A stretch of DNA of 49,752 bases from Candidatus Hydrogenedentes bacterium CG07_land_8_20_14_0_80_42_17 (GTDB taxonomy: Bacteria > UBA8481), in contig PEWQ01000080.1 in NCBI GenBank assembly GCA_002780065.1, forward strand, positions 7,435-57,186. Reading direction: 5' to 3'. A program made the translations under genes and the position numbers. This document shows positions 1 to 49,752 of this stretch, one piece after another. Each line of letters begins with the position of its first letter. Within the stretch, counting starts at the first letter, position 1. The notes beneath the pieces are model-generated. The model was not told the DNA's origin. It ran no database searches and saw nothing but the letters and a program-made list of their open reading frames with translations.

Positions 1-2
1 GA

Positions 3-2144
3 ATCGTTGCGGTTGAACTTGAGTCGAGTGAAACTTCTCGGCAAGTTTATTCTGAAAAAAATGCCTGCCCGGATTGCGGCATTGGATTTGAACCGCTTGA
101 CCCTAAACATTTTTCTTTCAATTCTCCTCATGGAGCTTGCTCTGAATGCTCTGGGCTTGGAGTTCGTTTTGAGATTGATTCCGAAAAGGTGATTCGTGAT
201 CCTGCACTCTCGATTATTGATGGGGCAATTGCGGCATGGGGTGAAAATGCTGAGGAGAAGTGGTATGGAAAGGCATTGAAGGTCGTTTCAAAGACTGAAA
301 AAGTTGATTTGAATAAACCTTGGAAAAATCTACCGAAACACTTTCAAGAAATTGTTTTATATGGAAGCGGTGAACGAAGATATAAAGTGCCGTGGATTTC
401 CCAGAGAATTAAAGCAGAGATAAATACCAAGTTTGAGGGAGTTATTCCAAATTTGGTTAGAAGATATAAAGAGACGAAATCGACTTACATTCGAGAATGG
501 ATTGAAGGTTTCATGTCGATGAAAATCTGCCAGGCATGCCGCGGTGAAAGATTGAAACCTGAATCCCGGGCAGTCACTGTTGATGGAGTGCGTTTGCCTG
601 AATTGCTGTCGAAAACGGTAGGAGAGATAGACTCGTGGCTGGATTCTTTAAAATTGGATTCAACAAAAATGAGAATTGCCGATCGCTTGATTGATGAATT
701 AAAGAATAGGTTGAATTTTCTAAAGGAAGTTGGATTGGATTATCTTACTCTTGACCGAAACGCGGCAACTCTTTCCGGCGGTGAAGCTCAGAGAATTAGA
801 TTGGCTACTCAGTTGGGATCGAGATTACGCGGCGTGCTTTATGTGCTCGATGAACCTTCGATTGGACTGCATCCTGCCGATACAGAGAGCCTTTTGAATA
901 CGCTGAAAGATCTTAGAGACCTTGGCAATACTGTTGTGGTAGTTGAACACGATCGAGACACAATTGAAGCCGCTGACTATGTGATCGATATGGGGCCGGG
1001 CGCAGGAAAACATGGAGGCATGATTATAGCTGAAGGAACTCCTTCTGAAATTACTGCTGACTCTAATTCTTTGACAGGCGCATATCTTTCCGGAAGACGC
1101 AGAATTGAACACGACAGATTACCTAGAGATTCTCGCGCTTCCGTCAGAATTTCCGGAGTGAAGACGAATAATCTCAAAAATATTTCTGTCTCATTTCCGC
1201 TTGGACATTTAATTTGCATTACTGGAGTTTCAGGATCGGGTAAGTCTTCACTTGTAATGGATACTCTTGTTCCTGTGATTCGGCGCAAGCTTGGCTTGAG
1301 TTCAGATAAACCCGGGCCTTTTGAAAAAATCGAAGGAATTGAAAATATAGACAAAATAATCTGCATTGATCAGTCTCCAATCGGAAGAAGCTCTCGCTCT
1401 AACCCTGCAACTTATACGGGAGTATTTACCGTAATTAGAGAACTGTTCTCTATGACGAAAGAGGCTCGAGAACGAGGCTACTTGCCGGGGAGATTTAGCT
1501 TCAATGTGAAGGGAGGCAGATGTGAAGAGTGTGCTGGTGACGGAGTAAAAACTGTAGAAATGCATTTTCTTCCTGATGTCTATGTTCTCTGTGAAGCATG
1601 TAAGGGGAAGAGATATAATCGTGAAACATTAGAAGTAAAATACAAAGGACTTTCAATTTCTGATGTGTTGAATATGAGTATTGAAGATGCGGCTGAGTTT
1701 TTTTCGAATATTCCTCAGGCAAAAAAATGGCTGAATATGCTTTGTGAAGTCGGACTCGGATACCTTCAGCTCGGCCAGAGCTCTACCACTCTTTCAGGCG
1801 GTGAAGCTCAACGTTTGAAGTTGGCGTCTGAATTGGGAAAAACTTCTTCGGGCAGGTCTCTTTATGTGATGGACGAGCCGACAACAGGACTGCACTTTGA
1901 TGATGTAAGAATACTTATTCGTGTGCTAGATAGATTTGTTGATAGAGGAGATACCGTTATTGTGGTAGAGCATCATCCGGATATTATGGCTCATTCGGAT
2001 ACGATTATTGATCTCGGACCCGGCTCAGGTGATAAAGGAGGAATGGTTGTAGCTATAGGTTCTCCGCATGATATTGCCTTGAATAAGGAATCGCTTACTG
2101 GGCAAGTAATGATGAAATATTTCAACGGTAGCTACAGGCTTTAG
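3..2144 (+). CDS. uvrA: UvrABC excinuclease subunit A (5' partial)
   Basis: UvrA is the damage-recognition ATPase of nucleotide excision repair. The gene is cut by the window edge: the reading frame is open from base 3 and the first 20 or so codons already match UvrA, so a start at 189 would be wrong. About 230 N-terminal residues, including the first Walker A, are missing. Visible parts are zinc finger 1 (CPDC at codons 22-25 and CSEC at 46-49 of the fragment), the first ABC signature LSGGEAQRIRLA near base 774, the second Walker A GVSGSGKSS near 1226, zinc finger 2 (CEEC and CEAC near 1520-1600) and the second signature LSGGEAQRLKLA near 1794. Both ABC halves and the second zinc module look intact. 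A Nudix gene follows after 55 bp, so damage repair and nucleotide-pool cleaning may be co-transcribed; that link is inferred. Confidence 0.97.
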   Translation: MVAVELESSETSRQVYSEKNACPDCGIGFEPLDPKHFSFNSPHGACSECSGLGVRFEIDSEKVIRDPALSIIDGAIAAWGENAEEKWYGKALKVVSKTEKVDLNKPWKNLPKHFQEIVLYGSGERRYKVPWISQRIKAEINTKFEGVIPNLVRRYKETKSTYIREWIEGFMSMKICQACRGERLKPESRAVTVDGVRLPELLSKTVGEIDSWLDSLKLDSTKMRIADRLIDELKNRLNFLKEVGLDYLTLDRNAATLSGGEAQRIRLATQLGSRLRGVLYVLDEPSIGLHPADTESLLNTLKDLRDLGNTVVVVEHDRDTIEAADYVIDMGPGAGKHGGMIIAEGTPSEITADSNSLTGAYLSGRRRIEHDRLPRDSRASVRISGVKTNNLKNISVSFPLGHLICITGVSGSGKSSLVMDTLVPVIRRKLGLSSDKPGPFEKIEGIENIDKIICIDQSPIGRSSRSNPATYTGVFTVIRELFSMTKEARERGYLPGRFSFNVKGGRCEECAGDGVKTVEMHFLPDVYVLCEACKGKRYNRETLEVKYKGLSISDVLNMSIEDAAEFFSNIPQAKKWLNMLCEVGLGYLQLGQSSTTLSGGEAQRLKLASELGKTSSGRSLYVMDEPTTGLHFDDVRILIRVLDRFVDRGDTVIVVEHHPDIMAHSDTIIDLGPGSGDKGGMVVAIGSPHDIALNKESLTGQVMMKYFNGSYRL

Positions 2145-2199
2145 TCTGCGTTGAAAATTACAACTTGTATCTTTACGATATTAAGAAGGATAGGAAATA

Positions 2200-2682
2200 A
2201 TGTTTGATATGAAACGTGAACGGATTTTAGCAACTCTTTGTTATGCAAAAAAAGATGGCCGAACTTTGATGATTCATCGCACCAAAAAACTTAATGATGA
2301 GCATAAAGGAAAATGGAATGGATTGGGAGGAAAACTTGAGGCTGGAGAGACTCCCGAAGAATGTGTTATTCGTGAGATGAAAGAAGAATCAGGACTGGAT
2401 ATTAAAAAACCTTCTTTGCGCGGAATAATTACATTTCCGGAATTTGCTAATGGCAGAGATTGGTATGTCTTTGTATTTATTGTCACTGAATTTGAAGGAG
2501 AATTAATCGATTCGCCTGAAGGTGATTTGGAGTGGATAGACGATGAAAAGATATTAGAGCTCAACCTGTGGGATGGAGATAAAATTTTTATTGATTGGTT
2601 GAATAAAGAAAAGTTCTTCTCTGCAAAATTTGTTTATGAAAACGGTTCGTGTAAGGATTATTCGGTTGTGTTTTATGGATAA
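2200..2682 (+). CDS. Nudix hydrolase, MutT/MTH1-like 8-oxo-dGTP diphosphatase
   Basis: This 160-residue protein carries a complete Nudix box, G(x5)E(x7)REUxEExGU, at residues 44-66 (GGKLEAGE, then REMKEESGL). The WNGLGGK stretch just before it resembles the MTH1/MutT group that removes oxidised purine nucleotides such as 8-oxo-dGTP, although other Nudix substrates cannot be excluded. The ATG at 2200 has an upstream AAGGATAGGAAAT Shine-Dalgarno region. The gene sits behind uvrA and its stop overlaps the ATGGATAA start of the next gene, so the downstream glycosidase is probably translationally coupled. The protein has no signal peptide and should be cytoplasmic. Confidence 0.85.
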   Translation: MFDMKRERILATLCYAKKDGRTLMIHRTKKLNDEHKGKWNGLGGKLEAGETPEECVIREMKEESGLDIKKPSLRGIITFPEFANGRDWYVFVFIVTEFEGELIDSPEGDLEWIDDEKILELNLWDGDKIFIDWLNKEKFFSAKFVYENGSCKDYSVVFYG

Positions 2683-4051
2683 GAATTTTGCGTGGGGCAA
2701 AAAAATTATGCCGGCGCTTCGCTTTGATAAAAATTCATTTTCTGAAGAACGCGATAAAGCATTTAAATTGCTAGACTCTATCTCCCCCTGCGGCTTTTTG
2801 ATTTTTGGAGGTAAAGCTGATGATATTGCCGACTTAACTTCAGAGCTTTTGCGTCGTTCAGGAAGAAGACTTCTCTTTGCGGCTGATCTTGAATTCGGAG
2901 CCGGACAGCAATTTGAAGGATTGACCCGTTTGCCTTCTGCCGCCGCGATCTCGGCGTCGTATGATGCGTCTGCTCTGGCTTGCCTTGCTGGTCGACTTAC
3001 CGCTAAAGAAGCGCTTTCTGTCGGCGTGAATCTCATCTTTGCTCCGGTCTGCGATGTGAATACTGAACCTTTGAATCCAATCATAAATGTGAGGAGTTTT
3101 GGATCAGATTCTCAAAGAGTTTCGGAATTGTCTCGCAACTGGATTCATGGAGCGCAAGCCGCCGGTGCTTTCGCTTGCGCAAAACATTTTCCAGGACATG
3201 GAAGTACAATTTTTGATTCTCATGAAAAACTTGCTGAAGGTCCCCGTGACCCTGATGAATTTAAAACTAAGCATCTTGAACCGTTTAAATCTGCGATATC
3301 TGCCTGTGTGAAATCAATTATGGTTGCGCACATGACCGTTCCTGCTATAGATGACTCTTTGCTTCCGGCAACGCTTTCATCGCGTATCGTCACTGATTTA
3401 TTGCGGAAAGAAATGGGATTCGATGGAGTAGTTATCACTGATGCGTTGATTATGTCAGGGATCGGAACTTCTGAGGAAGATGCGGCGATTAAAGCCGTAA
3501 AAGCCGGGTGTGATATCTTGCTCTACCCTACAGATGCTGAAAAAGTTTTTTCAGTTCTTTCTCAGCTTGATGATGATCCGAACCCGTCAATAAAAAGAAT
3601 AGACAGAATTTTTGGCATCGACATTGTTGAGTCTATTTCAAATTCTGCAATTACACTGATAAAAGGAGCTCCGACAAAGCCTTCATCATTTATGATTCTG
3701 TCGGACGATGCAAGACTTGACCCTTCGCCATTCAGACAAGCGGCTATTTCTGCTGGTTGGAAAGAGATATCAACAAAAGATGAAGTGTTTGATCATGAAA
3801 AGTGTGTGACTGCAGTCTTCGCAATGCCGGGCGCATGGCGTGGACGTTCAGGACCATCGCAATCAGTGATTTCAAGCATACCTATTGACACTGGCGTGAT
3901 TTCGTTCGGAGATCCGTATTTTCTATTTGACCTCGACTGCAATTACGCTTTAGCCGCTTACGATGCTCATCCATCGACTCAGAATGCAGTCGTTTCGAAA
4001 CTCAATAACGGCGAAATTTTTAAAGGAACCTGCCCCTTCGTAAAACCATAA
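2675..4051 (+). CDS. nagZ: Glycoside hydrolase family 3, NagZ-like beta-N-acetylhexosaminidase
   Basis: NagZ removes N-acetylglucosamine from muropeptide fragments during cell-wall recycling. The family signature is clear: KHFPGHG followed by DSH (the His/Asp acid-base loop typical of NagZ), and the nucleophile motif FDGVVITDALIM. The protein is about 458 residues, longer than the roughly 340 of E. coli NagZ, with an extra C-terminal region of about 120 residues that I do not recognise. I chose the ATG at 2675 because it overlaps the Nudix stop by 8 bp; ATGs at 2630 and 2708 are alternatives. There is no signal peptide, which fits a cytoplasmic recycling enzyme. A lytic transglycosylase follows, consistent with a peptidoglycan-turnover pair. 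Confidence 0.85.
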   Translation: MDKNFAWGKKIMPALRFDKNSFSEERDKAFKLLDSISPCGFLIFGGKADDIADLTSELLRRSGRRLLFAADLEFGAGQQFEGLTRLPSAAAISASYDASALACLAGRLTAKEALSVGVNLIFAPVCDVNTEPLNPIINVRSFGSDSQRVSELSRNWIHGAQAAGAFACAKHFPGHGSTIFDSHEKLAEGPRDPDEFKTKHLEPFKSAISACVKSIMVAHMTVPAIDDSLLPATLSSRIVTDLLRKEMGFDGVVITDALIMSGIGTSEEDAAIKAVKAGCDILLYPTDAEKVFSVLSQLDDDPNPSIKRIDRIFGIDIVESISNSAITLIKGAPTKPSSFMILSDDARLDPSPFRQAAISAGWKEISTKDEVFDHEKCVTAVFAMPGAWRGRSGPSQSVISSIPIDTGVISFGDPYFLFDLDCNYALAAYDAHPSTQNAVVSKLNNGEIFKGTCPFVKP

Positions 4052-4145
4052 GTTTAGCACCTTCATTTTCTTTTCAGTAATGCCGATAAATTTAAATGTC
4101 GCTACTCGCTCTGCGATTGACAAAAATAATTTTGGAAGTGCTTTT

Positions 4146-6401
4146 ATGAATCGACGTTATATCTCTATTGCAGTCGCAGTTTTACTTCTTTCTATTATCT
4201 CGGGCTCGACTAAATTTTCGAACCCTTTGTTGCATTTGGAATATGCTCATGCATTCTCTATTCTTGAAAAACCTGTATCTGTTCCTGACAATCCTTTCAA
4301 AGATGGGATAGCTTTACTTGAACAGAAAAATTATCAGTCTGCAATATCGGCTTTTGATTTAGCTATTGCAAATGAGCCTTTGATTGCGCACTACATTGAA
4401 CGCTATAAAGCTGAAGCACTTCTGGAAAAAGGTGATACCGATGCAGGCTTGAAACTTCTTCAAAAGATTTCTGCAAGAAGAGATCGCTCGGTTTCGAAAA
4501 AAGCTCTTCTTAGGATTTTAGATATTGCTTCTTTAGAAAAACGTTTTGATATGGCGATAGAAGCATGTAATTCGATTGAGAATATTTCGGAAGAATCAGA
4601 ACGTATTCAAATGAGAATAAAAAAAGCAGAGCTTATTGCTATGCAGGGCGATACATCGTCCGCTCTCAATATTCTTTACCCAATTGCGGCTATCGATCAT
4701 AAACCTGTAATTGCCGCGCAAGCTATTAGAGTGATAATCAATCTTACGAATAGTGAAAATAATTTTAAAAATTATGCTGATATTTTATTCGACGCCGGAG
4801 ATTTTTTTACTGCCGCCGTACTCTATGAAAAAATCCTTTCAGAGCAGAACAATCCTGACGCTAAACTTATTTTTAAGCTTGCTCGAAGTTATGAACGTGC
4901 TGACGATTTTCGAACTGCTGTCGGCAATTTCAAACGCTTGCTTGATATGAATACATCAATCTCAAGAGATATTATCAATTATAGAATTGCTCTTTGTCAT
5001 CAGAGGCTGGGCGAAGACAAAGAAGCTGAAAAGTGGTATCAAAATATTATTCAAGAATATCCTCATTCCTCTTTCACAGATGATGTTCTCTTTCGAATTG
5101 CAAGTTTGAGAGACAAGCGTGACGATCGGGAAGAGGCTCATCGTTTGTACTCTAGAATTATCGAAAAGTTTCCTCGATCATCTTGGGCTGATGACGCCGC
5201 ATGGAAGATAGGATTTGGATTTTTGGAAGATGGAAAAAGTTCGGAAGCAAGAAAAATATTCAGTTGGGCGCGTCGCCGCTTTCCTAAATCAGATTACAAT
5301 TCAGCGTTTGCTTACTGGGATGCTCGGCTCTTGGAAATTGAAGGAAAAAAAGATTTAGCTCTTGAATCTTATCTGGAGATTTTGAAAAAAGGAATTCAAC
5401 CGTATTATCGTTACAGAGCCATTGCCGGCTTTAAACGACTTGATGGCGTTTTTTCTGAAAAAGATATTCAGTCCGCTTTGAATAAAGCTACAGACGGCGA
5501 CGTTCTCCCTGCGCTCGCTGAATTGCGAGCAATAAGAGACGGTTCATCTGGTGAATTGAAAGAATCTGCTGGAGAACATGCGCGTCAGCTCCTGAGACGC
5601 GTTGGATATTGGCAGAATGTTAATGATTTTTCCGTTGCTTTATTCGATACCTCTGCGATTTTAAAAGATATTGAGTTGAATCAGGATAATTCCCAGTTGA
5701 TCTCTGAAATAACGAGACTGATTGAGTTGGGAATATGGAATGACGCATCAGAAGAAATTTTGGCTTTGCCTATAGATGCAGGACCTCGCCCTGAAAAAAG
5801 ATTGGCAGTTGCGCGTATTCTTGCCGCCGCAGGGCGTTACAGAGATGCTATGAAACTCTCGGAATCTCTCCTTTCTTCTCTTGGCTATTCCAATGATATT
5901 CAGTCTCTACCGCCTCTATTCGGTAGATTGTTATTTCCGCGGTATTTTTCTCAGTATATCGAAGAAGCTTCTTCAAAATATAAATTAGATCCGAATTTTG
6001 TGCTTGCAGTTATTCGAGAAGAATCACGTTTTAATTCGGACGCTGTCTCCCCTGTTGGAGCGCGTGGGCTTATGCAGATAATGCCCGCGACTGGAAACCA
6101 TATATCAAATTCGTTGGGCAGAGATAATTTTACCCCTGATGATTTGAGGAGCCCTTCGACTAATGTTCTGTTTGGCGCGTATTACTTAAATTCTTTGCTC
6201 ACAACTTATGATGGGAAAAAATATCTGGCCCTCGCAGGATATAATGCAGGACCTGGCAATGCTAACCGCTGGCTCAGGCAGTATCCTGATACTGAAGAGG
6301 ATATTTTTATTGAAAGAATTTCATTTCGTGAAACAAGAAATTATGTCAAAAGAGTTTTGGGAACTTATTGGATATATTCCAGTTTGAATGACATTCAGTA
6401 G
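4146..6401 (+). CDS. slt: Soluble lytic murein transglycosylase (Slt-type, TPR-rich)
   Basis: This is a cleaver of peptidoglycan glycan strands that makes 1,6-anhydromuropeptides in the periplasm. The N-terminus from 4146 is a signal peptide (MNRRY followed by a hydrophobic AVAVLLLSII core). A long alpha-helical TPR-like region follows, with several repeats such as AEKWYQNIIQEYPHS. The C-terminal GH23 domain has the catalytic Glu in AVIREESRFN, then GARGLMQIMP and the ALAGYNAGPGN motif. I prefer the ATG at 4146 because GGAAG lies just upstream and the signal peptide then begins correctly; the in-frame ATG at 4080 has no ribosome-binding site. At about 751 residues it is close to other Slt70-like enzymes. 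It converges with the next gene and the stops overlap by 7 bp. Confidence 0.9.
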   Translation: MNRRYISIAVAVLLLSIISGSTKFSNPLLHLEYAHAFSILEKPVSVPDNPFKDGIALLEQKNYQSAISAFDLAIANEPLIAHYIERYKAEALLEKGDTDAGLKLLQKISARRDRSVSKKALLRILDIASLEKRFDMAIEACNSIENISEESERIQMRIKKAELIAMQGDTSSALNILYPIAAIDHKPVIAAQAIRVIINLTNSENNFKNYADILFDAGDFFTAAVLYEKILSEQNNPDAKLIFKLARSYERADDFRTAVGNFKRLLDMNTSISRDIINYRIALCHQRLGEDKEAEKWYQNIIQEYPHSSFTDDVLFRIASLRDKRDDREEAHRLYSRIIEKFPRSSWADDAAWKIGFGFLEDGKSSEARKIFSWARRRFPKSDYNSAFAYWDARLLEIEGKKDLALESYLEILKKGIQPYYRYRAIAGFKRLDGVFSEKDIQSALNKATDGDVLPALAELRAIRDGSSGELKESAGEHARQLLRRVGYWQNVNDFSVALFDTSAILKDIELNQDNSQLISEITRLIELGIWNDASEEILALPIDAGPRPEKRLAVARILAAAGRYRDAMKLSESLLSSLGYSNDIQSLPPLFGRLLFPRYFSQYIEEASSKYKLDPNFVLAVIREESRFNSDAVSPVGARGLMQIMPATGNHISNSLGRDNFTPDDLRSPSTNVLFGAYYLNSLLTTYDGKKYLALAGYNAGPGNANRWLRQYPDTEEDIFIERISFRETRNYVKRVLGTYWIYSSLNDIQ

Positions 6402-7978
6402 ATGCTGATGAATCTCCATAAAGTTTGAACTACTAGAAATGGGAATGCACGTATCAACTGGAGAATAATTATGCTTTCGGTTATTTTTCTTAAGCCTTTG
6501 CTCTCCAAATATTTGCATCCGTCGAATACAAATAAAAGAAGGAACGGCATTATCGGAATCATGTAGCGTAAATGCGGCCATGAATCGAATGTGTGAGGAT
6601 AAGTCACCATTACTCCAAAATATATCGAGCTTACAAAGATGCTCAATCGTGCAGTGCTATCTAATTTTTTACGGTCGAAAAAAGCTATTAGGGCTATCCA
6701 CATTACCGGCAAATGAGTAAGTATTCCGATTCGTATTGAAAATATATGTTGATAAAATGCTCTCATCCATCTTGAAAAATCGAAGAACGGCAGGCCCTTT
6801 GCGCCATAAGCATGAAAGTGAGTCGGTAATTTAAATTGCAGCAATGCCGCATAAGAAATAATTACCGGTATGAAAGCTAAAGTATAACCGAGTATCAATC
6901 TTTTGCGCCTTTTGCATAGGAATGACAGAGCAATCAGCCACGGGAACGAAATAATAATCATCCGCTCGTGAAAATATACAATCAAAGCAATTAAAATTCC
7001 GGCGAAAAAATCGTTCTGATTATTTTCACTACTTAGAACTTTGTCGGTAAGAAGAAGCGAGAAAGCGATAAGAGCTGTCATAAATATTTCCGGCTGAAGA
7101 TTAGATGTGTAATAAAGAAATGGAGTAAGAATCGCCGCGGATGTTATTGCAGAGGCATTTTGACCGATACGCCTCAATACTAATGCCGCTAGAGAATATA
7201 TTAGCAGAAAATATGCCGCTACTCCGGGTAATCCTAAAATAAACCATCTGACATTAGGTTGATTGAATTGTTTTGCAATGAACAAAAAAGGCATGAGTAT
7301 TAAAGGATATCCTTGCATTCGCAATGAGTAATCGTTAAATGTCTTTACTATGTTGTGCTTGAACATGAAAGAGATGTATGCCCACGTTGGAGGAAGGTCT
7401 CCAAAATATAAATCATTTAAAGAATCATCTTCAATGACTGTCATTACTCGCATGGATCCGGTTTCCAATAAGCTGAGCCCTGCGGCAACATAGTCGCATT
7501 CGTCAGATTCACGCGGCGCATAAGTATTAAAACTTGCTGAAAGCAGAAGCATTAATATTGAGAAGCCGCATGCAATTTTTAAAACATCAAATTTTTTAAA
7601 TATATTTTTCATCAAAAAATATCCGTAAATTATTGTTCCTAGTATCCATGATGACGATAGGAAATATTTGTGAATTCCCATTGGTCCGCCGCCAATTTGA
7701 AAATTGGTGAGAAGACTAATTGATACTGGAACTACTGCAATCCATGGCAACCAAACTCCGGCACTAGTGCTATTGACTGTTTTATCGTTTTCTGCCCATA
7801 AAAGAAGTCTTTGAAATAGATATCCTAGAGCCGCTCCAGCCAAAATAAGAACTATTGCAATTCTTACAAATTCACATTCTCTATTTAGTTTTATGCTAAG
7901 CAGATAAAAGTATAGCGATAAATAAATGCCTGTTGCTGTTCCGGCGATCGTTCCTAACATTTTGCGAAAATAATCCAT
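6395..7978 (-). CDS. GT-C fold integral membrane glycosyltransferase (ArnT/PMT-like)
   Basis: A polytopic membrane protein of about 527 residues with roughly ten or more hydrophobic segments. After the early transmembrane helices comes a DECDYVAAG loop. An acidic DE pair at this place is typical of GT-C enzymes of the GT39/GT83 type, which move sugars from lipid-phosphate carriers to lipid or protein acceptors on the outer face of the inner membrane. Substrate and acceptor cannot be read from the sequence. The ATG at 7978 is chosen because a perfect TATAAT lies 7 nt upstream and no Shine-Dalgarno is present; an in-frame start at 8047 would run into lipA. It converges on the slt gene. Confidence 0.7.
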   Translation of the reverse strand: MDYFRKMLGTIAGTATGIYLSLYFYLLSIKLNRECEFVRIAIVLILAGAALGYLFQRLLLWAENDKTVNSTSAGVWLPWIAVVPVSISLLTNFQIGGGPMGIHKYFLSSSWILGTIIYGYFLMKNIFKKFDVLKIACGFSILMLLLSASFNTYAPRESDECDYVAAGLSLLETGSMRVMTVIEDDSLNDLYFGDLPPTWAYISFMFKHNIVKTFNDYSLRMQGYPLILMPFLFIAKQFNQPNVRWFILGLPGVAAYFLLIYSLAALVLRRIGQNASAITSAAILTPFLYYTSNLQPEIFMTALIAFSLLLTDKVLSSENNQNDFFAGILIALIVYFHERMIIISFPWLIALSFLCKRRKRLILGYTLAFIPVIISYAALLQFKLPTHFHAYGAKGLPFFDFSRWMRAFYQHIFSIRIGILTHLPVMWIALIAFFDRKKLDSTARLSIFVSSIYFGVMVTYPHTFDSWPHLRYMIPIMPFLLLFVFDGCKYLESKGLRKITESIIILQLIRAFPFLVVQTLWRFISIY

Positions 7979-7991
7979 AATGTGTATTATA
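7962..7991. promoter_or_regulatory. Overlapping divergent promoters for lipA and the GT-C gene
   Basis: On the plus strand TTGCGA (7962-7967), a 17-bp spacer and TATTAT (7985-7990) place a start at about 7997, the lipA ATG. On the minus strand TATAAT (7991 down to 7986) lies over the same bases and puts a start at about 7978, the ATG of the membrane protein; its -35 (TTTTCT near 8009-8014) is weak. Neither gene has a Shine-Dalgarno. One symmetric -10 region therefore appears to serve both directions and to give leaderless transcripts. This is inferred from sequence. Confidence 0.6.
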
Positions 7992-7996
7992 TGTTT

Positions 7997-8845
7997 ATGA
8001 CTCACGAAAGAAAACCTGAATGGATATTGAAAAATATTTCCAGACAAAGCAATGTAGAAGATGCCTCACGGATTATTTCTTCTCATTCATTGAATACTGT
8101 TTGTAAAAGCGCACACTGTCCAAATTTGAATGAATGCTGGAATAAAAAAACGGCAACTTTCATGTTGCTGGGCGAGACTTGCATCAGAAATTGTCGCTTC
8201 TGTGCTGTTGACCACGGTCCGATTTTATCTCCGGATCCGACTGAGGGAGATAGAATTGCGTCTGCAGTAAAAGAATTGGGAATGAAATTTATTGTCCTTA
8301 CATCTGTCACTCGAGATGATCTTCCCGATGGAGGAGCTTTGCATTGGAAAAGTGTTATTGATGATATAAAAAATGTTTTAGCTTATGTGAAGATTGAGGC
8401 ATTGGTTCCGGATTTTGCCGGCAATAAGATTGCTTGGAACATAATTCTTTCATCAAAAATGGATATTTTTTCGCATAATTTGGAGACTGTGCGGGAACTT
8501 TATCCTTTGGTTAGACCAAAGGCTGATTATGATCGTTCACTTAATTTTCTTCGCTTCGCTTCTCAAATTCGTAAAGTTAAAACAGGTATTATGCTCGGCT
8601 TGGGTGAATCTGATCTTCAGATAAAGAAAGTTATATCTGATGCACGGGAAGCCGGAGCTTCTTTTTTGACGTTAGGACAGTATCTTAGACCAAGCAGAAA
8701 TCATTTGCCGGTTGCAAGGTATCTTCGACCTGAGGAGTTTGATTTTTGGCGTGAATATGCAATTGAATTGGGATTTGAGGATGTTCAGTCGGCTCCTCTA
8801 GTTAGATCTTCTTATTATGCGGAAAGGAATATTGTTAGGATATGA
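7997..8845 (+). CDS. lipA: Lipoyl synthase
   Basis: A radical-SAM enzyme that inserts two sulfurs into the octanoyl chain on lipoyl domains. From the chosen start it has 282 residues. The auxiliary [4Fe-4S] cluster motif is C36-x4-C41-x5-C47 (VCKSAHCPNLNEC) and the radical-SAM motif is C62-x3-C66-x2-C69 (CIRNCRFC). The C-terminal VRSSYYAE contains the conserved RSSY segment whose serine binds the auxiliary cluster. GTG at 7982 and ATG at 7991 are in-frame alternatives; 7997 fits the promoter spacing. The stop overlaps the cinA start by 4 bp (ATGA). No lipB is present nearby. Confidence 0.95.
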   Translation: MTHERKPEWILKNISRQSNVEDASRIISSHSLNTVCKSAHCPNLNECWNKKTATFMLLGETCIRNCRFCAVDHGPILSPDPTEGDRIASAVKELGMKFIVLTSVTRDDLPDGGALHWKSVIDDIKNVLAYVKIEALVPDFAGNKIAWNIILSSKMDIFSHNLETVRELYPLVRPKADYDRSLNFLRFASQIRKVKTGIMLGLGESDLQIKKVISDAREAGASFLTLGQYLRPSRNHLPVARYLRPEEFDFWREYAIELGFEDVQSAPLVRSSYYAERNIVRI

Positions 8846-10056
8846 TATCAGATTTAAGCGCTGAAATAATTATTATCGGTAAGGAAATATTGAATGGCTT
8901 TAGAAGAGATTGCAATGTAGAGAGCATTGCGCGTTGGCTTTTAAAGAACGGTTTTAGTCTCGACAAAGTTCAAATCATTGGCGATATTGATAAGGATATT
9001 GCTGAAGCTTTAAAATTAACTAAAGCAAGATTGATTTTTGTTACTGGAGGGATAGGAACTACCAGAGACGACAGAACTAGATTCGTGATTGCCGATGCAT
9101 TTAAAAGAAAACTGCGACTTTCTAAAGAATCTGTAGTTTGCCTTTCAGAAAAATTACGAAAACGAAATGTTTTCTTTACTAATAGATATCGTGAGCTGTG
9201 CAAATTTCCTGAATCGGCTTTGAGACTTGATAATCCTAGAGGACTTGCTGAAGCCTTTATTTTGTCTGTAAAAAGCAGAGCCTTTATTGTTTTACCAGGA
9301 GTGCCTTTTGAGATTGAATCAATTCTTGCATTACCTTCTTTTAATGAAAATATCAGACATTTCTTTTCGACTAAAAAATGCGAAGGCCATATTCTAGGAC
9401 TTGTCGGCTTGAGAGAATCTGAAATTGAAGATATATGTCTTGATATACCTGAATTTCAAAGAGGAAAGGTTTCTTTACTGCCTTCGCCGGGCTTGGTTTA
9501 TCTGATTCTTCAAAATAAAAAACTGTTGCCTCTTTTGAAAAAAAGATTTGGTAATTACATTTTTACTTATTCTGGAGAAAATTTGGAACAGGTTGTAATA
9601 GAACTTTTAAAACGGCAAAATAAAACTTGCTCCGTCGCAGAATCATGCACAGGGGGAATGCTTGGAGAAGTTTTAACTTCGGTTTCCGGTGCATCTCAAG
9701 TTTTTAATGGCGGATTAATTGTCTATCAAAATGAAATAAAAATTAAAGAACTAGGTGTTAGTTCTAATACTTTGAAAAATTTTGGAGCGGTTTCAAAAAT
9801 AACTGCAAAAGAGATGGCGTGCTGTGTTAGAAAAAAAATGAAATCTGATTGGGGTATTGCTATTACGGGTATTGCAGGCCCGTCCGGCGGCAGTAAAGAA
9901 AAACCCGTAGGAACGGTTTTTATAGCTGTTTCCGGCAACAAGCAAAATACGGTCATAAAAAATATTTTTTCAGGTGATCGAAATATAGTAAGGATTTCTG
10001 CGGTTAGATTTGCTTTAAATTTACTGAGACGCATGATATTGGAGACTGTGAAGTAA
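8842..10056 (+). CDS. cinA: CinA family protein (COG1058 domain + nicotinamide-nucleotide amidase)
   Basis: A two-domain protein of 404 residues. The N-terminal part is the CinA/MoCF-like domain, with GKEILNG and TGGIGTTRDDRTR corresponding to the usual GTEIL and TGGLGPTxDD motifs. The C-terminal 150 residues form the PncC-type NMN amidohydrolase domain, with VAESCTGGMLGE, FNGGLIVYQNE and ITGIAGPSGG. In other bacteria such proteins deamidate nicotinamide mononucleotide in NAD salvage, and some have ADP-ribose pyrophosphatase activity. It is translated from an ATGA overlap with lipA. The older link of CinA to competence is contextual and is not supported here by neighbours. Confidence 0.93.
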   Translation: MISDLSAEIIIIGKEILNGFRRDCNVESIARWLLKNGFSLDKVQIIGDIDKDIAEALKLTKARLIFVTGGIGTTRDDRTRFVIADAFKRKLRLSKESVVCLSEKLRKRNVFFTNRYRELCKFPESALRLDNPRGLAEAFILSVKSRAFIVLPGVPFEIESILALPSFNENIRHFFSTKKCEGHILGLVGLRESEIEDICLDIPEFQRGKVSLLPSPGLVYLILQNKKLLPLLKKRFGNYIFTYSGENLEQVVIELLKRQNKTCSVAESCTGGMLGEVLTSVSGASQVFNGGLIVYQNEIKIKELGVSSNTLKNFGAVSKITAKEMACCVRKKMKSDWGIAITGIAGPSGGSKEKPVGTVFIAVSGNKQNTVIKNIFSGDRNIVRISAVRFALNLLRRMILETVK

Positions 10057-10098
10057 AGTCGCAAGTCTTTACAAAATATTTCCTGTATTATGGTATGG

Positions 10099-10155
10099 CT
10101 AAAGTTTCGGTATCTCCGTGAACTTCGCGATGAAATATTTTTTTGGAAACTTTAG
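10099..10155 (+). repeat. Inverted repeat upstream of the peroxiredoxin operator
   Basis: CTAAAGTTTC at 10099-10108 is the exact reverse complement of GAAACTTTAG at 10146-10155, with 37 nt between. The right arm shares three bases with the next palindrome (10153-10189). It lies 3' of cinA and could be part of that gene's 3' end or a second protein-binding site. No T-tract follows, so it is not a convincing intrinsic terminator. Confidence 0.5.
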
Positions 10156-10189
10156 TGTAAATAGTACTTGACAAGTCCTATTTACACTA
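10153..10189. promoter_or_regulatory. 37-bp near-perfect palindrome (candidate operator)
   Basis: TAGTGTAAATAG (10153-10164) and CTATTTACACTA (10178-10189) are perfect 12-bp inverted arms. Between them ACTTG-A-CAAGT is itself palindromic, so the whole element is symmetric about base 10171 except for one base pair (T10165/C10177). It covers the -35 box TTGACA (10168-10173) and most of the spacer of the peroxiredoxin promoter. It lies upstream of the predicted transcription start, so it should act as DNA. A dimeric or tetrameric redox- or metal-sensing repressor is the natural guess, but the binding protein is unknown. Confidence 0.7.
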
Positions 10190-10196
10190 GTATGTT
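10168..10196 (+). promoter_or_regulatory. Promoter of the peroxiredoxin gene
   Basis: TTGACA (10168-10173), a 17-bp spacer and TATGTT (10191-10196) make the strongest sigma-70-like match of the window. The expected start is near 10203, which leaves a short leader holding GGAGG at 10206-10210. The -35 sits at the centre of the palindrome described separately, so repression by steric block is the likely mode. Confidence 0.75.
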
Positions 10197-10218
10197 GAAC
10201 AAATCGGAGGTGTTTAAC

Positions 10219-10695
10219 ATGTCTGAAAACTTATTAGGAAAAAATATACCTGAAGCAGAACTCATAGCGCTGGATGAAAAAGGACCGAAGAAGGTTAAAT
10301 TTTCAGAATTGAAAGGCGCACCGGCATTATTGCTTTTCTTTCCTTTAGTAAATACTGGTGTTTGCCATTCGGAAATGTGTTCAATTCGGGATAGTATTCA
10401 AAGATATAACTCTTTAAAAACTCGAGTGATTGCTGTTTCAGTAGATTCACCTTTTGCGTGGAAGTTGTGGGCGGAAAAAGAAGGATTCAAATTTGAATTC
10501 TGGTCAGATTTTAATAAAGAAGCTTCAAATAAGCTCGGCTGTATTTATGAGGAACTTGTTGGTCTGAAAGGTGTTTCTAAAAGATCAGCCTTCATTGTTG
10601 ATGCAAAAGGCATAATTCAATATGCATGGATTTCTGAGGATTCTAAAAAATTGCCTTTGTTTGATGAAATAGTTTCAGTATTGCAAAAGCTGTAG
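10219..10695 (+). CDS. Peroxiredoxin (AhpE/BCP-like)
   Basis: A thiol peroxidase of the AhpC/TSA superfamily with 158 residues, reducing hydroperoxides in the cytoplasm. The peroxidatic cysteine is C49 in NTGVCHSEMC (TxxC motif). C54 five residues later could be the resolving cysteine, as in atypical 2-Cys BCP proteins. The WSDFNKEASNKLG region matches the conserved middle of the fold. The ATG at 10219 follows GGAGG with good spacing; the reading frame open to 10168 overlaps the promoter and is not coding. It stands alone, convergent with the porV-like gene 13 bp away, and is probably controlled by the palindrome over its promoter. Confidence 0.88.
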   Translation: MSENLLGKNIPEAELIALDEKGPKKVKFSELKGAPALLLFFPLVNTGVCHSEMCSIRDSIQRYNSLKTRVIAVSVDSPFAWKLWAEKEGFKFEFWSDFNKEASNKLGCIYEELVGLKGVSKRSAFIVDAKGIIQYAWISEDSKKLPLFDEIVSVLQKL

Positions 10696-10708
10696 AGTTG
10701 AATTGGGG

Positions 10709-11620
10709 CTAGAAGGATATCGATCCGCTGATTCGGTGAGTATCGCCCAACGGTCCAAAAGGAACATAAGCGTAATCAAATTCTATTGATTTTAAAGCAA
10801 GACCGATTCCTGCTGTTAATCCTTCGTTTAAATCTGATTGCATCTGAGTTTTATATCCGGCTCGAATTGCAATTATTTCCGTGGGCTTCCATTCAGCTCC
10901 GATCATTGCATCGACATTGTCAACTCCATTGTTTGCTATGTCGCCTGCAATGAGAAAATTTCCGGTGTGATAACTTGCTCCAATACGTAATGTCATCGGT
11001 AAATCACTTCTATCGTTAATGAATTTTAATCCCGGTCCTATATTAGTTGCCGAAGCTCCTATCGAAAAATGTTCATTTAAGTTATGACGTATACCAATGT
11101 CTCCTGAAAAACCGCTGGCAGAGATATTATCTATTTCACTTCTGATATATCTGCCTGCAATTCCCCATGCAGTTTTAGAATTAATCCTTCTCGCATAATG
11201 AATTGCTCCGGAAAAATCACTAACTCCAAATGTGCCTGATGAAACTCCGAATCTCCCAAATGCGTCGTCTGTTGTTTTTTCTATGTTATTCGAACCAAGA
11301 AAATTAAATGTCACAGCGGCTTTACCTCCGAGAAAAGGAGCCTTAAACCCTCCAAATTGCTGAGAAATTCCTTGCACCCACTCGCTATATTGAAATCCGA
11401 TTTCGTAACCGTCTTTTTCTGCTATTGCCGCTGGTTGTCCGTACAGAGTAAACACGCTCGATCCATAAGCTGAATATGTTCCGCCCATTGCAACATGCCT
11501 GGCGCCTGCTTCAATTCTTAAAAAGTCCGCCCCGCTAGTTCCAGCACTGTTAGATATGGCTTCGCTTCTTGCTACAAAAATAGCCAAAAGCAAAAACATA
11601 ATTATTACGGTGCGCTTCAT
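10709..11620 (-). CDS. PorV/PorQ family outer-membrane beta-barrel protein
   Basis: A 303-residue secreted protein. A signal peptide (MKRTV, a hydrophobic IIMFLLLAIFVA core, then SEA) is followed by the family opening GADFLRIEAGARHVAMGGT, with an alternating pattern of beta strands after it. The chain ends SISF with a terminal Phe, as outer-membrane barrels do. PorV/PorQ-like (UPF0164-type) proteins are known in several diderm phyla, and in Bacteroidetes PorV takes part in type IX secretion. No other type IX genes are visible here, so a general barrel role is all I infer. Upstream, TAAACT ends 6 nt before the ATG and there is no Shine-Dalgarno. It lies behind dnaX on the same strand. Confidence 0.75.
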   Translation of the reverse strand: MKRTVIIMFLLLAIFVARSEAISNSAGTSGADFLRIEAGARHVAMGGTYSAYGSSVFTLYGQPAAIAEKDGYEIGFQYSEWVQGISQQFGGFKAPFLGGKAAVTFNFLGSNNIEKTTDDAFGRFGVSSGTFGVSDFSGAIHYARRINSKTAWGIAGRYIRSEIDNISASGFSGDIGIRHNLNEHFSIGASATNIGPGLKFINDRSDLPMTLRIGASYHTGNFLIAGDIANNGVDNVDAMIGAEWKPTEIIAIRAGYKTQMQSDLNEGLTAGIGLALKSIEFDYAYVPFGPLGDTHRISGSISF

Positions 11621-11706
11621 ATCTACAGTTTAGCATTATTTAACATATTTATTCCAGTTCTCTGCAAAAAAAATTACTTAATTATTTATAGTTCAACGTT
11701 TAGCGT

Positions 11707-13317
11707 CTATTCTTTAACTATTTCAACACTGTCTGCGCCAAATAACCGCTTTATCTTTTCAATTTCAGGGTCAAGATCTTCTGCTTTGCTTTTATCAGAA
11801 GATTTTTCATCTTCAAAATTTAGTTCTTTTTGAATTTGCTGAGGTTTACTCTGCGCTGACAATTCAAACTCAATATGAAATTTTCCGGTTTGTACAAACT
11901 CGATAGCGTGTTTTATATCTGCGATAGCTTTATGATCTTTTTCAAATCTTTCAAATAACGTTTTGTCTTTAAAAAGCAATTTTAGAGTTCCGTCTTTAGG
12001 TATGGATATCTCTGCATCTCTACAATATTTTTCTGAATTGGGAGAAGCTGCTTTAAGTTCAGAAAAAAATTCTTCTTTTCTGAAAATAGATAGGAGTTTT
12101 TTCTTATCCCATTCTCTGCTAGTTTCAATTTTTTTTACTGTTTTTTGTTCCGGCTCAATAGCTGTATCTTCTCTAATAGATTTAAAAGTTTCATAATTTA
12201 AAAGTTTTTCATATAACTCTTTTAGAGTTTTTTCATCATTTGAAATTGAAGAGAGTTTTGCGATGAGAAGTTCAAGTTCGATCAGAGGATGCCGGCTGTA
12301 TCTTGTTCTTTCCATCGAGAAAAGTATTGATTCGATGCTTCTTACTATTCTCCCCTTTTTGAAATTCTTATCGTTTCCTCGTATCACATCAAACAATTCT
12401 TTTCTGAAAGCAAAAAGTAAAGCTCTCATGACTTCACTTGTGTCGACTCCAAATTCCCAAAGCTCTTTCAAAATGTTTTCCGCATTTTCCGAGTCTGCCA
12501 CTGCAATTGAATTCATTAATTTTTCAATTGAAACCGAAGGAATAGCTCCTAAAACCTCTTCAGTATCTTTTAAATTTATTTTGTCTGATGAATAAGCTCT
12601 GACCATATCGAGCGCTGAAATAGCGTCTCGCACTCCGCCTTCTGAATATTCACATATAAGTCTTACTGCTGATTCCTCTATATCGATAGATTCAGCTTTT
12701 GCAATCTTCTTTAATCTTTCTGTAAGTTCATCAGAACTTACAGGCCTGAAATCAAATCGCAGACATCTTGAGCGTATTGGTGAGGGCACCTTGTGACCTT
12801 CAGTTGTTGCCATTATAAATACAACGTGCGACGGGGGTTCTTCAATAGTTTTTAAAAGTGCGCCAAATGCCTGAGCAGAAAGCATGTGAGTTTCATCGAT
12901 AATGAAGACCTTGTATCTTCCTTTAGCTGGAACAGTCGATACAGATTGAATGATTGTCTCCCTTACATTGTCGATTCCTGTGTTAGAAGCGGCATCGATT
13001 TCCAACACATCTATGTGATTGCTTCTTGATATTTCAATACAGCTTTCACATTTTCCGCAAGGTGTTGAAGTAATCCCTTTTTCGCAATTTAATGCTTTGG
13101 CAAGTATTCTCGCCATTGTGGTTTTGCCGAGACCGCGGCTACCTATAAAAAGATATGCGGGGGCAACGTGGTTTGTCTCTACAGCTTTTTTTAAAGTTCT
13201 GACTATGTGAGGCTGACCGATCACTTCTTCAAAAGTTTGAGGACGATATTTTCGTGCAAGACCGACATAATTTTTTGACACTTCTTTATCGTTTTCTTTC
13301 ACTGTCTTTTTAGACAT
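11707..13317 (-). CDS. dnaX: DNA polymerase III subunits gamma/tau
   Basis: The clamp-loader ATPase of the replicase, 536 residues. It opens with YRPQTFEEVIGQ, then Walker A GSRGLGKTT, a four-Cys zinc module (CGKCESC region), the DExx box IIDETHML and the sensor segment RSRCLRF. The C-terminal 200 residues are poorly conserved, as is usual for the tau domain. I use the ATG at 13317 because AAGGAGG is 7 nt upstream; a TTG at 13320 directly precedes it. I saw no obvious frameshift heptamer for making gamma. The gene begins 18 nt after the SRP RNA, which implies a shared transcript. Confidence 0.95.
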   Translation of the reverse strand: MSKKTVKENDKEVSKNYVGLARKYRPQTFEEVIGQPHIVRTLKKAVETNHVAPAYLFIGSRGLGKTTMARILAKALNCEKGITSTPCGKCESCIEISRSNHIDVLEIDAASNTGIDNVRETIIQSVSTVPAKGRYKVFIIDETHMLSAQAFGALLKTIEEPPSHVVFIMATTEGHKVPSPIRSRCLRFDFRPVSSDELTERLKKIAKAESIDIEESAVRLICEYSEGGVRDAISALDMVRAYSSDKINLKDTEEVLGAIPSVSIEKLMNSIAVADSENAENILKELWEFGVDTSEVMRALLFAFRKELFDVIRGNDKNFKKGRIVRSIESILFSMERTRYSRHPLIELELLIAKLSSISNDEKTLKELYEKLLNYETFKSIREDTAIEPEQKTVKKIETSREWDKKKLLSIFRKEEFFSELKAASPNSEKYCRDAEISIPKDGTLKLLFKDKTLFERFEKDHKAIADIKHAIEFVQTGKFHIEFELSAQSKPQQIQKELNFEDEKSSDKSKAEDLDPEIEKIKRLFGADSVEIVKE

Positions 13318-13335
13318 CAAGTATCCTCCTTATTT

Positions 13336-13604
13336 GCGCGCCCCTGAATTCGAAATACTGACAATATTTTTTCGACCCTGCTAGGGCTCCGGCAAGCCTA
13401 ATCTGCGGCACACACAAAATTCGCTTAGGGCTGCTCCGATCAAGGCCTGACCCATTTCACGAGATTGCATTGCACAGGGACCCGCCTTCGTCGCCTTCGA
13501 TGAATCGGTCCAAATATTACAGCTACCCCTCTATTCAGGCATTCAGCCCCGCGTGTAGCGGATTTCGGGAGTTAGGGAACCGCTATCTCCCCGCCTAGGC
13601 GCGC
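13336..13604 (-). ncRNA. ffs: Signal recognition particle RNA, long Alu-containing type
   Basis: Read on the minus strand, the 269-nt RNA starts GCGCGCC and ends GGCGCGC, which pair to close the molecule. The 5' Alu part contains GATAGCGGTTCCC and AATCCGCT as in Bacillus scRNA. The S domain contains GGGTCC, GGGTCAGG, AGCAGCC and TGTGCCGCAG in the expected order. It scaffolds Ffh for co-translational membrane targeting. The apical loop of helix 8 departs from the consensus (see findings). The location directly upstream of dnaX is conserved in many bacteria. Together with its promoter it fills the 386-bp gap between dnaX and ybaB. Confidence 0.93.
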
Positions 13605-13610
13605 ATTACA

Positions 13611-13639
13611 ATTTTAGTCGTTACCTATGACTAAAACAA
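13611..13639 (-). promoter_or_regulatory. SRP RNA promoter
   Basis: On the minus strand TTGTTT (13639-13634), a 17-bp spacer and TAAAAT (13616-13611) end 6 nt before the structurally defined RNA 5' end at 13604. This fixes the usual -10-to-start distance in this genome. Confidence 0.7.
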
Positions 13640-13665
13640 TCTCAAAATTTCTATAAGAAAATGCT

Positions 13666-13694
13666 TTGAAGTATTTTTGATAATCATGTAGACT
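13666..13694 (+). promoter_or_regulatory. Promoter of ybaB
   Basis: TTGAAG (13666-13671), a 17-bp spacer and TAGACT (13689-13694) place the start within a few bases of the ATG at 13704. The sequence between is pyrimidine-rich with no Shine-Dalgarno, so the mRNA is probably leaderless or nearly so. Confidence 0.5.
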
Positions 13695-13703
13695 TCTTTT
13701 CTT

Positions 13704-14018
13704 ATGAACTTAAATAAATTAATGAAGGAAATGCAGAAGGTTCAAGTTGAGACTGAAAAGGCTCAAAATGAACTTAATGATATGACATTTGAAGGAGTCT
13801 CAGGCGGAGGAGCCGTTACTATTAAGTTGACGGGCAAATATAAAGTGATTGGAATAGAGATATCTGATGATGCCTTGAAGGATTCTGATAAAGAAATGCT
13901 TCAGGATATGATCAAAGTTGCTCTGGATGATGTTTTAAAAAAGATTGATGAGGTTGTGAAACAGCTTGCTACGAAGGCTATGAGCGGCATTGCGATTCCA
14001 GGCATGCCTTCTTTTTGA
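13704..14018 (+). CDS. ybaB: YbaB/EbfC family nucleoid-associated protein
   Basis: A small DNA-binding protein of 104 residues that forms a tweezer-shaped dimer. The conserved start MNLNKLMKEMQKVQ forms the first helix, followed by the GAVTIKLTGKYKVIGIEI strands and a C-terminal helix ending in a Gly/Met-rich tail. In many genomes dnaX, ybaB and recR are consecutive on one strand; here ybaB is divergent from dnaX and no recR follows. The ATG lacks a Shine-Dalgarno and lies just after a -10 box. Confidence 0.92.
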   Translation: MNLNKLMKEMQKVQVETEKAQNELNDMTFEGVSGGGAVTIKLTGKYKVIGIEISDDALKDSDKEMLQDMIKVALDDVLKKIDEVVKQLATKAMSGIAIPGMPSF

Positions 14019-14052
14019 AGTCTGACTAAGCTTTTTTCTTGAACTACTAAGT

Positions 14053-14072
14053 CAAGTCTCATACGGGACTTG
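14053..14072 (+). promoter_or_regulatory. Stem-loop in the rpmH leader
   Basis: CAAGTCTC (14053-14060) pairs with GGGACTTG (14065-14072) around an ATAC loop, with one G-U pair. It lies 21 nt before the rpmH ATG, and the Shine-Dalgarno GGAGG follows. No T-run follows, so a role in mRNA stability or feedback is more likely than termination; the role is inferred. Confidence 0.4.
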
Positions 14073-14093
14073 TGAAATAAATGGAGGATTATT

Positions 14094-14231
14094 ATGAAGC
14101 GAACGTATCAACCGCATAATCGCAGGCGTAAGAAGACACACGGATTCAGATCGCGTATGTCTTCTCCTACAGGCAGAAGAGTGCTTGCTGCACGAAGGAA
14201 AAAAGGCAGAAAAAAACTTACAGTTAGTTAA
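14094..14231 (+). CDS. rpmH: 50S ribosomal protein L34
   Basis: A 45-residue very basic protein with the invariant L34 pattern [19 protein letters not shown], then [21 protein letters not shown] in the rest of the chain. It is a structural protein of the large subunit. GGAGG lies 8 nt before the ATG. It heads the conserved rpmH-rnpA-yidD-yidC-jag block; dnaA, which is often next to it, is absent. Confidence 0.97.
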
Positions 14232-14243
14232 TTCGCTTAAAAA

Positions 14244-14549
14244 GTGAAGATTAAGATTCGAGGAGCAAGAGGCAAAAAAAGAATTTGCCTTATTATGGAA
14301 TTTCGCCGTAAAGGTATTTTGCATAAATTAGAACCTGATTCGGCAGATGTAGAATTTGTAATTATAGGACGAAAATTATTCTCTGCTGTTGAGAGAAATA
14401 AGATAAAGAGGCGCATACGTGCGATTTTGACAAGTCTCTATAAAGAATCGAAAATAGGTCGAAGAGTATTTGTTTTCAGATTGAAAGGAAACTGGGCTGA
14501 AATGCCTTGGAAAGATTTTTATGAAATGGTTTTGAGAATGGTTCAATGA
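14244..14549 (+). CDS. rnpA: Ribonuclease P protein component, short N-terminus
   Basis: The protein partner of RNase P RNA in tRNA 5' maturation, 101 residues from a GTG at 14244. The diagnostic RNA-binding helix is [12 protein letters not shown] (RNR-type motif), preceded by a beta strand ([10 protein letters not shown]). Comparison with typical RnpA suggests that the first 15-20 residues, the RLxxxxxF helix, are absent. A TAA at 14238 in the same frame prevents extension, so this is not a start-choice error. The gene lies 12 nt after rpmH and its stop overlaps the yidD start by 4 bp. Identification rests on the RNR motif and context. Confidence 0.85.
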
Positions 14550-14773
14550 TAAAATTTATATGCTATCTGTGGACTTTACCGGTTCGAATTTATAAATTCA
14601 TTATTTCTCCGTTACTTCCACCTTCTTGTCGATTTACACCGTCCTGTTCTTCCTATGCTGTAGAGGCTGTAATGAAGCATGGTATTATTAGAGGCACTTT
14701 GTTGGCTACAAAAAGATTATGCAGATGCCATCCGTTTAATGACGGTGGCTACGATCCAGTTCCTAAGGTTTAA
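14546..14773 (+). CDS. yidD: YidD membrane protein insertion efficiency factor
   Basis: A 75-residue protein with the family pattern [15 protein letters not shown], then [11 protein letters not shown] and the C-terminal [15 protein letters not shown]. YidD associates with the inner membrane and aids YidC-dependent insertion. It is coupled to rnpA by an ATGA overlap and followed by yidC after 3 bp, the standard order. Confidence 0.96.
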
Positions 14774-14776
14774 ATT

Positions 14777-16516
14777 ATGGAAGAGCGACGTTTACTAATA
14801 GCAGTATTATTCTCCATGATTATAGTTTTAGCTTGGCAGGTGCTATTTCCTTCACCTCACCCTAGAAAACCAATTGCGGTTTCAGATACTTACAGTATAA
14901 GTGTTACTGAAGCTAATGATTCTAACATAACTCAAATAAAACAAGATACAAAGCTAGTGAGTATTGTTAACGATTCCTTTTTTGTTGACTCGCCCTCAAT
15001 AGAGAGTATATTGAATACTGATTTATTTACAGTAACACTGTCTGAAACAGGCGGAGTAATCTCAAAATTGGATTTTAACAAGTATCTTTATACAGACTCC
15101 CGATTCATAACTCATGATGTAAATTTGATATATTCCAAATTATCCAATGCCTTTTTTTCTATTGCAATGGATGTTGATGATAAATCTGGATTATCAACTA
15201 AGAAGTGGAATCTTGTGTCTGCAGACAGTTCTTTGAATAGAAAATTTGCGTTGAGACCGAATATTCCAGAATTACCGCAGGGCCTTGAAATCGAAAAAAC
15301 GTTTGAGTTTGATTCAAACTCATATGGTTTTAACTGGATATTTAGAGTTAATAATTTATCTAATAATGAGATTACTCTTTCTACTGCAAGATATAAGGAT
15401 GAGTTATATCAGACAGAGAGAGAAGGATCATTTCTTCTTCATTTCGGGCCGGGCCTTGGATCCAATAATCCAGACATGAGGTTCAGCTCTCAGTATATCG
15501 TTAGCGGGATGTACGGGAAAGACTTAAAGGTTCAGAGTGCTGTTGTTTCAAAATCATGGTGGCATAATATCTTCGGTTTGCCTGCATTACCTGATGGAAT
15601 TGAGTGGTCGGCGCTTTCGAATAGATATTTTGTAATAGCGATAAAGCCAATTGAGTTTACATGCGACGCGAGATTTATCCAGAACCATGATGGTGAGATA
15701 AATTTTTGGCTTATTTTGCCACCGTTTACTATTGCTCCAAATGAGCATAAGGAATTTAGATTTAGAATATTTGCCGGTCCAAAGAAGACTGAAATTTTGA
15801 ATAGATTTGATCCCATGCTTGAAAAGCTTGATGGTATGGAGCCAAGTCTTTTACCCAAGAAAATTTCAATTGCTCGAATTATGGTCTCAATACTAGGTTG
15901 GATTAACAGTTATATCCATAATTGGGGTTGGTCAATCATACTTTTAACAATTATTGTAAGAGTCATTTTATATCCGCTTTCATATTATCAATTCAAATCG
16001 ATGGCGCGAATGCAAGGTCTGAAACCTAAAATTGATGCGATACAAGTAAAATACGCTGCAGACAAAGAACGCTTGCAGAGAGAATTGATGAGTGTTTACA
16101 AGGAAGCTGGTGTAAATCCGCTAGGAGGCTGTTTACCAATACTGTTGCAGATGCCTATTCTTATAGGTTTATTCATTGCATTACAGAATGCAATTGTATT
16201 ACGTGGAGTTCCATTTATTTTATGGATTAATGATTTATCAGTACCGGATACGATCTTTCATATTTTGGGAATCCCAATTAATCCTTTACCGCTTGCATTA
16301 TGTATTACAATGTATTATCAGCAAAAATTGACTCCTACTCCGAGTGCGGATCCGACTCAAAAACAGATGATGACGATGATGCCGCTCATAATGACAGTCT
16401 TGTTTTATAATTTTCCAAGCGGGCTTTCATTGTATTGGGTCATACAGAATATTTTATCAATTGGACAACAATTAGTAATGATGAGAAAAAGGGAGGTAGT
16501 AGATGGAAAGATTTGA
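14777..16516 (+). CDS. yidC: Membrane protein insertase YidC
   Basis: An insertase of 579 residues of the Gram-negative type. TM1 (LLIAVLFSMIIVLAWQVLF) is followed by a long variable region and the periplasmic P1 beta-domain (about residues 60-350). The conserved five-helix core has QFKSMARMQGLKPKI, NPLGGCLPILLQMPIL and the C-terminal LSLYWVIQNIL. The periplasmic domain supports a diderm envelope. The 3' end overlaps jag by 14 bp. Confidence 0.96.
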   Translation: MEERRLLIAVLFSMIIVLAWQVLFPSPHPRKPIAVSDTYSISVTEANDSNITQIKQDTKLVSIVNDSFFVDSPSIESILNTDLFTVTLSETGGVISKLDFNKYLYTDSRFITHDVNLIYSKLSNAFFSIAMDVDDKSGLSTKKWNLVSADSSLNRKFALRPNIPELPQGLEIEKTFEFDSNSYGFNWIFRVNNLSNNEITLSTARYKDELYQTEREGSFLLHFGPGLGSNNPDMRFSSQYIVSGMYGKDLKVQSAVVSKSWWHNIFGLPALPDGIEWSALSNRYFVIAIKPIEFTCDARFIQNHDGEINFWLILPPFTIAPNEHKEFRFRIFAGPKKTEILNRFDPMLEKLDGMEPSLLPKKISIARIMVSILGWINSYIHNWGWSIILLTIIVRVILYPLSYYQFKSMARMQGLKPKIDAIQVKYAADKERLQRELMSVYKEAGVNPLGGCLPILLQMPILIGLFIALQNAIVLRGVPFILWINDLSVPDTIFHILGIPINPLPLALCITMYYQQKLTPTPSADPTQKQMMTMMPLIMTVLFYNFPSGLSLYWVIQNILSIGQQLVMMRKREVVDGKI

Positions 16517-17333
16517 TGAGATGGTGGGATCCGGTGAAACTGCACCTGTTCGAGTTGAGGTAGAGAGCAAACTTTTAGAGGATGCAATTGCAGAGGGACT
16601 TGCAAGGCTAGGAATTAGCAAAGAGGATGCTAATATAGAGATTATTGACGAGGGCAAGAAGGGAGGTTTTCTTGGAATTGGCGGTAAGAATGCTAAAGTT
16701 GTTGTTAGCAGAATTAGACGTCCGGAACTTATGATATCCGAGATTATAGAGAATTTAACTCTTCTTCTTGACGAGTCCGTTAAAGTGGTTTCAGTTAAAT
16801 TTAATGCAGGCAGATATTATTGTGAAATAGATTCAGAAAATATTGCGATTGTATTGGGTCGAAGAGGTAAGACATTAGACGCTCTTCAAATATTGCTATC
16901 TAATATCTTAGCAAAGCGGCTAGGGGAACGAGTAAGAGTAACTCTTGACGCGGCTGGCTTTAGAGAAAAGAGGAAAGAAGTATTGGTGCGAATTGCCCGT
17001 GAAGCATCAAAGGAGGCAATACGATCAGGACAACGGGTTCATTTGGAACCTATGTCTGCTCACGATAGAAAAATCATTCATGCTGAGCTTGCTAATTCAA
17101 AAGACGTGACGACAACAAGCGAAGATAAAGGTGAAAGACGTCATATTGTTATTAGTTCAGCGAATAAGTCTGAGGGTAATGATGAGAATTTAGTAATTTC
17201 TAAAGCACCTCGACGCAGGATTCCTACCAGATCTGCTTCTGGTAGAAGACCTAGAACTAATAGGCAAGAGCGAAATGATGACAATAATCAGCATTCTGAT
17301 ATTCAGAAAGAGCCCGATAACTCAGAGAAATAA
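16503..17333 (+). CDS. jag: Jag/KhpB RNA-binding protein
   Basis: 276 residues with three parts: a Jag_N domain (near residues 15-65, with KKGGFLGIGGKNAKV), a KH-like domain (residues about 80-150, with IVLGRRGKTLDALQ as the GxxG loop region) and an R3H domain (SAHDRKIIH). A 60-residue basic, disordered tail is unusual in length. In Gram-positive bacteria KhpB pairs with KhpA as a global RNA chaperone. GGGAGG precedes the ATG inside yidC. Between this gene and rsmG one would often find mnmE, which is missing. Confidence 0.92.
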   Translation: MERFDEMVGSGETAPVRVEVESKLLEDAIAEGLARLGISKEDANIEIIDEGKKGGFLGIGGKNAKVVVSRIRRPELMISEIIENLTLLLDESVKVVSVKFNAGRYYCEIDSENIAIVLGRRGKTLDALQILLSNILAKRLGERVRVTLDAAGFREKRKEVLVRIAREASKEAIRSGQRVHLEPMSAHDRKIIHAELANSKDVTTTSEDKGERRHIVISSANKSEGNDENLVISKAPRRRIPTRSASGRRPRTNRQERNDDNNQHSDIQKEPDNSEK

Positions 17334-17336
17334 TAG

Positions 17337-17990
17337 TTGATTCCTTTTATTCCATCTCTATTAGAGCTAAGTGAATTTTGGAATAAAAATATTTCTGAAA
17401 GTTGTTCATATATTTCTAATCAATTACTTTTGGCTCCTTATCGAGCTGTTGGACCAAAAGAATTTGATAGAGTTCTTGATGAGATAGTTTTAGATTCATT
17501 AGCTCCAGCTATAATTGGTCTGATTGATAACAACAAGAAAAAGGTTATTGATTTAGGATGTGGTTCCGGCATTCCTTCTATTCCTTTAGCATTGTTTTTA
17601 CCTTTGACAGAATTTATTGCGATAGATTCTTCTATAAAAAGGATTGAATTTGCTAAGTGTATGGCAAAGAGTCTAAACATATCGAATATTGTATTTAGGA
17701 ATGTTTTTTTGGAGAAGAAAAAGGAAAAACAAAAATGCAGAAATTTGAAGTTATCTTCGACTTATGTGATTGCTCGAGGTTTCTCAGCATTAGAAAATAC
17801 TTGTGAAATATCGGAAAACTTGCTTTGTTCAGGGGGAAAATTAATTATCTATTCTACCAGTGAATATTGGACAAAAAACGAAGAGAAAATAAGTAGTATG
17901 AAGATATGGACGTCTAAATTTTATCCTTACATGCGGCACAATTCTGATCGTTTGTATGGATTAATAGAGCTCACGAAGAATTCTCGATAA
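17337..17990 (+). CDS. rsmG: 16S rRNA (guanine-527-N7) methyltransferase, RsmG-like
   Basis: A class I SAM-dependent methyltransferase of 217 residues. The SAM-binding motif is VIDLGCGSGIPSIPLAL, followed by FIAIDSSIKRIEFAK and the later VIARGFSALE, which correspond to the RsmG pattern. It is divergent, with Cys in place of the usual GSGAGFPG core, so the assignment leans on its place between jag and parA. The start is a TTG 3 bp after jag; no stronger start is visible. A methyltransferase with another substrate is possible. Confidence 0.78.
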   Translation: MIPFIPSLLELSEFWNKNISESCSYISNQLLLAPYRAVGPKEFDRVLDEIVLDSLAPAIIGLIDNNKKKVIDLGCGSGIPSIPLALFLPLTEFIAIDSSIKRIEFAKCMAKSLNISNIVFRNVFLEKKKEKQKCRNLKLSSTYVIARGFSALENTCEISENLLCSGGKLIIYSTSEYWTKNEEKISSMKIWTSKFYPYMRHNSDRLYGLIELTKNSR

Positions 17991-18007
17991 CTTATTTTTC
18001 ATTTAAA

Positions 18008-18023
18008 TGTTTCACGTGAAACA
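18008..18023. promoter_or_regulatory. parS: parS centromere site
   Basis: TGTTTCACGTGAAACA is a perfect 16-bp match to the bacterial parS consensus bound by ParB. It lies 9 bp upstream of the parA -35 box, so bound ParB may also influence parAB transcription. Confidence 0.95.
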
Positions 18024-18031
18024 AAAAAAAC

Positions 18032-18060
18032 TTGCATTAATTTATTAAAGCATTTATTAC
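18032..18060 (+). promoter_or_regulatory. Promoter of parAB
   Basis: TTGCAT (18032-18037), a 17-bp spacer and TATTAC (18055-18060) put the start within about 4 nt of the parA ATG at 18071. No Shine-Dalgarno is present. Confidence 0.5.
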
Positions 18061-18070
18061 TTAGCAACTT

Positions 18071-18940
18071 ATGCAAATAATTACAATCGCAAATCAAAAA
18101 GGCGGAGTCGGAAAAACAACGACAGCAGTGAATCTTGCTGCAAGTTTGGCGGCTTCTGAGTATAATACTCTTCTTATTGATTTAGACCCTCAAACTAATG
18201 CCAGTTCCTCTTTGAACATAACTAATTCTTCGGAAAGCCAAAAAAATATTTATGAATTACTAATTCAATGCATTCAAAACGAAACAATATCTTTTGAGCC
18301 AACAACGTCGATGATAGATAGGCTTCATGTTGTTCCAGGAACTATTGATCTCGCCGCTGTAGAAAGTGAATTCTCTGAATTAGATAATCCTCAAATGCTG
18401 CTGAGCAAATTACTGAACAAAGTTAAACTTGATTGTAATTATGATTTCTTAATTATTGATACTCCTCCAGGAATAGGATTACTGACAATTAATGCCCTTG
18501 TGGCTGCAGACAAGCTAATAATTCCTGTTCAATCTGAATATTTGGCTCTCGAGGGATTATGCCTTATGCTTGAAACATTAGATCGAATTAAAGAAGGATT
18601 TGATTCACATTTATCTAACGTATATATTTTGATAACAATGTACGATTCGCGGCTTAAACTTTCAAAAGCTGTTGAAAAAGAACTAAGAGAAAAAATAGTG
18701 GGGAATTCAGAACTCATTATTTGTAATACTGTTATTCCTCGGAACGTTCGGCTCGCTGAGGCACCAAGCCATGGTTTGCCGATAATGCTTTTTGATCCGG
18801 CATCTTCCGGCGCTTCGGCATATATTGAATTAGCAAAGGAGGTTTTGAAAAATGAAGAGGCAAACACTGGGAAGAGGATTGGAATTACTTCTCCCCAAAA
18901 AGAAGATTCACCACGAAGAGATTCAAACTTTATCGACTGA
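18071..18940 (+). CDS. parA: Chromosome partitioning ATPase ParA/Soj
   Basis: A deviant Walker ATPase that moves ParB-parS complexes over the nucleoid. Features are the NQKGGVGKTTTAVNLAA P-loop with the signature lysine, LLIDLDPQTNAS, and DFLIIDTPPG. It has 289 residues; the conserved fold ends near ELAKEVL, and about 28 more residues run out of frame over the start of parB, giving an 89-bp overlap. There is no N-terminal HTH, so this is the chromosomal Soj type. Confidence 0.96.
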   Translation: MQIITIANQKGGVGKTTTAVNLAASLAASEYNTLLIDLDPQTNASSSLNITNSSESQKNIYELLIQCIQNETISFEPTTSMIDRLHVVPGTIDLAAVESEFSELDNPQMLLSKLLNKVKLDCNYDFLIIDTPPGIGLLTINALVAADKLIIPVQSEYLALEGLCLMLETLDRIKEGFDSHLSNVYILITMYDSRLKLSKAVEKELREKIVGNSELIICNTVIPRNVRLAEAPSHGLPIMLFDPASSGASAYIELAKEVLKNEEANTGKRIGITSPQKEDSPRRDSNFID

Positions 18941-19763
18941 TGAAACAAATGTTGAAATATCGAAGAAGTCTGAAAATGATATAAAATTAGTTTCTATTGA
19001 TGAAATCCGTCCCAACCCAAATCAACCCCGAAAAAACTTTAACAATGAAGCGCTGAATGAATTAGCTCAGTCGATAACAAAAGATGGACTTCTGCAACCA
19101 ATTCTTGTAGTTCCATCAAAAGAGAACAAATTCTTTTTTATTGTTGCTGGAGAACGTAGATGGAGAGCCTCAAAAATAGCTGGTATGAAGAAGATACCGG
19201 TGTTGATACAAAAGGAATCAAATCCTCAAAAGATGTTAGATTTAGCACTTATTGAAAATCTTCAACGTGAAGATCTAAATCCAATTGAAGAGGCAGAAGC
19301 GTATAAAAAACTAAATACTGAATTTGGATTAAGTCATGATGCAATAGGAACTAGGGTTGGAAAATCAAGGTCATATATTTCTAATTCGCTAAGAATTTTG
19401 TCATTGCCAGCTGAAATTATTAAAGGTTTGTCTGATGGTAAAGTGACTATTGGCCAAGCTCGCCCGCTCTTGAGTTTAAACTCGAATGATGCTTTAAATG
19501 TTTATAAAAGAATATTATCTGAAAATTATTCGGCTAGAGATGTCGAAAAAGAGGTTAAAAGCTCAAAATTACCAAAAAATAAAAAGAACATTTTCAGTGA
19601 TACTGTTTCTTTAAATGATGCAGTTGCTCGAATGATGCAAAAATATGGACGTAAGGTAATTGTTTCTGGAAATGACAAAAGAGGTAAAATAATCTTTGAA
19701 TATTATTCGAAAGAAGATCTTATTAATCTTTTTGAACAGTTATTGGAATCTAGAAAAAATTAA
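18852..19763 (+). CDS. parB: Chromosome partitioning protein ParB/Spo0J
   Basis: 303 residues. It starts MKRQTLGRGLELLLP, the usual ParA-interacting N-terminus. It has the CTP-binding motifs GERRWRAS and ENLQREDLNP, a central HTH (IGTRVGKSRSYISNSLRIL) that reads parS, and a C-terminal dimer domain. The ATG is preceded by AAAGGAGG, a strong site that lies inside parA and sets the start with confidence despite the long overlap. The target parS is 830 bp upstream. Confidence 0.96.
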   Translation: MKRQTLGRGLELLLPKKKIHHEEIQTLSTDETNVEISKKSENDIKLVSIDEIRPNPNQPRKNFNNEALNELAQSITKDGLLQPILVVPSKENKFFFIVAGERRWRASKIAGMKKIPVLIQKESNPQKMLDLALIENLQREDLNPIEEAEAYKKLNTEFGLSHDAIGTRVGKSRSYISNSLRILSLPAEIIKGLSDGKVTIGQARPLLSLNSNDALNVYKRILSENYSARDVEKEVKSSKLPKNKKNIFSDTVSLNDAVARMMQKYGRKVIVSGNDKRGKIIFEYYSKEDLINLFEQLLESRKN

Positions 19764-19786
19764 TTGAGAAAGGATTTATTTAGACT

Positions 19787-20482
19787 ATGAAGAAAAGACG
19801 AAAGAGAGCTTTATTTATCACCTTTGAAGGGCCTGATGGCGCAGGTAAAACGACTCATGCCAAACGCCTAAAACATGACCTCGAAGCTGAAGGGTATAAA
19901 GTTTTGCTCACTCGAGAACCAGGCGGCTCACATTTTGGCGAGCGTGTCAGAGATATTTTACTTGATAGAAAAACAGGCAAGATAAGCCCTATTACTGAAT
20001 TACTTCTCTATGAGTCTATTCGCGCTCATCACGTTGAGACTGTGATCAAGCCATCTATTGAATCCGGAACAATTGTTATTTCCGATAGGTTTACGGATGC
20101 ATCTATTGCATATCAAGGATATGGAAGAGGAATTCCTATTGAAATTGTAAAAACTTTAAATTCGATAGCCACTTCAGGACTTGTTCCTGATGTGACAATA
20201 CTAATTGATATTAAACCTGAAGTTGCTTTGAGAGGCATTGCAAAGCGGGTTCAAGATGTTATTGGAAATTCGAAGAAAAACAGAAAGGGGCTTGATAGAA
20301 TAGAGTCTGCCGGCAATGCTTTTCATCATAGAGTTCGCCAAGCTTATTTAGAAATGTCTAAAGATAGTTCTGGACGAATCTTATGTATTCATAGGCAGAA
20401 TAAATTTGAAGAGACTTATGCTCTGATCATTAATGAACTCTCAAGGAAATTTGATTTTTTCAGAAAGGTATTTAATAATTAA
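19787..20482 (+). CDS. tmk: Thymidylate kinase
   Basis: Phosphorylates dTMP to dTDP. It has the P-loop FEGPDGAGKTT, the LTREPGG loop, the DRFTDASIAYQG signature and a basic LID region near residue 165. Its 231 residues are slightly longer than average. An AGAAAGG ribosome site precedes the ATG. It opens the run tmk-yaaR-holB-metG, an order also known in Bacillus. Confidence 0.95.
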   Translation: MKKRRKRALFITFEGPDGAGKTTHAKRLKHDLEAEGYKVLLTREPGGSHFGERVRDILLDRKTGKISPITELLLYESIRAHHVETVIKPSIESGTIVISDRFTDASIAYQGYGRGIPIEIVKTLNSIATSGLVPDVTILIDIKPEVALRGIAKRVQDVIGNSKKNRKGLDRIESAGNAFHHRVRQAYLEMSKDSSGRILCIHRQNKFEETYALIINELSRKFDFFRKVFNN

Positions 20483-20487
20483 TCAAT

Positions 20488-20940
20488 ATGAAAATTACTC
20501 GCAGTCGAGGTCATGGCGATTCAGCAGCTTCTCTATCTAAAGGTTCAGTTGCATCAAAATCCGACGAGAGCCGTAATAAATTTGTAGAGGCAATTCGAAC
20601 TGCAGATGAAAAGCATGCAGAAGGTGAATTAGATGATTTACTAGATAAGATCACTGTGGCTGCTGAACGACTGGTAAAAAAACGCACGGCTTCTGCTCTT
20701 GACGAATACAAATCATTTGTTAGTTCTTTTATGAAATTAGTTATTGAGAAGGGGTTCAAGGTGCAGGAGATTCCTTCAGCTCGATTTATGGAGAATAACA
20801 AGGTATTCATGATTGCATCAAAGATTGAGAATAAGCTTCTTGAATTAACTGAGAGAATACGCGAGGGCAATGCAGGAGCTATGGAAATTGCCTCCGCAAC
20901 ATCTGATATTCGTGGTTGGCTTTTTGATATGAGAATTTAA
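20488..20940 (+). CDS. yaaR: YaaR family protein (DUF327)
   Basis: A 150-residue helical protein of unknown function. It matches the YaaR/DUF327 pattern with YKSFVSSFMKLVIEKGFKVQE in the middle and RGWLFDMRI near the end, and it lies between tmk and holB as in Firmicutes. The first 25 residues are Ser/Gly-rich and probably disordered. It starts 5 bp after tmk. The constant link with tmk and holB suggests a replication- or nucleotide-related role, but that is not shown. Confidence 0.8.
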   Translation: MKITRSRGHGDSAASLSKGSVASKSDESRNKFVEAIRTADEKHAEGELDDLLDKITVAAERLVKKRTASALDEYKSFVSSFMKLVIEKGFKVQEIPSARFMENNKVFMIASKIENKLLELTERIREGNAGAMEIASATSDIRGWLFDMRI

Positions 20941-20963
20941 TTTATTGAGGTTAATTTTACAGA

Positions 20964-21827
20964 ATGAAAAATAGTTTGAATGATATTTTAGGTCAAAAAA
21001 GAGCGGTCAGGTTATTAAAATCAGTTTTGGATTCTGGCCGAGTGCCGCCTGCATTTATTTTTTATGGGCAGGATGGAGTAGGTAAAATGACTTCAGCAAA
21101 GAGGTTTGCCTTTTCTTTATCTTGCCAAACTAAAACCGGATGCGGCATTTGTGAAGCATGTAAAGCAAATGAGTTTGGAGAGGGATTTCGAGTTATTGAT
21201 ATTTCAGATTACTTTGAAAATTCGGTTGAGAAGAATAAAGTTTCTGCATTCCGCAAAGAATTGAATACTCATTCGCATGCTCATGATTTGAATTACTTTG
21301 TAGTCTCGATAGATAATTCTGATTTAATGAATGAGAGTATGCAGGCATCACTATTGAAATCGATTGAGGAACCGGCAAATGGCGTTTGCTATATTCTAAT
21401 AACAAAGTCAATTGATGCTCTAAATGCAACATTGCGCTCAAGGTCAGTTCTCGTGCGGTTTTCTCCCTTAAATATTGATTCATTGATCATTCTTTCTGAA
21501 AAAATATTGACGAGGACTCTAACCTATAATGAAAAAGAATTAATTAAATTAGCTGAAGGGTCTATCTCCAGGGCACTAGAAATCCTTTCTATGGAAAATT
21601 CTCCATTAGCATGGATTGATGAATTGCTTAAATCTTCTTCTAAAAGGTCTCATAAGTGGGATCGTTTATCGTTGCAAAAAAAAATGGAAGAATCTATGCC
21701 GGCAATTATCAGCAGCAGAAAAAAATGGAAAGAAAGTTTAATTAATTTTGATAGAGCGTTATCGGAAAAGGCATATATTCCTTTAGCGCTTGAGGTGTTG
21801 AAAAGAAGAATATCTAGCATAAGATAA
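20964..21827 (+). CDS. holB: DNA polymerase III delta' subunit
   Basis: A clamp-loader subunit of 287 residues. It opens LNDILGQKRAVRLLKS, then a P-loop-like YGQDGVGKMTSA, a zinc module with CGICEAC, and LLKSIEEPANGVCYILI before LRSRSVLVRF, the sensor region. The sequence keeps the GKM(T) form of Walker A, as several delta' proteins do. It is co-directional between yaaR and metG. Confidence 0.9.
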   Translation: MKNSLNDILGQKRAVRLLKSVLDSGRVPPAFIFYGQDGVGKMTSAKRFAFSLSCQTKTGCGICEACKANEFGEGFRVIDISDYFENSVEKNKVSAFRKELNTHSHAHDLNYFVVSIDNSDLMNESMQASLLKSIEEPANGVCYILITKSIDALNATLRSRSVLVRFSPLNIDSLIILSEKILTRTLTYNEKELIKLAEGSISRALEILSMENSPLAWIDELLKSSSKRSHKWDRLSLQKKMEESMPAIISSRKKWKESLINFDRALSEKAYIPLALEVLKRRISSIR

Positions 21828-21858
21828 AAAGAATTAATGATAGGAGATTAATATTGCT

Positions 21859-23730
21859 ATGAATAAAAAACGGTTTTATGTGAGTACCCCGATTTATTAT
21901 GTGAATGATAAGCCTCATATTGGGCATGCCTATACGACGATAGCGGCTGATGCGATAAATAGGTATTATAGCAAATCAGGAGCGGATACATTTTTTTTAA
22001 CAGGAGTTGACGAACACGGCCAAAAGGTTGCTAAAGCGGCAGAAAAGGCAGGAATAACTCCTAAAGAGCATTGCGACAAGATGGTTTTACGTTTCAAGGA
22101 ATTATGGACTAAATTAAATGTGGAAAGTTCTGCGTTCATCAGAACTACAGATGAAGAACACAAAAAGATCGTTCAAGAATTTCTCTCAAAAATGTACGAA
22201 AAAGGATTGATAGAGAAACGTGAATTCGAAGGGTGGTACTGCACTCCGTGTGAGCGATATTGGACTGAAAAAGATTTAGTGGAAAAATGTTGTCCTGATT
22301 GCAAGAGACCTGTAGAACGTTTTAGAGAGCCTGACTATTACTTTTTGATGACACGATTTACGGAGCGATTGAGGAAAATTATTGAAAGTGGAGAGGTTGA
22401 GATAGTTCCAAATTTCAGAAAAAATGAAGTTTTAGGATTTATTGATTCAGGTGTTGATGATCTTTGCATCAGCAGACCGAAGCAGAGATTGTCTTGGGGA
22501 ATTACTCTGCCGTTCGATTCGGATTTTGTGACTTACGTTTGGTTTGACGCATTAATTAATTACTATTCCGCTACTCGTTATCTTGCCGGCGGCAGAACTG
22601 ATTGGTGGCCGGCAGATGCTCATTTTATAGGCAAGGACATTCTAACAACTCACTCTGTCTATTGGCTTACAATGCTTATGGCTTTGGATATGCCTCTTCC
22701 GAAGAAAATAGTTGCTCATGGCTGGTGGAAGTGTGAGGGTGAGAAGATGTCTAAATCAACCGGCAATGTTGTGGATCCGATTGCATTAATTGAAAAATAT
22801 TGCGAATCTGATTCAAGGCAGGCAGTAGATGCATTCAGATATTTTTTGATGAGTGAAGTGCCATTTGGATTAGATGGTTCTTTTTCACCCGAAGCGTTTG
22901 AACGCAGGTGGACATCCGATCTATCAAATGGCCTTGGAAACCTATACAGCCGCATTTCTGCGCTTATATGCAAAATATTGAATAAAAGGGTAAATGCAAA
23001 ATTGCAAGAAGATGATGCTCTTGTCCTTGAAAAATACAAGGTTTACATGGAGAGCTTTCAATTTTCACGCGCCACAGAAACAATAATGGCTTTTATTAGA
23101 AGTATAAATCAGTTTATCCAGGAGAAAGCTCCGTGGTCCATGCCGCAGGATGTTGATGCAATATTATCTAGGGCATCTGCAGAGCTGAGATTAGTTTCTT
23201 CAATGCTGTATCCGTTTATGCCCGAGACAGCTTTATTGATGGCAAAGGGATTGGGTTTGTCTGAAGTAGCATCTTTAGATTCTGCACTGAAACCATTTGA
23301 AGTTGAGATTCAGGAAATTGGACATCTTTTCGCAAGACCGCTTTCAAAAGAATCTCAAATTTCCGTAGGCACGTTGAAAGAAACTAAAGAGAAGGCTGAA
23401 GCCGAGACAAAAATTACAATTGACGATGTTTTAAAACTCGGTCTTAAAATTGCAAAAATAGAATCTGCCGAAAGGGTAGCGAAGACAAAAAAATTACTGA
23501 AGTTGGTCGTCGACTTAGGAAGCGAAAAGAGACAATTGATTGCGGGAATTGCCGAGGGGTACGAACCGGAATCATTAGTCGGGAAAAAAATAGTAGTTGT
23601 TACTAATCTTGAACATGCAAAGATTCGCGGAATCGAGTCTCAGGGCATGTTATTGGCTGCATCTTCAGCAGGAAAGATTTCATTGGTTATTCCCGACGAT
23701 GAAATTGAGCTTGGAGCGGAAGTTAGATGA
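21859..23730 (+). CDS. metG: Methionyl-tRNA synthetase
   Basis: 623 residues. HIGH-type motif H20-I-G-H23 (KPHIGHAYTT), CP-domain zinc ligands (YCTPCERYW and CCPDCKRP), and KMSKS at 296-300 (EKMSKSTGN). A C-terminal EMAPII/Trbp111-like tRNA-binding domain (about residues 520-623, with LKLGLKIAKIESAERV) allows dimerisation. It charges elongator and initiator tRNA-Met. GGAGA precedes the ATG. The stop overlaps moaC by 4 bp. Confidence 0.97.
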   Translation: MNKKRFYVSTPIYYVNDKPHIGHAYTTIAADAINRYYSKSGADTFFLTGVDEHGQKVAKAAEKAGITPKEHCDKMVLRFKELWTKLNVESSAFIRTTDEEHKKIVQEFLSKMYEKGLIEKREFEGWYCTPCERYWTEKDLVEKCCPDCKRPVERFREPDYYFLMTRFTERLRKIIESGEVEIVPNFRKNEVLGFIDSGVDDLCISRPKQRLSWGITLPFDSDFVTYVWFDALINYYSATRYLAGGRTDWWPADAHFIGKDILTTHSVYWLTMLMALDMPLPKKIVAHGWWKCEGEKMSKSTGNVVDPIALIEKYCESDSRQAVDAFRYFLMSEVPFGLDGSFSPEAFERRWTSDLSNGLGNLYSRISALICKILNKRVNAKLQEDDALVLEKYKVYMESFQFSRATETIMAFIRSINQFIQEKAPWSMPQDVDAILSRASAELRLVSSMLYPFMPETALLMAKGLGLSEVASLDSALKPFEVEIQEIGHLFARPLSKESQISVGTLKETKEKAEAETKITIDDVLKLGLKIAKIESAERVAKTKKLLKLVVDLGSEKRQLIAGIAEGYEPESLVGKKIVVVTNLEHAKIRGIESQGMLLAASSAGKISLVIPDDEIELGAEVR

Positions 23731-24227
23731 CTTTTAATTTAAAAAAAGCTGAAGCAAAGAAAAAACTTTCTCATCTCGATGCAGAAGGCAAGGTGAGAAT
23801 GGTTGACGTTTCAAAAAAAACTGCAACAAGGCGCAAAGCTCGGGCAGAATCTTTTATCACCATATCCGATAATACTTGTAATTTAATAGAGAAGGGTGAA
23901 ATCTCTAAGGGCAACGTTGAAGCAGTAGTAAAGATTGCCGGTATTCAGGCGGCAAAAAGGACATGGGAACTCATTCCGCTGTGTCATCCTTTGATGCTTG
24001 ACAGAATATCGGTTGAGATTGTGCGAGAAGAGAACGGGTATAGAATTTCAGTTGAAGCGGAGAATGAAGGAAAGACCGGTGTAGAGATGGAGGCAATGAC
24101 AGGGGCAGCGGCGGCGGCACTTGCGTTTTACGATATGATAAAGGGAATTGAACGCGGTGCAGAGATAAAAGACGTCAGACTTATTTCGAAGGAAGGCGGT
24201 AAGTCAGGAAAATTTTTCAGGGGTTGA
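23727..24227 (+). CDS. moaC: Cyclic pyranopterin monophosphate synthase
   Basis: MoaC converts the GTP-derived 3',8-cyclo-GTP to cPMP, an early step in molybdenum-cofactor synthesis. The 166-residue protein has the family signatures VRMVDVSKKTATRR, IPLCHPLMLD, TGVEMEAMTGA and FYDMIKGIERG. No other moa or moe genes are in the window; CinA has only a distantly MoCF-like domain. It starts in an ATGA overlap with metG. Confidence 0.96.
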   Translation: MTFNLKKAEAKKKLSHLDAEGKVRMVDVSKKTATRRKARAESFITISDNTCNLIEKGEISKGNVEAVVKIAGIQAAKRTWELIPLCHPLMLDRISVEIVREENGYRISVEAENEGKTGVEMEAMTGAAAAALAFYDMIKGIERGAEIKDVRLISKEGGKSGKFFRG

Positions 24228-24231
24228 GAAT

Positions 24232-24378
24232 TTGAAAATACCTTTTTTTACAAAAAAGCAAGGCAGGCGCCGCAAAGTGCGCAGACTTGGAAATCTTTCT
24301 AATAGTATAGAGATCTATATTTATATTGCGGCTTTATTGGCTCTTCTTGGCAGTGTAATTGTGTCTCTATACAAATGA
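24232..24378 (+). CDS. Small single-pass membrane protein (48 aa)
   Basis: A small reading frame from TTG at 24232 fills the gap between moaC and bioD. It starts 4 nt after moaC, with AGGGG 8 nt upstream, and its TGA overlaps the bioD ATG (ATGA). The N-terminal half is strongly basic (TKKQGRRRKVRR) and the C-terminal half is one hydrophobic helix (IYIYIAALLALLGSVIVSLY), so an N-in topology is expected. I recognise no family. The snug fit on both sides supports translation. Confidence 0.6.
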   Translation: MKIPFFTKKQGRRRKVRRLGNLSNSIEIYIYIAALLALLGSVIVSLYK

Positions 24379-25064
24379 CGAGGAATTATTCAACCAAGTT
24401 TATTTCGGTTGTAGGCACAGACACCGGAGTCGGCAAGACGAGTGCCGCAAGAACCATTTCCGATCATTTGAGTAAATTAGGCTATTCAGTCAGAGCTGTA
24501 AAGCCTTATGTGAGCGGATCGACTTTCGGAAAATGGGAAGATTGCGATTTGCTGGATCCTTTGAGAAAGTATAGAACTCCGGCTCGATATTGTCTGCCGC
24601 TATCGCCTTATGGAGCAGTAAGAAAAGGTGAAAAATTAACTGAGAAAAAAAAAATTTTTAATTATATTGCTAAAGCTTCGATTAAAGTAGATTGGTTGGT
24701 CATTGAGGGTATTGGCGGTGTAATGGTACCACTCGAAAAAAAATATCTTTGGCTGGATTTTCATGAAAAATATCGTTGGCCTGCTGTAATAGTAGGAAGA
24801 GGAAGATTAGGAACATTGAATCATACACTTCTGACAATCACCGCATTAAAGAGCAGAGAAATACCTATATTAGGATTTATTCTTTGCAATACGGATGATT
24901 ATTCTTTTGAAGAGACTAAAGAGAATGCGGAGATAATAAAAGAGATTAGTTCAGTTGAAGCATTAGGTATGATTGAGTATAATGCAAGTGATTGGAAGAA
25001 GGCCTGGCTAAGGGGGATTAATTGGAAAAGAATGGAGAAATATTTTGAAGCAAGTAGATATTAG
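24375..25064 (+). CDS. bioD: Dethiobiotin synthetase
   Basis: An ATP-dependent carboxylase that closes the ureido ring of dethiobiotin. The P-loop is G14-TDTGVGKT22, followed by VKPYVSG, a catalytic-region EGIGGVMVPL and GRGRLGTLNHTLLT. It has 229 residues. No bioA, bioB or bioF is nearby, so the pathway must be completed elsewhere. The 3' end overlaps the HDOD gene by 20 bp. Confidence 0.88.
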   Translation: MTRNYSTKFISVVGTDTGVGKTSAARTISDHLSKLGYSVRAVKPYVSGSTFGKWEDCDLLDPLRKYRTPARYCLPLSPYGAVRKGEKLTEKKKIFNYIAKASIKVDWLVIEGIGGVMVPLEKKYLWLDFHEKYRWPAVIVGRGRLGTLNHTLLTITALKSREIPILGFILCNTDDYSFEETKENAEIIKEISSVEALGMIEYNASDWKKAWLRGINWKRMEKYFEASRY

Positions 25065-25905
25065 ACGTGTAGTTGAACGAATACAAAATTTACCTACTCT
25101 TCCGATTGTGGTTTCACAAATTTTGAGGCTTGTAGGAGACGATGAGTCAAGCGCTCATGATGTTCAGGAAATTCTGCGTCGAGATCAGTCTCTAACTTTC
25201 AAGATTCTTAAAATAGTTAATTCATCATTTTACGGTTATGCCGGCAAGATACGGGATTTACAACACGCCGTCGTAATACTAGGTTTCGACACAATCAAAT
25301 CAGTAGCGCTGTCAGCAACGATTTTTTCTACCTTTCCAAATGGTAAAAGAGGCAGATTTGACCGTGAAGCATTTTGGAGGCATTCAATAGCAGTTGCGGT
25401 AGCTTCACGAAAACTTGCTCAGGAACTAAAGATAACATCATTTGAAGAAGCATTTGTCGGAGGAATACTCCACGATATTGGCAAGGTTGTATTAGATGAG
25501 TATGCCTCGGAACTTTTCGAAGAAGTTTTAACCTACGTTGAAGAAAAAAAGGTTTTGATGTATGAAGCTGAACGTGCAGTTTGCGGATTTTCTCATGCTC
25601 AAATAGGACGATGGATTGCGGCAAAATGGGCACTGCCTCAAGAATATGTTGACGTGATTTTTTATCATCATCAGCCAGGAAATGCTCAGAAAGCCACTCA
25701 GTTGACCGCTATTGTCCATCTTGGAGATATTATTGCAAGAAGCTTGAAGATAGGATCCGGCGGCGATGATTGCATTCCTCCCATCGATCCTTCATCTTTA
25801 AAAATTTTGTCACTGAGTGAGGAGACTATAAAGAAAGTTATTATTGAACTTCCGGCAGAGTTCGAGAAAGCTGATCTTTTTGCGCAGATGTCTTCGTCTG
25901 ACTGA
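25045..25905 (+). CDS. HDOD domain protein
   Basis: A 286-residue HDOD protein, a signalling relative of HD phosphohydrolases. Its opening LPTLPIVVSQILRLVGDD and the RRDQSLTFKILKIVNSSFYG stretch are the family hallmark. A partial HD site is kept (GGILHDIGKVVLDEY, then a later YHHQPG). The start is TTG at 25045 with GGAGA 6 nt upstream inside bioD. It overlaps the phosphatase gene, which suggests they act together. HDOD proteins often regulate motility or second-messenger pathways; the target here is unknown. Confidence 0.88.
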   Translation: MKQVDIRRVVERIQNLPTLPIVVSQILRLVGDDESSAHDVQEILRRDQSLTFKILKIVNSSFYGYAGKIRDLQHAVVILGFDTIKSVALSATIFSTFPNGKRGRFDREAFWRHSIAVAVASRKLAQELKITSFEEAFVGGILHDIGKVVLDEYASELFEEVLTYVEEKKVLMYEAERAVCGFSHAQIGRWIAAKWALPQEYVDVIFYHHQPGNAQKATQLTAIVHLGDIIARSLKIGSGGDDCIPPIDPSSLKILSLSEETIKKVIIELPAEFEKADLFAQMSSSD

Positions 25906-27565
25906 TATTTTCGGTACCGCTGTCTGCCGGGACGAACGCGGTCTTATTAAGGAATTACTTGATAGAACAAGTTCTGCATTTTGCCTATGGATCGGAGAAG
26001 GAGATCTATTTGTATCTTCTTTGATACTCTCAAAAGTTTCACGTGAATTGATCGATAGGGAAGCATCTATTTTAATTGACGAGTTATGTCACAAACACGG
26101 TATGCAATATGAACCTTCTTTTCTCGATGTCGATATTGATGAAAGAAATGAATTTTTATCAGAAACGATAGAGCCGATTTGGAAAGAAGTAGTGCCTGCG
26201 ATTACATCTGAAGGCTGTATCGGCGGATATTTGATTTGTTCTTTTGAACCTCGGAGAGAATACGGCGATTTTTTGCAAGATATCGGAAAAGCTCTTTCCA
26301 TTAGCATTTCTATGAGAAAATTGGATATTAGATTAGACAGAGCTTCAGACAGATTTTTACAGATTGCAGAATTAGGTTCAATTTTTGTTTCAGTAGGCGA
26401 AACTTTGGAGACTGAAAGCAGAATTTTAGAACTAGCGCTAAGCGCATCTGGCGCTGATACAGGCGCAATTGTTAGAATGATTTCTGACAGTGATATTAAG
26501 TATGTAGGAATTAGCGAGAGCATTTTATCGACAATACAGTTCAAAGATAAAACAAAATTGATAGACAGATTACTGGAGCAAAAAAAAAGCTTAATACTAG
26601 TTCAAGATGAATTAGACAGAAAATTAGAAATAGAATCGACACCGTTTGTCATTCAGACTCTTCTCTCGTTTCCGCTGTCGTTCGAGGAAAAATATTACGG
26701 CTCGTTAGTAGTTTTCAATGCCAAAGAATCTTTTGTAAAAGAGGCTTCATTTATTGCGATGATGGAGACATTTTCTAGACTTGCCGGAGCCGTATTAACA
26801 GCCCAAGAGCGTCATGCGGAGAGAATTGAGAATGAAAAACTGGAGAAGGAGATAAATGCCGCTCGAGCAATACAAACGAGTCTGATCCCGAAAAGTTTTC
26901 CTAATACTGAAGGCGTCAAGATTAGCGGATTATGGAAGCCATCGCGTTCTGTCGGCGGAGATTATTATGATGCATTTCAATTAAGCGATCGAGCATTGGG
27001 AGTTATGATAGCAGATGTAAGCGGGAAAGGAATTCCCGCCGGACTTCTTATGGCTTTATCTAGAACATATCTAAAAGTAATAGGAATCGACCATAAATAT
27101 TTTCCTTCAGATACAATGACAAGATTAAATTTGTATCTATGTGACGAGATGGCGACAAATAAATTCATTACTGCAAATTATTTGACTATCGATATGGCAA
27201 AACGAAAAATGCGTCTGGCAAATGCAGGACATTTATCTCCGATATTAGTTGATAGATCCGGTTCAGCGAGATTAATTTCTCCTGAATTTGGTGGGTTGCC
27301 TTTAGGAGTAGATATAGGTGAAAAATATGATGAGATCGTGATGGAAATCGAGTCGGGAACAATGATCATTCTTTATACTGACGGATTAGTCGAAGCTAGA
27401 AATGAAAATAATGATCTCTTAGGTATCGAGAACGTTTTAAAATTTATTGAAGATTTCAGAAAAGACGAACAGTCTGAAATATTAGAATATTTATGGAATA
27501 AGACATTGGAATTTGCCGGTGAACCTGACGATGATTGGACATGCATGGCAATAAAGTTTGAGTGA
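25844..27565 (+). CDS. GAF-like sensor with PP2C/SpoIIE phosphatase domain (RsbU-like)
   Basis: A serine phosphatase of up to 573 residues. The C-terminal PPM/SpoIIE domain has all metal-binding motifs: SVGGDYYDAF, VMIADVSGKGIPAGLLMA, LANAGHLSPILV, LYTDGLVEARN and DDDWTCMAI. A coiled coil (KLEKEINAARAIQTSLIP) links it to a GAF-like sensor region at about residues 170-330. The N-terminal 150 residues are not recognised. The start is uncertain: TTG at 25844 or 25880, both inside the HDOD gene. The STAS gene 88 bp downstream is its likely substrate by analogy with RsbU/RsbV. Confidence 0.87.
   Translation: MNFRQSSRKLIFLRRCLRLTDIFGTAVCRDERGLIKELLDRTSSAFCLWIGEGDLFVSSLILSKVSRELIDREASILIDELCHKHGMQYEPSFLDVDIDERNEFLSETIEPIWKEVVPAITSEGCIGGYLICSFEPRREYGDFLQDIGKALSISISMRKLDIRLDRASDRFLQIAELGSIFVSVGETLETESRILELALSASGADTGAIVRMISDSDIKYVGISESILSTIQFKDKTKLIDRLLEQKKSLILVQDELDRKLEIESTPFVIQTLLSFPLSFEEKYYGSLVVFNAKESFVKEASFIAMMETFSRLAGAVLTAQERHAERIENEKLEKEINAARAIQTSLIPKSFPNTEGVKISGLWKPSRSVGGDYYDAFQLSDRALGVMIADVSGKGIPAGLLMALSRTYLKVIGIDHKYFPSDTMTRLNLYLCDEMATNKFITANYLTIDMAKRKMRLANAGHLSPILVDRSGSARLISPEFGGLPLGVDIGEKYDEIVMEIESGTMIILYTDGLVEARNENNDLLGIENVLKFIEDFRKDEQSEILEYLWNKTLEFAGEPDDDWTCMAIKFE
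26036..26047. promoter_or_regulatory. Degenerate parS-like site
   Basis: GTTTCACGTGAA matches 12 contiguous bases of the 16-bp parS consensus; the outer bases differ. It lies inside the phosphatase gene, 8 kb from the perfect parS. Many chromosomes carry several parS copies near the origin. It could also be a chance codon arrangement. Confidence 0.35.
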
Positions 27566-27653
27566 CATTCATTTATTAAAGAGAATAATTATTGCAACAA
27601 GAGAAAAAAAATCATAAAGTTCAAATGATTTATTTTCTCAATGAGAGGATATA

Positions 27654-27959
27654 ATGGAGATTACAACTCAACTGGATGGAAAATCCGCGGTAGTAATACT
27701 TAACGGTGATCTTGACGTAAATTCATCAGCGGCTGTTGAAGATACGGTTAAGAAGCTGCTAGGCGATAAAGACGGTATAATTATCGATATCGCAGGTGTC
27801 CCATTTGCAGATTCATCCGGTTTAGGGGGACTCATTTCCGCTTACAAAAAAGCGAAAGAATTAGGAAAAGAAATCAGACTTAGGCATCCTACACCGGTGG
27901 TATTAGAGATTTTGACAATAACCAGAATGCGGAGATTTTTTCCCATAGACGAAGCATGA
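27654..27959 (+). CDS. STAS-domain anti-sigma factor antagonist (RsbV/SpoIIAA-like)
   Basis: A 101-residue STAS protein. The phosphorylation loop is FADSSGLGGL at residues 51-60, where S55 (or S54) would be phosphorylated by an RsbW-type kinase and dephosphorylated by the upstream PP2C protein. GAGAGGATA precedes the ATG. No kinase gene is adjacent, so the partner switch is completed elsewhere. tRNA-Thr begins 8 nt after its stop and may be on the same transcript. Confidence 0.9.
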   Translation: MEITTQLDGKSAVVILNGDLDVNSSAAVEDTVKKLLGDKDGIIIDIAGVPFADSSGLGGLISAYKKAKELGKEIRLRHPTPVVLEILTITRMRRFFPIDEA

Positions 27960-27967
27960 ATTCAGCC

Positions 27968-28041
27968 GCCCACGTAGCTCAGTTGGCAAGAGCGCATCCT
28001 TGGTAAGGATGAGGTCATCGGTTCAACTCCGATCGTGGGCT
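27968..28041 (+). tRNA. tRNA-Thr (GGT)
   Basis: A 74-nt cloverleaf: acceptor GCCCACG/CGTGGGC, anticodon stem CATCC/GGATG with loop TTGGTAA (anticodon GGT), T arm ATCGG-TTCAACT-CCGAT, discriminator T. CCA is not encoded. It lies 8 nt after the STAS gene. Confidence 0.95.
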
Positions 28042-28082
28042 GATTCAGAAAGAAGGTACGAAAAAAAAAATAAAAAACATAG

Positions 28083-28110
28083 TTGACTTATTCTTTTACC
28101 TGTGCATAAT
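28083..28110 (+). promoter_or_regulatory. Promoter before rpmG
   Basis: TTGACT (28083-28088), a 16-bp spacer and CATAAT (28105-28110) form a good promoter for rpmG, tRNA-Trp and secE-nusG. The expected start near 28117 leaves a leader of about 90 nt that contains the palindrome TGCGTACGCA. The rest of the 164-bp gap after tRNA-Thr is A-rich, with nothing else seen. Confidence 0.6.
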
Positions 28111-28205
28111 TTTTCACTTCACTTGATATAGACTTTTTTCAGCATTGAATTGTGGCTGTGGAAGTGCGTACGCAGTGATGATAAAGAATGAGGTGATTGG
28201 TCCTG

Positions 28206-28355
28206 GTGCAAGAGATAATTACGATGGCTTGTGAGGAATGCAAGCAGAGAAACTATACTACGAAACGAACAAAGCGGCCGAATCAAGAAAGACTTGCTAT
28301 AAAAAAGTATTGCAAGTTTTGCCGAAAGCGGACCGCTCACAAAGAGACACGGTGA
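28206..28355 (+). CDS. rpmG: 50S ribosomal protein L33
   Basis: A 49-residue large-subunit protein. The zinc-binding type is seen from CEEC and CKFC pairs; the RNYTTKR and C-terminal HKETR are typical. I chose GTG at 28206 because the first residues then read MQEIITMACEEC, the usual L33 N-terminus, and GAGGTGA lies 10 nt upstream. ATG at 28224 would cut the conserved strand. Its place before tRNA-Trp and secE is the common order. Confidence 0.93.
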   Translation: MQEIITMACEECKQRNYTTKRTKRPNQERLAIKKYCKFCRKRTAHKETR

Positions 28356-28363
28356 GATAGAAC

Positions 28364-28436
28364 AGGGCTGTAGCTCAATTGGCAGAGCACCGGTCTCCAA
28401 AACCGGGGGCTGAGAGTTCGACTCTCTCCGGCCCTG
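28364..28436 (+). tRNA. tRNA-Trp (CCA)
   Basis: A 73-nt cloverleaf: acceptor AGGGCTG/CGGCCCT with one G-U, anticodon stem CCGGT/ACCGG with loop CTCCAAA (anticodon CCA), T arm GAGAG-TTCGACT-CTCTC, discriminator G as in bacterial tRNA-Trp. CCA is not encoded. It lies 8 nt after rpmG and 61 nt before secE. Confidence 0.96.
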
Positions 28437-28497
28437 CGTAAGAATCGCATGGGTAGGAGTTAAAATTTATTGTAGCGCTCTAGGAGAGTAGAGTTTG

Positions 28498-28716
28498 ATG
28501 CAGATGAAGTTATTTTTTAACAAAATTATAAAATATTTTTCCGAAGTTTGGGGAGAAGTAAAGCCTGGTGAAGGAAAAGTTTCATGGCCTTCTATGGAAG
28601 AGATTAAAGGTTCTACTTGGCTTGTAGTCGTTACTGTGGGAATCGCCGCGGTTTATTTAGGAGTTATAGATATGGTTGTTGGGTATGTTGTTTCATGGAT
28701 GATGGGGATTGGTTGA
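28498..28716 (+). CDS. secE: Preprotein translocase subunit SecE
   Basis: The short single-TM form of SecE with 72 residues. The amphipathic segment (EVWGEVKPGEGKVSWPSMEE) carries the conserved VxWPS motif, followed by one transmembrane helix (STWLVVVTVGIAAVYLGVID). It clamps SecY in the translocon. GGAGAG precedes the ATG at 28498; a TTG lies directly before it. nusG follows after 5 bp. Confidence 0.95.
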   Translation: MQMKLFFNKIIKYFSEVWGEVKPGEGKVSWPSMEEIKGSTWLVVVTVGIAAVYLGVIDMVVGYVVSWMMGIG

Positions 28717-28721
28717 TTGAG

Positions 28722-29363
28722 ATGGAAGAACAAATCGAAAAAATAGCTGAACTGATCGAAGAGCCTGAGCAGAACTTCGAAGAAAAGCCGGAAGAGAAGA
28801 TAGTTTCAGCTGATTCAGGAGTGAAAAAGAGATGGTATGTAGTTCATACACAATCCGGTTTTGAAAATAAAGTGCAGGCAAATCTTGAAAAGCGTGTAAA
28901 AACTATGAACGTTCAAGACAAGGTCTTCAGAATTTTAATTCCTACAGAAGAAGTTGCTGAGATGCGTGACGGAAAACGCAAGATCATGAAAAGAAAGTTT
29001 TTTCCAGGTTATGTGTTGGTTGAGATGGAAGAGGACAGTAAGGACGCTTCACATATTATTAGAAACACACCTGGTGTCACAAATTTTGTAGGGGCTGATG
29101 GTCCTCAAGCCTTACCTGAAGAAGAAATAAAACAAATATTGAGACAAATGGGCATGTTTGGCGAAGTAGAGAAACCGAAAGTAAAACCGAAACTCGAATT
29201 AATGGTTGGCGAGTCGGTAAGAATAATGGACGGACCATTTCGTGATTTTGTTGGGCTCGTTGAAGAGACCAATCCTGATCGCGGAAAGTTAAAAGTTATG
29301 GTTACTATTTTTGGCAGGAGTGCTCCTGTTGAACTGGATTTCCTCCAGGTAACAAAGTTATAA
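28722..29363 (+). CDS. nusG: Transcription termination/antitermination protein NusG
   Basis: 213 residues. The NGN domain begins [19 protein letters not shown] and includes [13 protein letters not shown]. The C-terminal KOW domain begins [17 protein letters not shown] and ends in LDFLQVTKL. An acidic N-terminal extension of about 35 residues (rich in Glu) precedes the NGN domain. ATG at 28722 is preferred over TTG at 28713. It couples RNA polymerase to Rho or the ribosome. Confidence 0.96.
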
Positions 29364-29385
29364 GAGAACGGAGTGGAATGAAAAA

Positions 29386-29808
29386 ATGAAAAAGATTTTG
29401 ACTCAGATCAAACTGCAGATACCTGCAGGTAAAGCCAATCCTGCGCCGCCAGTTGGACCGGCTTTAGGACAGCATGGCGTGAACATAATGGCATTTTGTA
29501 AGGAGTTCAATGCAAAGACACAGAAGGAAGGCGACACAATAATTCCTGTTGTAATAAATGTGTATGCCGACCATTCGTTTGATTTCATAATGAAAACTCC
29601 TCCAGCCTCAATACTTTTGAAAAAAGCCGCAAAAGTTGAAAAAGGATCAGGAGAACCGAATCGTAATAAAGTTGGTTCTGTGACTTCTGCTCAAGTAGAT
29701 GAGATTGCAAAACTAAAGATGGTCGATTTGAATGCGACAACTATTGAGGCGGCGAAGAAGATAATAGAAGGAACAGCCAGATCTATGGGAATAGAGGTAA
29801 AGCCATGA
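29386..29808 (+). CDS. rplK: 50S ribosomal protein L11
   Basis: 140 residues. It shows [20 protein letters not shown], the L11 N-terminal methylation and rRNA-binding region, and the C-terminal [10 protein letters not shown]. It binds the GTPase-associated centre of 23S rRNA. A GGAG motif precedes the ATG. The stop overlaps the rplA start by 4 bp. Confidence 0.98.
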
Positions 29809-30521
29809 AGGGACTGACAAAGAGAATGAAGACCGCAAGAGAAGTTGTGGGGCTCACATCTGCGGAAAAAGTGGTGGTAAATTTAGATGAAGCAGTCAAA
29901 CGCATAAAATCCGCCGCAAAAGCGAAATTTGATGAGACAGTTGATTTAGCGGTAAGACTTGGAATAGATACTGCTAAATCAGATCAGAATGTCAGAGGAA
30001 CAGTAATACTTCCGGGCGGAACTGGAAAGTCAGTTAGAATTGCCGTTCTTGCTCAGGGCGATAAGCAGAAGGAAGCGACAGAAGCCGGAGCCGATTATGT
30101 TGGCGGAGCGGAACTAGCTCAGAAGATTCAAGGCGGATGGTTTGATTTTGATGTTGCAATTGCAACTCCTGACATGATGAAAGAAGTCGGAAAATTGGGA
30201 AAGATACTTGGCCCAAGAGGATTGATGCCGAATCCTAAGACAGGCACAGTTACATTTGAAGTGACAAAAGCTGTGAAGGAATTTAAGGCAGGAAAAGTAG
30301 AATATAGAAATGACAAATCGGGAAATGTTCATGTGCCAGTAGGCAAGGCGTCATTTGCTGAAACAGCTTTATTGGATAATTTAAAGGCTGTAATCGGAGC
30401 GATTATTCGGTCTAAACCTAGAACAGCAAAAGGAACGTATCTCAAAGGCATTTCTCTTTCGTCAACAATGGGGCCAGGAATTAAAGTTGATTTGAACAGC
30501 ATTAAAGATATCGGGAGATAA
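29805..30521 (+). CDS. rplA: 50S ribosomal protein L1
   Basis: 238 residues, a normal length for L1. The family motifs [36 protein letters not shown] (given here only as its start and end) and PVGKASF are present. It forms the mobile stalk at the E-site and in many bacteria represses its own operon by binding the mRNA leader. It starts in an ATGA overlap with rplK. Confidence 0.98.
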
Positions 30522-30525
30522 TAAA

Positions 30526-31080
30526 ATGGTAAAACCTGCGAAGATAGAGAATGTTAAGAGTATTCTTGAAGATTACGATTCTGTAGCGCGTCTGCGAGGC
30601 ATGGTGGTATTTGCCGAATTTGCAGGAATATCAGTTGAGCAGATGGCGAAGCTTCGAAGAAACCTTAGGACAAAGGACGTAAAGTTTAGAGTATTGAAGA
30701 ATACGTTGATATTGAAGGCTCTAAAGGAAAGCGGAGTTGAAGGTGCTGATTCGTTTCTGAAAGGACCGACTGCAGTGGCGTTTTCACCGGACGAGATTTC
30801 CGGTGCTAAGATACTTTATGCGTTTGCAAAAGAGATTGAACGTTTAAAAAAAGATTCTGCCAAGTTAATAATTAAGGGAGGAGTACTAGAAGGAAAGACA
30901 GTGTCTAAAGAAGAAGTTGAGCAGTTTGCAATGCTTCCGAGCAGAGAAGAGGTGTTTTCGAAGCTATTGGCAACGATTAATGCGCCTCTGGTAAATCTAT
31001 TAAGATTGATAAAGGAACCTGCGGCAAGATTGGCGCGAGTCATAAATGCCGCTGAAGAAAAGAAAGGTGAAATAATCTAA
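30526..31080 (+). CDS. rplJ: 50S ribosomal protein L10
   Basis: 184 residues. L10 anchors the L7/L12 dimers of the stalk. Conserved parts are [14 protein letters not shown], the strand [25 protein letters not shown]-like RVLKNTLI, and the C-terminal L12-binding helix. It begins 4 bp after rplA and is followed by rplL after 11 bp, with AAGGAGG between. Confidence 0.97.
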
Positions 31081-31091
31081 GGAGGATTGAG

Positions 31092-31460
31092 ATGGATCTA
31101 GTTCAGATTAAGGACGCAATTAAAGGTTTGTCGCTCGCGGATGCGGCGGCTTTAGTAAAACAGCTCGAGGAAGAGCTTGGTGTTTCTGCGGCGGCGCCGG
31201 TTGCTGTTGCAGTTGCCGGTGCGGGTGCCGCGGCGGCAGAAGAGGAAAAAGACTCTTTTGACGTAATTTTAGTCAGTGGCGGTGAGAAGAAGATCAATGT
31301 AATTAAAATTGTCCGTGAATTGACCGGCTTAGGCTTGAAAGAAGCCAAAGACTTAGTCGATGCAGGCGGCAAAGCTATAAAGGAAGGCGTTTCTAAAGCA
31401 GAAGCTGAAGAGTTGAAGAAGAAACTAGTCGAAGCCGGCGCAACAGTTGAGATTAAGTAG
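31092..31460 (+). CDS. rplL: 50S ribosomal protein L7/L12
   Basis: 122 residues: an N-terminal dimer domain ([20 protein letters not shown]), an Ala/Val/Gly-rich hinge at about residues 33-52, and the C-terminal factor-binding domain ([17 protein letters not shown] and [14 protein letters not shown]). It recruits translation GTPases. A hairpin follows before rpoB. Confidence 0.98.
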
Positions 31461-31473
31461 TTTGAATTTAATT

Positions 31474-31502
31474 AGGCGGAGAGATAATAAGTTTCTCCGC
31501 CT
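31474..31502 (+). terminator. Attenuator or processing hairpin between rplL and rpoB
   Basis: AGGCGGAGA (31474-31482) pairs perfectly with TCTCCGCCT (31494-31502) around an 11-nt loop. The T-run is poor (ATGCCTGTTT), so most polymerases should read through. A partial terminator or RNase III site at this place is known in other bacteria and lowers rpoBC relative to the ribosomal genes. The remaining 150 bp to rpoB show no clear promoter. Confidence 0.6.
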
Positions 31503-31654
31503 ATGCCTGTTTATCCGTGAGCTGTTCCTATAGTGGCGCAGTTTTCGTGTGGCCAATAATTGAACGACAATTCCGTTTATTTGTCTGAATTAATAGTATC
31601 ATGGAAAAATATTGTGCCTAACAGCGCAATTACGTATTTAGGAGGAAGAAAAGA

Positions 31655-34600
31655 ATGACCAGTGAGATGAACTCCTTTCGCGAAACAAATCCGTATTTTG
31701 AGAGGATATCTTTCGCAAAGTTGGAGTCAATTCAATCAATACCGGATCTAGTGGACATACAAAGAAGATCATATAGCTGGTTTTTGCAATCGGATTCTAA
31801 GCGTGAGGAGCGAAAGTATCAGGGCTTGGAGCAGGTCTTTCGCGAAATTTTTCCAATTTACGATTCTCATGAAAAAAATTTGACACTTGAATATTCAGGC
31901 TACACGATTGGTGGAAGCAAATATTCAGAATATCAATGCTGTGATCGAGACCAAACCTATTCTGCACCTTTAAAGATTAAAGTCCGTTTGATAAATCAGA
32001 AGACTGGTGAACTTCGAGAGCAGGATGTATACATGGGAGACATTCCTCTTATGACTTCAAGAGGAACATTTATTTTAAACGGAGCTGAGCGAGTAATAGT
32101 TAATCAAATACAGCGTTCTCCAGGAGTTGTTTTCGACCATGACGAAGGTAAAACCGACCCTTCCGGAAAACGATTATATTCGGCTAAAATAATTCCGTAT
32201 CATGGTGCATGGATTGAGATGGAGTATGAAATAGGAGATGTTCTTTCTGTAAGGCTTGATAAAAAACGCAAATTGCCTGTCACAGTATTTCTCCGCACGA
32301 TAGGATTTGAAAAAACATCTGATATTCTCAAACTTTTTTATCAGCCTAAGGTATTGAAATCAGGTTCTATTGGCGAAGGCAAAGATCATCCATGGACAAA
32401 ATCAGTTCTAATAGAAGATATCATTGATTCTGAAACTGGTGAAATAGTAGTTTTAGCCGGCGCTGAATTGAATGAGGATATAATTTCGCGAATAGAGGCT
32501 TTAGGCATCAAGCAGATTAAGGTTTGTGACATATCGGAAAAAGGCAGTGACGTCACTATATTACGAACACTAGAGGAAGAACGTCATAAGCTTGCAGAGA
32601 AAGACAATGTTCATATTACTGCTGACGAAGCGATATTGAAGATTATGGAAGTTTTGCGTCCAGGAGACCAAATGGTTCCTGACGCAGCCAGGCAGGAATT
32701 AAATAAACTCTTCTTCGCTAAGGATCTGCGGAAATATGACATGGGTGAAGTGGGCAGATATCAATTAGACAAAAAATTGGGGTTTGATTTAAGAAAAGTA
32801 AATGAACGTTATCTTAGACCTGAAGATATAATCGGAGTCATTTCAAAGCTAATACAGCTCAATCGTGAACAGACTCAAACTGATGACACGGATCATCTTG
32901 CAAACAGACGTGTAAGAACTGTTGGTGAGTTATTGCAGAATCAGTTTAGGCAAGGTTTGGCTCGAATGGAGAAGGTTATCATTCAGAGAATGACCACTCA
33001 AGACGAAGATACGATGACTCCTCAAGAATTGATAAACATTAAACCGGTCACTGCTATTGTTAAAGAATTTTTCGGTTCATCTCAATTATCTCAATTCATG
33101 GAGCAGACAAACCCGCTCTCAGAGCTTACTCATAAGAGAAGACTTTCCGCTCTAGGACCGGGAGGTTTAAAAAGAGAGCGCGCTCTATCTGATGTTCGTG
33201 ATGTTCATAGAACTCACTATGGACGAATTTGCCCTATTGAGACTCCTGAAGGTCCCAATATTGGGCTAATAGTTTCAATGGCCACTTATTCAAGAGTAAA
33301 TGAATATGGATTTATCGAGGCTCCGTATAGAAAAGTTATAGATGGAAAAATCACCAATGATGTGCACTGGCTTACTGCAGATTTGGAAGATAAATATACA
33401 GTTGCGCAGGCTTCTTCTGAAATAGATCCTAAGACGCGAAAATTTGTTGACAGTAAAGTTTTTGCTCGAAATAGAGCAAATTATTTTTTTGCATCTCCAA
33501 GCGAAGTAGAGTTCATGGACATTTCTCCTGAGATGGTGGTTTCCGTTTCAACTGCACTGATTCCATTTCTTGAGCACGATGATGCTAATCGAGCATTAAT
33601 GGGTTCAAACATGCAACGCCAGGCAGTTCCACTTTTGAAACCGGAGCCGCCAAGAATCGGAACAGGAATGGAAAAAATAGTCGCTTATGATTCTGGAGCA
33701 ATGGTCATTGCTGAAGAGGAAGGCTCAGTTGAGTATGTCGATTCATCGAGAATTCTGATTAAGCCGAAGGGAAAAATATCTGCAAAAGAATATCCATTAT
33801 TTAAATTCCATCGTTCAAATCAAAGTACGTGTATAAATCAGAGACCTCTAGTTAGAAAAGGCGATATTGTTAAAAAAGGACAAGTCATTGCTGACGGACC
33901 TTCAACAAGCAAGGCTGAATTGGCACTTGGAAGAAATGCTCTTGTAGCATTCATGTCTTGGGAAGGATACAACTTTGAAGATGCAATTGTGATCTCTTCC
34001 AGAATTGTAAAAGATGATGTATTCACTTCTATTCATATAGAATCGTTTGAGATTGAAGCTAGAGATACAAAGATAGGCAAAGAAGTTATTACAAAAGACA
34101 TACCAAATATATCAAAAGAATCAGTCGAGCAACTTGATGAAAATGGAATAATCAAAGTAGGGTCATGGGTTAAATCCGGTGACATTCTTGTGGGCAAAAT
34201 AACTCCGAAAGGATCGATTGATTTGACTCCAGAGCACAAATTGCTTTATTCAATTTTCGGGGAGAAAGCCAGAGATGTCCGTGACACTAGTTTAAGACTG
34301 CCTCATGGTGTTGAAGGTGTTGTTACTGACGTAAAAATATTTTCACGCCAAAAGCAGGATGAGTTAGGGCCTGGTGTAGAGATGAAAATCAAAGTGCTTG
34401 TTGCCAATAAGAGAAAGATAACTGTTGGAGACAAGATGGCGGGCAGGCATGGCAATAAAGGTGTAGTATCGATTGTTGTTCCAGAAGAAGACATGCCGTT
34501 TTTGAAGGACGGGACGCCGGTGGATATAGTTTTGAATCCTCTCGGAGTTCCTTCTCGAATGAATATCGGCCAGATTTTGGAGACACATTTTGGCTGGGCA

Positions 34601-35197
34601 GCGGAAAAACTTGATTTGAATATTGCAACTCCGGTCTTCAATGGAGCAAGCGAAAATGAGATAAAGTTTTATCTTGCTGAATCAGGTTTACCTTCATCAG
34701 GAAAGGTTCCCATTTATGATGGAAAGACCGGAGAAAAGATTGCAAATGACGTTGTAGTCGGAGTTATGTACATGCTGAAACTGCATCATCTTGTTGATGA
34801 CAAAATTCATGCACGCTCAACCGGCCCTTATTCGCTTGTTACTCAGCAACCGCTTGGCGGAAAGGCGCAATTCGGAGGACAGAGACTCGGAGAAATGGAG
34901 GTCTGGGCGCTTGAAGCTTATGGCTCTGCTTATGCTCTTCAGGAATTCCTGACAGTGAAATCAGACGATGTAGTCGGTAGATCAAAAGTTTACGAAGCAA
35001 TTGTTAAAGGTGAAAATTCGCCGTCGCCGGGTATACCTGAATCATTCAACGTTCTCGTGAAAGAATTGCAAGGTCTCGCATTGGATATGCAGGTTATATC
35101 TGAAGATGGAGAGATAATAGAGTTAGAAGAGACTGATGAGACGGATTTAGGTATGAATCTTCCTGGTGCGATGCACTTAAAAAAGAAGGAGTATTAA
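31655..35197 (+). CDS. rpoB: DNA-directed RNA polymerase subunit beta
   Basis: 1180 residues, a compact beta without the large E. coli insertions. The rifampicin region reads [20 protein letters not shown] then [13 protein letters not shown]: His and Ser at the 526 and 531 equivalents are wild type, while the 516 equivalent is Glu rather than Asp. The C-terminal [17 protein letters not shown] and [20 protein letters not shown] are intact. AGGAGG is 9 nt before the ATG. rpoC starts 3 bp after the stop. Confidence 0.99.
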
Positions 35198-35200
35198 AAT

Positions 35201-38200
35201 ATGTGGAACATTAATGAATTCGCAGCCATCTCAATTCGCATGGCATCTCCAGAGCGAATTCTGGAGTGGTCTCACGGTGAAGTTAAAAAACCGGAAACTA
35301 TTAATTACCGAACTCTAAAACCTGAGCTTGAGGGATTATTTTGCGAACGAATTTTCGGTTCCACAAAAGATTGGGAATGCTACTGCGGAAAATTTAAATC
35401 AATTCGATACAAGGGCGTAGTTTGCGACAGATGCCAAGTTGAAGTAACTCACTCAAAGGTACGTCGTGAAAGAATGGGACACATTGATCTCGTCGCTCCT
35501 GTATCTCACATTTGGTATTTTAGAGCTACTCCGTCAAAAATGGGAGTTTTGCTAGGAATGAGAGTTAAGGATTTAGACAGAGTTCTTTATTTTCAGAGCT
35601 TTGTAGTTACAAATCCCGGTTCTACTCCGCTTAAGAAAAAGCAATTGCTTTCTGAAGAGATGTATCAAGATGCAGTGTCGACTTATGGCAACACATTTAA
35701 GGCTCAAATGGGAGCTGAAGCAATTCGTGAACTTCTTGTTGATATTGATTTACCTCAGTTGAGGCATGAGATACGCGAGCAGTTGAAGATTATGAAGTCG
35801 AAGCAGGACATCAAACAGCTGATTCGCCAGCTTTCGGTTGTTGAAGCGTTTATTTCGTCGGGAAACAAACCAGAGTGGATGATTATGACTCGTCTTCCTG
35901 TAATACCTCCTGAATTGAGACCGATGGTTCAACTTGATGGTGGAAGATTTGCAACCTCCGACTTGAATGATTTATATCGTCGAGTTTTAAATCGCAACAA
36001 CAGATTGAGAAGACTTATAGAGTTGAAAGCTCCATCTATTATTATTCGAAATGAGAAGAGAATGCTTCAGGAATCAGTCGATGCATTGTTGGATAATGGC
36101 AGAAGAGGCAGACCTGTAAAAGGCGCCAGCAACAACAGAGTTTTGAAATCTCTTTCCGATATGTTGAAAGGAAAGCAGGGCAGATTCCGTCAGAATCTTC
36201 TTGGCAAACGCGTTGATTATTCAGGAAGGTCAGTCATTGTAGTAGGACCTGAGCTGAAACTTAATCAGTGCGGACTTCCAAAGAAGATGGCTCTTGAGCT
36301 GTTTAAACCGTTCATTATGCGTGAGCTTGTAATAAGAGGAAAGGCATCCAACATCAAAGCCGCGAAGAAGATGGTGGAGCGTGAAGATAAAGAAGTTTGG
36401 GAGGTTATTGAAGATGTAATAGCCGATCATCCTGTGCTTCTTAATCGAGCTCCGACTCTTCATCGACTTGGCATTCAAGCATTTCAGCCGGTGCTAGTCG
36501 AAGGAAAGGCAATACGCGTGCATCCTTTGGTATGCGTTGCATTTAACGCAGATTTTGACGGAGACCAGATGGCAGTGCATGTTCCGCTTTCTTCCGAAGC
36601 AATTGTGGAATGCAAATTGTTGATGATGGCCGATAGAAATATTCTATCTCCGGCTTCAGGAAAGCCAATTATTACTCCGACTCAAGATATTGTTCTCGGA
36701 ATATATTATCTAACAAAAGAGCGCGAATCTGCTTCTCAGTTAAGCAAACTTTTTGCGGATGCAGATGAATGTCTGTATGCGTATGAAACAGGTAAGCTTA
36801 ATCTGCATGGTAAGGTCAGGGTTCGAATTGACGAAAGAATAAATGGAACGATAAAAAGAAGTATTGTCGAAACAACTCCAGGCAGATTAATTTTCCGAAG
36901 CGCTTTTCCTGACGATTTTGAATTTTCAAAGACTAATAAAACAATAACAAAGGCTTTGTTAGGCAAATTGATAGATGAATTATTCAGAAGATATGGAGAG
37001 TCTACGACTGCAAGCATTGCTAACGCGATCAAAAATTTTGGCTTTACTTATTCGACAAAAGCCGGAATTTCAATCGGTATCGATGATATGAAGGTACCTG
37101 CTGCAAAAGAACAGCTTTTAGCTCGCGCAAAAGAAGATGTCGATAAGATTAACTCTCAATATGAACGCGGAGTTATTACAGAACAGGAGCGATACACATC
37201 GATTATCAATCTTTGGACAAACAAAACTGATGAAGTTGCAAAGGTCATGTTTGATGAGATTGAAGCGGACAGAGAAGGATTCAATCCGATTTATATTATG
37301 GCTGATTCAGGCGCTAGAGGCTCGAAGGCGCAGATTAAACAGCTTGCCGGCATGAGAGGACTAATGGCTGACCCATTTGGAAAAATTAGAGAAACTCCTA
37401 TTCAGTCAAATTTTCGTGAGGGAATGTCAGTCATAGAATTTTTCCAATCTACGACGGGATCAAGAAAGGGCTTGACTGATACAGCGTTGAAAACAGCCAA
37501 TGCAGGATATTTAACTAGAAGACTGGTAGATGTATCACAAGATGTAGTAATTAATGAACTTGATTGCGGAACAAAAGAAGGACTTTTATTTAAGAGTTCT
37601 GACGAGGGGGCTGATCCGCTGTCTCAGAGAACCCTTGGACGATTTGTAGCGGAAGACGTTGAAGACCCTAGAAGTTCATCTTCAGGTATAATTCTCAAAG
37701 CAGGAACTTATATAGACAATGAAGTTGCTGATCTTATCAAAGAAACTGGAATTGAGGAGATTAAGATCAGGTCTGTATTGACTTGTCAGTCTCTAAAAGG
37801 TATTTGTCAAAAATGCTATGGAAGAGATTTAGCAACAGGAAGAGTAGCGGAGATTGGAGAGGCAGTCGGTGTTATTGCAGCTCAGTCGATCGGTGAACCT
37901 GGAACTCAGTTGACTCTAAGAACATTTCATGTTGGCGGAACTGCATCTGCAGACGACACATATTTGCGTGCGAGATTTTCAGGTGTAATATCTTCTCTTC
38001 CTCCGCTTAAGAAGCAGTCTGACGGAACAATATATGTGATTGAAGAAGGCTTCATTAAAGGACGTAGAATAGATCGTATTGAAATTATTCAAAAAAATTC
38101 AGTAAGATATTCTAGTTCGAGAGGCATTATTCAGGAACAGCCTTTAAAGGCAAATCAGAAGGTTGAAATTTCAGTTAAGAACGGAACAAATGTCAAAGCT

Positions 38201-40135
38201 GAAGAAGAAATTTTGAGAATTGATATTATTGCTCCGGAAGATTGCAAAGTCAGATCAGTAAAGAAAGATTCAATAATTATTTCGACCTCAGGCAAGAAAG
38301 ATAAAAGGATTGAAGTTCCTGCAGGTTTGAGACCTCTTGTTTCAGAAGGCGAAAAAATATCTAAAGGAGATCCTCTTGTCAGAAGATCATTTAATGCTTC
38401 ATTTGCAGGAACAGTTAAGATAGAGAAACGCGAGGGCTTGGAAAGTATAAAACTCATTTCTTTAGTTGACGAAAATATTTCAGCAACTTCTGAACAAGGT
38501 AAGCTTATAGAGACACCTTCTATTATAGGAATGGAGCCGAGTGTTTTAGTTAGAGCAGAGGTCGGAATAAAAGAGATTATAGGTTTAAATCCGTCATTCA
38601 GACCAATTATTTCGAAATTGTCAGGAAGAATTGAATTCGAGAATGCAGCATTACAAAAAGAAGGAAATGATCACATAATTATTAAACCTTCACAACAAGA
38701 AGTAACATCAGGCACAGCATTGATGATGATATGGAAGGGCAGTGAATATGTGATAGGAACCAATGACGAGTTATTAGTGGAAGATGGTCAACAAGTCGAG
38801 ATTGGAACTAAAATTTCGAAAAATTTTGAATCTTCAAATAGCGGAACATTGCATATTGTACGAGAATATATTTCTAAAGATGGAAAGCAAAAAGTTTTGA
38901 TTGTTAGAGTAGTTGAGCAAGGCGACAGACAAATGCTTGCATATCTAAACTATACAAAACCATCTGCAAGCACTACTCGTTCGAAATCCCTATCAAAAGT
39001 TAAAAAGCAAAATATTAAATTGGTATCAAAATGCCATGTAGTGAGGCATGACCTTTTCAGAGAGTATGAGAAGAACGTTGTATTTTTGAATAAGAAATTA
39101 GAAGAACTAAGAGGTGTTCGAAAAGAATTCAATGCAAAGACCAATCTATTTGTTAAAGAGCAATACATATTGCCTACTCAGAAGACCATTTCTGAGATAA
39201 CTGAGATTGAGCAAAAGCTGTCTAAGCAGAGAGAAGCAGTTACTGTTGAAAAGGGTGATCTAATCATCAAATACTTCTCTGATTTCCTGCAAGGCGCTAG
39301 AGAAAACTCTTCTGAAAAAGCAGGAATGACAAAAGACATTACCGGAGGCCTGCCGCGTGTTGAAGAACTTTTTGAGATTAGAAAGCCTAAATCGACTCCG
39401 GCTTGCATAACGCCTGTTGATGGCAAGATACATTCTATCGATAAGGATAAAGAAGGCGGTAAAGATTATTGTGTTATTAAGGGAATTGACAATTCAGAAT
39501 ACAAAATTGATATTCCGCCTGATCGGCATATAACAGTTCGATTACAGGATGAAGTTAAGGCTGGAGATCTTTTGACGGACGGGCCTGTTGATGTTCATGA
39601 ACTACTGAAGGTTAAAGCTGAAACTGAAGTTCAGCAATACATAGTTAGTGAGGTTCAAGACGTCTATAGAATGCAGGGTGTTGAGATTAACGACAAACAT
39701 ATTGAAGTCATTGTAAGGCAAATGATGAGAAAGGTTCGGATTGACGATCCTGGTGATACAGAATTTTTAACCGATGATTTGGTAGATAGGCTGAGACTGA
39801 GTGAAGAAAACTCAAGGGTAACGAATTTGGGTAAGAATCCTGCGACATATTCCCTAGTTTTATTAGGTATTACTAAGGCGGCAAAGCATTCTGATTCATT
39901 TATTTCAGCAGCGTCATTCCAGGAAACGACATGGGCATTGACGCAAGCTGCGGTTCTAGGCAAGCGAGATGAACTTAGAGGTTTGAAGGAAGCAGTAATA
40001 ATTGGCCATTTGATACCTGCTGGAACTGGTTTAAAGAAATATCGTGAAGGTGCTAATTACGAAAAGGTAGTTACTGAGTCTAAAATTATCGAACAAGACA
40101 TAACGAAGAAAGAATTAGTTCCAACAGAATTGTAA
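35201..40135 (+). CDS. rpoC: DNA-directed RNA polymerase subunit beta', with large trigger-loop insertion
   Basis: 1644 residues, longer than the 1200-1400 of most bacteria. The N-terminal zinc site uses CYCGKFK and CDRCQVEV; the catalytic Mg site is N449-ADFDGDQ with Asp 451, 453 and 455; the second zinc site includes [15 protein letters not shown]. Between FHVGGTAS (residue 909) and [14 protein letters not shown] (residue 1379) lie about 470 residues where E. coli has roughly 215 and insertion-free enzymes about 30. The extra material looks like beta-rich sandwich-barrel repeats plus a coiled coil near residues 1290-1350. It is in the place of SI3. The rest of the enzyme is canonical. Confidence 0.98.
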
Positions 40136-40153
40136 TTTGGGAGTTAAAAAAAG

Positions 40154-40183
40154 TGTAGAGACGCAAAAATTTGCGTCTCTACA
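40154..40183. terminator. Bidirectional terminator between rpoC and ssb
   Basis: TGTAGAGACGCAAA (40154-40167) and TTTGCGTCTCTACA (40170-40183) are perfect 14-bp inverted arms. For ssb the minus strand continues CTTTTTTTAAC, a good T-tract. For rpoC the T-run (AAATTTTTTC) begins 11 nt later, so termination in that direction may be weaker. Confidence 0.8.
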
Positions 40184-40212
40184 TTGAACAAATTTTTTCA
40201 TTATTGAATCGA

Positions 40213-40626
40213 CTAAAATGGTATAGAGTTTTCTTCGACTGTTGTGGTTTTATCAGATTCGGGTTGATTTTTTAATACAGTTGTTTTACCTGCTGTTGAC
40301 CAGTTTACGTCTTCTGCATATAGTCGATACGTTTGTTTGGTTTTTCCGTCGCCGCTTTTCCATTCGTTTAGCACAAGCCTTCCTTTGACAATCACAGGTG
40401 TCCCTTTTTTAATATAATTAGGAATTCGTTCAGCCAATTTGCCGAAGGTTTCAGCAGTGATGAAAAGGTCATTTCTTTTTAATTCAGATTCAGGATTTTC
40501 CTTATCTTTATAGAATCGGCTTGATGCGAGCCTAATAGAGGTGATTGGCGTTCCTTTTGGAGTAAAACGTAATTCAGGATCCGCAACTAATCTTCCACTC
40601 AAAAGAACTATGTTTACATCAGACAT
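40213..40626 (-). CDS. ssb: Single-stranded DNA-binding protein
   Basis: 137 residues. An OB-fold of about 105 residues opens VNIVLLSGRLVADPELRF and includes NDLFITAETFGKLAE. A short linker leads to the C-terminal tip ENSIPF, which binds SSB partner proteins; it is less acidic than the usual DDDIPF. GAGGAGG is 8 nt before the ATG. The start abuts the stop of the CarD-like gene, so the two are translated together. Confidence 0.95.
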   Translation of the reverse strand: MSDVNIVLLSGRLVADPELRFTPKGTPITSIRLASSRFYKDKENPESELKRNDLFITAETFGKLAERIPNYIKKGTPVIVKGRLVLNEWKSGDGKTKQTYRLYAEDVNWSTAGKTTVLKNQPESDKTTTVEENSIPF

Positions 40627-40860
40627 TTAATATTCCTCCTCTTGTCTTCTCATATTTTGAGAAGTTTTTCCAAATAACCGTTTCCAGCCAAGCTGTCTAA
40701 TCTCTGCAAGAGTTGCTAAATTTTCGCTAGGCAGAGTAAAATACCGTTGGCCCCTCAAAGGAAATTCCACCACAGCAATTTTAACTTTCTGTCCTTTAAC
40801 TATGATGAATTTCCCTAATCCATACTCCGGATGAATAACCGTTTCTCCAATTCGAAACAT
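40627..40860 (-). CDS. Small CarD/TRCF-type domain protein
   Basis: A 77-residue protein, MFRIGETVIHPEYGLGKF at the start, that resembles the Tudor-like domain of CarD and of TRCF (Mfd), which contacts the beta subunit of RNA polymerase. It lacks the DNA-binding domain of full CarD, so it may act as a small polymerase-binding factor or belong to the DUF3553-like group. AAGGAGG precedes the ATG at 40860; the open frame upstream to 40923 is not needed. It is followed without a gap by ssb. Confidence 0.65.
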   Translation of the reverse strand: MFRIGETVIHPEYGLGKFIIVKGQKVKIAVVEFPLRGQRYFTLPSENLATLAEIRQLGWKRLFGKTSQNMRRQEEEY

Positions 40861-40909
40861 TGTTTTCCTCCTTGAAATATTATTAAGCATTATGCGTGCC
40901 ACATATAAC

Positions 40910-40937
40910 ACTATAATTTTCAAAACTTATTTTACAA
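40910..40937 (-). promoter_or_regulatory. Promoter of the CarD-like/ssb operon
   Basis: On the minus strand TTGTAA (40937-40932), a 16-bp spacer and TATAGT (40915-40910). A perfect 6-2-6 palindrome, TGTACT-AA-AGTACA at 40952-40965, lies 14 bp upstream of the -35 and may be a regulator site. Confidence 0.5.
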
Positions 40938-40997
40938 ATATGTTTGGAAATTGTACTAAAGTACATAGATACAGATTACGCATGATTGAATAACCTA

Positions 40998-41026
40998 TTG
41001 ACCTTATCCTCAAAGAGAATTATAGA
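40998..41026 (+). promoter_or_regulatory. Promoter of the formyltransferase-like gene
   Basis: TTGACC (40998-41003), a 17-bp spacer and TATAGA (41021-41026). The start would be about 10 nt before the ATG at 41043. No Shine-Dalgarno is visible. Confidence 0.45.
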
Positions 41027-41042
41027 TTGAATAATAAAGACT

Positions 41043-41888
41043 ATGTTAAGATATTTTCTCATGGCATTGCCCGGATCGGGGGATGCTTTCATTGCTGAAG
41101 CGATGCGTGCTGAAATTCTTCCCCTATTTATTGTCAGAATGGATAGCAATGATTTTTCCGAAGTAAACATTCCGTTAGTTTCACGAGACGAACTGACATC
41201 AGCATTAATTAAAGAATCTGAAATTGATTCTGTAATTGTTGCAGGATGGGAAGAAAAAATTCCATCATGGATATACTCTAGTACTAGAAGAGGCGGATGG
41301 AATATTCATCCATCACTTCTGCCAAATTATCGAGGGCACAATCCATACTTTTACGCAATTCGAGACGGATTGAAAGAAACGGGAATTACAGTTCATTCAT
41401 TGAGTGAAGAACTTGATTGCGGAGATATATTATTACAGAGGCGAATAGCAATTTCAAAAAGTGATACCATAGGGTCTCTATGGAAACGTTTGAATCAGCT
41501 TGGTGCGGAAGCAGGAATAGAAACCATTCGGCTTTTATCCGAAGGAGAAATTAAAACTTTTTGTCAACCGAAAGGAAAATATCCGACAGCTCCAAAAGTT
41601 AAATCCAGTGATTTTATTTTATCTTCGGAAATGAGTTGTGAAGAAGCTAACCGACTAGTAAGGGCATGCAATCCTTTCTATGGCGCCTATTATGAGATTA
41701 ATGGAAAGAAGATTAAAATATTCGAGGTTGATACTCTTGCTTGCAACCAAAAAAGAAAGAATCCAATTTTGCGTTTCAGAGATGGTGAATTGGCTGCAAC
41801 CATCATTGAAGATGAAGAATATGGGCTGATGTCCGGAGAAAAATACATTTCGAAATTGCGTGATAATTTAGTACAAGAGAAATCATAA
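41043..41888 (+). CDS. Formyltransferase-fold protein, Fmt-like
   Basis: 281 residues with the hydroxymethyl/formyl-transferase active site: WNIHPSLLPNYRGHNP supplies Asn and His, and LDCGDILLQ supplies the Asp of the N-H-D triad. A shorter C-terminal region resembles the Fmt C-domain (PTAPKVKSSDFIL). It could be the cell's methionyl-tRNA formyltransferase, but it lacks an adjacent def gene and is shorter than usual Fmt, so a nucleotide-sugar or other formyltransferase is equally possible. ATG at 41043 or 41061 could be used. It is followed after 14 bp by an amidotransferase-like gene. Confidence 0.72.
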   Translation: MLRYFLMALPGSGDAFIAEAMRAEILPLFIVRMDSNDFSEVNIPLVSRDELTSALIKESEIDSVIVAGWEEKIPSWIYSSTRRGGWNIHPSLLPNYRGHNPYFYAIRDGLKETGITVHSLSEELDCGDILLQRRIAISKSDTIGSLWKRLNQLGAEAGIETIRLLSEGEIKTFCQPKGKYPTAPKVKSSDFILSSEMSCEEANRLVRACNPFYGAYYEINGKKIKIFEVDTLACNQKRKNPILRFRDGELAATIIEDEEYGLMSGEKYISKLRDNLVQEKS

Positions 41889-41902
41889 ATTAGGAGAAAG
41901 TC

Positions 41903-42595
41903 ATGAAAATTATTTTACTTGGAGAAATTGAAAACGGTTCAGCTGAATACATTAAAGACAATGTGCGAGAAATGGGCCATGAATTAATTCATGTGCCGTC
42001 ATCGATGCGGCTTCCGAAACTTATTTTTTCTTATGATGTTCTTATTATAAGCGATTATCCGGCAAAAAAAATTTCATCTTCAACAGCAAAGTTAATCATA
42101 AAAAATACGGCTGCAGGGGCACGCTTGATAATGATAGGAGGCTGGGACAGTTTTAATGGCAGAGGAAATGGCTATTACGGACATCAATTAGAAAAAATTC
42201 TGCCTGTAAAATTATTAAAAAAAGATGATCGGATGAACATTGCTCAAGGACTTTTGCTATATCCGAATTATAAAAAGTATTTTCCTGTAAAACTCGATTG
42301 GAAGAATGCACCGATTATTTGCGGTTACAATGAAACTGTTCCGCGCAATGATGCAGAAATTTATGTTTATGCTAAACCGATAAAAGCAGCTAAGAATAAA
42401 ATATTTTTTGGCAAGCCGGTACCTTTGGTTGTTGCTAGCGGATACGGTTTTGGACGAACGGTGGCATGCATGACGGATTTGACGCCGCATTGGTGCGGCG
42501 GGCTTGTTGATTGGGGAAAAAATAGAAAAAGACTAAAGAGCGTTGAAGTTGGAGATATGTATGGAAAATTTATTCGCTTATTGCTTGAGATATAG
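41903..42595 (+). CDS. Putative glutamine amidotransferase-like protein (PF07090 type)
   Basis: 230 residues with a class I glutamine-amidotransferase-like fold. The segment MIGGWDSFNGRGNGYYG followed by LEKILPVKL is typical of the PF07090 group, and TDLTPHWCGGLVDWG near the end carries a Cys-His region. The canonical GxCxG nucleophile elbow is not seen, so it may be a catalytically different or inactive relative. TAGGAGA precedes the ATG. It is co-directional with the formyltransferase-like gene and probably in one operon. No substrate can be named. Confidence 0.65.
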   Translation: MKIILLGEIENGSAEYIKDNVREMGHELIHVPSSMRLPKLIFSYDVLIISDYPAKKISSSTAKLIIKNTAAGARLIMIGGWDSFNGRGNGYYGHQLEKILPVKLLKKDDRMNIAQGLLLYPNYKKYFPVKLDWKNAPIICGYNETVPRNDAEIYVYAKPIKAAKNKIFFGKPVPLVVASGYGFGRTVACMTDLTPHWCGGLVDWGKNRKRLKSVEVGDMYGKFIRLLLEI

Positions 42596-42629
42596 TGACG
42601 ATAAAATCATGATCTATGTCGGAACAGAA

Positions 42630-42659
42630 TTGAATAATAAATGTTGAGACTTATATCCT
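42630..42659 (+). promoter_or_regulatory. Promoter of the YjdF-like gene
   Basis: TTGAAT (42630-42635), an 18-bp spacer and TATCCT (42654-42659), followed by 7 nt and the ATG at 42667. There is no Shine-Dalgarno; a leaderless mRNA is predicted. Confidence 0.5.
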
Positions 42660-42666
42660 GAATAAA

Positions 42667-43326
42667 ATGTCATTTTGTTTATGGCCGGCAAGCGGTGCAA
42701 TGAATTCACGTGCATTTCGTTTAATGCTCGCGATTGTCTTCTCATTTACAATTTGGTCAGCAATAGCTCCAGTGGACTACGCAACATGGTTTTTCGAACT
42801 ATTCATTGGCATGATATGTGTTGTGATTCTTGTCTATACTCGTAGACAATTTCAATTTTCTGAATTCTTTTATTATGTAGTTGCAGTTCATTACATAGTG
42901 CTTGCTTGCGGCGCTAAGTATACTTATGCAGACATGCCTCTCTTTAATTGGATGCGAGATGTTTTTGCTCTTTCACGAAATCATTTTGATCGAGTCGGAC
43001 ATTTTATGCAAGGGCTTACACCAGCTCTTTTGACGCGCGAACTTTTGGTCAGAACCGAATCAGTACGCAATCGAAAACTCCTTGCGATTCTTTCGGCAAG
43101 CGTTGCAGTTGCATTCAGCGGTATGTATGAAGTGTTAGAATGGCTTTGGATTTCAGTATTTTATCCAACACAAGGAGTAGAATGGCTCGGCATGCAAGGA
43201 GACCCTTGGGATGCTCAAGGAGATATACTGGCGGCATTTTTAGGAGCATGTGTTGCTGTGACAATTTTGGGTGTTGTGCATGATCGGTCTATAAAGAGAA
43301 CACGGGATTCGAGATTAAAACATTAG
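42667..43326 (+). CDS. YjdF/DUF2238 family inner-membrane protein
   Basis: A 219-residue protein with about six hydrophobic segments. The family pattern is clear: NHFDRVGHFMQGLTPALLTREL, then MYEVLEWLW and the C-terminal MQGDPWDAQGDILAAFLGA. The conserved His, Asp and Glu within membrane helices hint at a metal or substrate site, but the function of the family is unknown. ATG at 42667 fits the promoter; ATG at 42697 is an alternative. Confidence 0.8.
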   Translation: MSFCLWPASGAMNSRAFRLMLAIVFSFTIWSAIAPVDYATWFFELFIGMICVVILVYTRRQFQFSEFFYYVVAVHYIVLACGAKYTYADMPLFNWMRDVFALSRNHFDRVGHFMQGLTPALLTRELLVRTESVRNRKLLAILSASVAVAFSGMYEVLEWLWISVFYPTQGVEWLGMQGDPWDAQGDILAAFLGACVAVTILGVVHDRSIKRTRDSRLKH

Positions 43327-43366
43327 GGAATAATTGCGAAATAATATGTGATGAGGGAACAATTAA

Positions 43367-43759
43367 TTACAGCAAAGCATCATCAATCTTTAAATTTATT
43401 TGTGAAGTGCCTACAGCATTTAATAATACATTGAATTCTTCTTCATGAATTTTTGGCACAGGAATTTCTAATTCATTACTAAATATTTTTTTAATTTTAA
43501 GTAATTGCTTCAACTCATTTTCATTAGAAATTTTCCGTGAGAGATAGATATCGATTAACCATCGAATAAAAATTGATGAAAAGATATTTAAATTAGACAG
43601 CATCGAGATCAGCTTAAGTAGTTCAACGGTTTTGCGCGGGAAATAATTTTTTCTACCTCTTTTGACAATTTCCAGTGAATAAGTTGAGACCCAATAATTG
43701 ATATTACGCCTGCTGATTCCTGTTTCCGCTAAAACATTTTCTATTGGTAATTCATCCAT
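43367..43759 (-). CDS. MerR-like HTH protein
   Basis: 130 residues. The first 60 residues look like a MerR-type winged helix (VLAETGISRRNINYWV then RKNYFPRKTVELLKLI). The rest is helical without the cysteines of metal-sensing MerR proteins. It may be a small regulator. Upstream TTGCGT-17-TATCCT ends 6 nt before the ATG and no Shine-Dalgarno is visible. It diverges from the AMMECR1 gene with 49 bp between, so it may control that gene and itself. Confidence 0.6.
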   Translation of the reverse strand: MDELPIENVLAETGISRRNINYWVSTYSLEIVKRGRKNYFPRKTVELLKLISMLSNLNIFSSIFIRWLIDIYLSRKISNENELKQLLKIKKIFSNELEIPVPKIHEEEFNVLLNAVGTSQINLKIDDALL

Positions 43760-43765
43760 GAAAGA

Positions 43766-43800
43766 AGGATATTGACTGCATGGAGAAAACGCAATTCAAT
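43766..43800. promoter_or_regulatory. Divergent promoters of the MerR-like and AMMECR1 genes
   Basis: Minus strand: TTGCGT (43794-43789), 17 bp, TATCCT (43771-43766), then 6 nt to the ATG at 43759. Plus strand: TTGACT (43772-43777), 17 bp, TTCAAT (43795-43800), then 8 nt to the ATG at 43809. The two promoters interleave in 49 bp. Confidence 0.45.
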
Positions 43801-43808
43801 CTTAAGCG

Positions 43809-44369
43809 ATGAAATCAAATTTGAAAAATTCATCAGATTTAGAAAAGACATTAATGCAGTTCGTTCGAGCATGCGTGGAGTCGGCTGTTAAAAATATGCC
43901 TATGCCTCTTACGCCCGAAATTAATTTACTCAATGACTTTAGAGGCTGTTTTGTCACATTGAAAAAGCTCGGTAATTTACGCGGATGCATTGGAATGTTG
44001 GAACCTCAGATGCCATTAAAGAAGGCAATACCTGAGATGGCAGAGGCGGCGGCATTACGTGATCCGCGATTTCCCCGCGTGACACCGGATGAGCTCGAAG
44101 AGCTCCAAATTGAGCTTTCGATATTGACTCTTCCGCACCGCGTAAATTCTATAGATGAGGTTATGCCTGGCCGCGATGGAATAATAGTTTCATATAGAGG
44201 AAGGCGCGGCTGTTATCTCCCGCAAGTGGCGGTAGAAACAGGATGGAGCGCTGAAAAATTTGTAATGAACTGTGCAAGAGAGAAGGCAGGCATTGATCGA
44301 AGAGATGTTGAAGAAGGAAATGCAACTTTGGAAATTTTTCAAGCAGATATTTTTGAAGAAAAAAAATAA
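43809..44369 (+). CDS. AMMECR1 domain protein
   Basis: 186 residues of the AMMECR1 family. The hallmark LRGCIGMLEP is present, followed by AAALRDPRFPRVTPDELEEL and the later GCYLPQVAVETGW. The family is widespread and its biochemical role is unknown; the conserved Cys in RGCIG suggests a catalytic site. No MEMO partner is next to it. The start lacks a Shine-Dalgarno. Confidence 0.88.
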   Translation: MKSNLKNSSDLEKTLMQFVRACVESAVKNMPMPLTPEINLLNDFRGCFVTLKKLGNLRGCIGMLEPQMPLKKAIPEMAEAAALRDPRFPRVTPDELEELQIELSILTLPHRVNSIDEVMPGRDGIIVSYRGRRGCYLPQVAVETGWSAEKFVMNCAREKAGIDRRDVEEGNATLEIFQADIFEEKK

Positions 44370-44389
44370 TTGAAATTTGACTTAACTTC

Positions 44390-44419
44390 TTGACATTTAC
44401 TCATTGTTCGAAAGATATT
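44390..44419 (+). promoter_or_regulatory. Promoter of the DUF948/YtxH pair
   Basis: TTGACA (44390-44395), an 18-bp spacer and GATATT (44414-44419). A leader of about 20 nt contains AAGGAGG before the GTG start at 44444. Confidence 0.55.
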
Positions 44420-44443
44420 GGTTATAGTTGAAGGAGGTTATGA

Positions 44444-44827
44444 GTGAAAGAGTCGTTACTAATAATATTGACAGTAAGTTTTTGTGTTCTTGTTGTTTAT
44501 GTGGTGCAGACGTTGCGCGAAGTTACTATGACATTGAAGACATATAGAAATTTAGAAAGCAGACTTATTCCGATACTCGATAATGCTCGGAGAATTACAG
44601 CGAATGTAGATGACATTACTCAGAAAGTTTTAATTCAGACTGCGAGGATTGAAAGTGCAACTGACAGCGCAGTAGGAATGATTGACGATGTAAAAGAGAC
44701 TGTAGACAAATATAATCGTTTTATTGCACAACCATTTATTAGGTTTAGCAGTATAATGAGCGGTGTTAAGAGTGCGGTTTCGATTTTGTTTAGAAGATCG
44801 AAAAAAGAAAAAAAGGAGGAGCAGTAA
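44444..44827 (+). CDS. DUF948-like membrane-anchored coiled-coil protein
   Basis: 127 residues. One N-terminal transmembrane helix (SLLIILTVSFCVLVVYVVQTL) is followed by a long helical stretch with ITANVDDITQKV repeats, as in DUF948 proteins, and a Lys/Glu-rich tail. The start is GTG with AAGGAGG 7 nt upstream. YtxH follows 2 bp later; such pairs are linked to general stress in Firmicutes. Confidence 0.75.
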   Translation: MKESLLIILTVSFCVLVVYVVQTLREVTMTLKTYRNLESRLIPILDNARRITANVDDITQKVLIQTARIESATDSAVGMIDDVKETVDKYNRFIAQPFIRFSSIMSGVKSAVSILFRRSKKEKKEEQ

Positions 44828-44829
44828 AT

Positions 44830-45147
44830 ATGTGCGACAGGCATAATGAGTCTAGTGGATCGAATGCTTTGCTTTCATTTCTATTGGGCATGGGAATCGG
44901 GGGAGTGCTTGGCATTCTCTACGCGCCAAGTTCAGGAGAAGAGATGCGCAGGCGTTTAAAATATTACGCAGAAGAGACGGCTGACAAAGTAGTTAAAAAA
45001 ACTCAAGACATTCGAGAAGAAGCAGATGCTACGGTAAAAAAAGTGTCGAATGAATTTAAAGCAGGCAAGGAGAAGATTAAAGCCGCTTTGGATGCAGGAA
45101 AAAATGCATTCAAATGTGATAAGAATGAAGAAGAAGAAAATAATTAA
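44830..45147 (+). CDS. YtxH-like stress protein
   Basis: 105 residues. The family opening is a Gly-rich hydrophobic helix then GVLGILYAPSSGEEMR, and the rest is amphipathic helix rich in Lys, Glu and Ala. AAGGAGGAG precedes the ATG. Function is not known; it is often stress-induced in Gram-positive bacteria. It forms an operon with the DUF948-like gene. Confidence 0.82.
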   Translation: MCDRHNESSGSNALLSFLLGMGIGGVLGILYAPSSGEEMRRRLKYYAEETADKVVKKTQDIREEADATVKKVSNEFKAGKEKIKAALDAGKNAFKCDKNEEEENN

Positions 45148-45166
45148 AAAAAAATAAAAATATTAC

Positions 45167-45194
45167 TTGAACATTCATTTTAGTTTCATAGTAT
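45167..45194 (+). promoter_or_regulatory. Promoter of the Lys-rich small protein
   Basis: TTGAAC (45167-45172), a 16-bp spacer and TAGTAT (45189-45194). The predicted start near 45201 gives an 82-nt leader with three possible hairpins: GGCTG/CAGCC (45209-45233), GCCC/GGGC (45235-45246) and GGGA/TCCC (45251-45262). Confidence 0.5.
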
Positions 45195-45282
45195 TTCAGA
45201 TAGGAAAAGGCTGTGACAAAAAAATAATCAGCCGGCCCTAAGGGGCAAAAGGGAAATCTCCCACGAAAGGGGCGTGAACATA

Positions 45283-45366
45283 GTGGCAGCGAAAAAGAAG
45301 GCGACCAAGAAGGCGACCAAAAAAGCAACAAAAAAAGCAACAAAAAAAGCTACAAAGAAGAGGTAA
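45283..45366 (+). CDS. 27-aa Lys/Ala/Thr repeat protein (histone H1-like)
   Basis: A tiny protein, MAAKKK followed by five KKAT-type repeats and KKR, read from GTG at 45283; AAAGGGG lies 10 nt upstream. The DNA is built of 12-bp units that drift in codon use (AAG/GCG early, AAA/GCA later), which suggests selection for the protein rather than recent duplication. Lys/Ala-rich tails of this kind bind DNA or RNA in bacterial histone H1-like proteins. It has its own promoter and a strong terminator. A longer start at GTG 45274 is possible. Confidence 0.65.
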   Translation: MAAKKKATKKATKKATKKATKKATKKR

Positions 45367-45374
45367 GGTAAAGG

Positions 45375-45399
45375 TGCGCTCGAACTAGAGCGCATTTTT
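45375..45399 (+). terminator. Intrinsic terminator after the Lys-rich protein
   Basis: TGCGCTC (45375-45381), loop GAACTA, GAGCGCA (45388-45394), then TTTTT. A typical rho-independent terminator. Confidence 0.88.
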
Positions 45400-45449
45400 G
45401 GATAGAGCCATTTTTATGAAACAATGTTTTCAGTTATGACTCTAGGTTG

Positions 45450-45479
45450 GGCTCCGCAATTGCGGAGCCTTTCTTTTTT
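45450..45479 (+). terminator. Second intrinsic terminator
   Basis: GGCTCCGC (45450-45457), loop AATT, GCGGAGCC (45462-45469), then TTTCTTTTTT. The T-tract is on the plus strand only. It lies 51 bp after the previous terminator and may be a back-up. I see no convincing gene between them, only a 7-codon frame at 45416. Confidence 0.85.
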
Positions 45480-45513
45480 AATTTCCAAGAGATTTTTAAA
45501 TATAGTGCAGTTA

Positions 45514-47196
45514 TTAATGAGACTGAATAAAATGCAGTAAAGCTTTTTGCCAACGAAGATGCCGATTTGAAATCATAGTGTAGAGCTGTTCGCTCGACGA
45601 TGATTTTGCATTGATGAGTCTTACAAGTTCAATACGATTTTGGCGATTCCATTTTTTTATTTCATCTTTGACAAGAAATGCTATCAGGATTAACTCGTTT
45701 GACAGAATGGAGTTCGAAATCTTTGCACCCAGAATTCGACTCATTGCTTTTCTTGCGTCTTTGACTGCTGACTCACGACTGCCGTCGTAATGAGATGCGA
45801 TTAGTTCAGTAACTGCGAATCCTATCTTTGCGTATGGAGTTTCTCCGAGCAGAGGAACATTGTAATCTTCAAGTTTTAGATGGAGATGTTTCTTTGCTAA
45901 TTTACGGAGCATATTTGGCGAGGAACGATAATCAGGATTATTTTTAATTCGCATTCGCTCTGCTTCAACTAGTTTAAGATGCTCTTCGTTTATCGGTCTA
46001 AAACCAAGTTTGTAATAAAACCAAAATGCTCCCGATTTTATTCCCTCTTCATCATTATGTCCGATTTGAGAGTTCATGATTGATAATGCTTTTGCTTCAG
46101 TATGATGGCGGATTACTCTGAGAAGCTGAATATAAATCCATGCTGATTCGCCGCCTCTGAATGTATCGAAAACATTTGCCGCAATCTCAGTACAACCGAA
46201 CAGCGAACTGAAACATCCGTAACCTAAAGGCAGTCCATTTTTCAAAAACAGAAATCCCCAAAGACTTTCCAGAGGAAGCCGGCGTTCAGGAAGAATTCCG
46301 ATTGTGAGAATCGACAAACCTCGCTCCAGCGTGTAAAGATTAATATCATTGAGATTACCGTGGGAGATTGGAAACATTTCGCGAAGCCTTGCCGACAAAG
46401 CTGATTTAGCTAGATCAAGCAATTCGATTGAATTATTTTCACGACATATCTGCCGCGAAAAAATAGGAAGCTGACGCTTTATTTCTGATAGTACATCAGG
46501 AATATTTCTTAGCAGAGGCTCTTTGTGGTAATAAATATTTGCATGCGGCAGAAAAGTGTTTGTTCGAGAAGACTGCGGGTCGAGCAGTTTCCATCGAATA
46601 GGAATTTTCATTGAATCGTAAAGATGGTCTCGAATTTTCGGAGCGACATTTAGTTTTGCGATTCTTTGTGTAAGCAACGTCAAATTTTTTTTCTTTCCGG
46701 AAGCTTTACTGAACCATTGTTTTATACTTGTATTTTCATCATCGATGCCTAGTTCCTCTGAAGCTCCGGATAAAATCGGAGCAATATTTTGTAGAGGCTC
46801 ATCATCTTCAAATAAGTCCCATGCTATCTCTGCATTTTGCGGATATTTTTCTGCCAGCCATTTTGCAATTGGAAAATCGAATGTATTTGTGAGCGATGTA
46901 TTAATAATTCCGGAATCATCGAGAAAATGCTTTGACTTGATTTTAATTTTGGATCGTAACTTTTTGAGACAAGAGGAAACTGTCAGAAAGATTTTTTCGT
47001 TATCAGGATATGCATAGAGAAAAAGCAAGAGTTCGTGCAACTGCAGAATCCATTTTGAGCTAGTTGAATTTAAATTAGGGAACGGCATTGATGCTATTGA
47101 ATCGAGTAGTTTTATTTTTAATGCGGGATTATTTTCGCTTCGTATTTTATTTAGTTTTGAAATTAATCGTTTCCACTGTAATTCCCGAGCAGTCAT
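45514..47196 (-). CDS. Unrecognised 560-aa protein with a GNAT-like C-terminal part
   Basis: I do not recognise this protein as a whole. There is no signal peptide or transmembrane segment. The N-terminal 200 residues are helical. Around residues 300-400 the pattern GLPLGYGCFSSLFG, then FDTFRGGESAWIYIQLLRV, NSQIGHNDEEGIKSGAFWFY and KLGFRPINEEHLK resembles a GNAT acetyltransferase core: an FRGGESA loop where acetyl-CoA phosphate could bind and a final FYYKLGFRP. The last 150 residues are helical and basic. It is transcribed alone from TTGTAT-17-TATCAT, 6 nt before the ATG, without a Shine-Dalgarno. It faces away from lexA. Confidence 0.7.
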   Translation of the reverse strand: MTARELQWKRLISKLNKIRSENNPALKIKLLDSIASMPFPNLNSTSSKWILQLHELLLFLYAYPDNEKIFLTVSSCLKKLRSKIKIKSKHFLDDSGIINTSLTNTFDFPIAKWLAEKYPQNAEIAWDLFEDDEPLQNIAPILSGASEELGIDDENTSIKQWFSKASGKKKNLTLLTQRIAKLNVAPKIRDHLYDSMKIPIRWKLLDPQSSRTNTFLPHANIYYHKEPLLRNIPDVLSEIKRQLPIFSRQICRENNSIELLDLAKSALSARLREMFPISHGNLNDINLYTLERGLSILTIGILPERRLPLESLWGFLFLKNGLPLGYGCFSSLFGCTEIAANVFDTFRGGESAWIYIQLLRVIRHHTEAKALSIMNSQIGHNDEEGIKSGAFWFYYKLGFRPINEEHLKLVEAERMRIKNNPDYRSSPNMLRKLAKKHLHLKLEDYNVPLLGETPYAKIGFAVTELIASHYDGSRESAVKDARKAMSRILGAKISNSILSNELILIAFLVKDEIKKWNRQNRIELVRLINAKSSSSEQLYTMISNRHLRWQKALLHFIQSH

Positions 47197-47597
47197 AAAA
47201 TTATGATAATTTTATTCAGAAAGATATACAACAGGAACATTGTACGTGACTCAAGGATTTTTTAATGCAAGGCGCGGATGAAGCTAACAGTGAGTCCGGA
47301 CCCGAACTTCACTTTTCATTCAATGCAACGTGAGTGTTGCTAAAGTAGCAATATCGTAATTCAATATTCAATTCATTATAATAGCTGTGTCCCCAAGTGT
47401 AATTCTCCACCCGCGGCTTGCTCTTTGCTGTTCGATTTGCTTTTGTTTTGAAAGCAAGATTCATCGATACAGCGTAGGGAGAATATAAAGAGTCATTTCA
47501 AATGTCAAATAACTTTTTCTATTCATTTCAAATTACTTTCAAATAAAGGTGAAAAAATAAATTGTATACGAACGTATACTAAATTAGAATTAGGCTT
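47197..47597. other. 401-bp divergent intergenic region upstream of lexA
   Basis: No gene is seen. At its left end is the promoter of the 560-aa gene (minus strand, 47203-47231). The middle has short hairpins, TTGCTA/TAGCAA (47337-47351) and TTGCTTT/AAAGCAA (47437-47457), and direct copies of TCATTTCAAAT (near 47491 and 47523). The right end holds the lexA promoter and palindrome. A TATAAT at 47377-47382 has no convincing -35. Confidence 0.6.
47562..47590 (+). promoter_or_regulatory. lexA promoter with 16-bp palindromic operator
   Basis: TTGTAT (47562-47567), a 17-bp spacer and TAGAAT (47585-47590), then 7 nt to the ATG at 47598. GTATACG-AA-CGTATAC (47564-47579) is a perfect palindrome over the -35 and spacer. 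It fits an autoregulatory LexA box, although it does not match the E. coli or Bacillus consensus. Confidence 0.7.
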
Positions 47598-48203
47598 ATG
47601 CGAATGAAAAAAAGAATTATAACTCAAGAGAGAATTTTATTATTACAGAGATATTTACGCAAAAATGGAAAGTTACCTTCATTTCGCGAGCTTGGAGTTT
47701 TGCTAGGATTTAAATCTCCAAATGCAAGCGCCAGATTTTATCGAGCAATTGAGCAAGCCGGTTATATTCGAAGAGATGGAACGAAACTTATTTCAACTTC
47801 ATTGCTCGCCGGTTTTAAATGTTACAGTTCAATAAGCGCAGGATTTCCCAGCCCGGCTGAAGATGAGTTATGCGATGTAATATCTTTAGAGGAGTATTTA
47901 ATCGGAAATAACGAGTCGGTATTTTTAGTCAAAGTTTCAGGTGACTCGATGATAGGCGCAGGGATCATGCCGGGAGACATCATAATAGTTAATCGAGGAG
48001 CGGATCCCATATCAAATGACATAGTTGTTGCAGAAGTGGATGGAGAATGGACTCTGAAATATTTTATAAGAACCAAGCATGGAGTAATTTTGAGAGCGGC
48101 GAATGATTCATATCCGGACATACTTCCGAAGAACGAATTGCGGATAGGAGGAGTAGTCACAGGAGTCGTCAGACGTTATTACGGAGGAACTCGGGAATCA
48201 TGA
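47598..48203 (+). CDS. lexA: LexA/UmuD-like SOS repressor
   Basis: 201 residues. An N-terminal winged helix (LPSFRELGVLLGFKSPNASA, residues 27-46) resembles the LexA DNA-binding domain. The C-terminal S24 peptidase domain has the self-cleavage site A81-G82 in SAGFPSPAEDE, catalytic S117 in GDSMIGAGI and K154 in WTLKYF. The AGFPSPAxD and GDSMxGAGI sequences are closer to UmuD than to classic LexA. RecA-stimulated cleavage would relieve repression of itself and the polymerase. It is coupled to the next gene by an ATGA overlap. Confidence 0.9.
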   Translation: MRMKKRIITQERILLLQRYLRKNGKLPSFRELGVLLGFKSPNASARFYRAIEQAGYIRRDGTKLISTSLLAGFKCYSSISAGFPSPAEDELCDVISLEEYLIGNNESVFLVKVSGDSMIGAGIMPGDIIIVNRGADPISNDIVVAEVDGEWTLKYFIRTKHGVILRAANDSYPDILPKNELRIGGVVTGVVRRYYGGTRES

Positions 48204-49474
48204 AGAGAGCGATTGCTCATGTAGATGCAGATGCATTTTTTGCTTCGGTAGAACAGTCATTGCATCCAGAGTATCGTGGAAAGCCGTTGGTGACAGGATT
48301 AGAGAGAAACATTGTATCCGCAGCAAGTTATGAAGCAAAGGCATTAGGAATTTCACGAGGTATAGCTTTGTGGGATGTAAAGAAAATATGTCCAGAGTGC
48401 ATAATCTTACCGAGCGATTATGAAACCTATTCTTTATATTCGTTCAGACTTTTTGAGATATTGCGGCAATACTCTCCATGCGTAGAGGAATATTCAATTG
48501 ATGAAGCTTATGTTGATCTGACGGGAGTAAGCCGTTTACACAGAAAGAGTTATCGTATGATAGCAGAGGAGATTCAGAAGACTGTTAATAAAAGATTGGG
48601 GATTGGAGTTTCGGTTGGTTTATCAGTCACTAAAATTCTTGCGAAGCTTGCTTCCGGATTAGAGAAACCCAGAGGCATAACAATAATCGAAGAGACAGGG
48701 CTTATGGAATTTCTTTCAAGGATTCAAGTTGGAAAAATTTGCGGCATCGGGCCAAAAACCGTCGAGCTGTTAGAAAAGTTTGGCGTTCGGACTGCCGGTG
48801 ATTTTTCAAAGCTGAGTGAAGAAGCTGTTAAAAGGTATACGGGAAAAATCGGGTTAGAATTATGGAGAGAGATTAAGGGCGAGATGGTTTATAAGGTGGA
48901 AGATTTGCCATCGAAGAGATATTCAATAATTAAATCAAAGACATTTACTCCGCCTTCAAGCAACCGTGAATTTATTTTTGCTCAAGCGGTGAGAAACCTT
49001 GAATCTGCCTGCATAAAGGCTCAAAGACACAGATTAATCTCAAAAAGACTGATTTTATTTTTACGTCTAAATGATTTCAGTCATACATCATTTAAAATTG
49101 AGTTATTTACTCCAACAAACAGTCCAATAGAGTTCATCAAAGAATTGCGTCGGAGCTTCGAAGCAATTTTTGATTCAACAAAATTATATCGAGCAACAGG
49201 GATAGCTTTAGAAAAAATGAGAGAGATAAAAGAGAAGCAATATTCATTATTTGACAACGAAGAGCGTACAGAAGAGTTGGAATGTTTATACGAAGAAATA
49301 ACAAAGATGAGCGAGCGTTACGGAAAACACGTAGTATCTGCCGGCACTTCTCTATACTTAAAACGCAAGACAGATAGCTCACGTGCGACAAAGCCCATTA
49401 GAAAAGAAAAACTTTTGCCGGGGGAAACTTTCCGAAAGAGAATTAGAATTCCTGTTTGGGAGATTGGAGTATAA
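48200..49474 (+). CDS. dinB: Y-family DNA polymerase (Pol IV/UmuC-like)
   Basis: A translesion polymerase of 424 residues. The palm has HVDADAFFASVE (metal ligand D9, steric gate F14) and YSIDEAYVDLTG with the catalytic Asp-Glu. A helix-hairpin-helix thumb region (KICGIGPKTVELLEKFG) and little-finger domain follow. QYSLFD near residue 347 is a beta-clamp binding motif. The length equals UmuC, and the gene pairs with a UmuD-like protein, but the sequence reads closer to DinB. About 75 residues beyond the clamp motif are basic and unassigned. Confidence 0.93.
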   Translation: MKRAIAHVDADAFFASVEQSLHPEYRGKPLVTGLERNIVSAASYEAKALGISRGIALWDVKKICPECIILPSDYETYSLYSFRLFEILRQYSPCVEEYSIDEAYVDLTGVSRLHRKSYRMIAEEIQKTVNKRLGIGVSVGLSVTKILAKLASGLEKPRGITIIEETGLMEFLSRIQVGKICGIGPKTVELLEKFGVRTAGDFSKLSEEAVKRYTGKIGLELWREIKGEMVYKVEDLPSKRYSIIKSKTFTPPSSNREFIFAQAVRNLESACIKAQRHRLISKRLILFLRLNDFSHTSFKIELFTPTNSPIEFIKELRRSFEAIFDSTKLYRATGIALEKMREIKEKQYSLFDNEERTEELECLYEEITKMSERYGKHVVSAGTSLYLKRKTDSSRATKPIRKEKLLPGETFRKRIRIPVWEIGV

Positions 49475-49492
49475 AAAAAATATAAAAAATAG

Positions 49493-49520
49493 TTGACATG
49501 TAATTAAATATGAATAAAGT
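49493..49520 (+). promoter_or_regulatory. Promoter of the 49.5-kb RNA
   Basis: TTGACA (49493-49498), a 16-bp spacer and TAAAGT (49515-49520). The expected start is near 49527, 18 nt after dinB and an A-rich stretch. Confidence 0.6.
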
Positions 49521-49526
49521 TATTTG

Positions 49527-49677
49527 CCGTTGCCCGGAGTCGATATACTCTGAGCGCTGTGCATAAGAAACGCGATAGAAGCTTTGAATATTGAATTCAA
49601 ACTTCTTCCTCGTTGAGTTTTACTGACAGAGCTCGGGGTGTGTCGCCGAAATTTAGACGACGCAGCCCGAGTTTTGT
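49527..49677 (+). ncRNA. Candidate structured non-coding RNA or leader RNA (about 150 nt)
   Basis: A G/C-richer island in an AT-rich gap, with a promoter on one side and an intrinsic terminator at the other, and no open frame. Predicted helices: CGGAGT/ACTCTG (49535-49552); a 12-bp hairpin with one bulge (49577-49606, AGAAG-c-TTTGAAT with its complement); and the terminator stem. CCCGGAG (49533-49539) and CTCTG (49548-49552) can instead pair with CTCGGGG and CAGAG at 49627-49638, which would break the terminator stem. The GGAGTCGATAT stretch is reminiscent of 6S RNA, but that is not enough for a name. Confidence 0.55.
49632..49677 (+). terminator. Intrinsic terminator of the 49.5-kb RNA
   Basis: CTCGGG and TGTGTCG (49632-49645) pair with CGACGCA and CCCGAG (49658-49671), with one G-G mismatch and one G-U pair, loop of 12 nt, then TTTTGTT. 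Confidence 0.75.
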
Positions 49678-49694
49678 TGCGGATAGTAACTATG

Positions 49695-49752
49695 ATTCGG
49701 ACTTAGGGATTCGGATTTAGGGATTCGGATTTAGGGATTCGGACTTAGGGAT
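49695..49752 (+). repeat. 14-bp tandem repeat at the window edge
   Basis: Four units of ATTCGGAYTTAGGG start at 49695, 49709, 49723 and 49737 and continue past the end. Units 1 and 4 have C, units 2 and 3 have T at the variable place. The period is not a multiple of three, so it is probably not coding. Confidence 0.92.

Follow-up and report, generated by a model that had tools for sequence, protein, structure and literature searches.

The window, by which we mean the whole stretch of 49,752 bases analysed here, comes from a genome of 2.39 Mb in 207 contigs (G000; 87% complete). In an RpoB tree this genome and its order-mate G001 form a separate deep branch outside the named phyla. An earlier note had listed eight genes of the window in which a -10-like hexamer ends 6–8 nt before the ATG, and a strict TANNNT at a gap (the nucleotides between hexamer and ATG) of 6 or 7 was confirmed in six of them. 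On the forward strand these are the DUF2238/YjdF-like gene (ATG 42667; TTGAAT-18-TATCCT at 42630–42659, gap 7) and lexA (ATG 47598; TTGTAT-17-TAGAAT at 47562–47590, gap 7). Those on the reverse strand, all with gap 6, are the GT-C-type gene (6395–7960; -10 TATTTT at 7967–7972, no good -35), the porV-like gene (ATG 11620; -10 TAAACT at 11627–11632, weak -35 TGGAAT at 11651–11656), the MerR-like gene (ATG 43759; TTGCGT-17-TATCCT at 43766–43794) and a gene for a 560-aa protein (ATG 47196; TTGTAT-17-TATCAT at 47203–47231). The coordinates in the note were right within 2 bases, the GT-C ATG being at 7960.

The other two of the eight, both on the forward strand, agree in part. The radical-SAM (lipA-like) gene, with a -10-like TAATGT at 7978–7983, fits at gap 7 only if its start is ATG 7991, which is uncertain because an in-frame GTG at 7982 competes with it. 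AMMECR1 (ATG 43809; TTGACT-17-TTCAAT at 43772–43800) has a good -35 and a gap of 8, but its weaker -10 is not a TANNNT. Two further forward-strand genes had been called similar at 9–10 nt: ybaB (ATG 13704; -10 TAGACT at 13689–13694, -35 TTGAAG at 13666–13671, gap 9, predicted leader about 3 nt) and parA (ATG 18071; -10-like TATTAC at 18055–18060, -35 TTGCAT at 18032–18037, gap 10), the latter a weak case. Their distances were as described, but both lie outside the peak reported below. Consistent with the note, no Shine-Dalgarno (SD) sequence was found at the scored sites of the leader genes (lipA was read by eye only), and SD sites were present at the operon genes parB, jag, dnaX, rplL, rpoB and ssb. 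Within the window, 4 of 25 leading genes carry TANNNT at gap 6 and 4 at gap 7, compared with 1.45 expected per distance, an excess that is modest when judged from the window only.

The ATGs of two divergent pairs, MerR/AMMECR1 (43759–43809) and GT-C/lipA (7960–7991), are only 49 and 30 bp apart, and the promoter regions on opposite strands therefore overlap. The -35 and spacer of the lexA promoter are overlapped by GTATACgaacGTATAC (47564–47579), a possible LexA operator whose sequence has its sole full copy here within the 1.1 Mb of the genome that was read. A dinB-type polymerase gene lies downstream of lexA in the same operon.

Structural RNAs offer a yardstick for the distance from -10 to transcript end. 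The 5′ end of the SRP RNA, placed at 13604 on the reverse strand with Rfam, lies 6 nt from a TAAAAT (13611–13616), as the note had described, with TTGTTT at 13634–13639 and a 17-bp spacer; at the RNase P RNA of the same genome, TATAAT likewise ends 6 nt before the 5′ end. In the order-mate, SRP RNA and RNase P RNA begin 9–10 nt after their -10, and the yardstick is therefore inexact. RNA processing may also make the SRP RNA 5′ end an imperfect guide.

We examined the -10 distance in about 1.11 Mb of G000 (about half of the genome, 42% GC) at gene level and in 0.53 Mb of G001 (58% GC in its first 0.3 Mb); apart from this one order-mate, the comparison genomes are related at domain level only. 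Genes were called with a simple script that picks starts from coding score alone, ignoring upstream signals, and that misplaced the start of rpoB. Leading genes were those that are divergent or whose neighbour on the same strand lies over 25 nt away (n = 454 in G000, n = 243 in G001). For the gap profile every in-frame candidate ATG near the start was scanned, and genes with TANNNT were counted at each distance, with distances of 12–44 nt as controls. Because all candidate ATGs were scanned and the caller was blind to upstream signals, the profile is free of the circularity that would come from choosing starts to suit the motif.

TANNNT ended 6 nt before an in-frame ATG in 58 of 454 leading genes, whereas the control distances gave 20.0 ± 4.9 (z 7.7, Poisson P = 4e-12). 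With its first T some 12 bp before the start codon, the hexamer holds the fixed position that characterizes bacterial TA-led genes. The full pattern TTGA-(16–18)-TANNNT-N6-ATG, searched in all of G000, gave 58 matches, and 24 when N6 was replaced by N12. In cross-validation with a -35/-10 score, gap 6 was still the sharp maximum. The genome-wide -10 peak that the earlier note had proposed to look for is thus present, sharp at 6 (to 7–8) nt, at gene level in about half of the genome and for the pattern in all of it. Since about 20 of the 58 gap-6 genes are expected by chance, no individual gene is proven. G001 had TANNNT at gap 6 in 14 and at gap 7 in 12 of its leading genes, against 2.6 expected. 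Thermus thermophilus pTT27, a positive control from a known leaderless bacterium, gave 8 (gap 6) and 5 (gap 7) against 1.1, with a peak for GTG starts too. The negative controls showed no peak: 2 against 4.9 expected in E. coli MG1655, and 3 against 15.6 in pooled Bacillota rpoB loci.

The sequences around the 58 gap-6 sites have the architecture of promoters. TTG occurred at spacers of 16, 17 and 18 bp in 10, 18 and 5 sites, and in 0–1 at neighbouring spacers; a -35 match of at least 4/6 was found in 31/58 sites, compared with 114/533 at other distances (P = 5.5e-7), which places the -10 in a promoter with its -35 at 16–18 bp. Counted without reference to a -10 box, TTGACA-like hexamers (at least 5/6) had their maximum at -34/-35 relative to called ATGs, with 11 and 15 cases compared with about 3. 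Position -1, next to the A of the ATG, held T or C in 43/58 sites, as is common at transcription starts. SD sequences were nearly absent, with 2/58 compared with 143/533 (27%) at other distances (P = 1.6e-5). Because TTG stands at 16–18 bp and SD is almost missing, we regard the gap-6 sites as sigma-70-type promoters. SD was found at 3/11 sites in G001, where the tests for SD depletion and for a -35 were not significant, the sites being few. SD use as such is intact in G000: the 3′ end of its 16S is canonical, reading GGATCACCTCCTTT on the reverse strand, and 25–38% of called starts have a strong SD site before them. IF3 was found in both genomes.

By promoter score, the signal is confined to the first genes of transcription units. 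An in-sample estimate of the excess at gaps 5–9 gave about 78/454 leading genes, compared with about 0–4/383 operon-internal genes; the cross-validated excess at gaps 5–8 was 16.1, 12.6 and 7.3% of leading genes at score cut-offs of 3, 4 and 5. Bare TANNNT at gap 6 was also seen in 15 internal genes against 6.6 expected, but these were rejected as promoters, since TTG stood at the right spacing in only 1/15. Among called starts of G000, the signal at gaps 6–7 belongs mainly to ATG (60 vs 25 expected), with a slight excess for GTG (5 vs 1.7) and none found for TTG. Bumps for GTG at gap 7 and TTG at gap 8 were set aside, as they lay mostly away from the called start, many of them at N-terminal coding codons. 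Leaderless-type promoters are a minority mode beside SD initiation, at about 7–16% of leading genes. The earlier note's suggestion that many units begin with leaderless mRNAs is upheld by the genome-wide gap-6 peak and its recurrence in G001, but "many" has to give way to a share of leading genes no higher than about 16%, and the transcription itself is something that we infer.

The arrangement very probably reflects a sigma-70-type promoter that, in a minority of units (some 10–16% of divergent or operon-leading genes), is fixed 6 (7–8) nt before the ATG and would yield leaderless or near-leaderless mRNAs. The predicted promoter consists of a TTGACA-like box, 16–18 bp and a TANNNT ending 6, sometimes 7–8, nt before the ATG, from which RNA polymerase would start at the A of the AUG or 1–2 nt upstream. 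Such mRNAs could be translated through recognition of the 5′-terminal AUG, as by E. coli 70S ribosomes, and the other genes, above all operon-internal ones, would use ordinary SD pairing. The promoter architecture, its fixed distance, the missing SD and the recurrence in G001 are seen in the sequences; from them we infer the transcription start at the AUG and leaderless translation. In E. coli, leaderless mRNAs bind 70S ribosomes directly and prefer AUG, while GUG works well on leaderless mRNAs in some Actinobacteria (review PMC9031893).

If the called ATGs were too far upstream, a later, SD-led codon would be the real start and the mRNAs would have ordinary leaders. Start calling is indeed imperfect, as the rpoB error shows, and 10/58 gap-6 matches lie upstream of the coding-score start. 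However, 44/58 coincide with the start picked by coding score alone, the lexA start aligns exactly with that of its G001 ortholog, and an SD with a start downstream was found at 1/58 gap-6 genes compared with 22/326 (a difference that is not significant); we consider this reading improbable. Less probable still is a translational element, with the AT-rich stretch between -12 and -7 acting as a Bacteroidota-like non-SD or S1 site and no promoter being present. An AT-rich bias before non-SD starts is known from many bacteria, where both readings have been discussed (PMC5397173). Here, however, the signal has two parts, the second being a TTGACA-like box across a spacer of 16–18 bp, and the full promoter score is nearly nil at operon-internal genes, where a translational signal should appear as well. 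AT-rich intergenic DNA could also yield TANNNT at any distance by chance or composition, and the modest window excess (8 vs 2.9 expected at gaps 6–7) would suit this. The peak is nevertheless limited to one distance, is present in the 58% GC order-mate and is absent from the pooled Bacillota loci, so that chance can practically be dismissed.

We also compared orthologs in the two genomes. LexA of G001 aligns with that of G000 from the first residue (41% identity over the matched part), and in both the lexA -10, TAGACT in G001 and TAGAAT in G000, ends 7 nt before the ATG; no good -35 was seen in the sequence upstream of G001 lexA. The divergence is deep, with genome GC contents of 42% and 58%. 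The 157 reciprocal best hits include 3 pairs of which both members are leaderless-type, and in 2 of these the starts align within 1 residue; the table is small and suggestive only. AMMECR1 of G001 (contig C87) follows another domain within a single long open frame, whereas in the window it stands alone; because the G001 copy sits inside this longer frame, its start is uninformative. It is possible, though rather doubtful, that leaderless initiation is an old feature retained in the lineage, in which lexA and other particular regulatory genes were kept leaderless because the start-fused promoter itself is selected.

The spread of the arrangement was surveyed in 192 genomes by comparing matches to TTGA-(16–18)-TANNNT-N6-ATG with matches to the same pattern with N12. 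N6/N12 counts were 56/13 and 48/5 in two genomes of one family (G030 and G192), 36/7 in Spirochaetaceae T3Sed10_257 (G044) and 25/6 in a member of Peribacteria (G058), compared with 88/82 in Geosporobacter, 48/54 in Thermoanaerobacterium and 32/24 in Streptococcus. G001, which is GC-rich, had few matches (11/9). By hand count, about 17/192 genomes had at least 30 matches and a ratio of at least 2, and G000 was among the strongest few; the ratio is higher in G030, G192 and G044 than in G000. The survey therefore indicates that leaderless-type promoters are scattered over bacteria, in agreement with the literature: leaderless (TA-led) genes were reported in 207/953 bacterial genomes (PMC3160421) and predicted for 21.6% of bacterial species (PMC9581028). 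With leaderless genes predicted for about a fifth of species, the earlier note's remark that leaderless translation is not usually expected here does not hold. A literature search for leaderless genes in candidate phyla yielded no direct match, and no earlier report for this lineage was found. Our results extend the range of genomes that mix SD and leaderless initiation to an uncultured lineage. Starts in this lineage will be misplaced by gene finders that rely on SD sites, and SD-dependent control would not reach regulators such as lexA.

Among known systems, the TA-led genes of Zheng et al. 2011 (PMC3160421) resemble those of G000 in having TANNNT about 12 bp upstream, no SD, and SD-led genes alongside; they come from other lineages, and their fractions count all genes and are not directly comparable with our share of leading genes. 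G000 can also be likened to the GeneMarkS-2 class of leaderless genomes (Lomsadze et al. 2018, cited in PMC9581028), exemplified by Mycobacterium tuberculosis, in which SD and leaderless starts are likewise mixed in one bacterial genome. For M. tuberculosis experimental 5′ ends exist (PMC3898074), whereas G000 is known from sequence alone. Bacteroidota-type non-SD initiation, with SD loss and an AT-rich signal without a -35, differs from the pattern in G000, where SD is common, the 16S tail is canonical and a -35 is present. Leaderless promoters of the Thermus/Deinococcus kind are similar in position, Thermus pTT27 peaking at gaps 6–7 too in the same pipeline, but Thermus also clearly uses GTG (5 of 30 called GTG starts, with 0.4 expected), whereas G000 uses mainly ATG. 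G000 very probably represents another lineage with the well-known leaderless kind of initiation, and no new mechanism.
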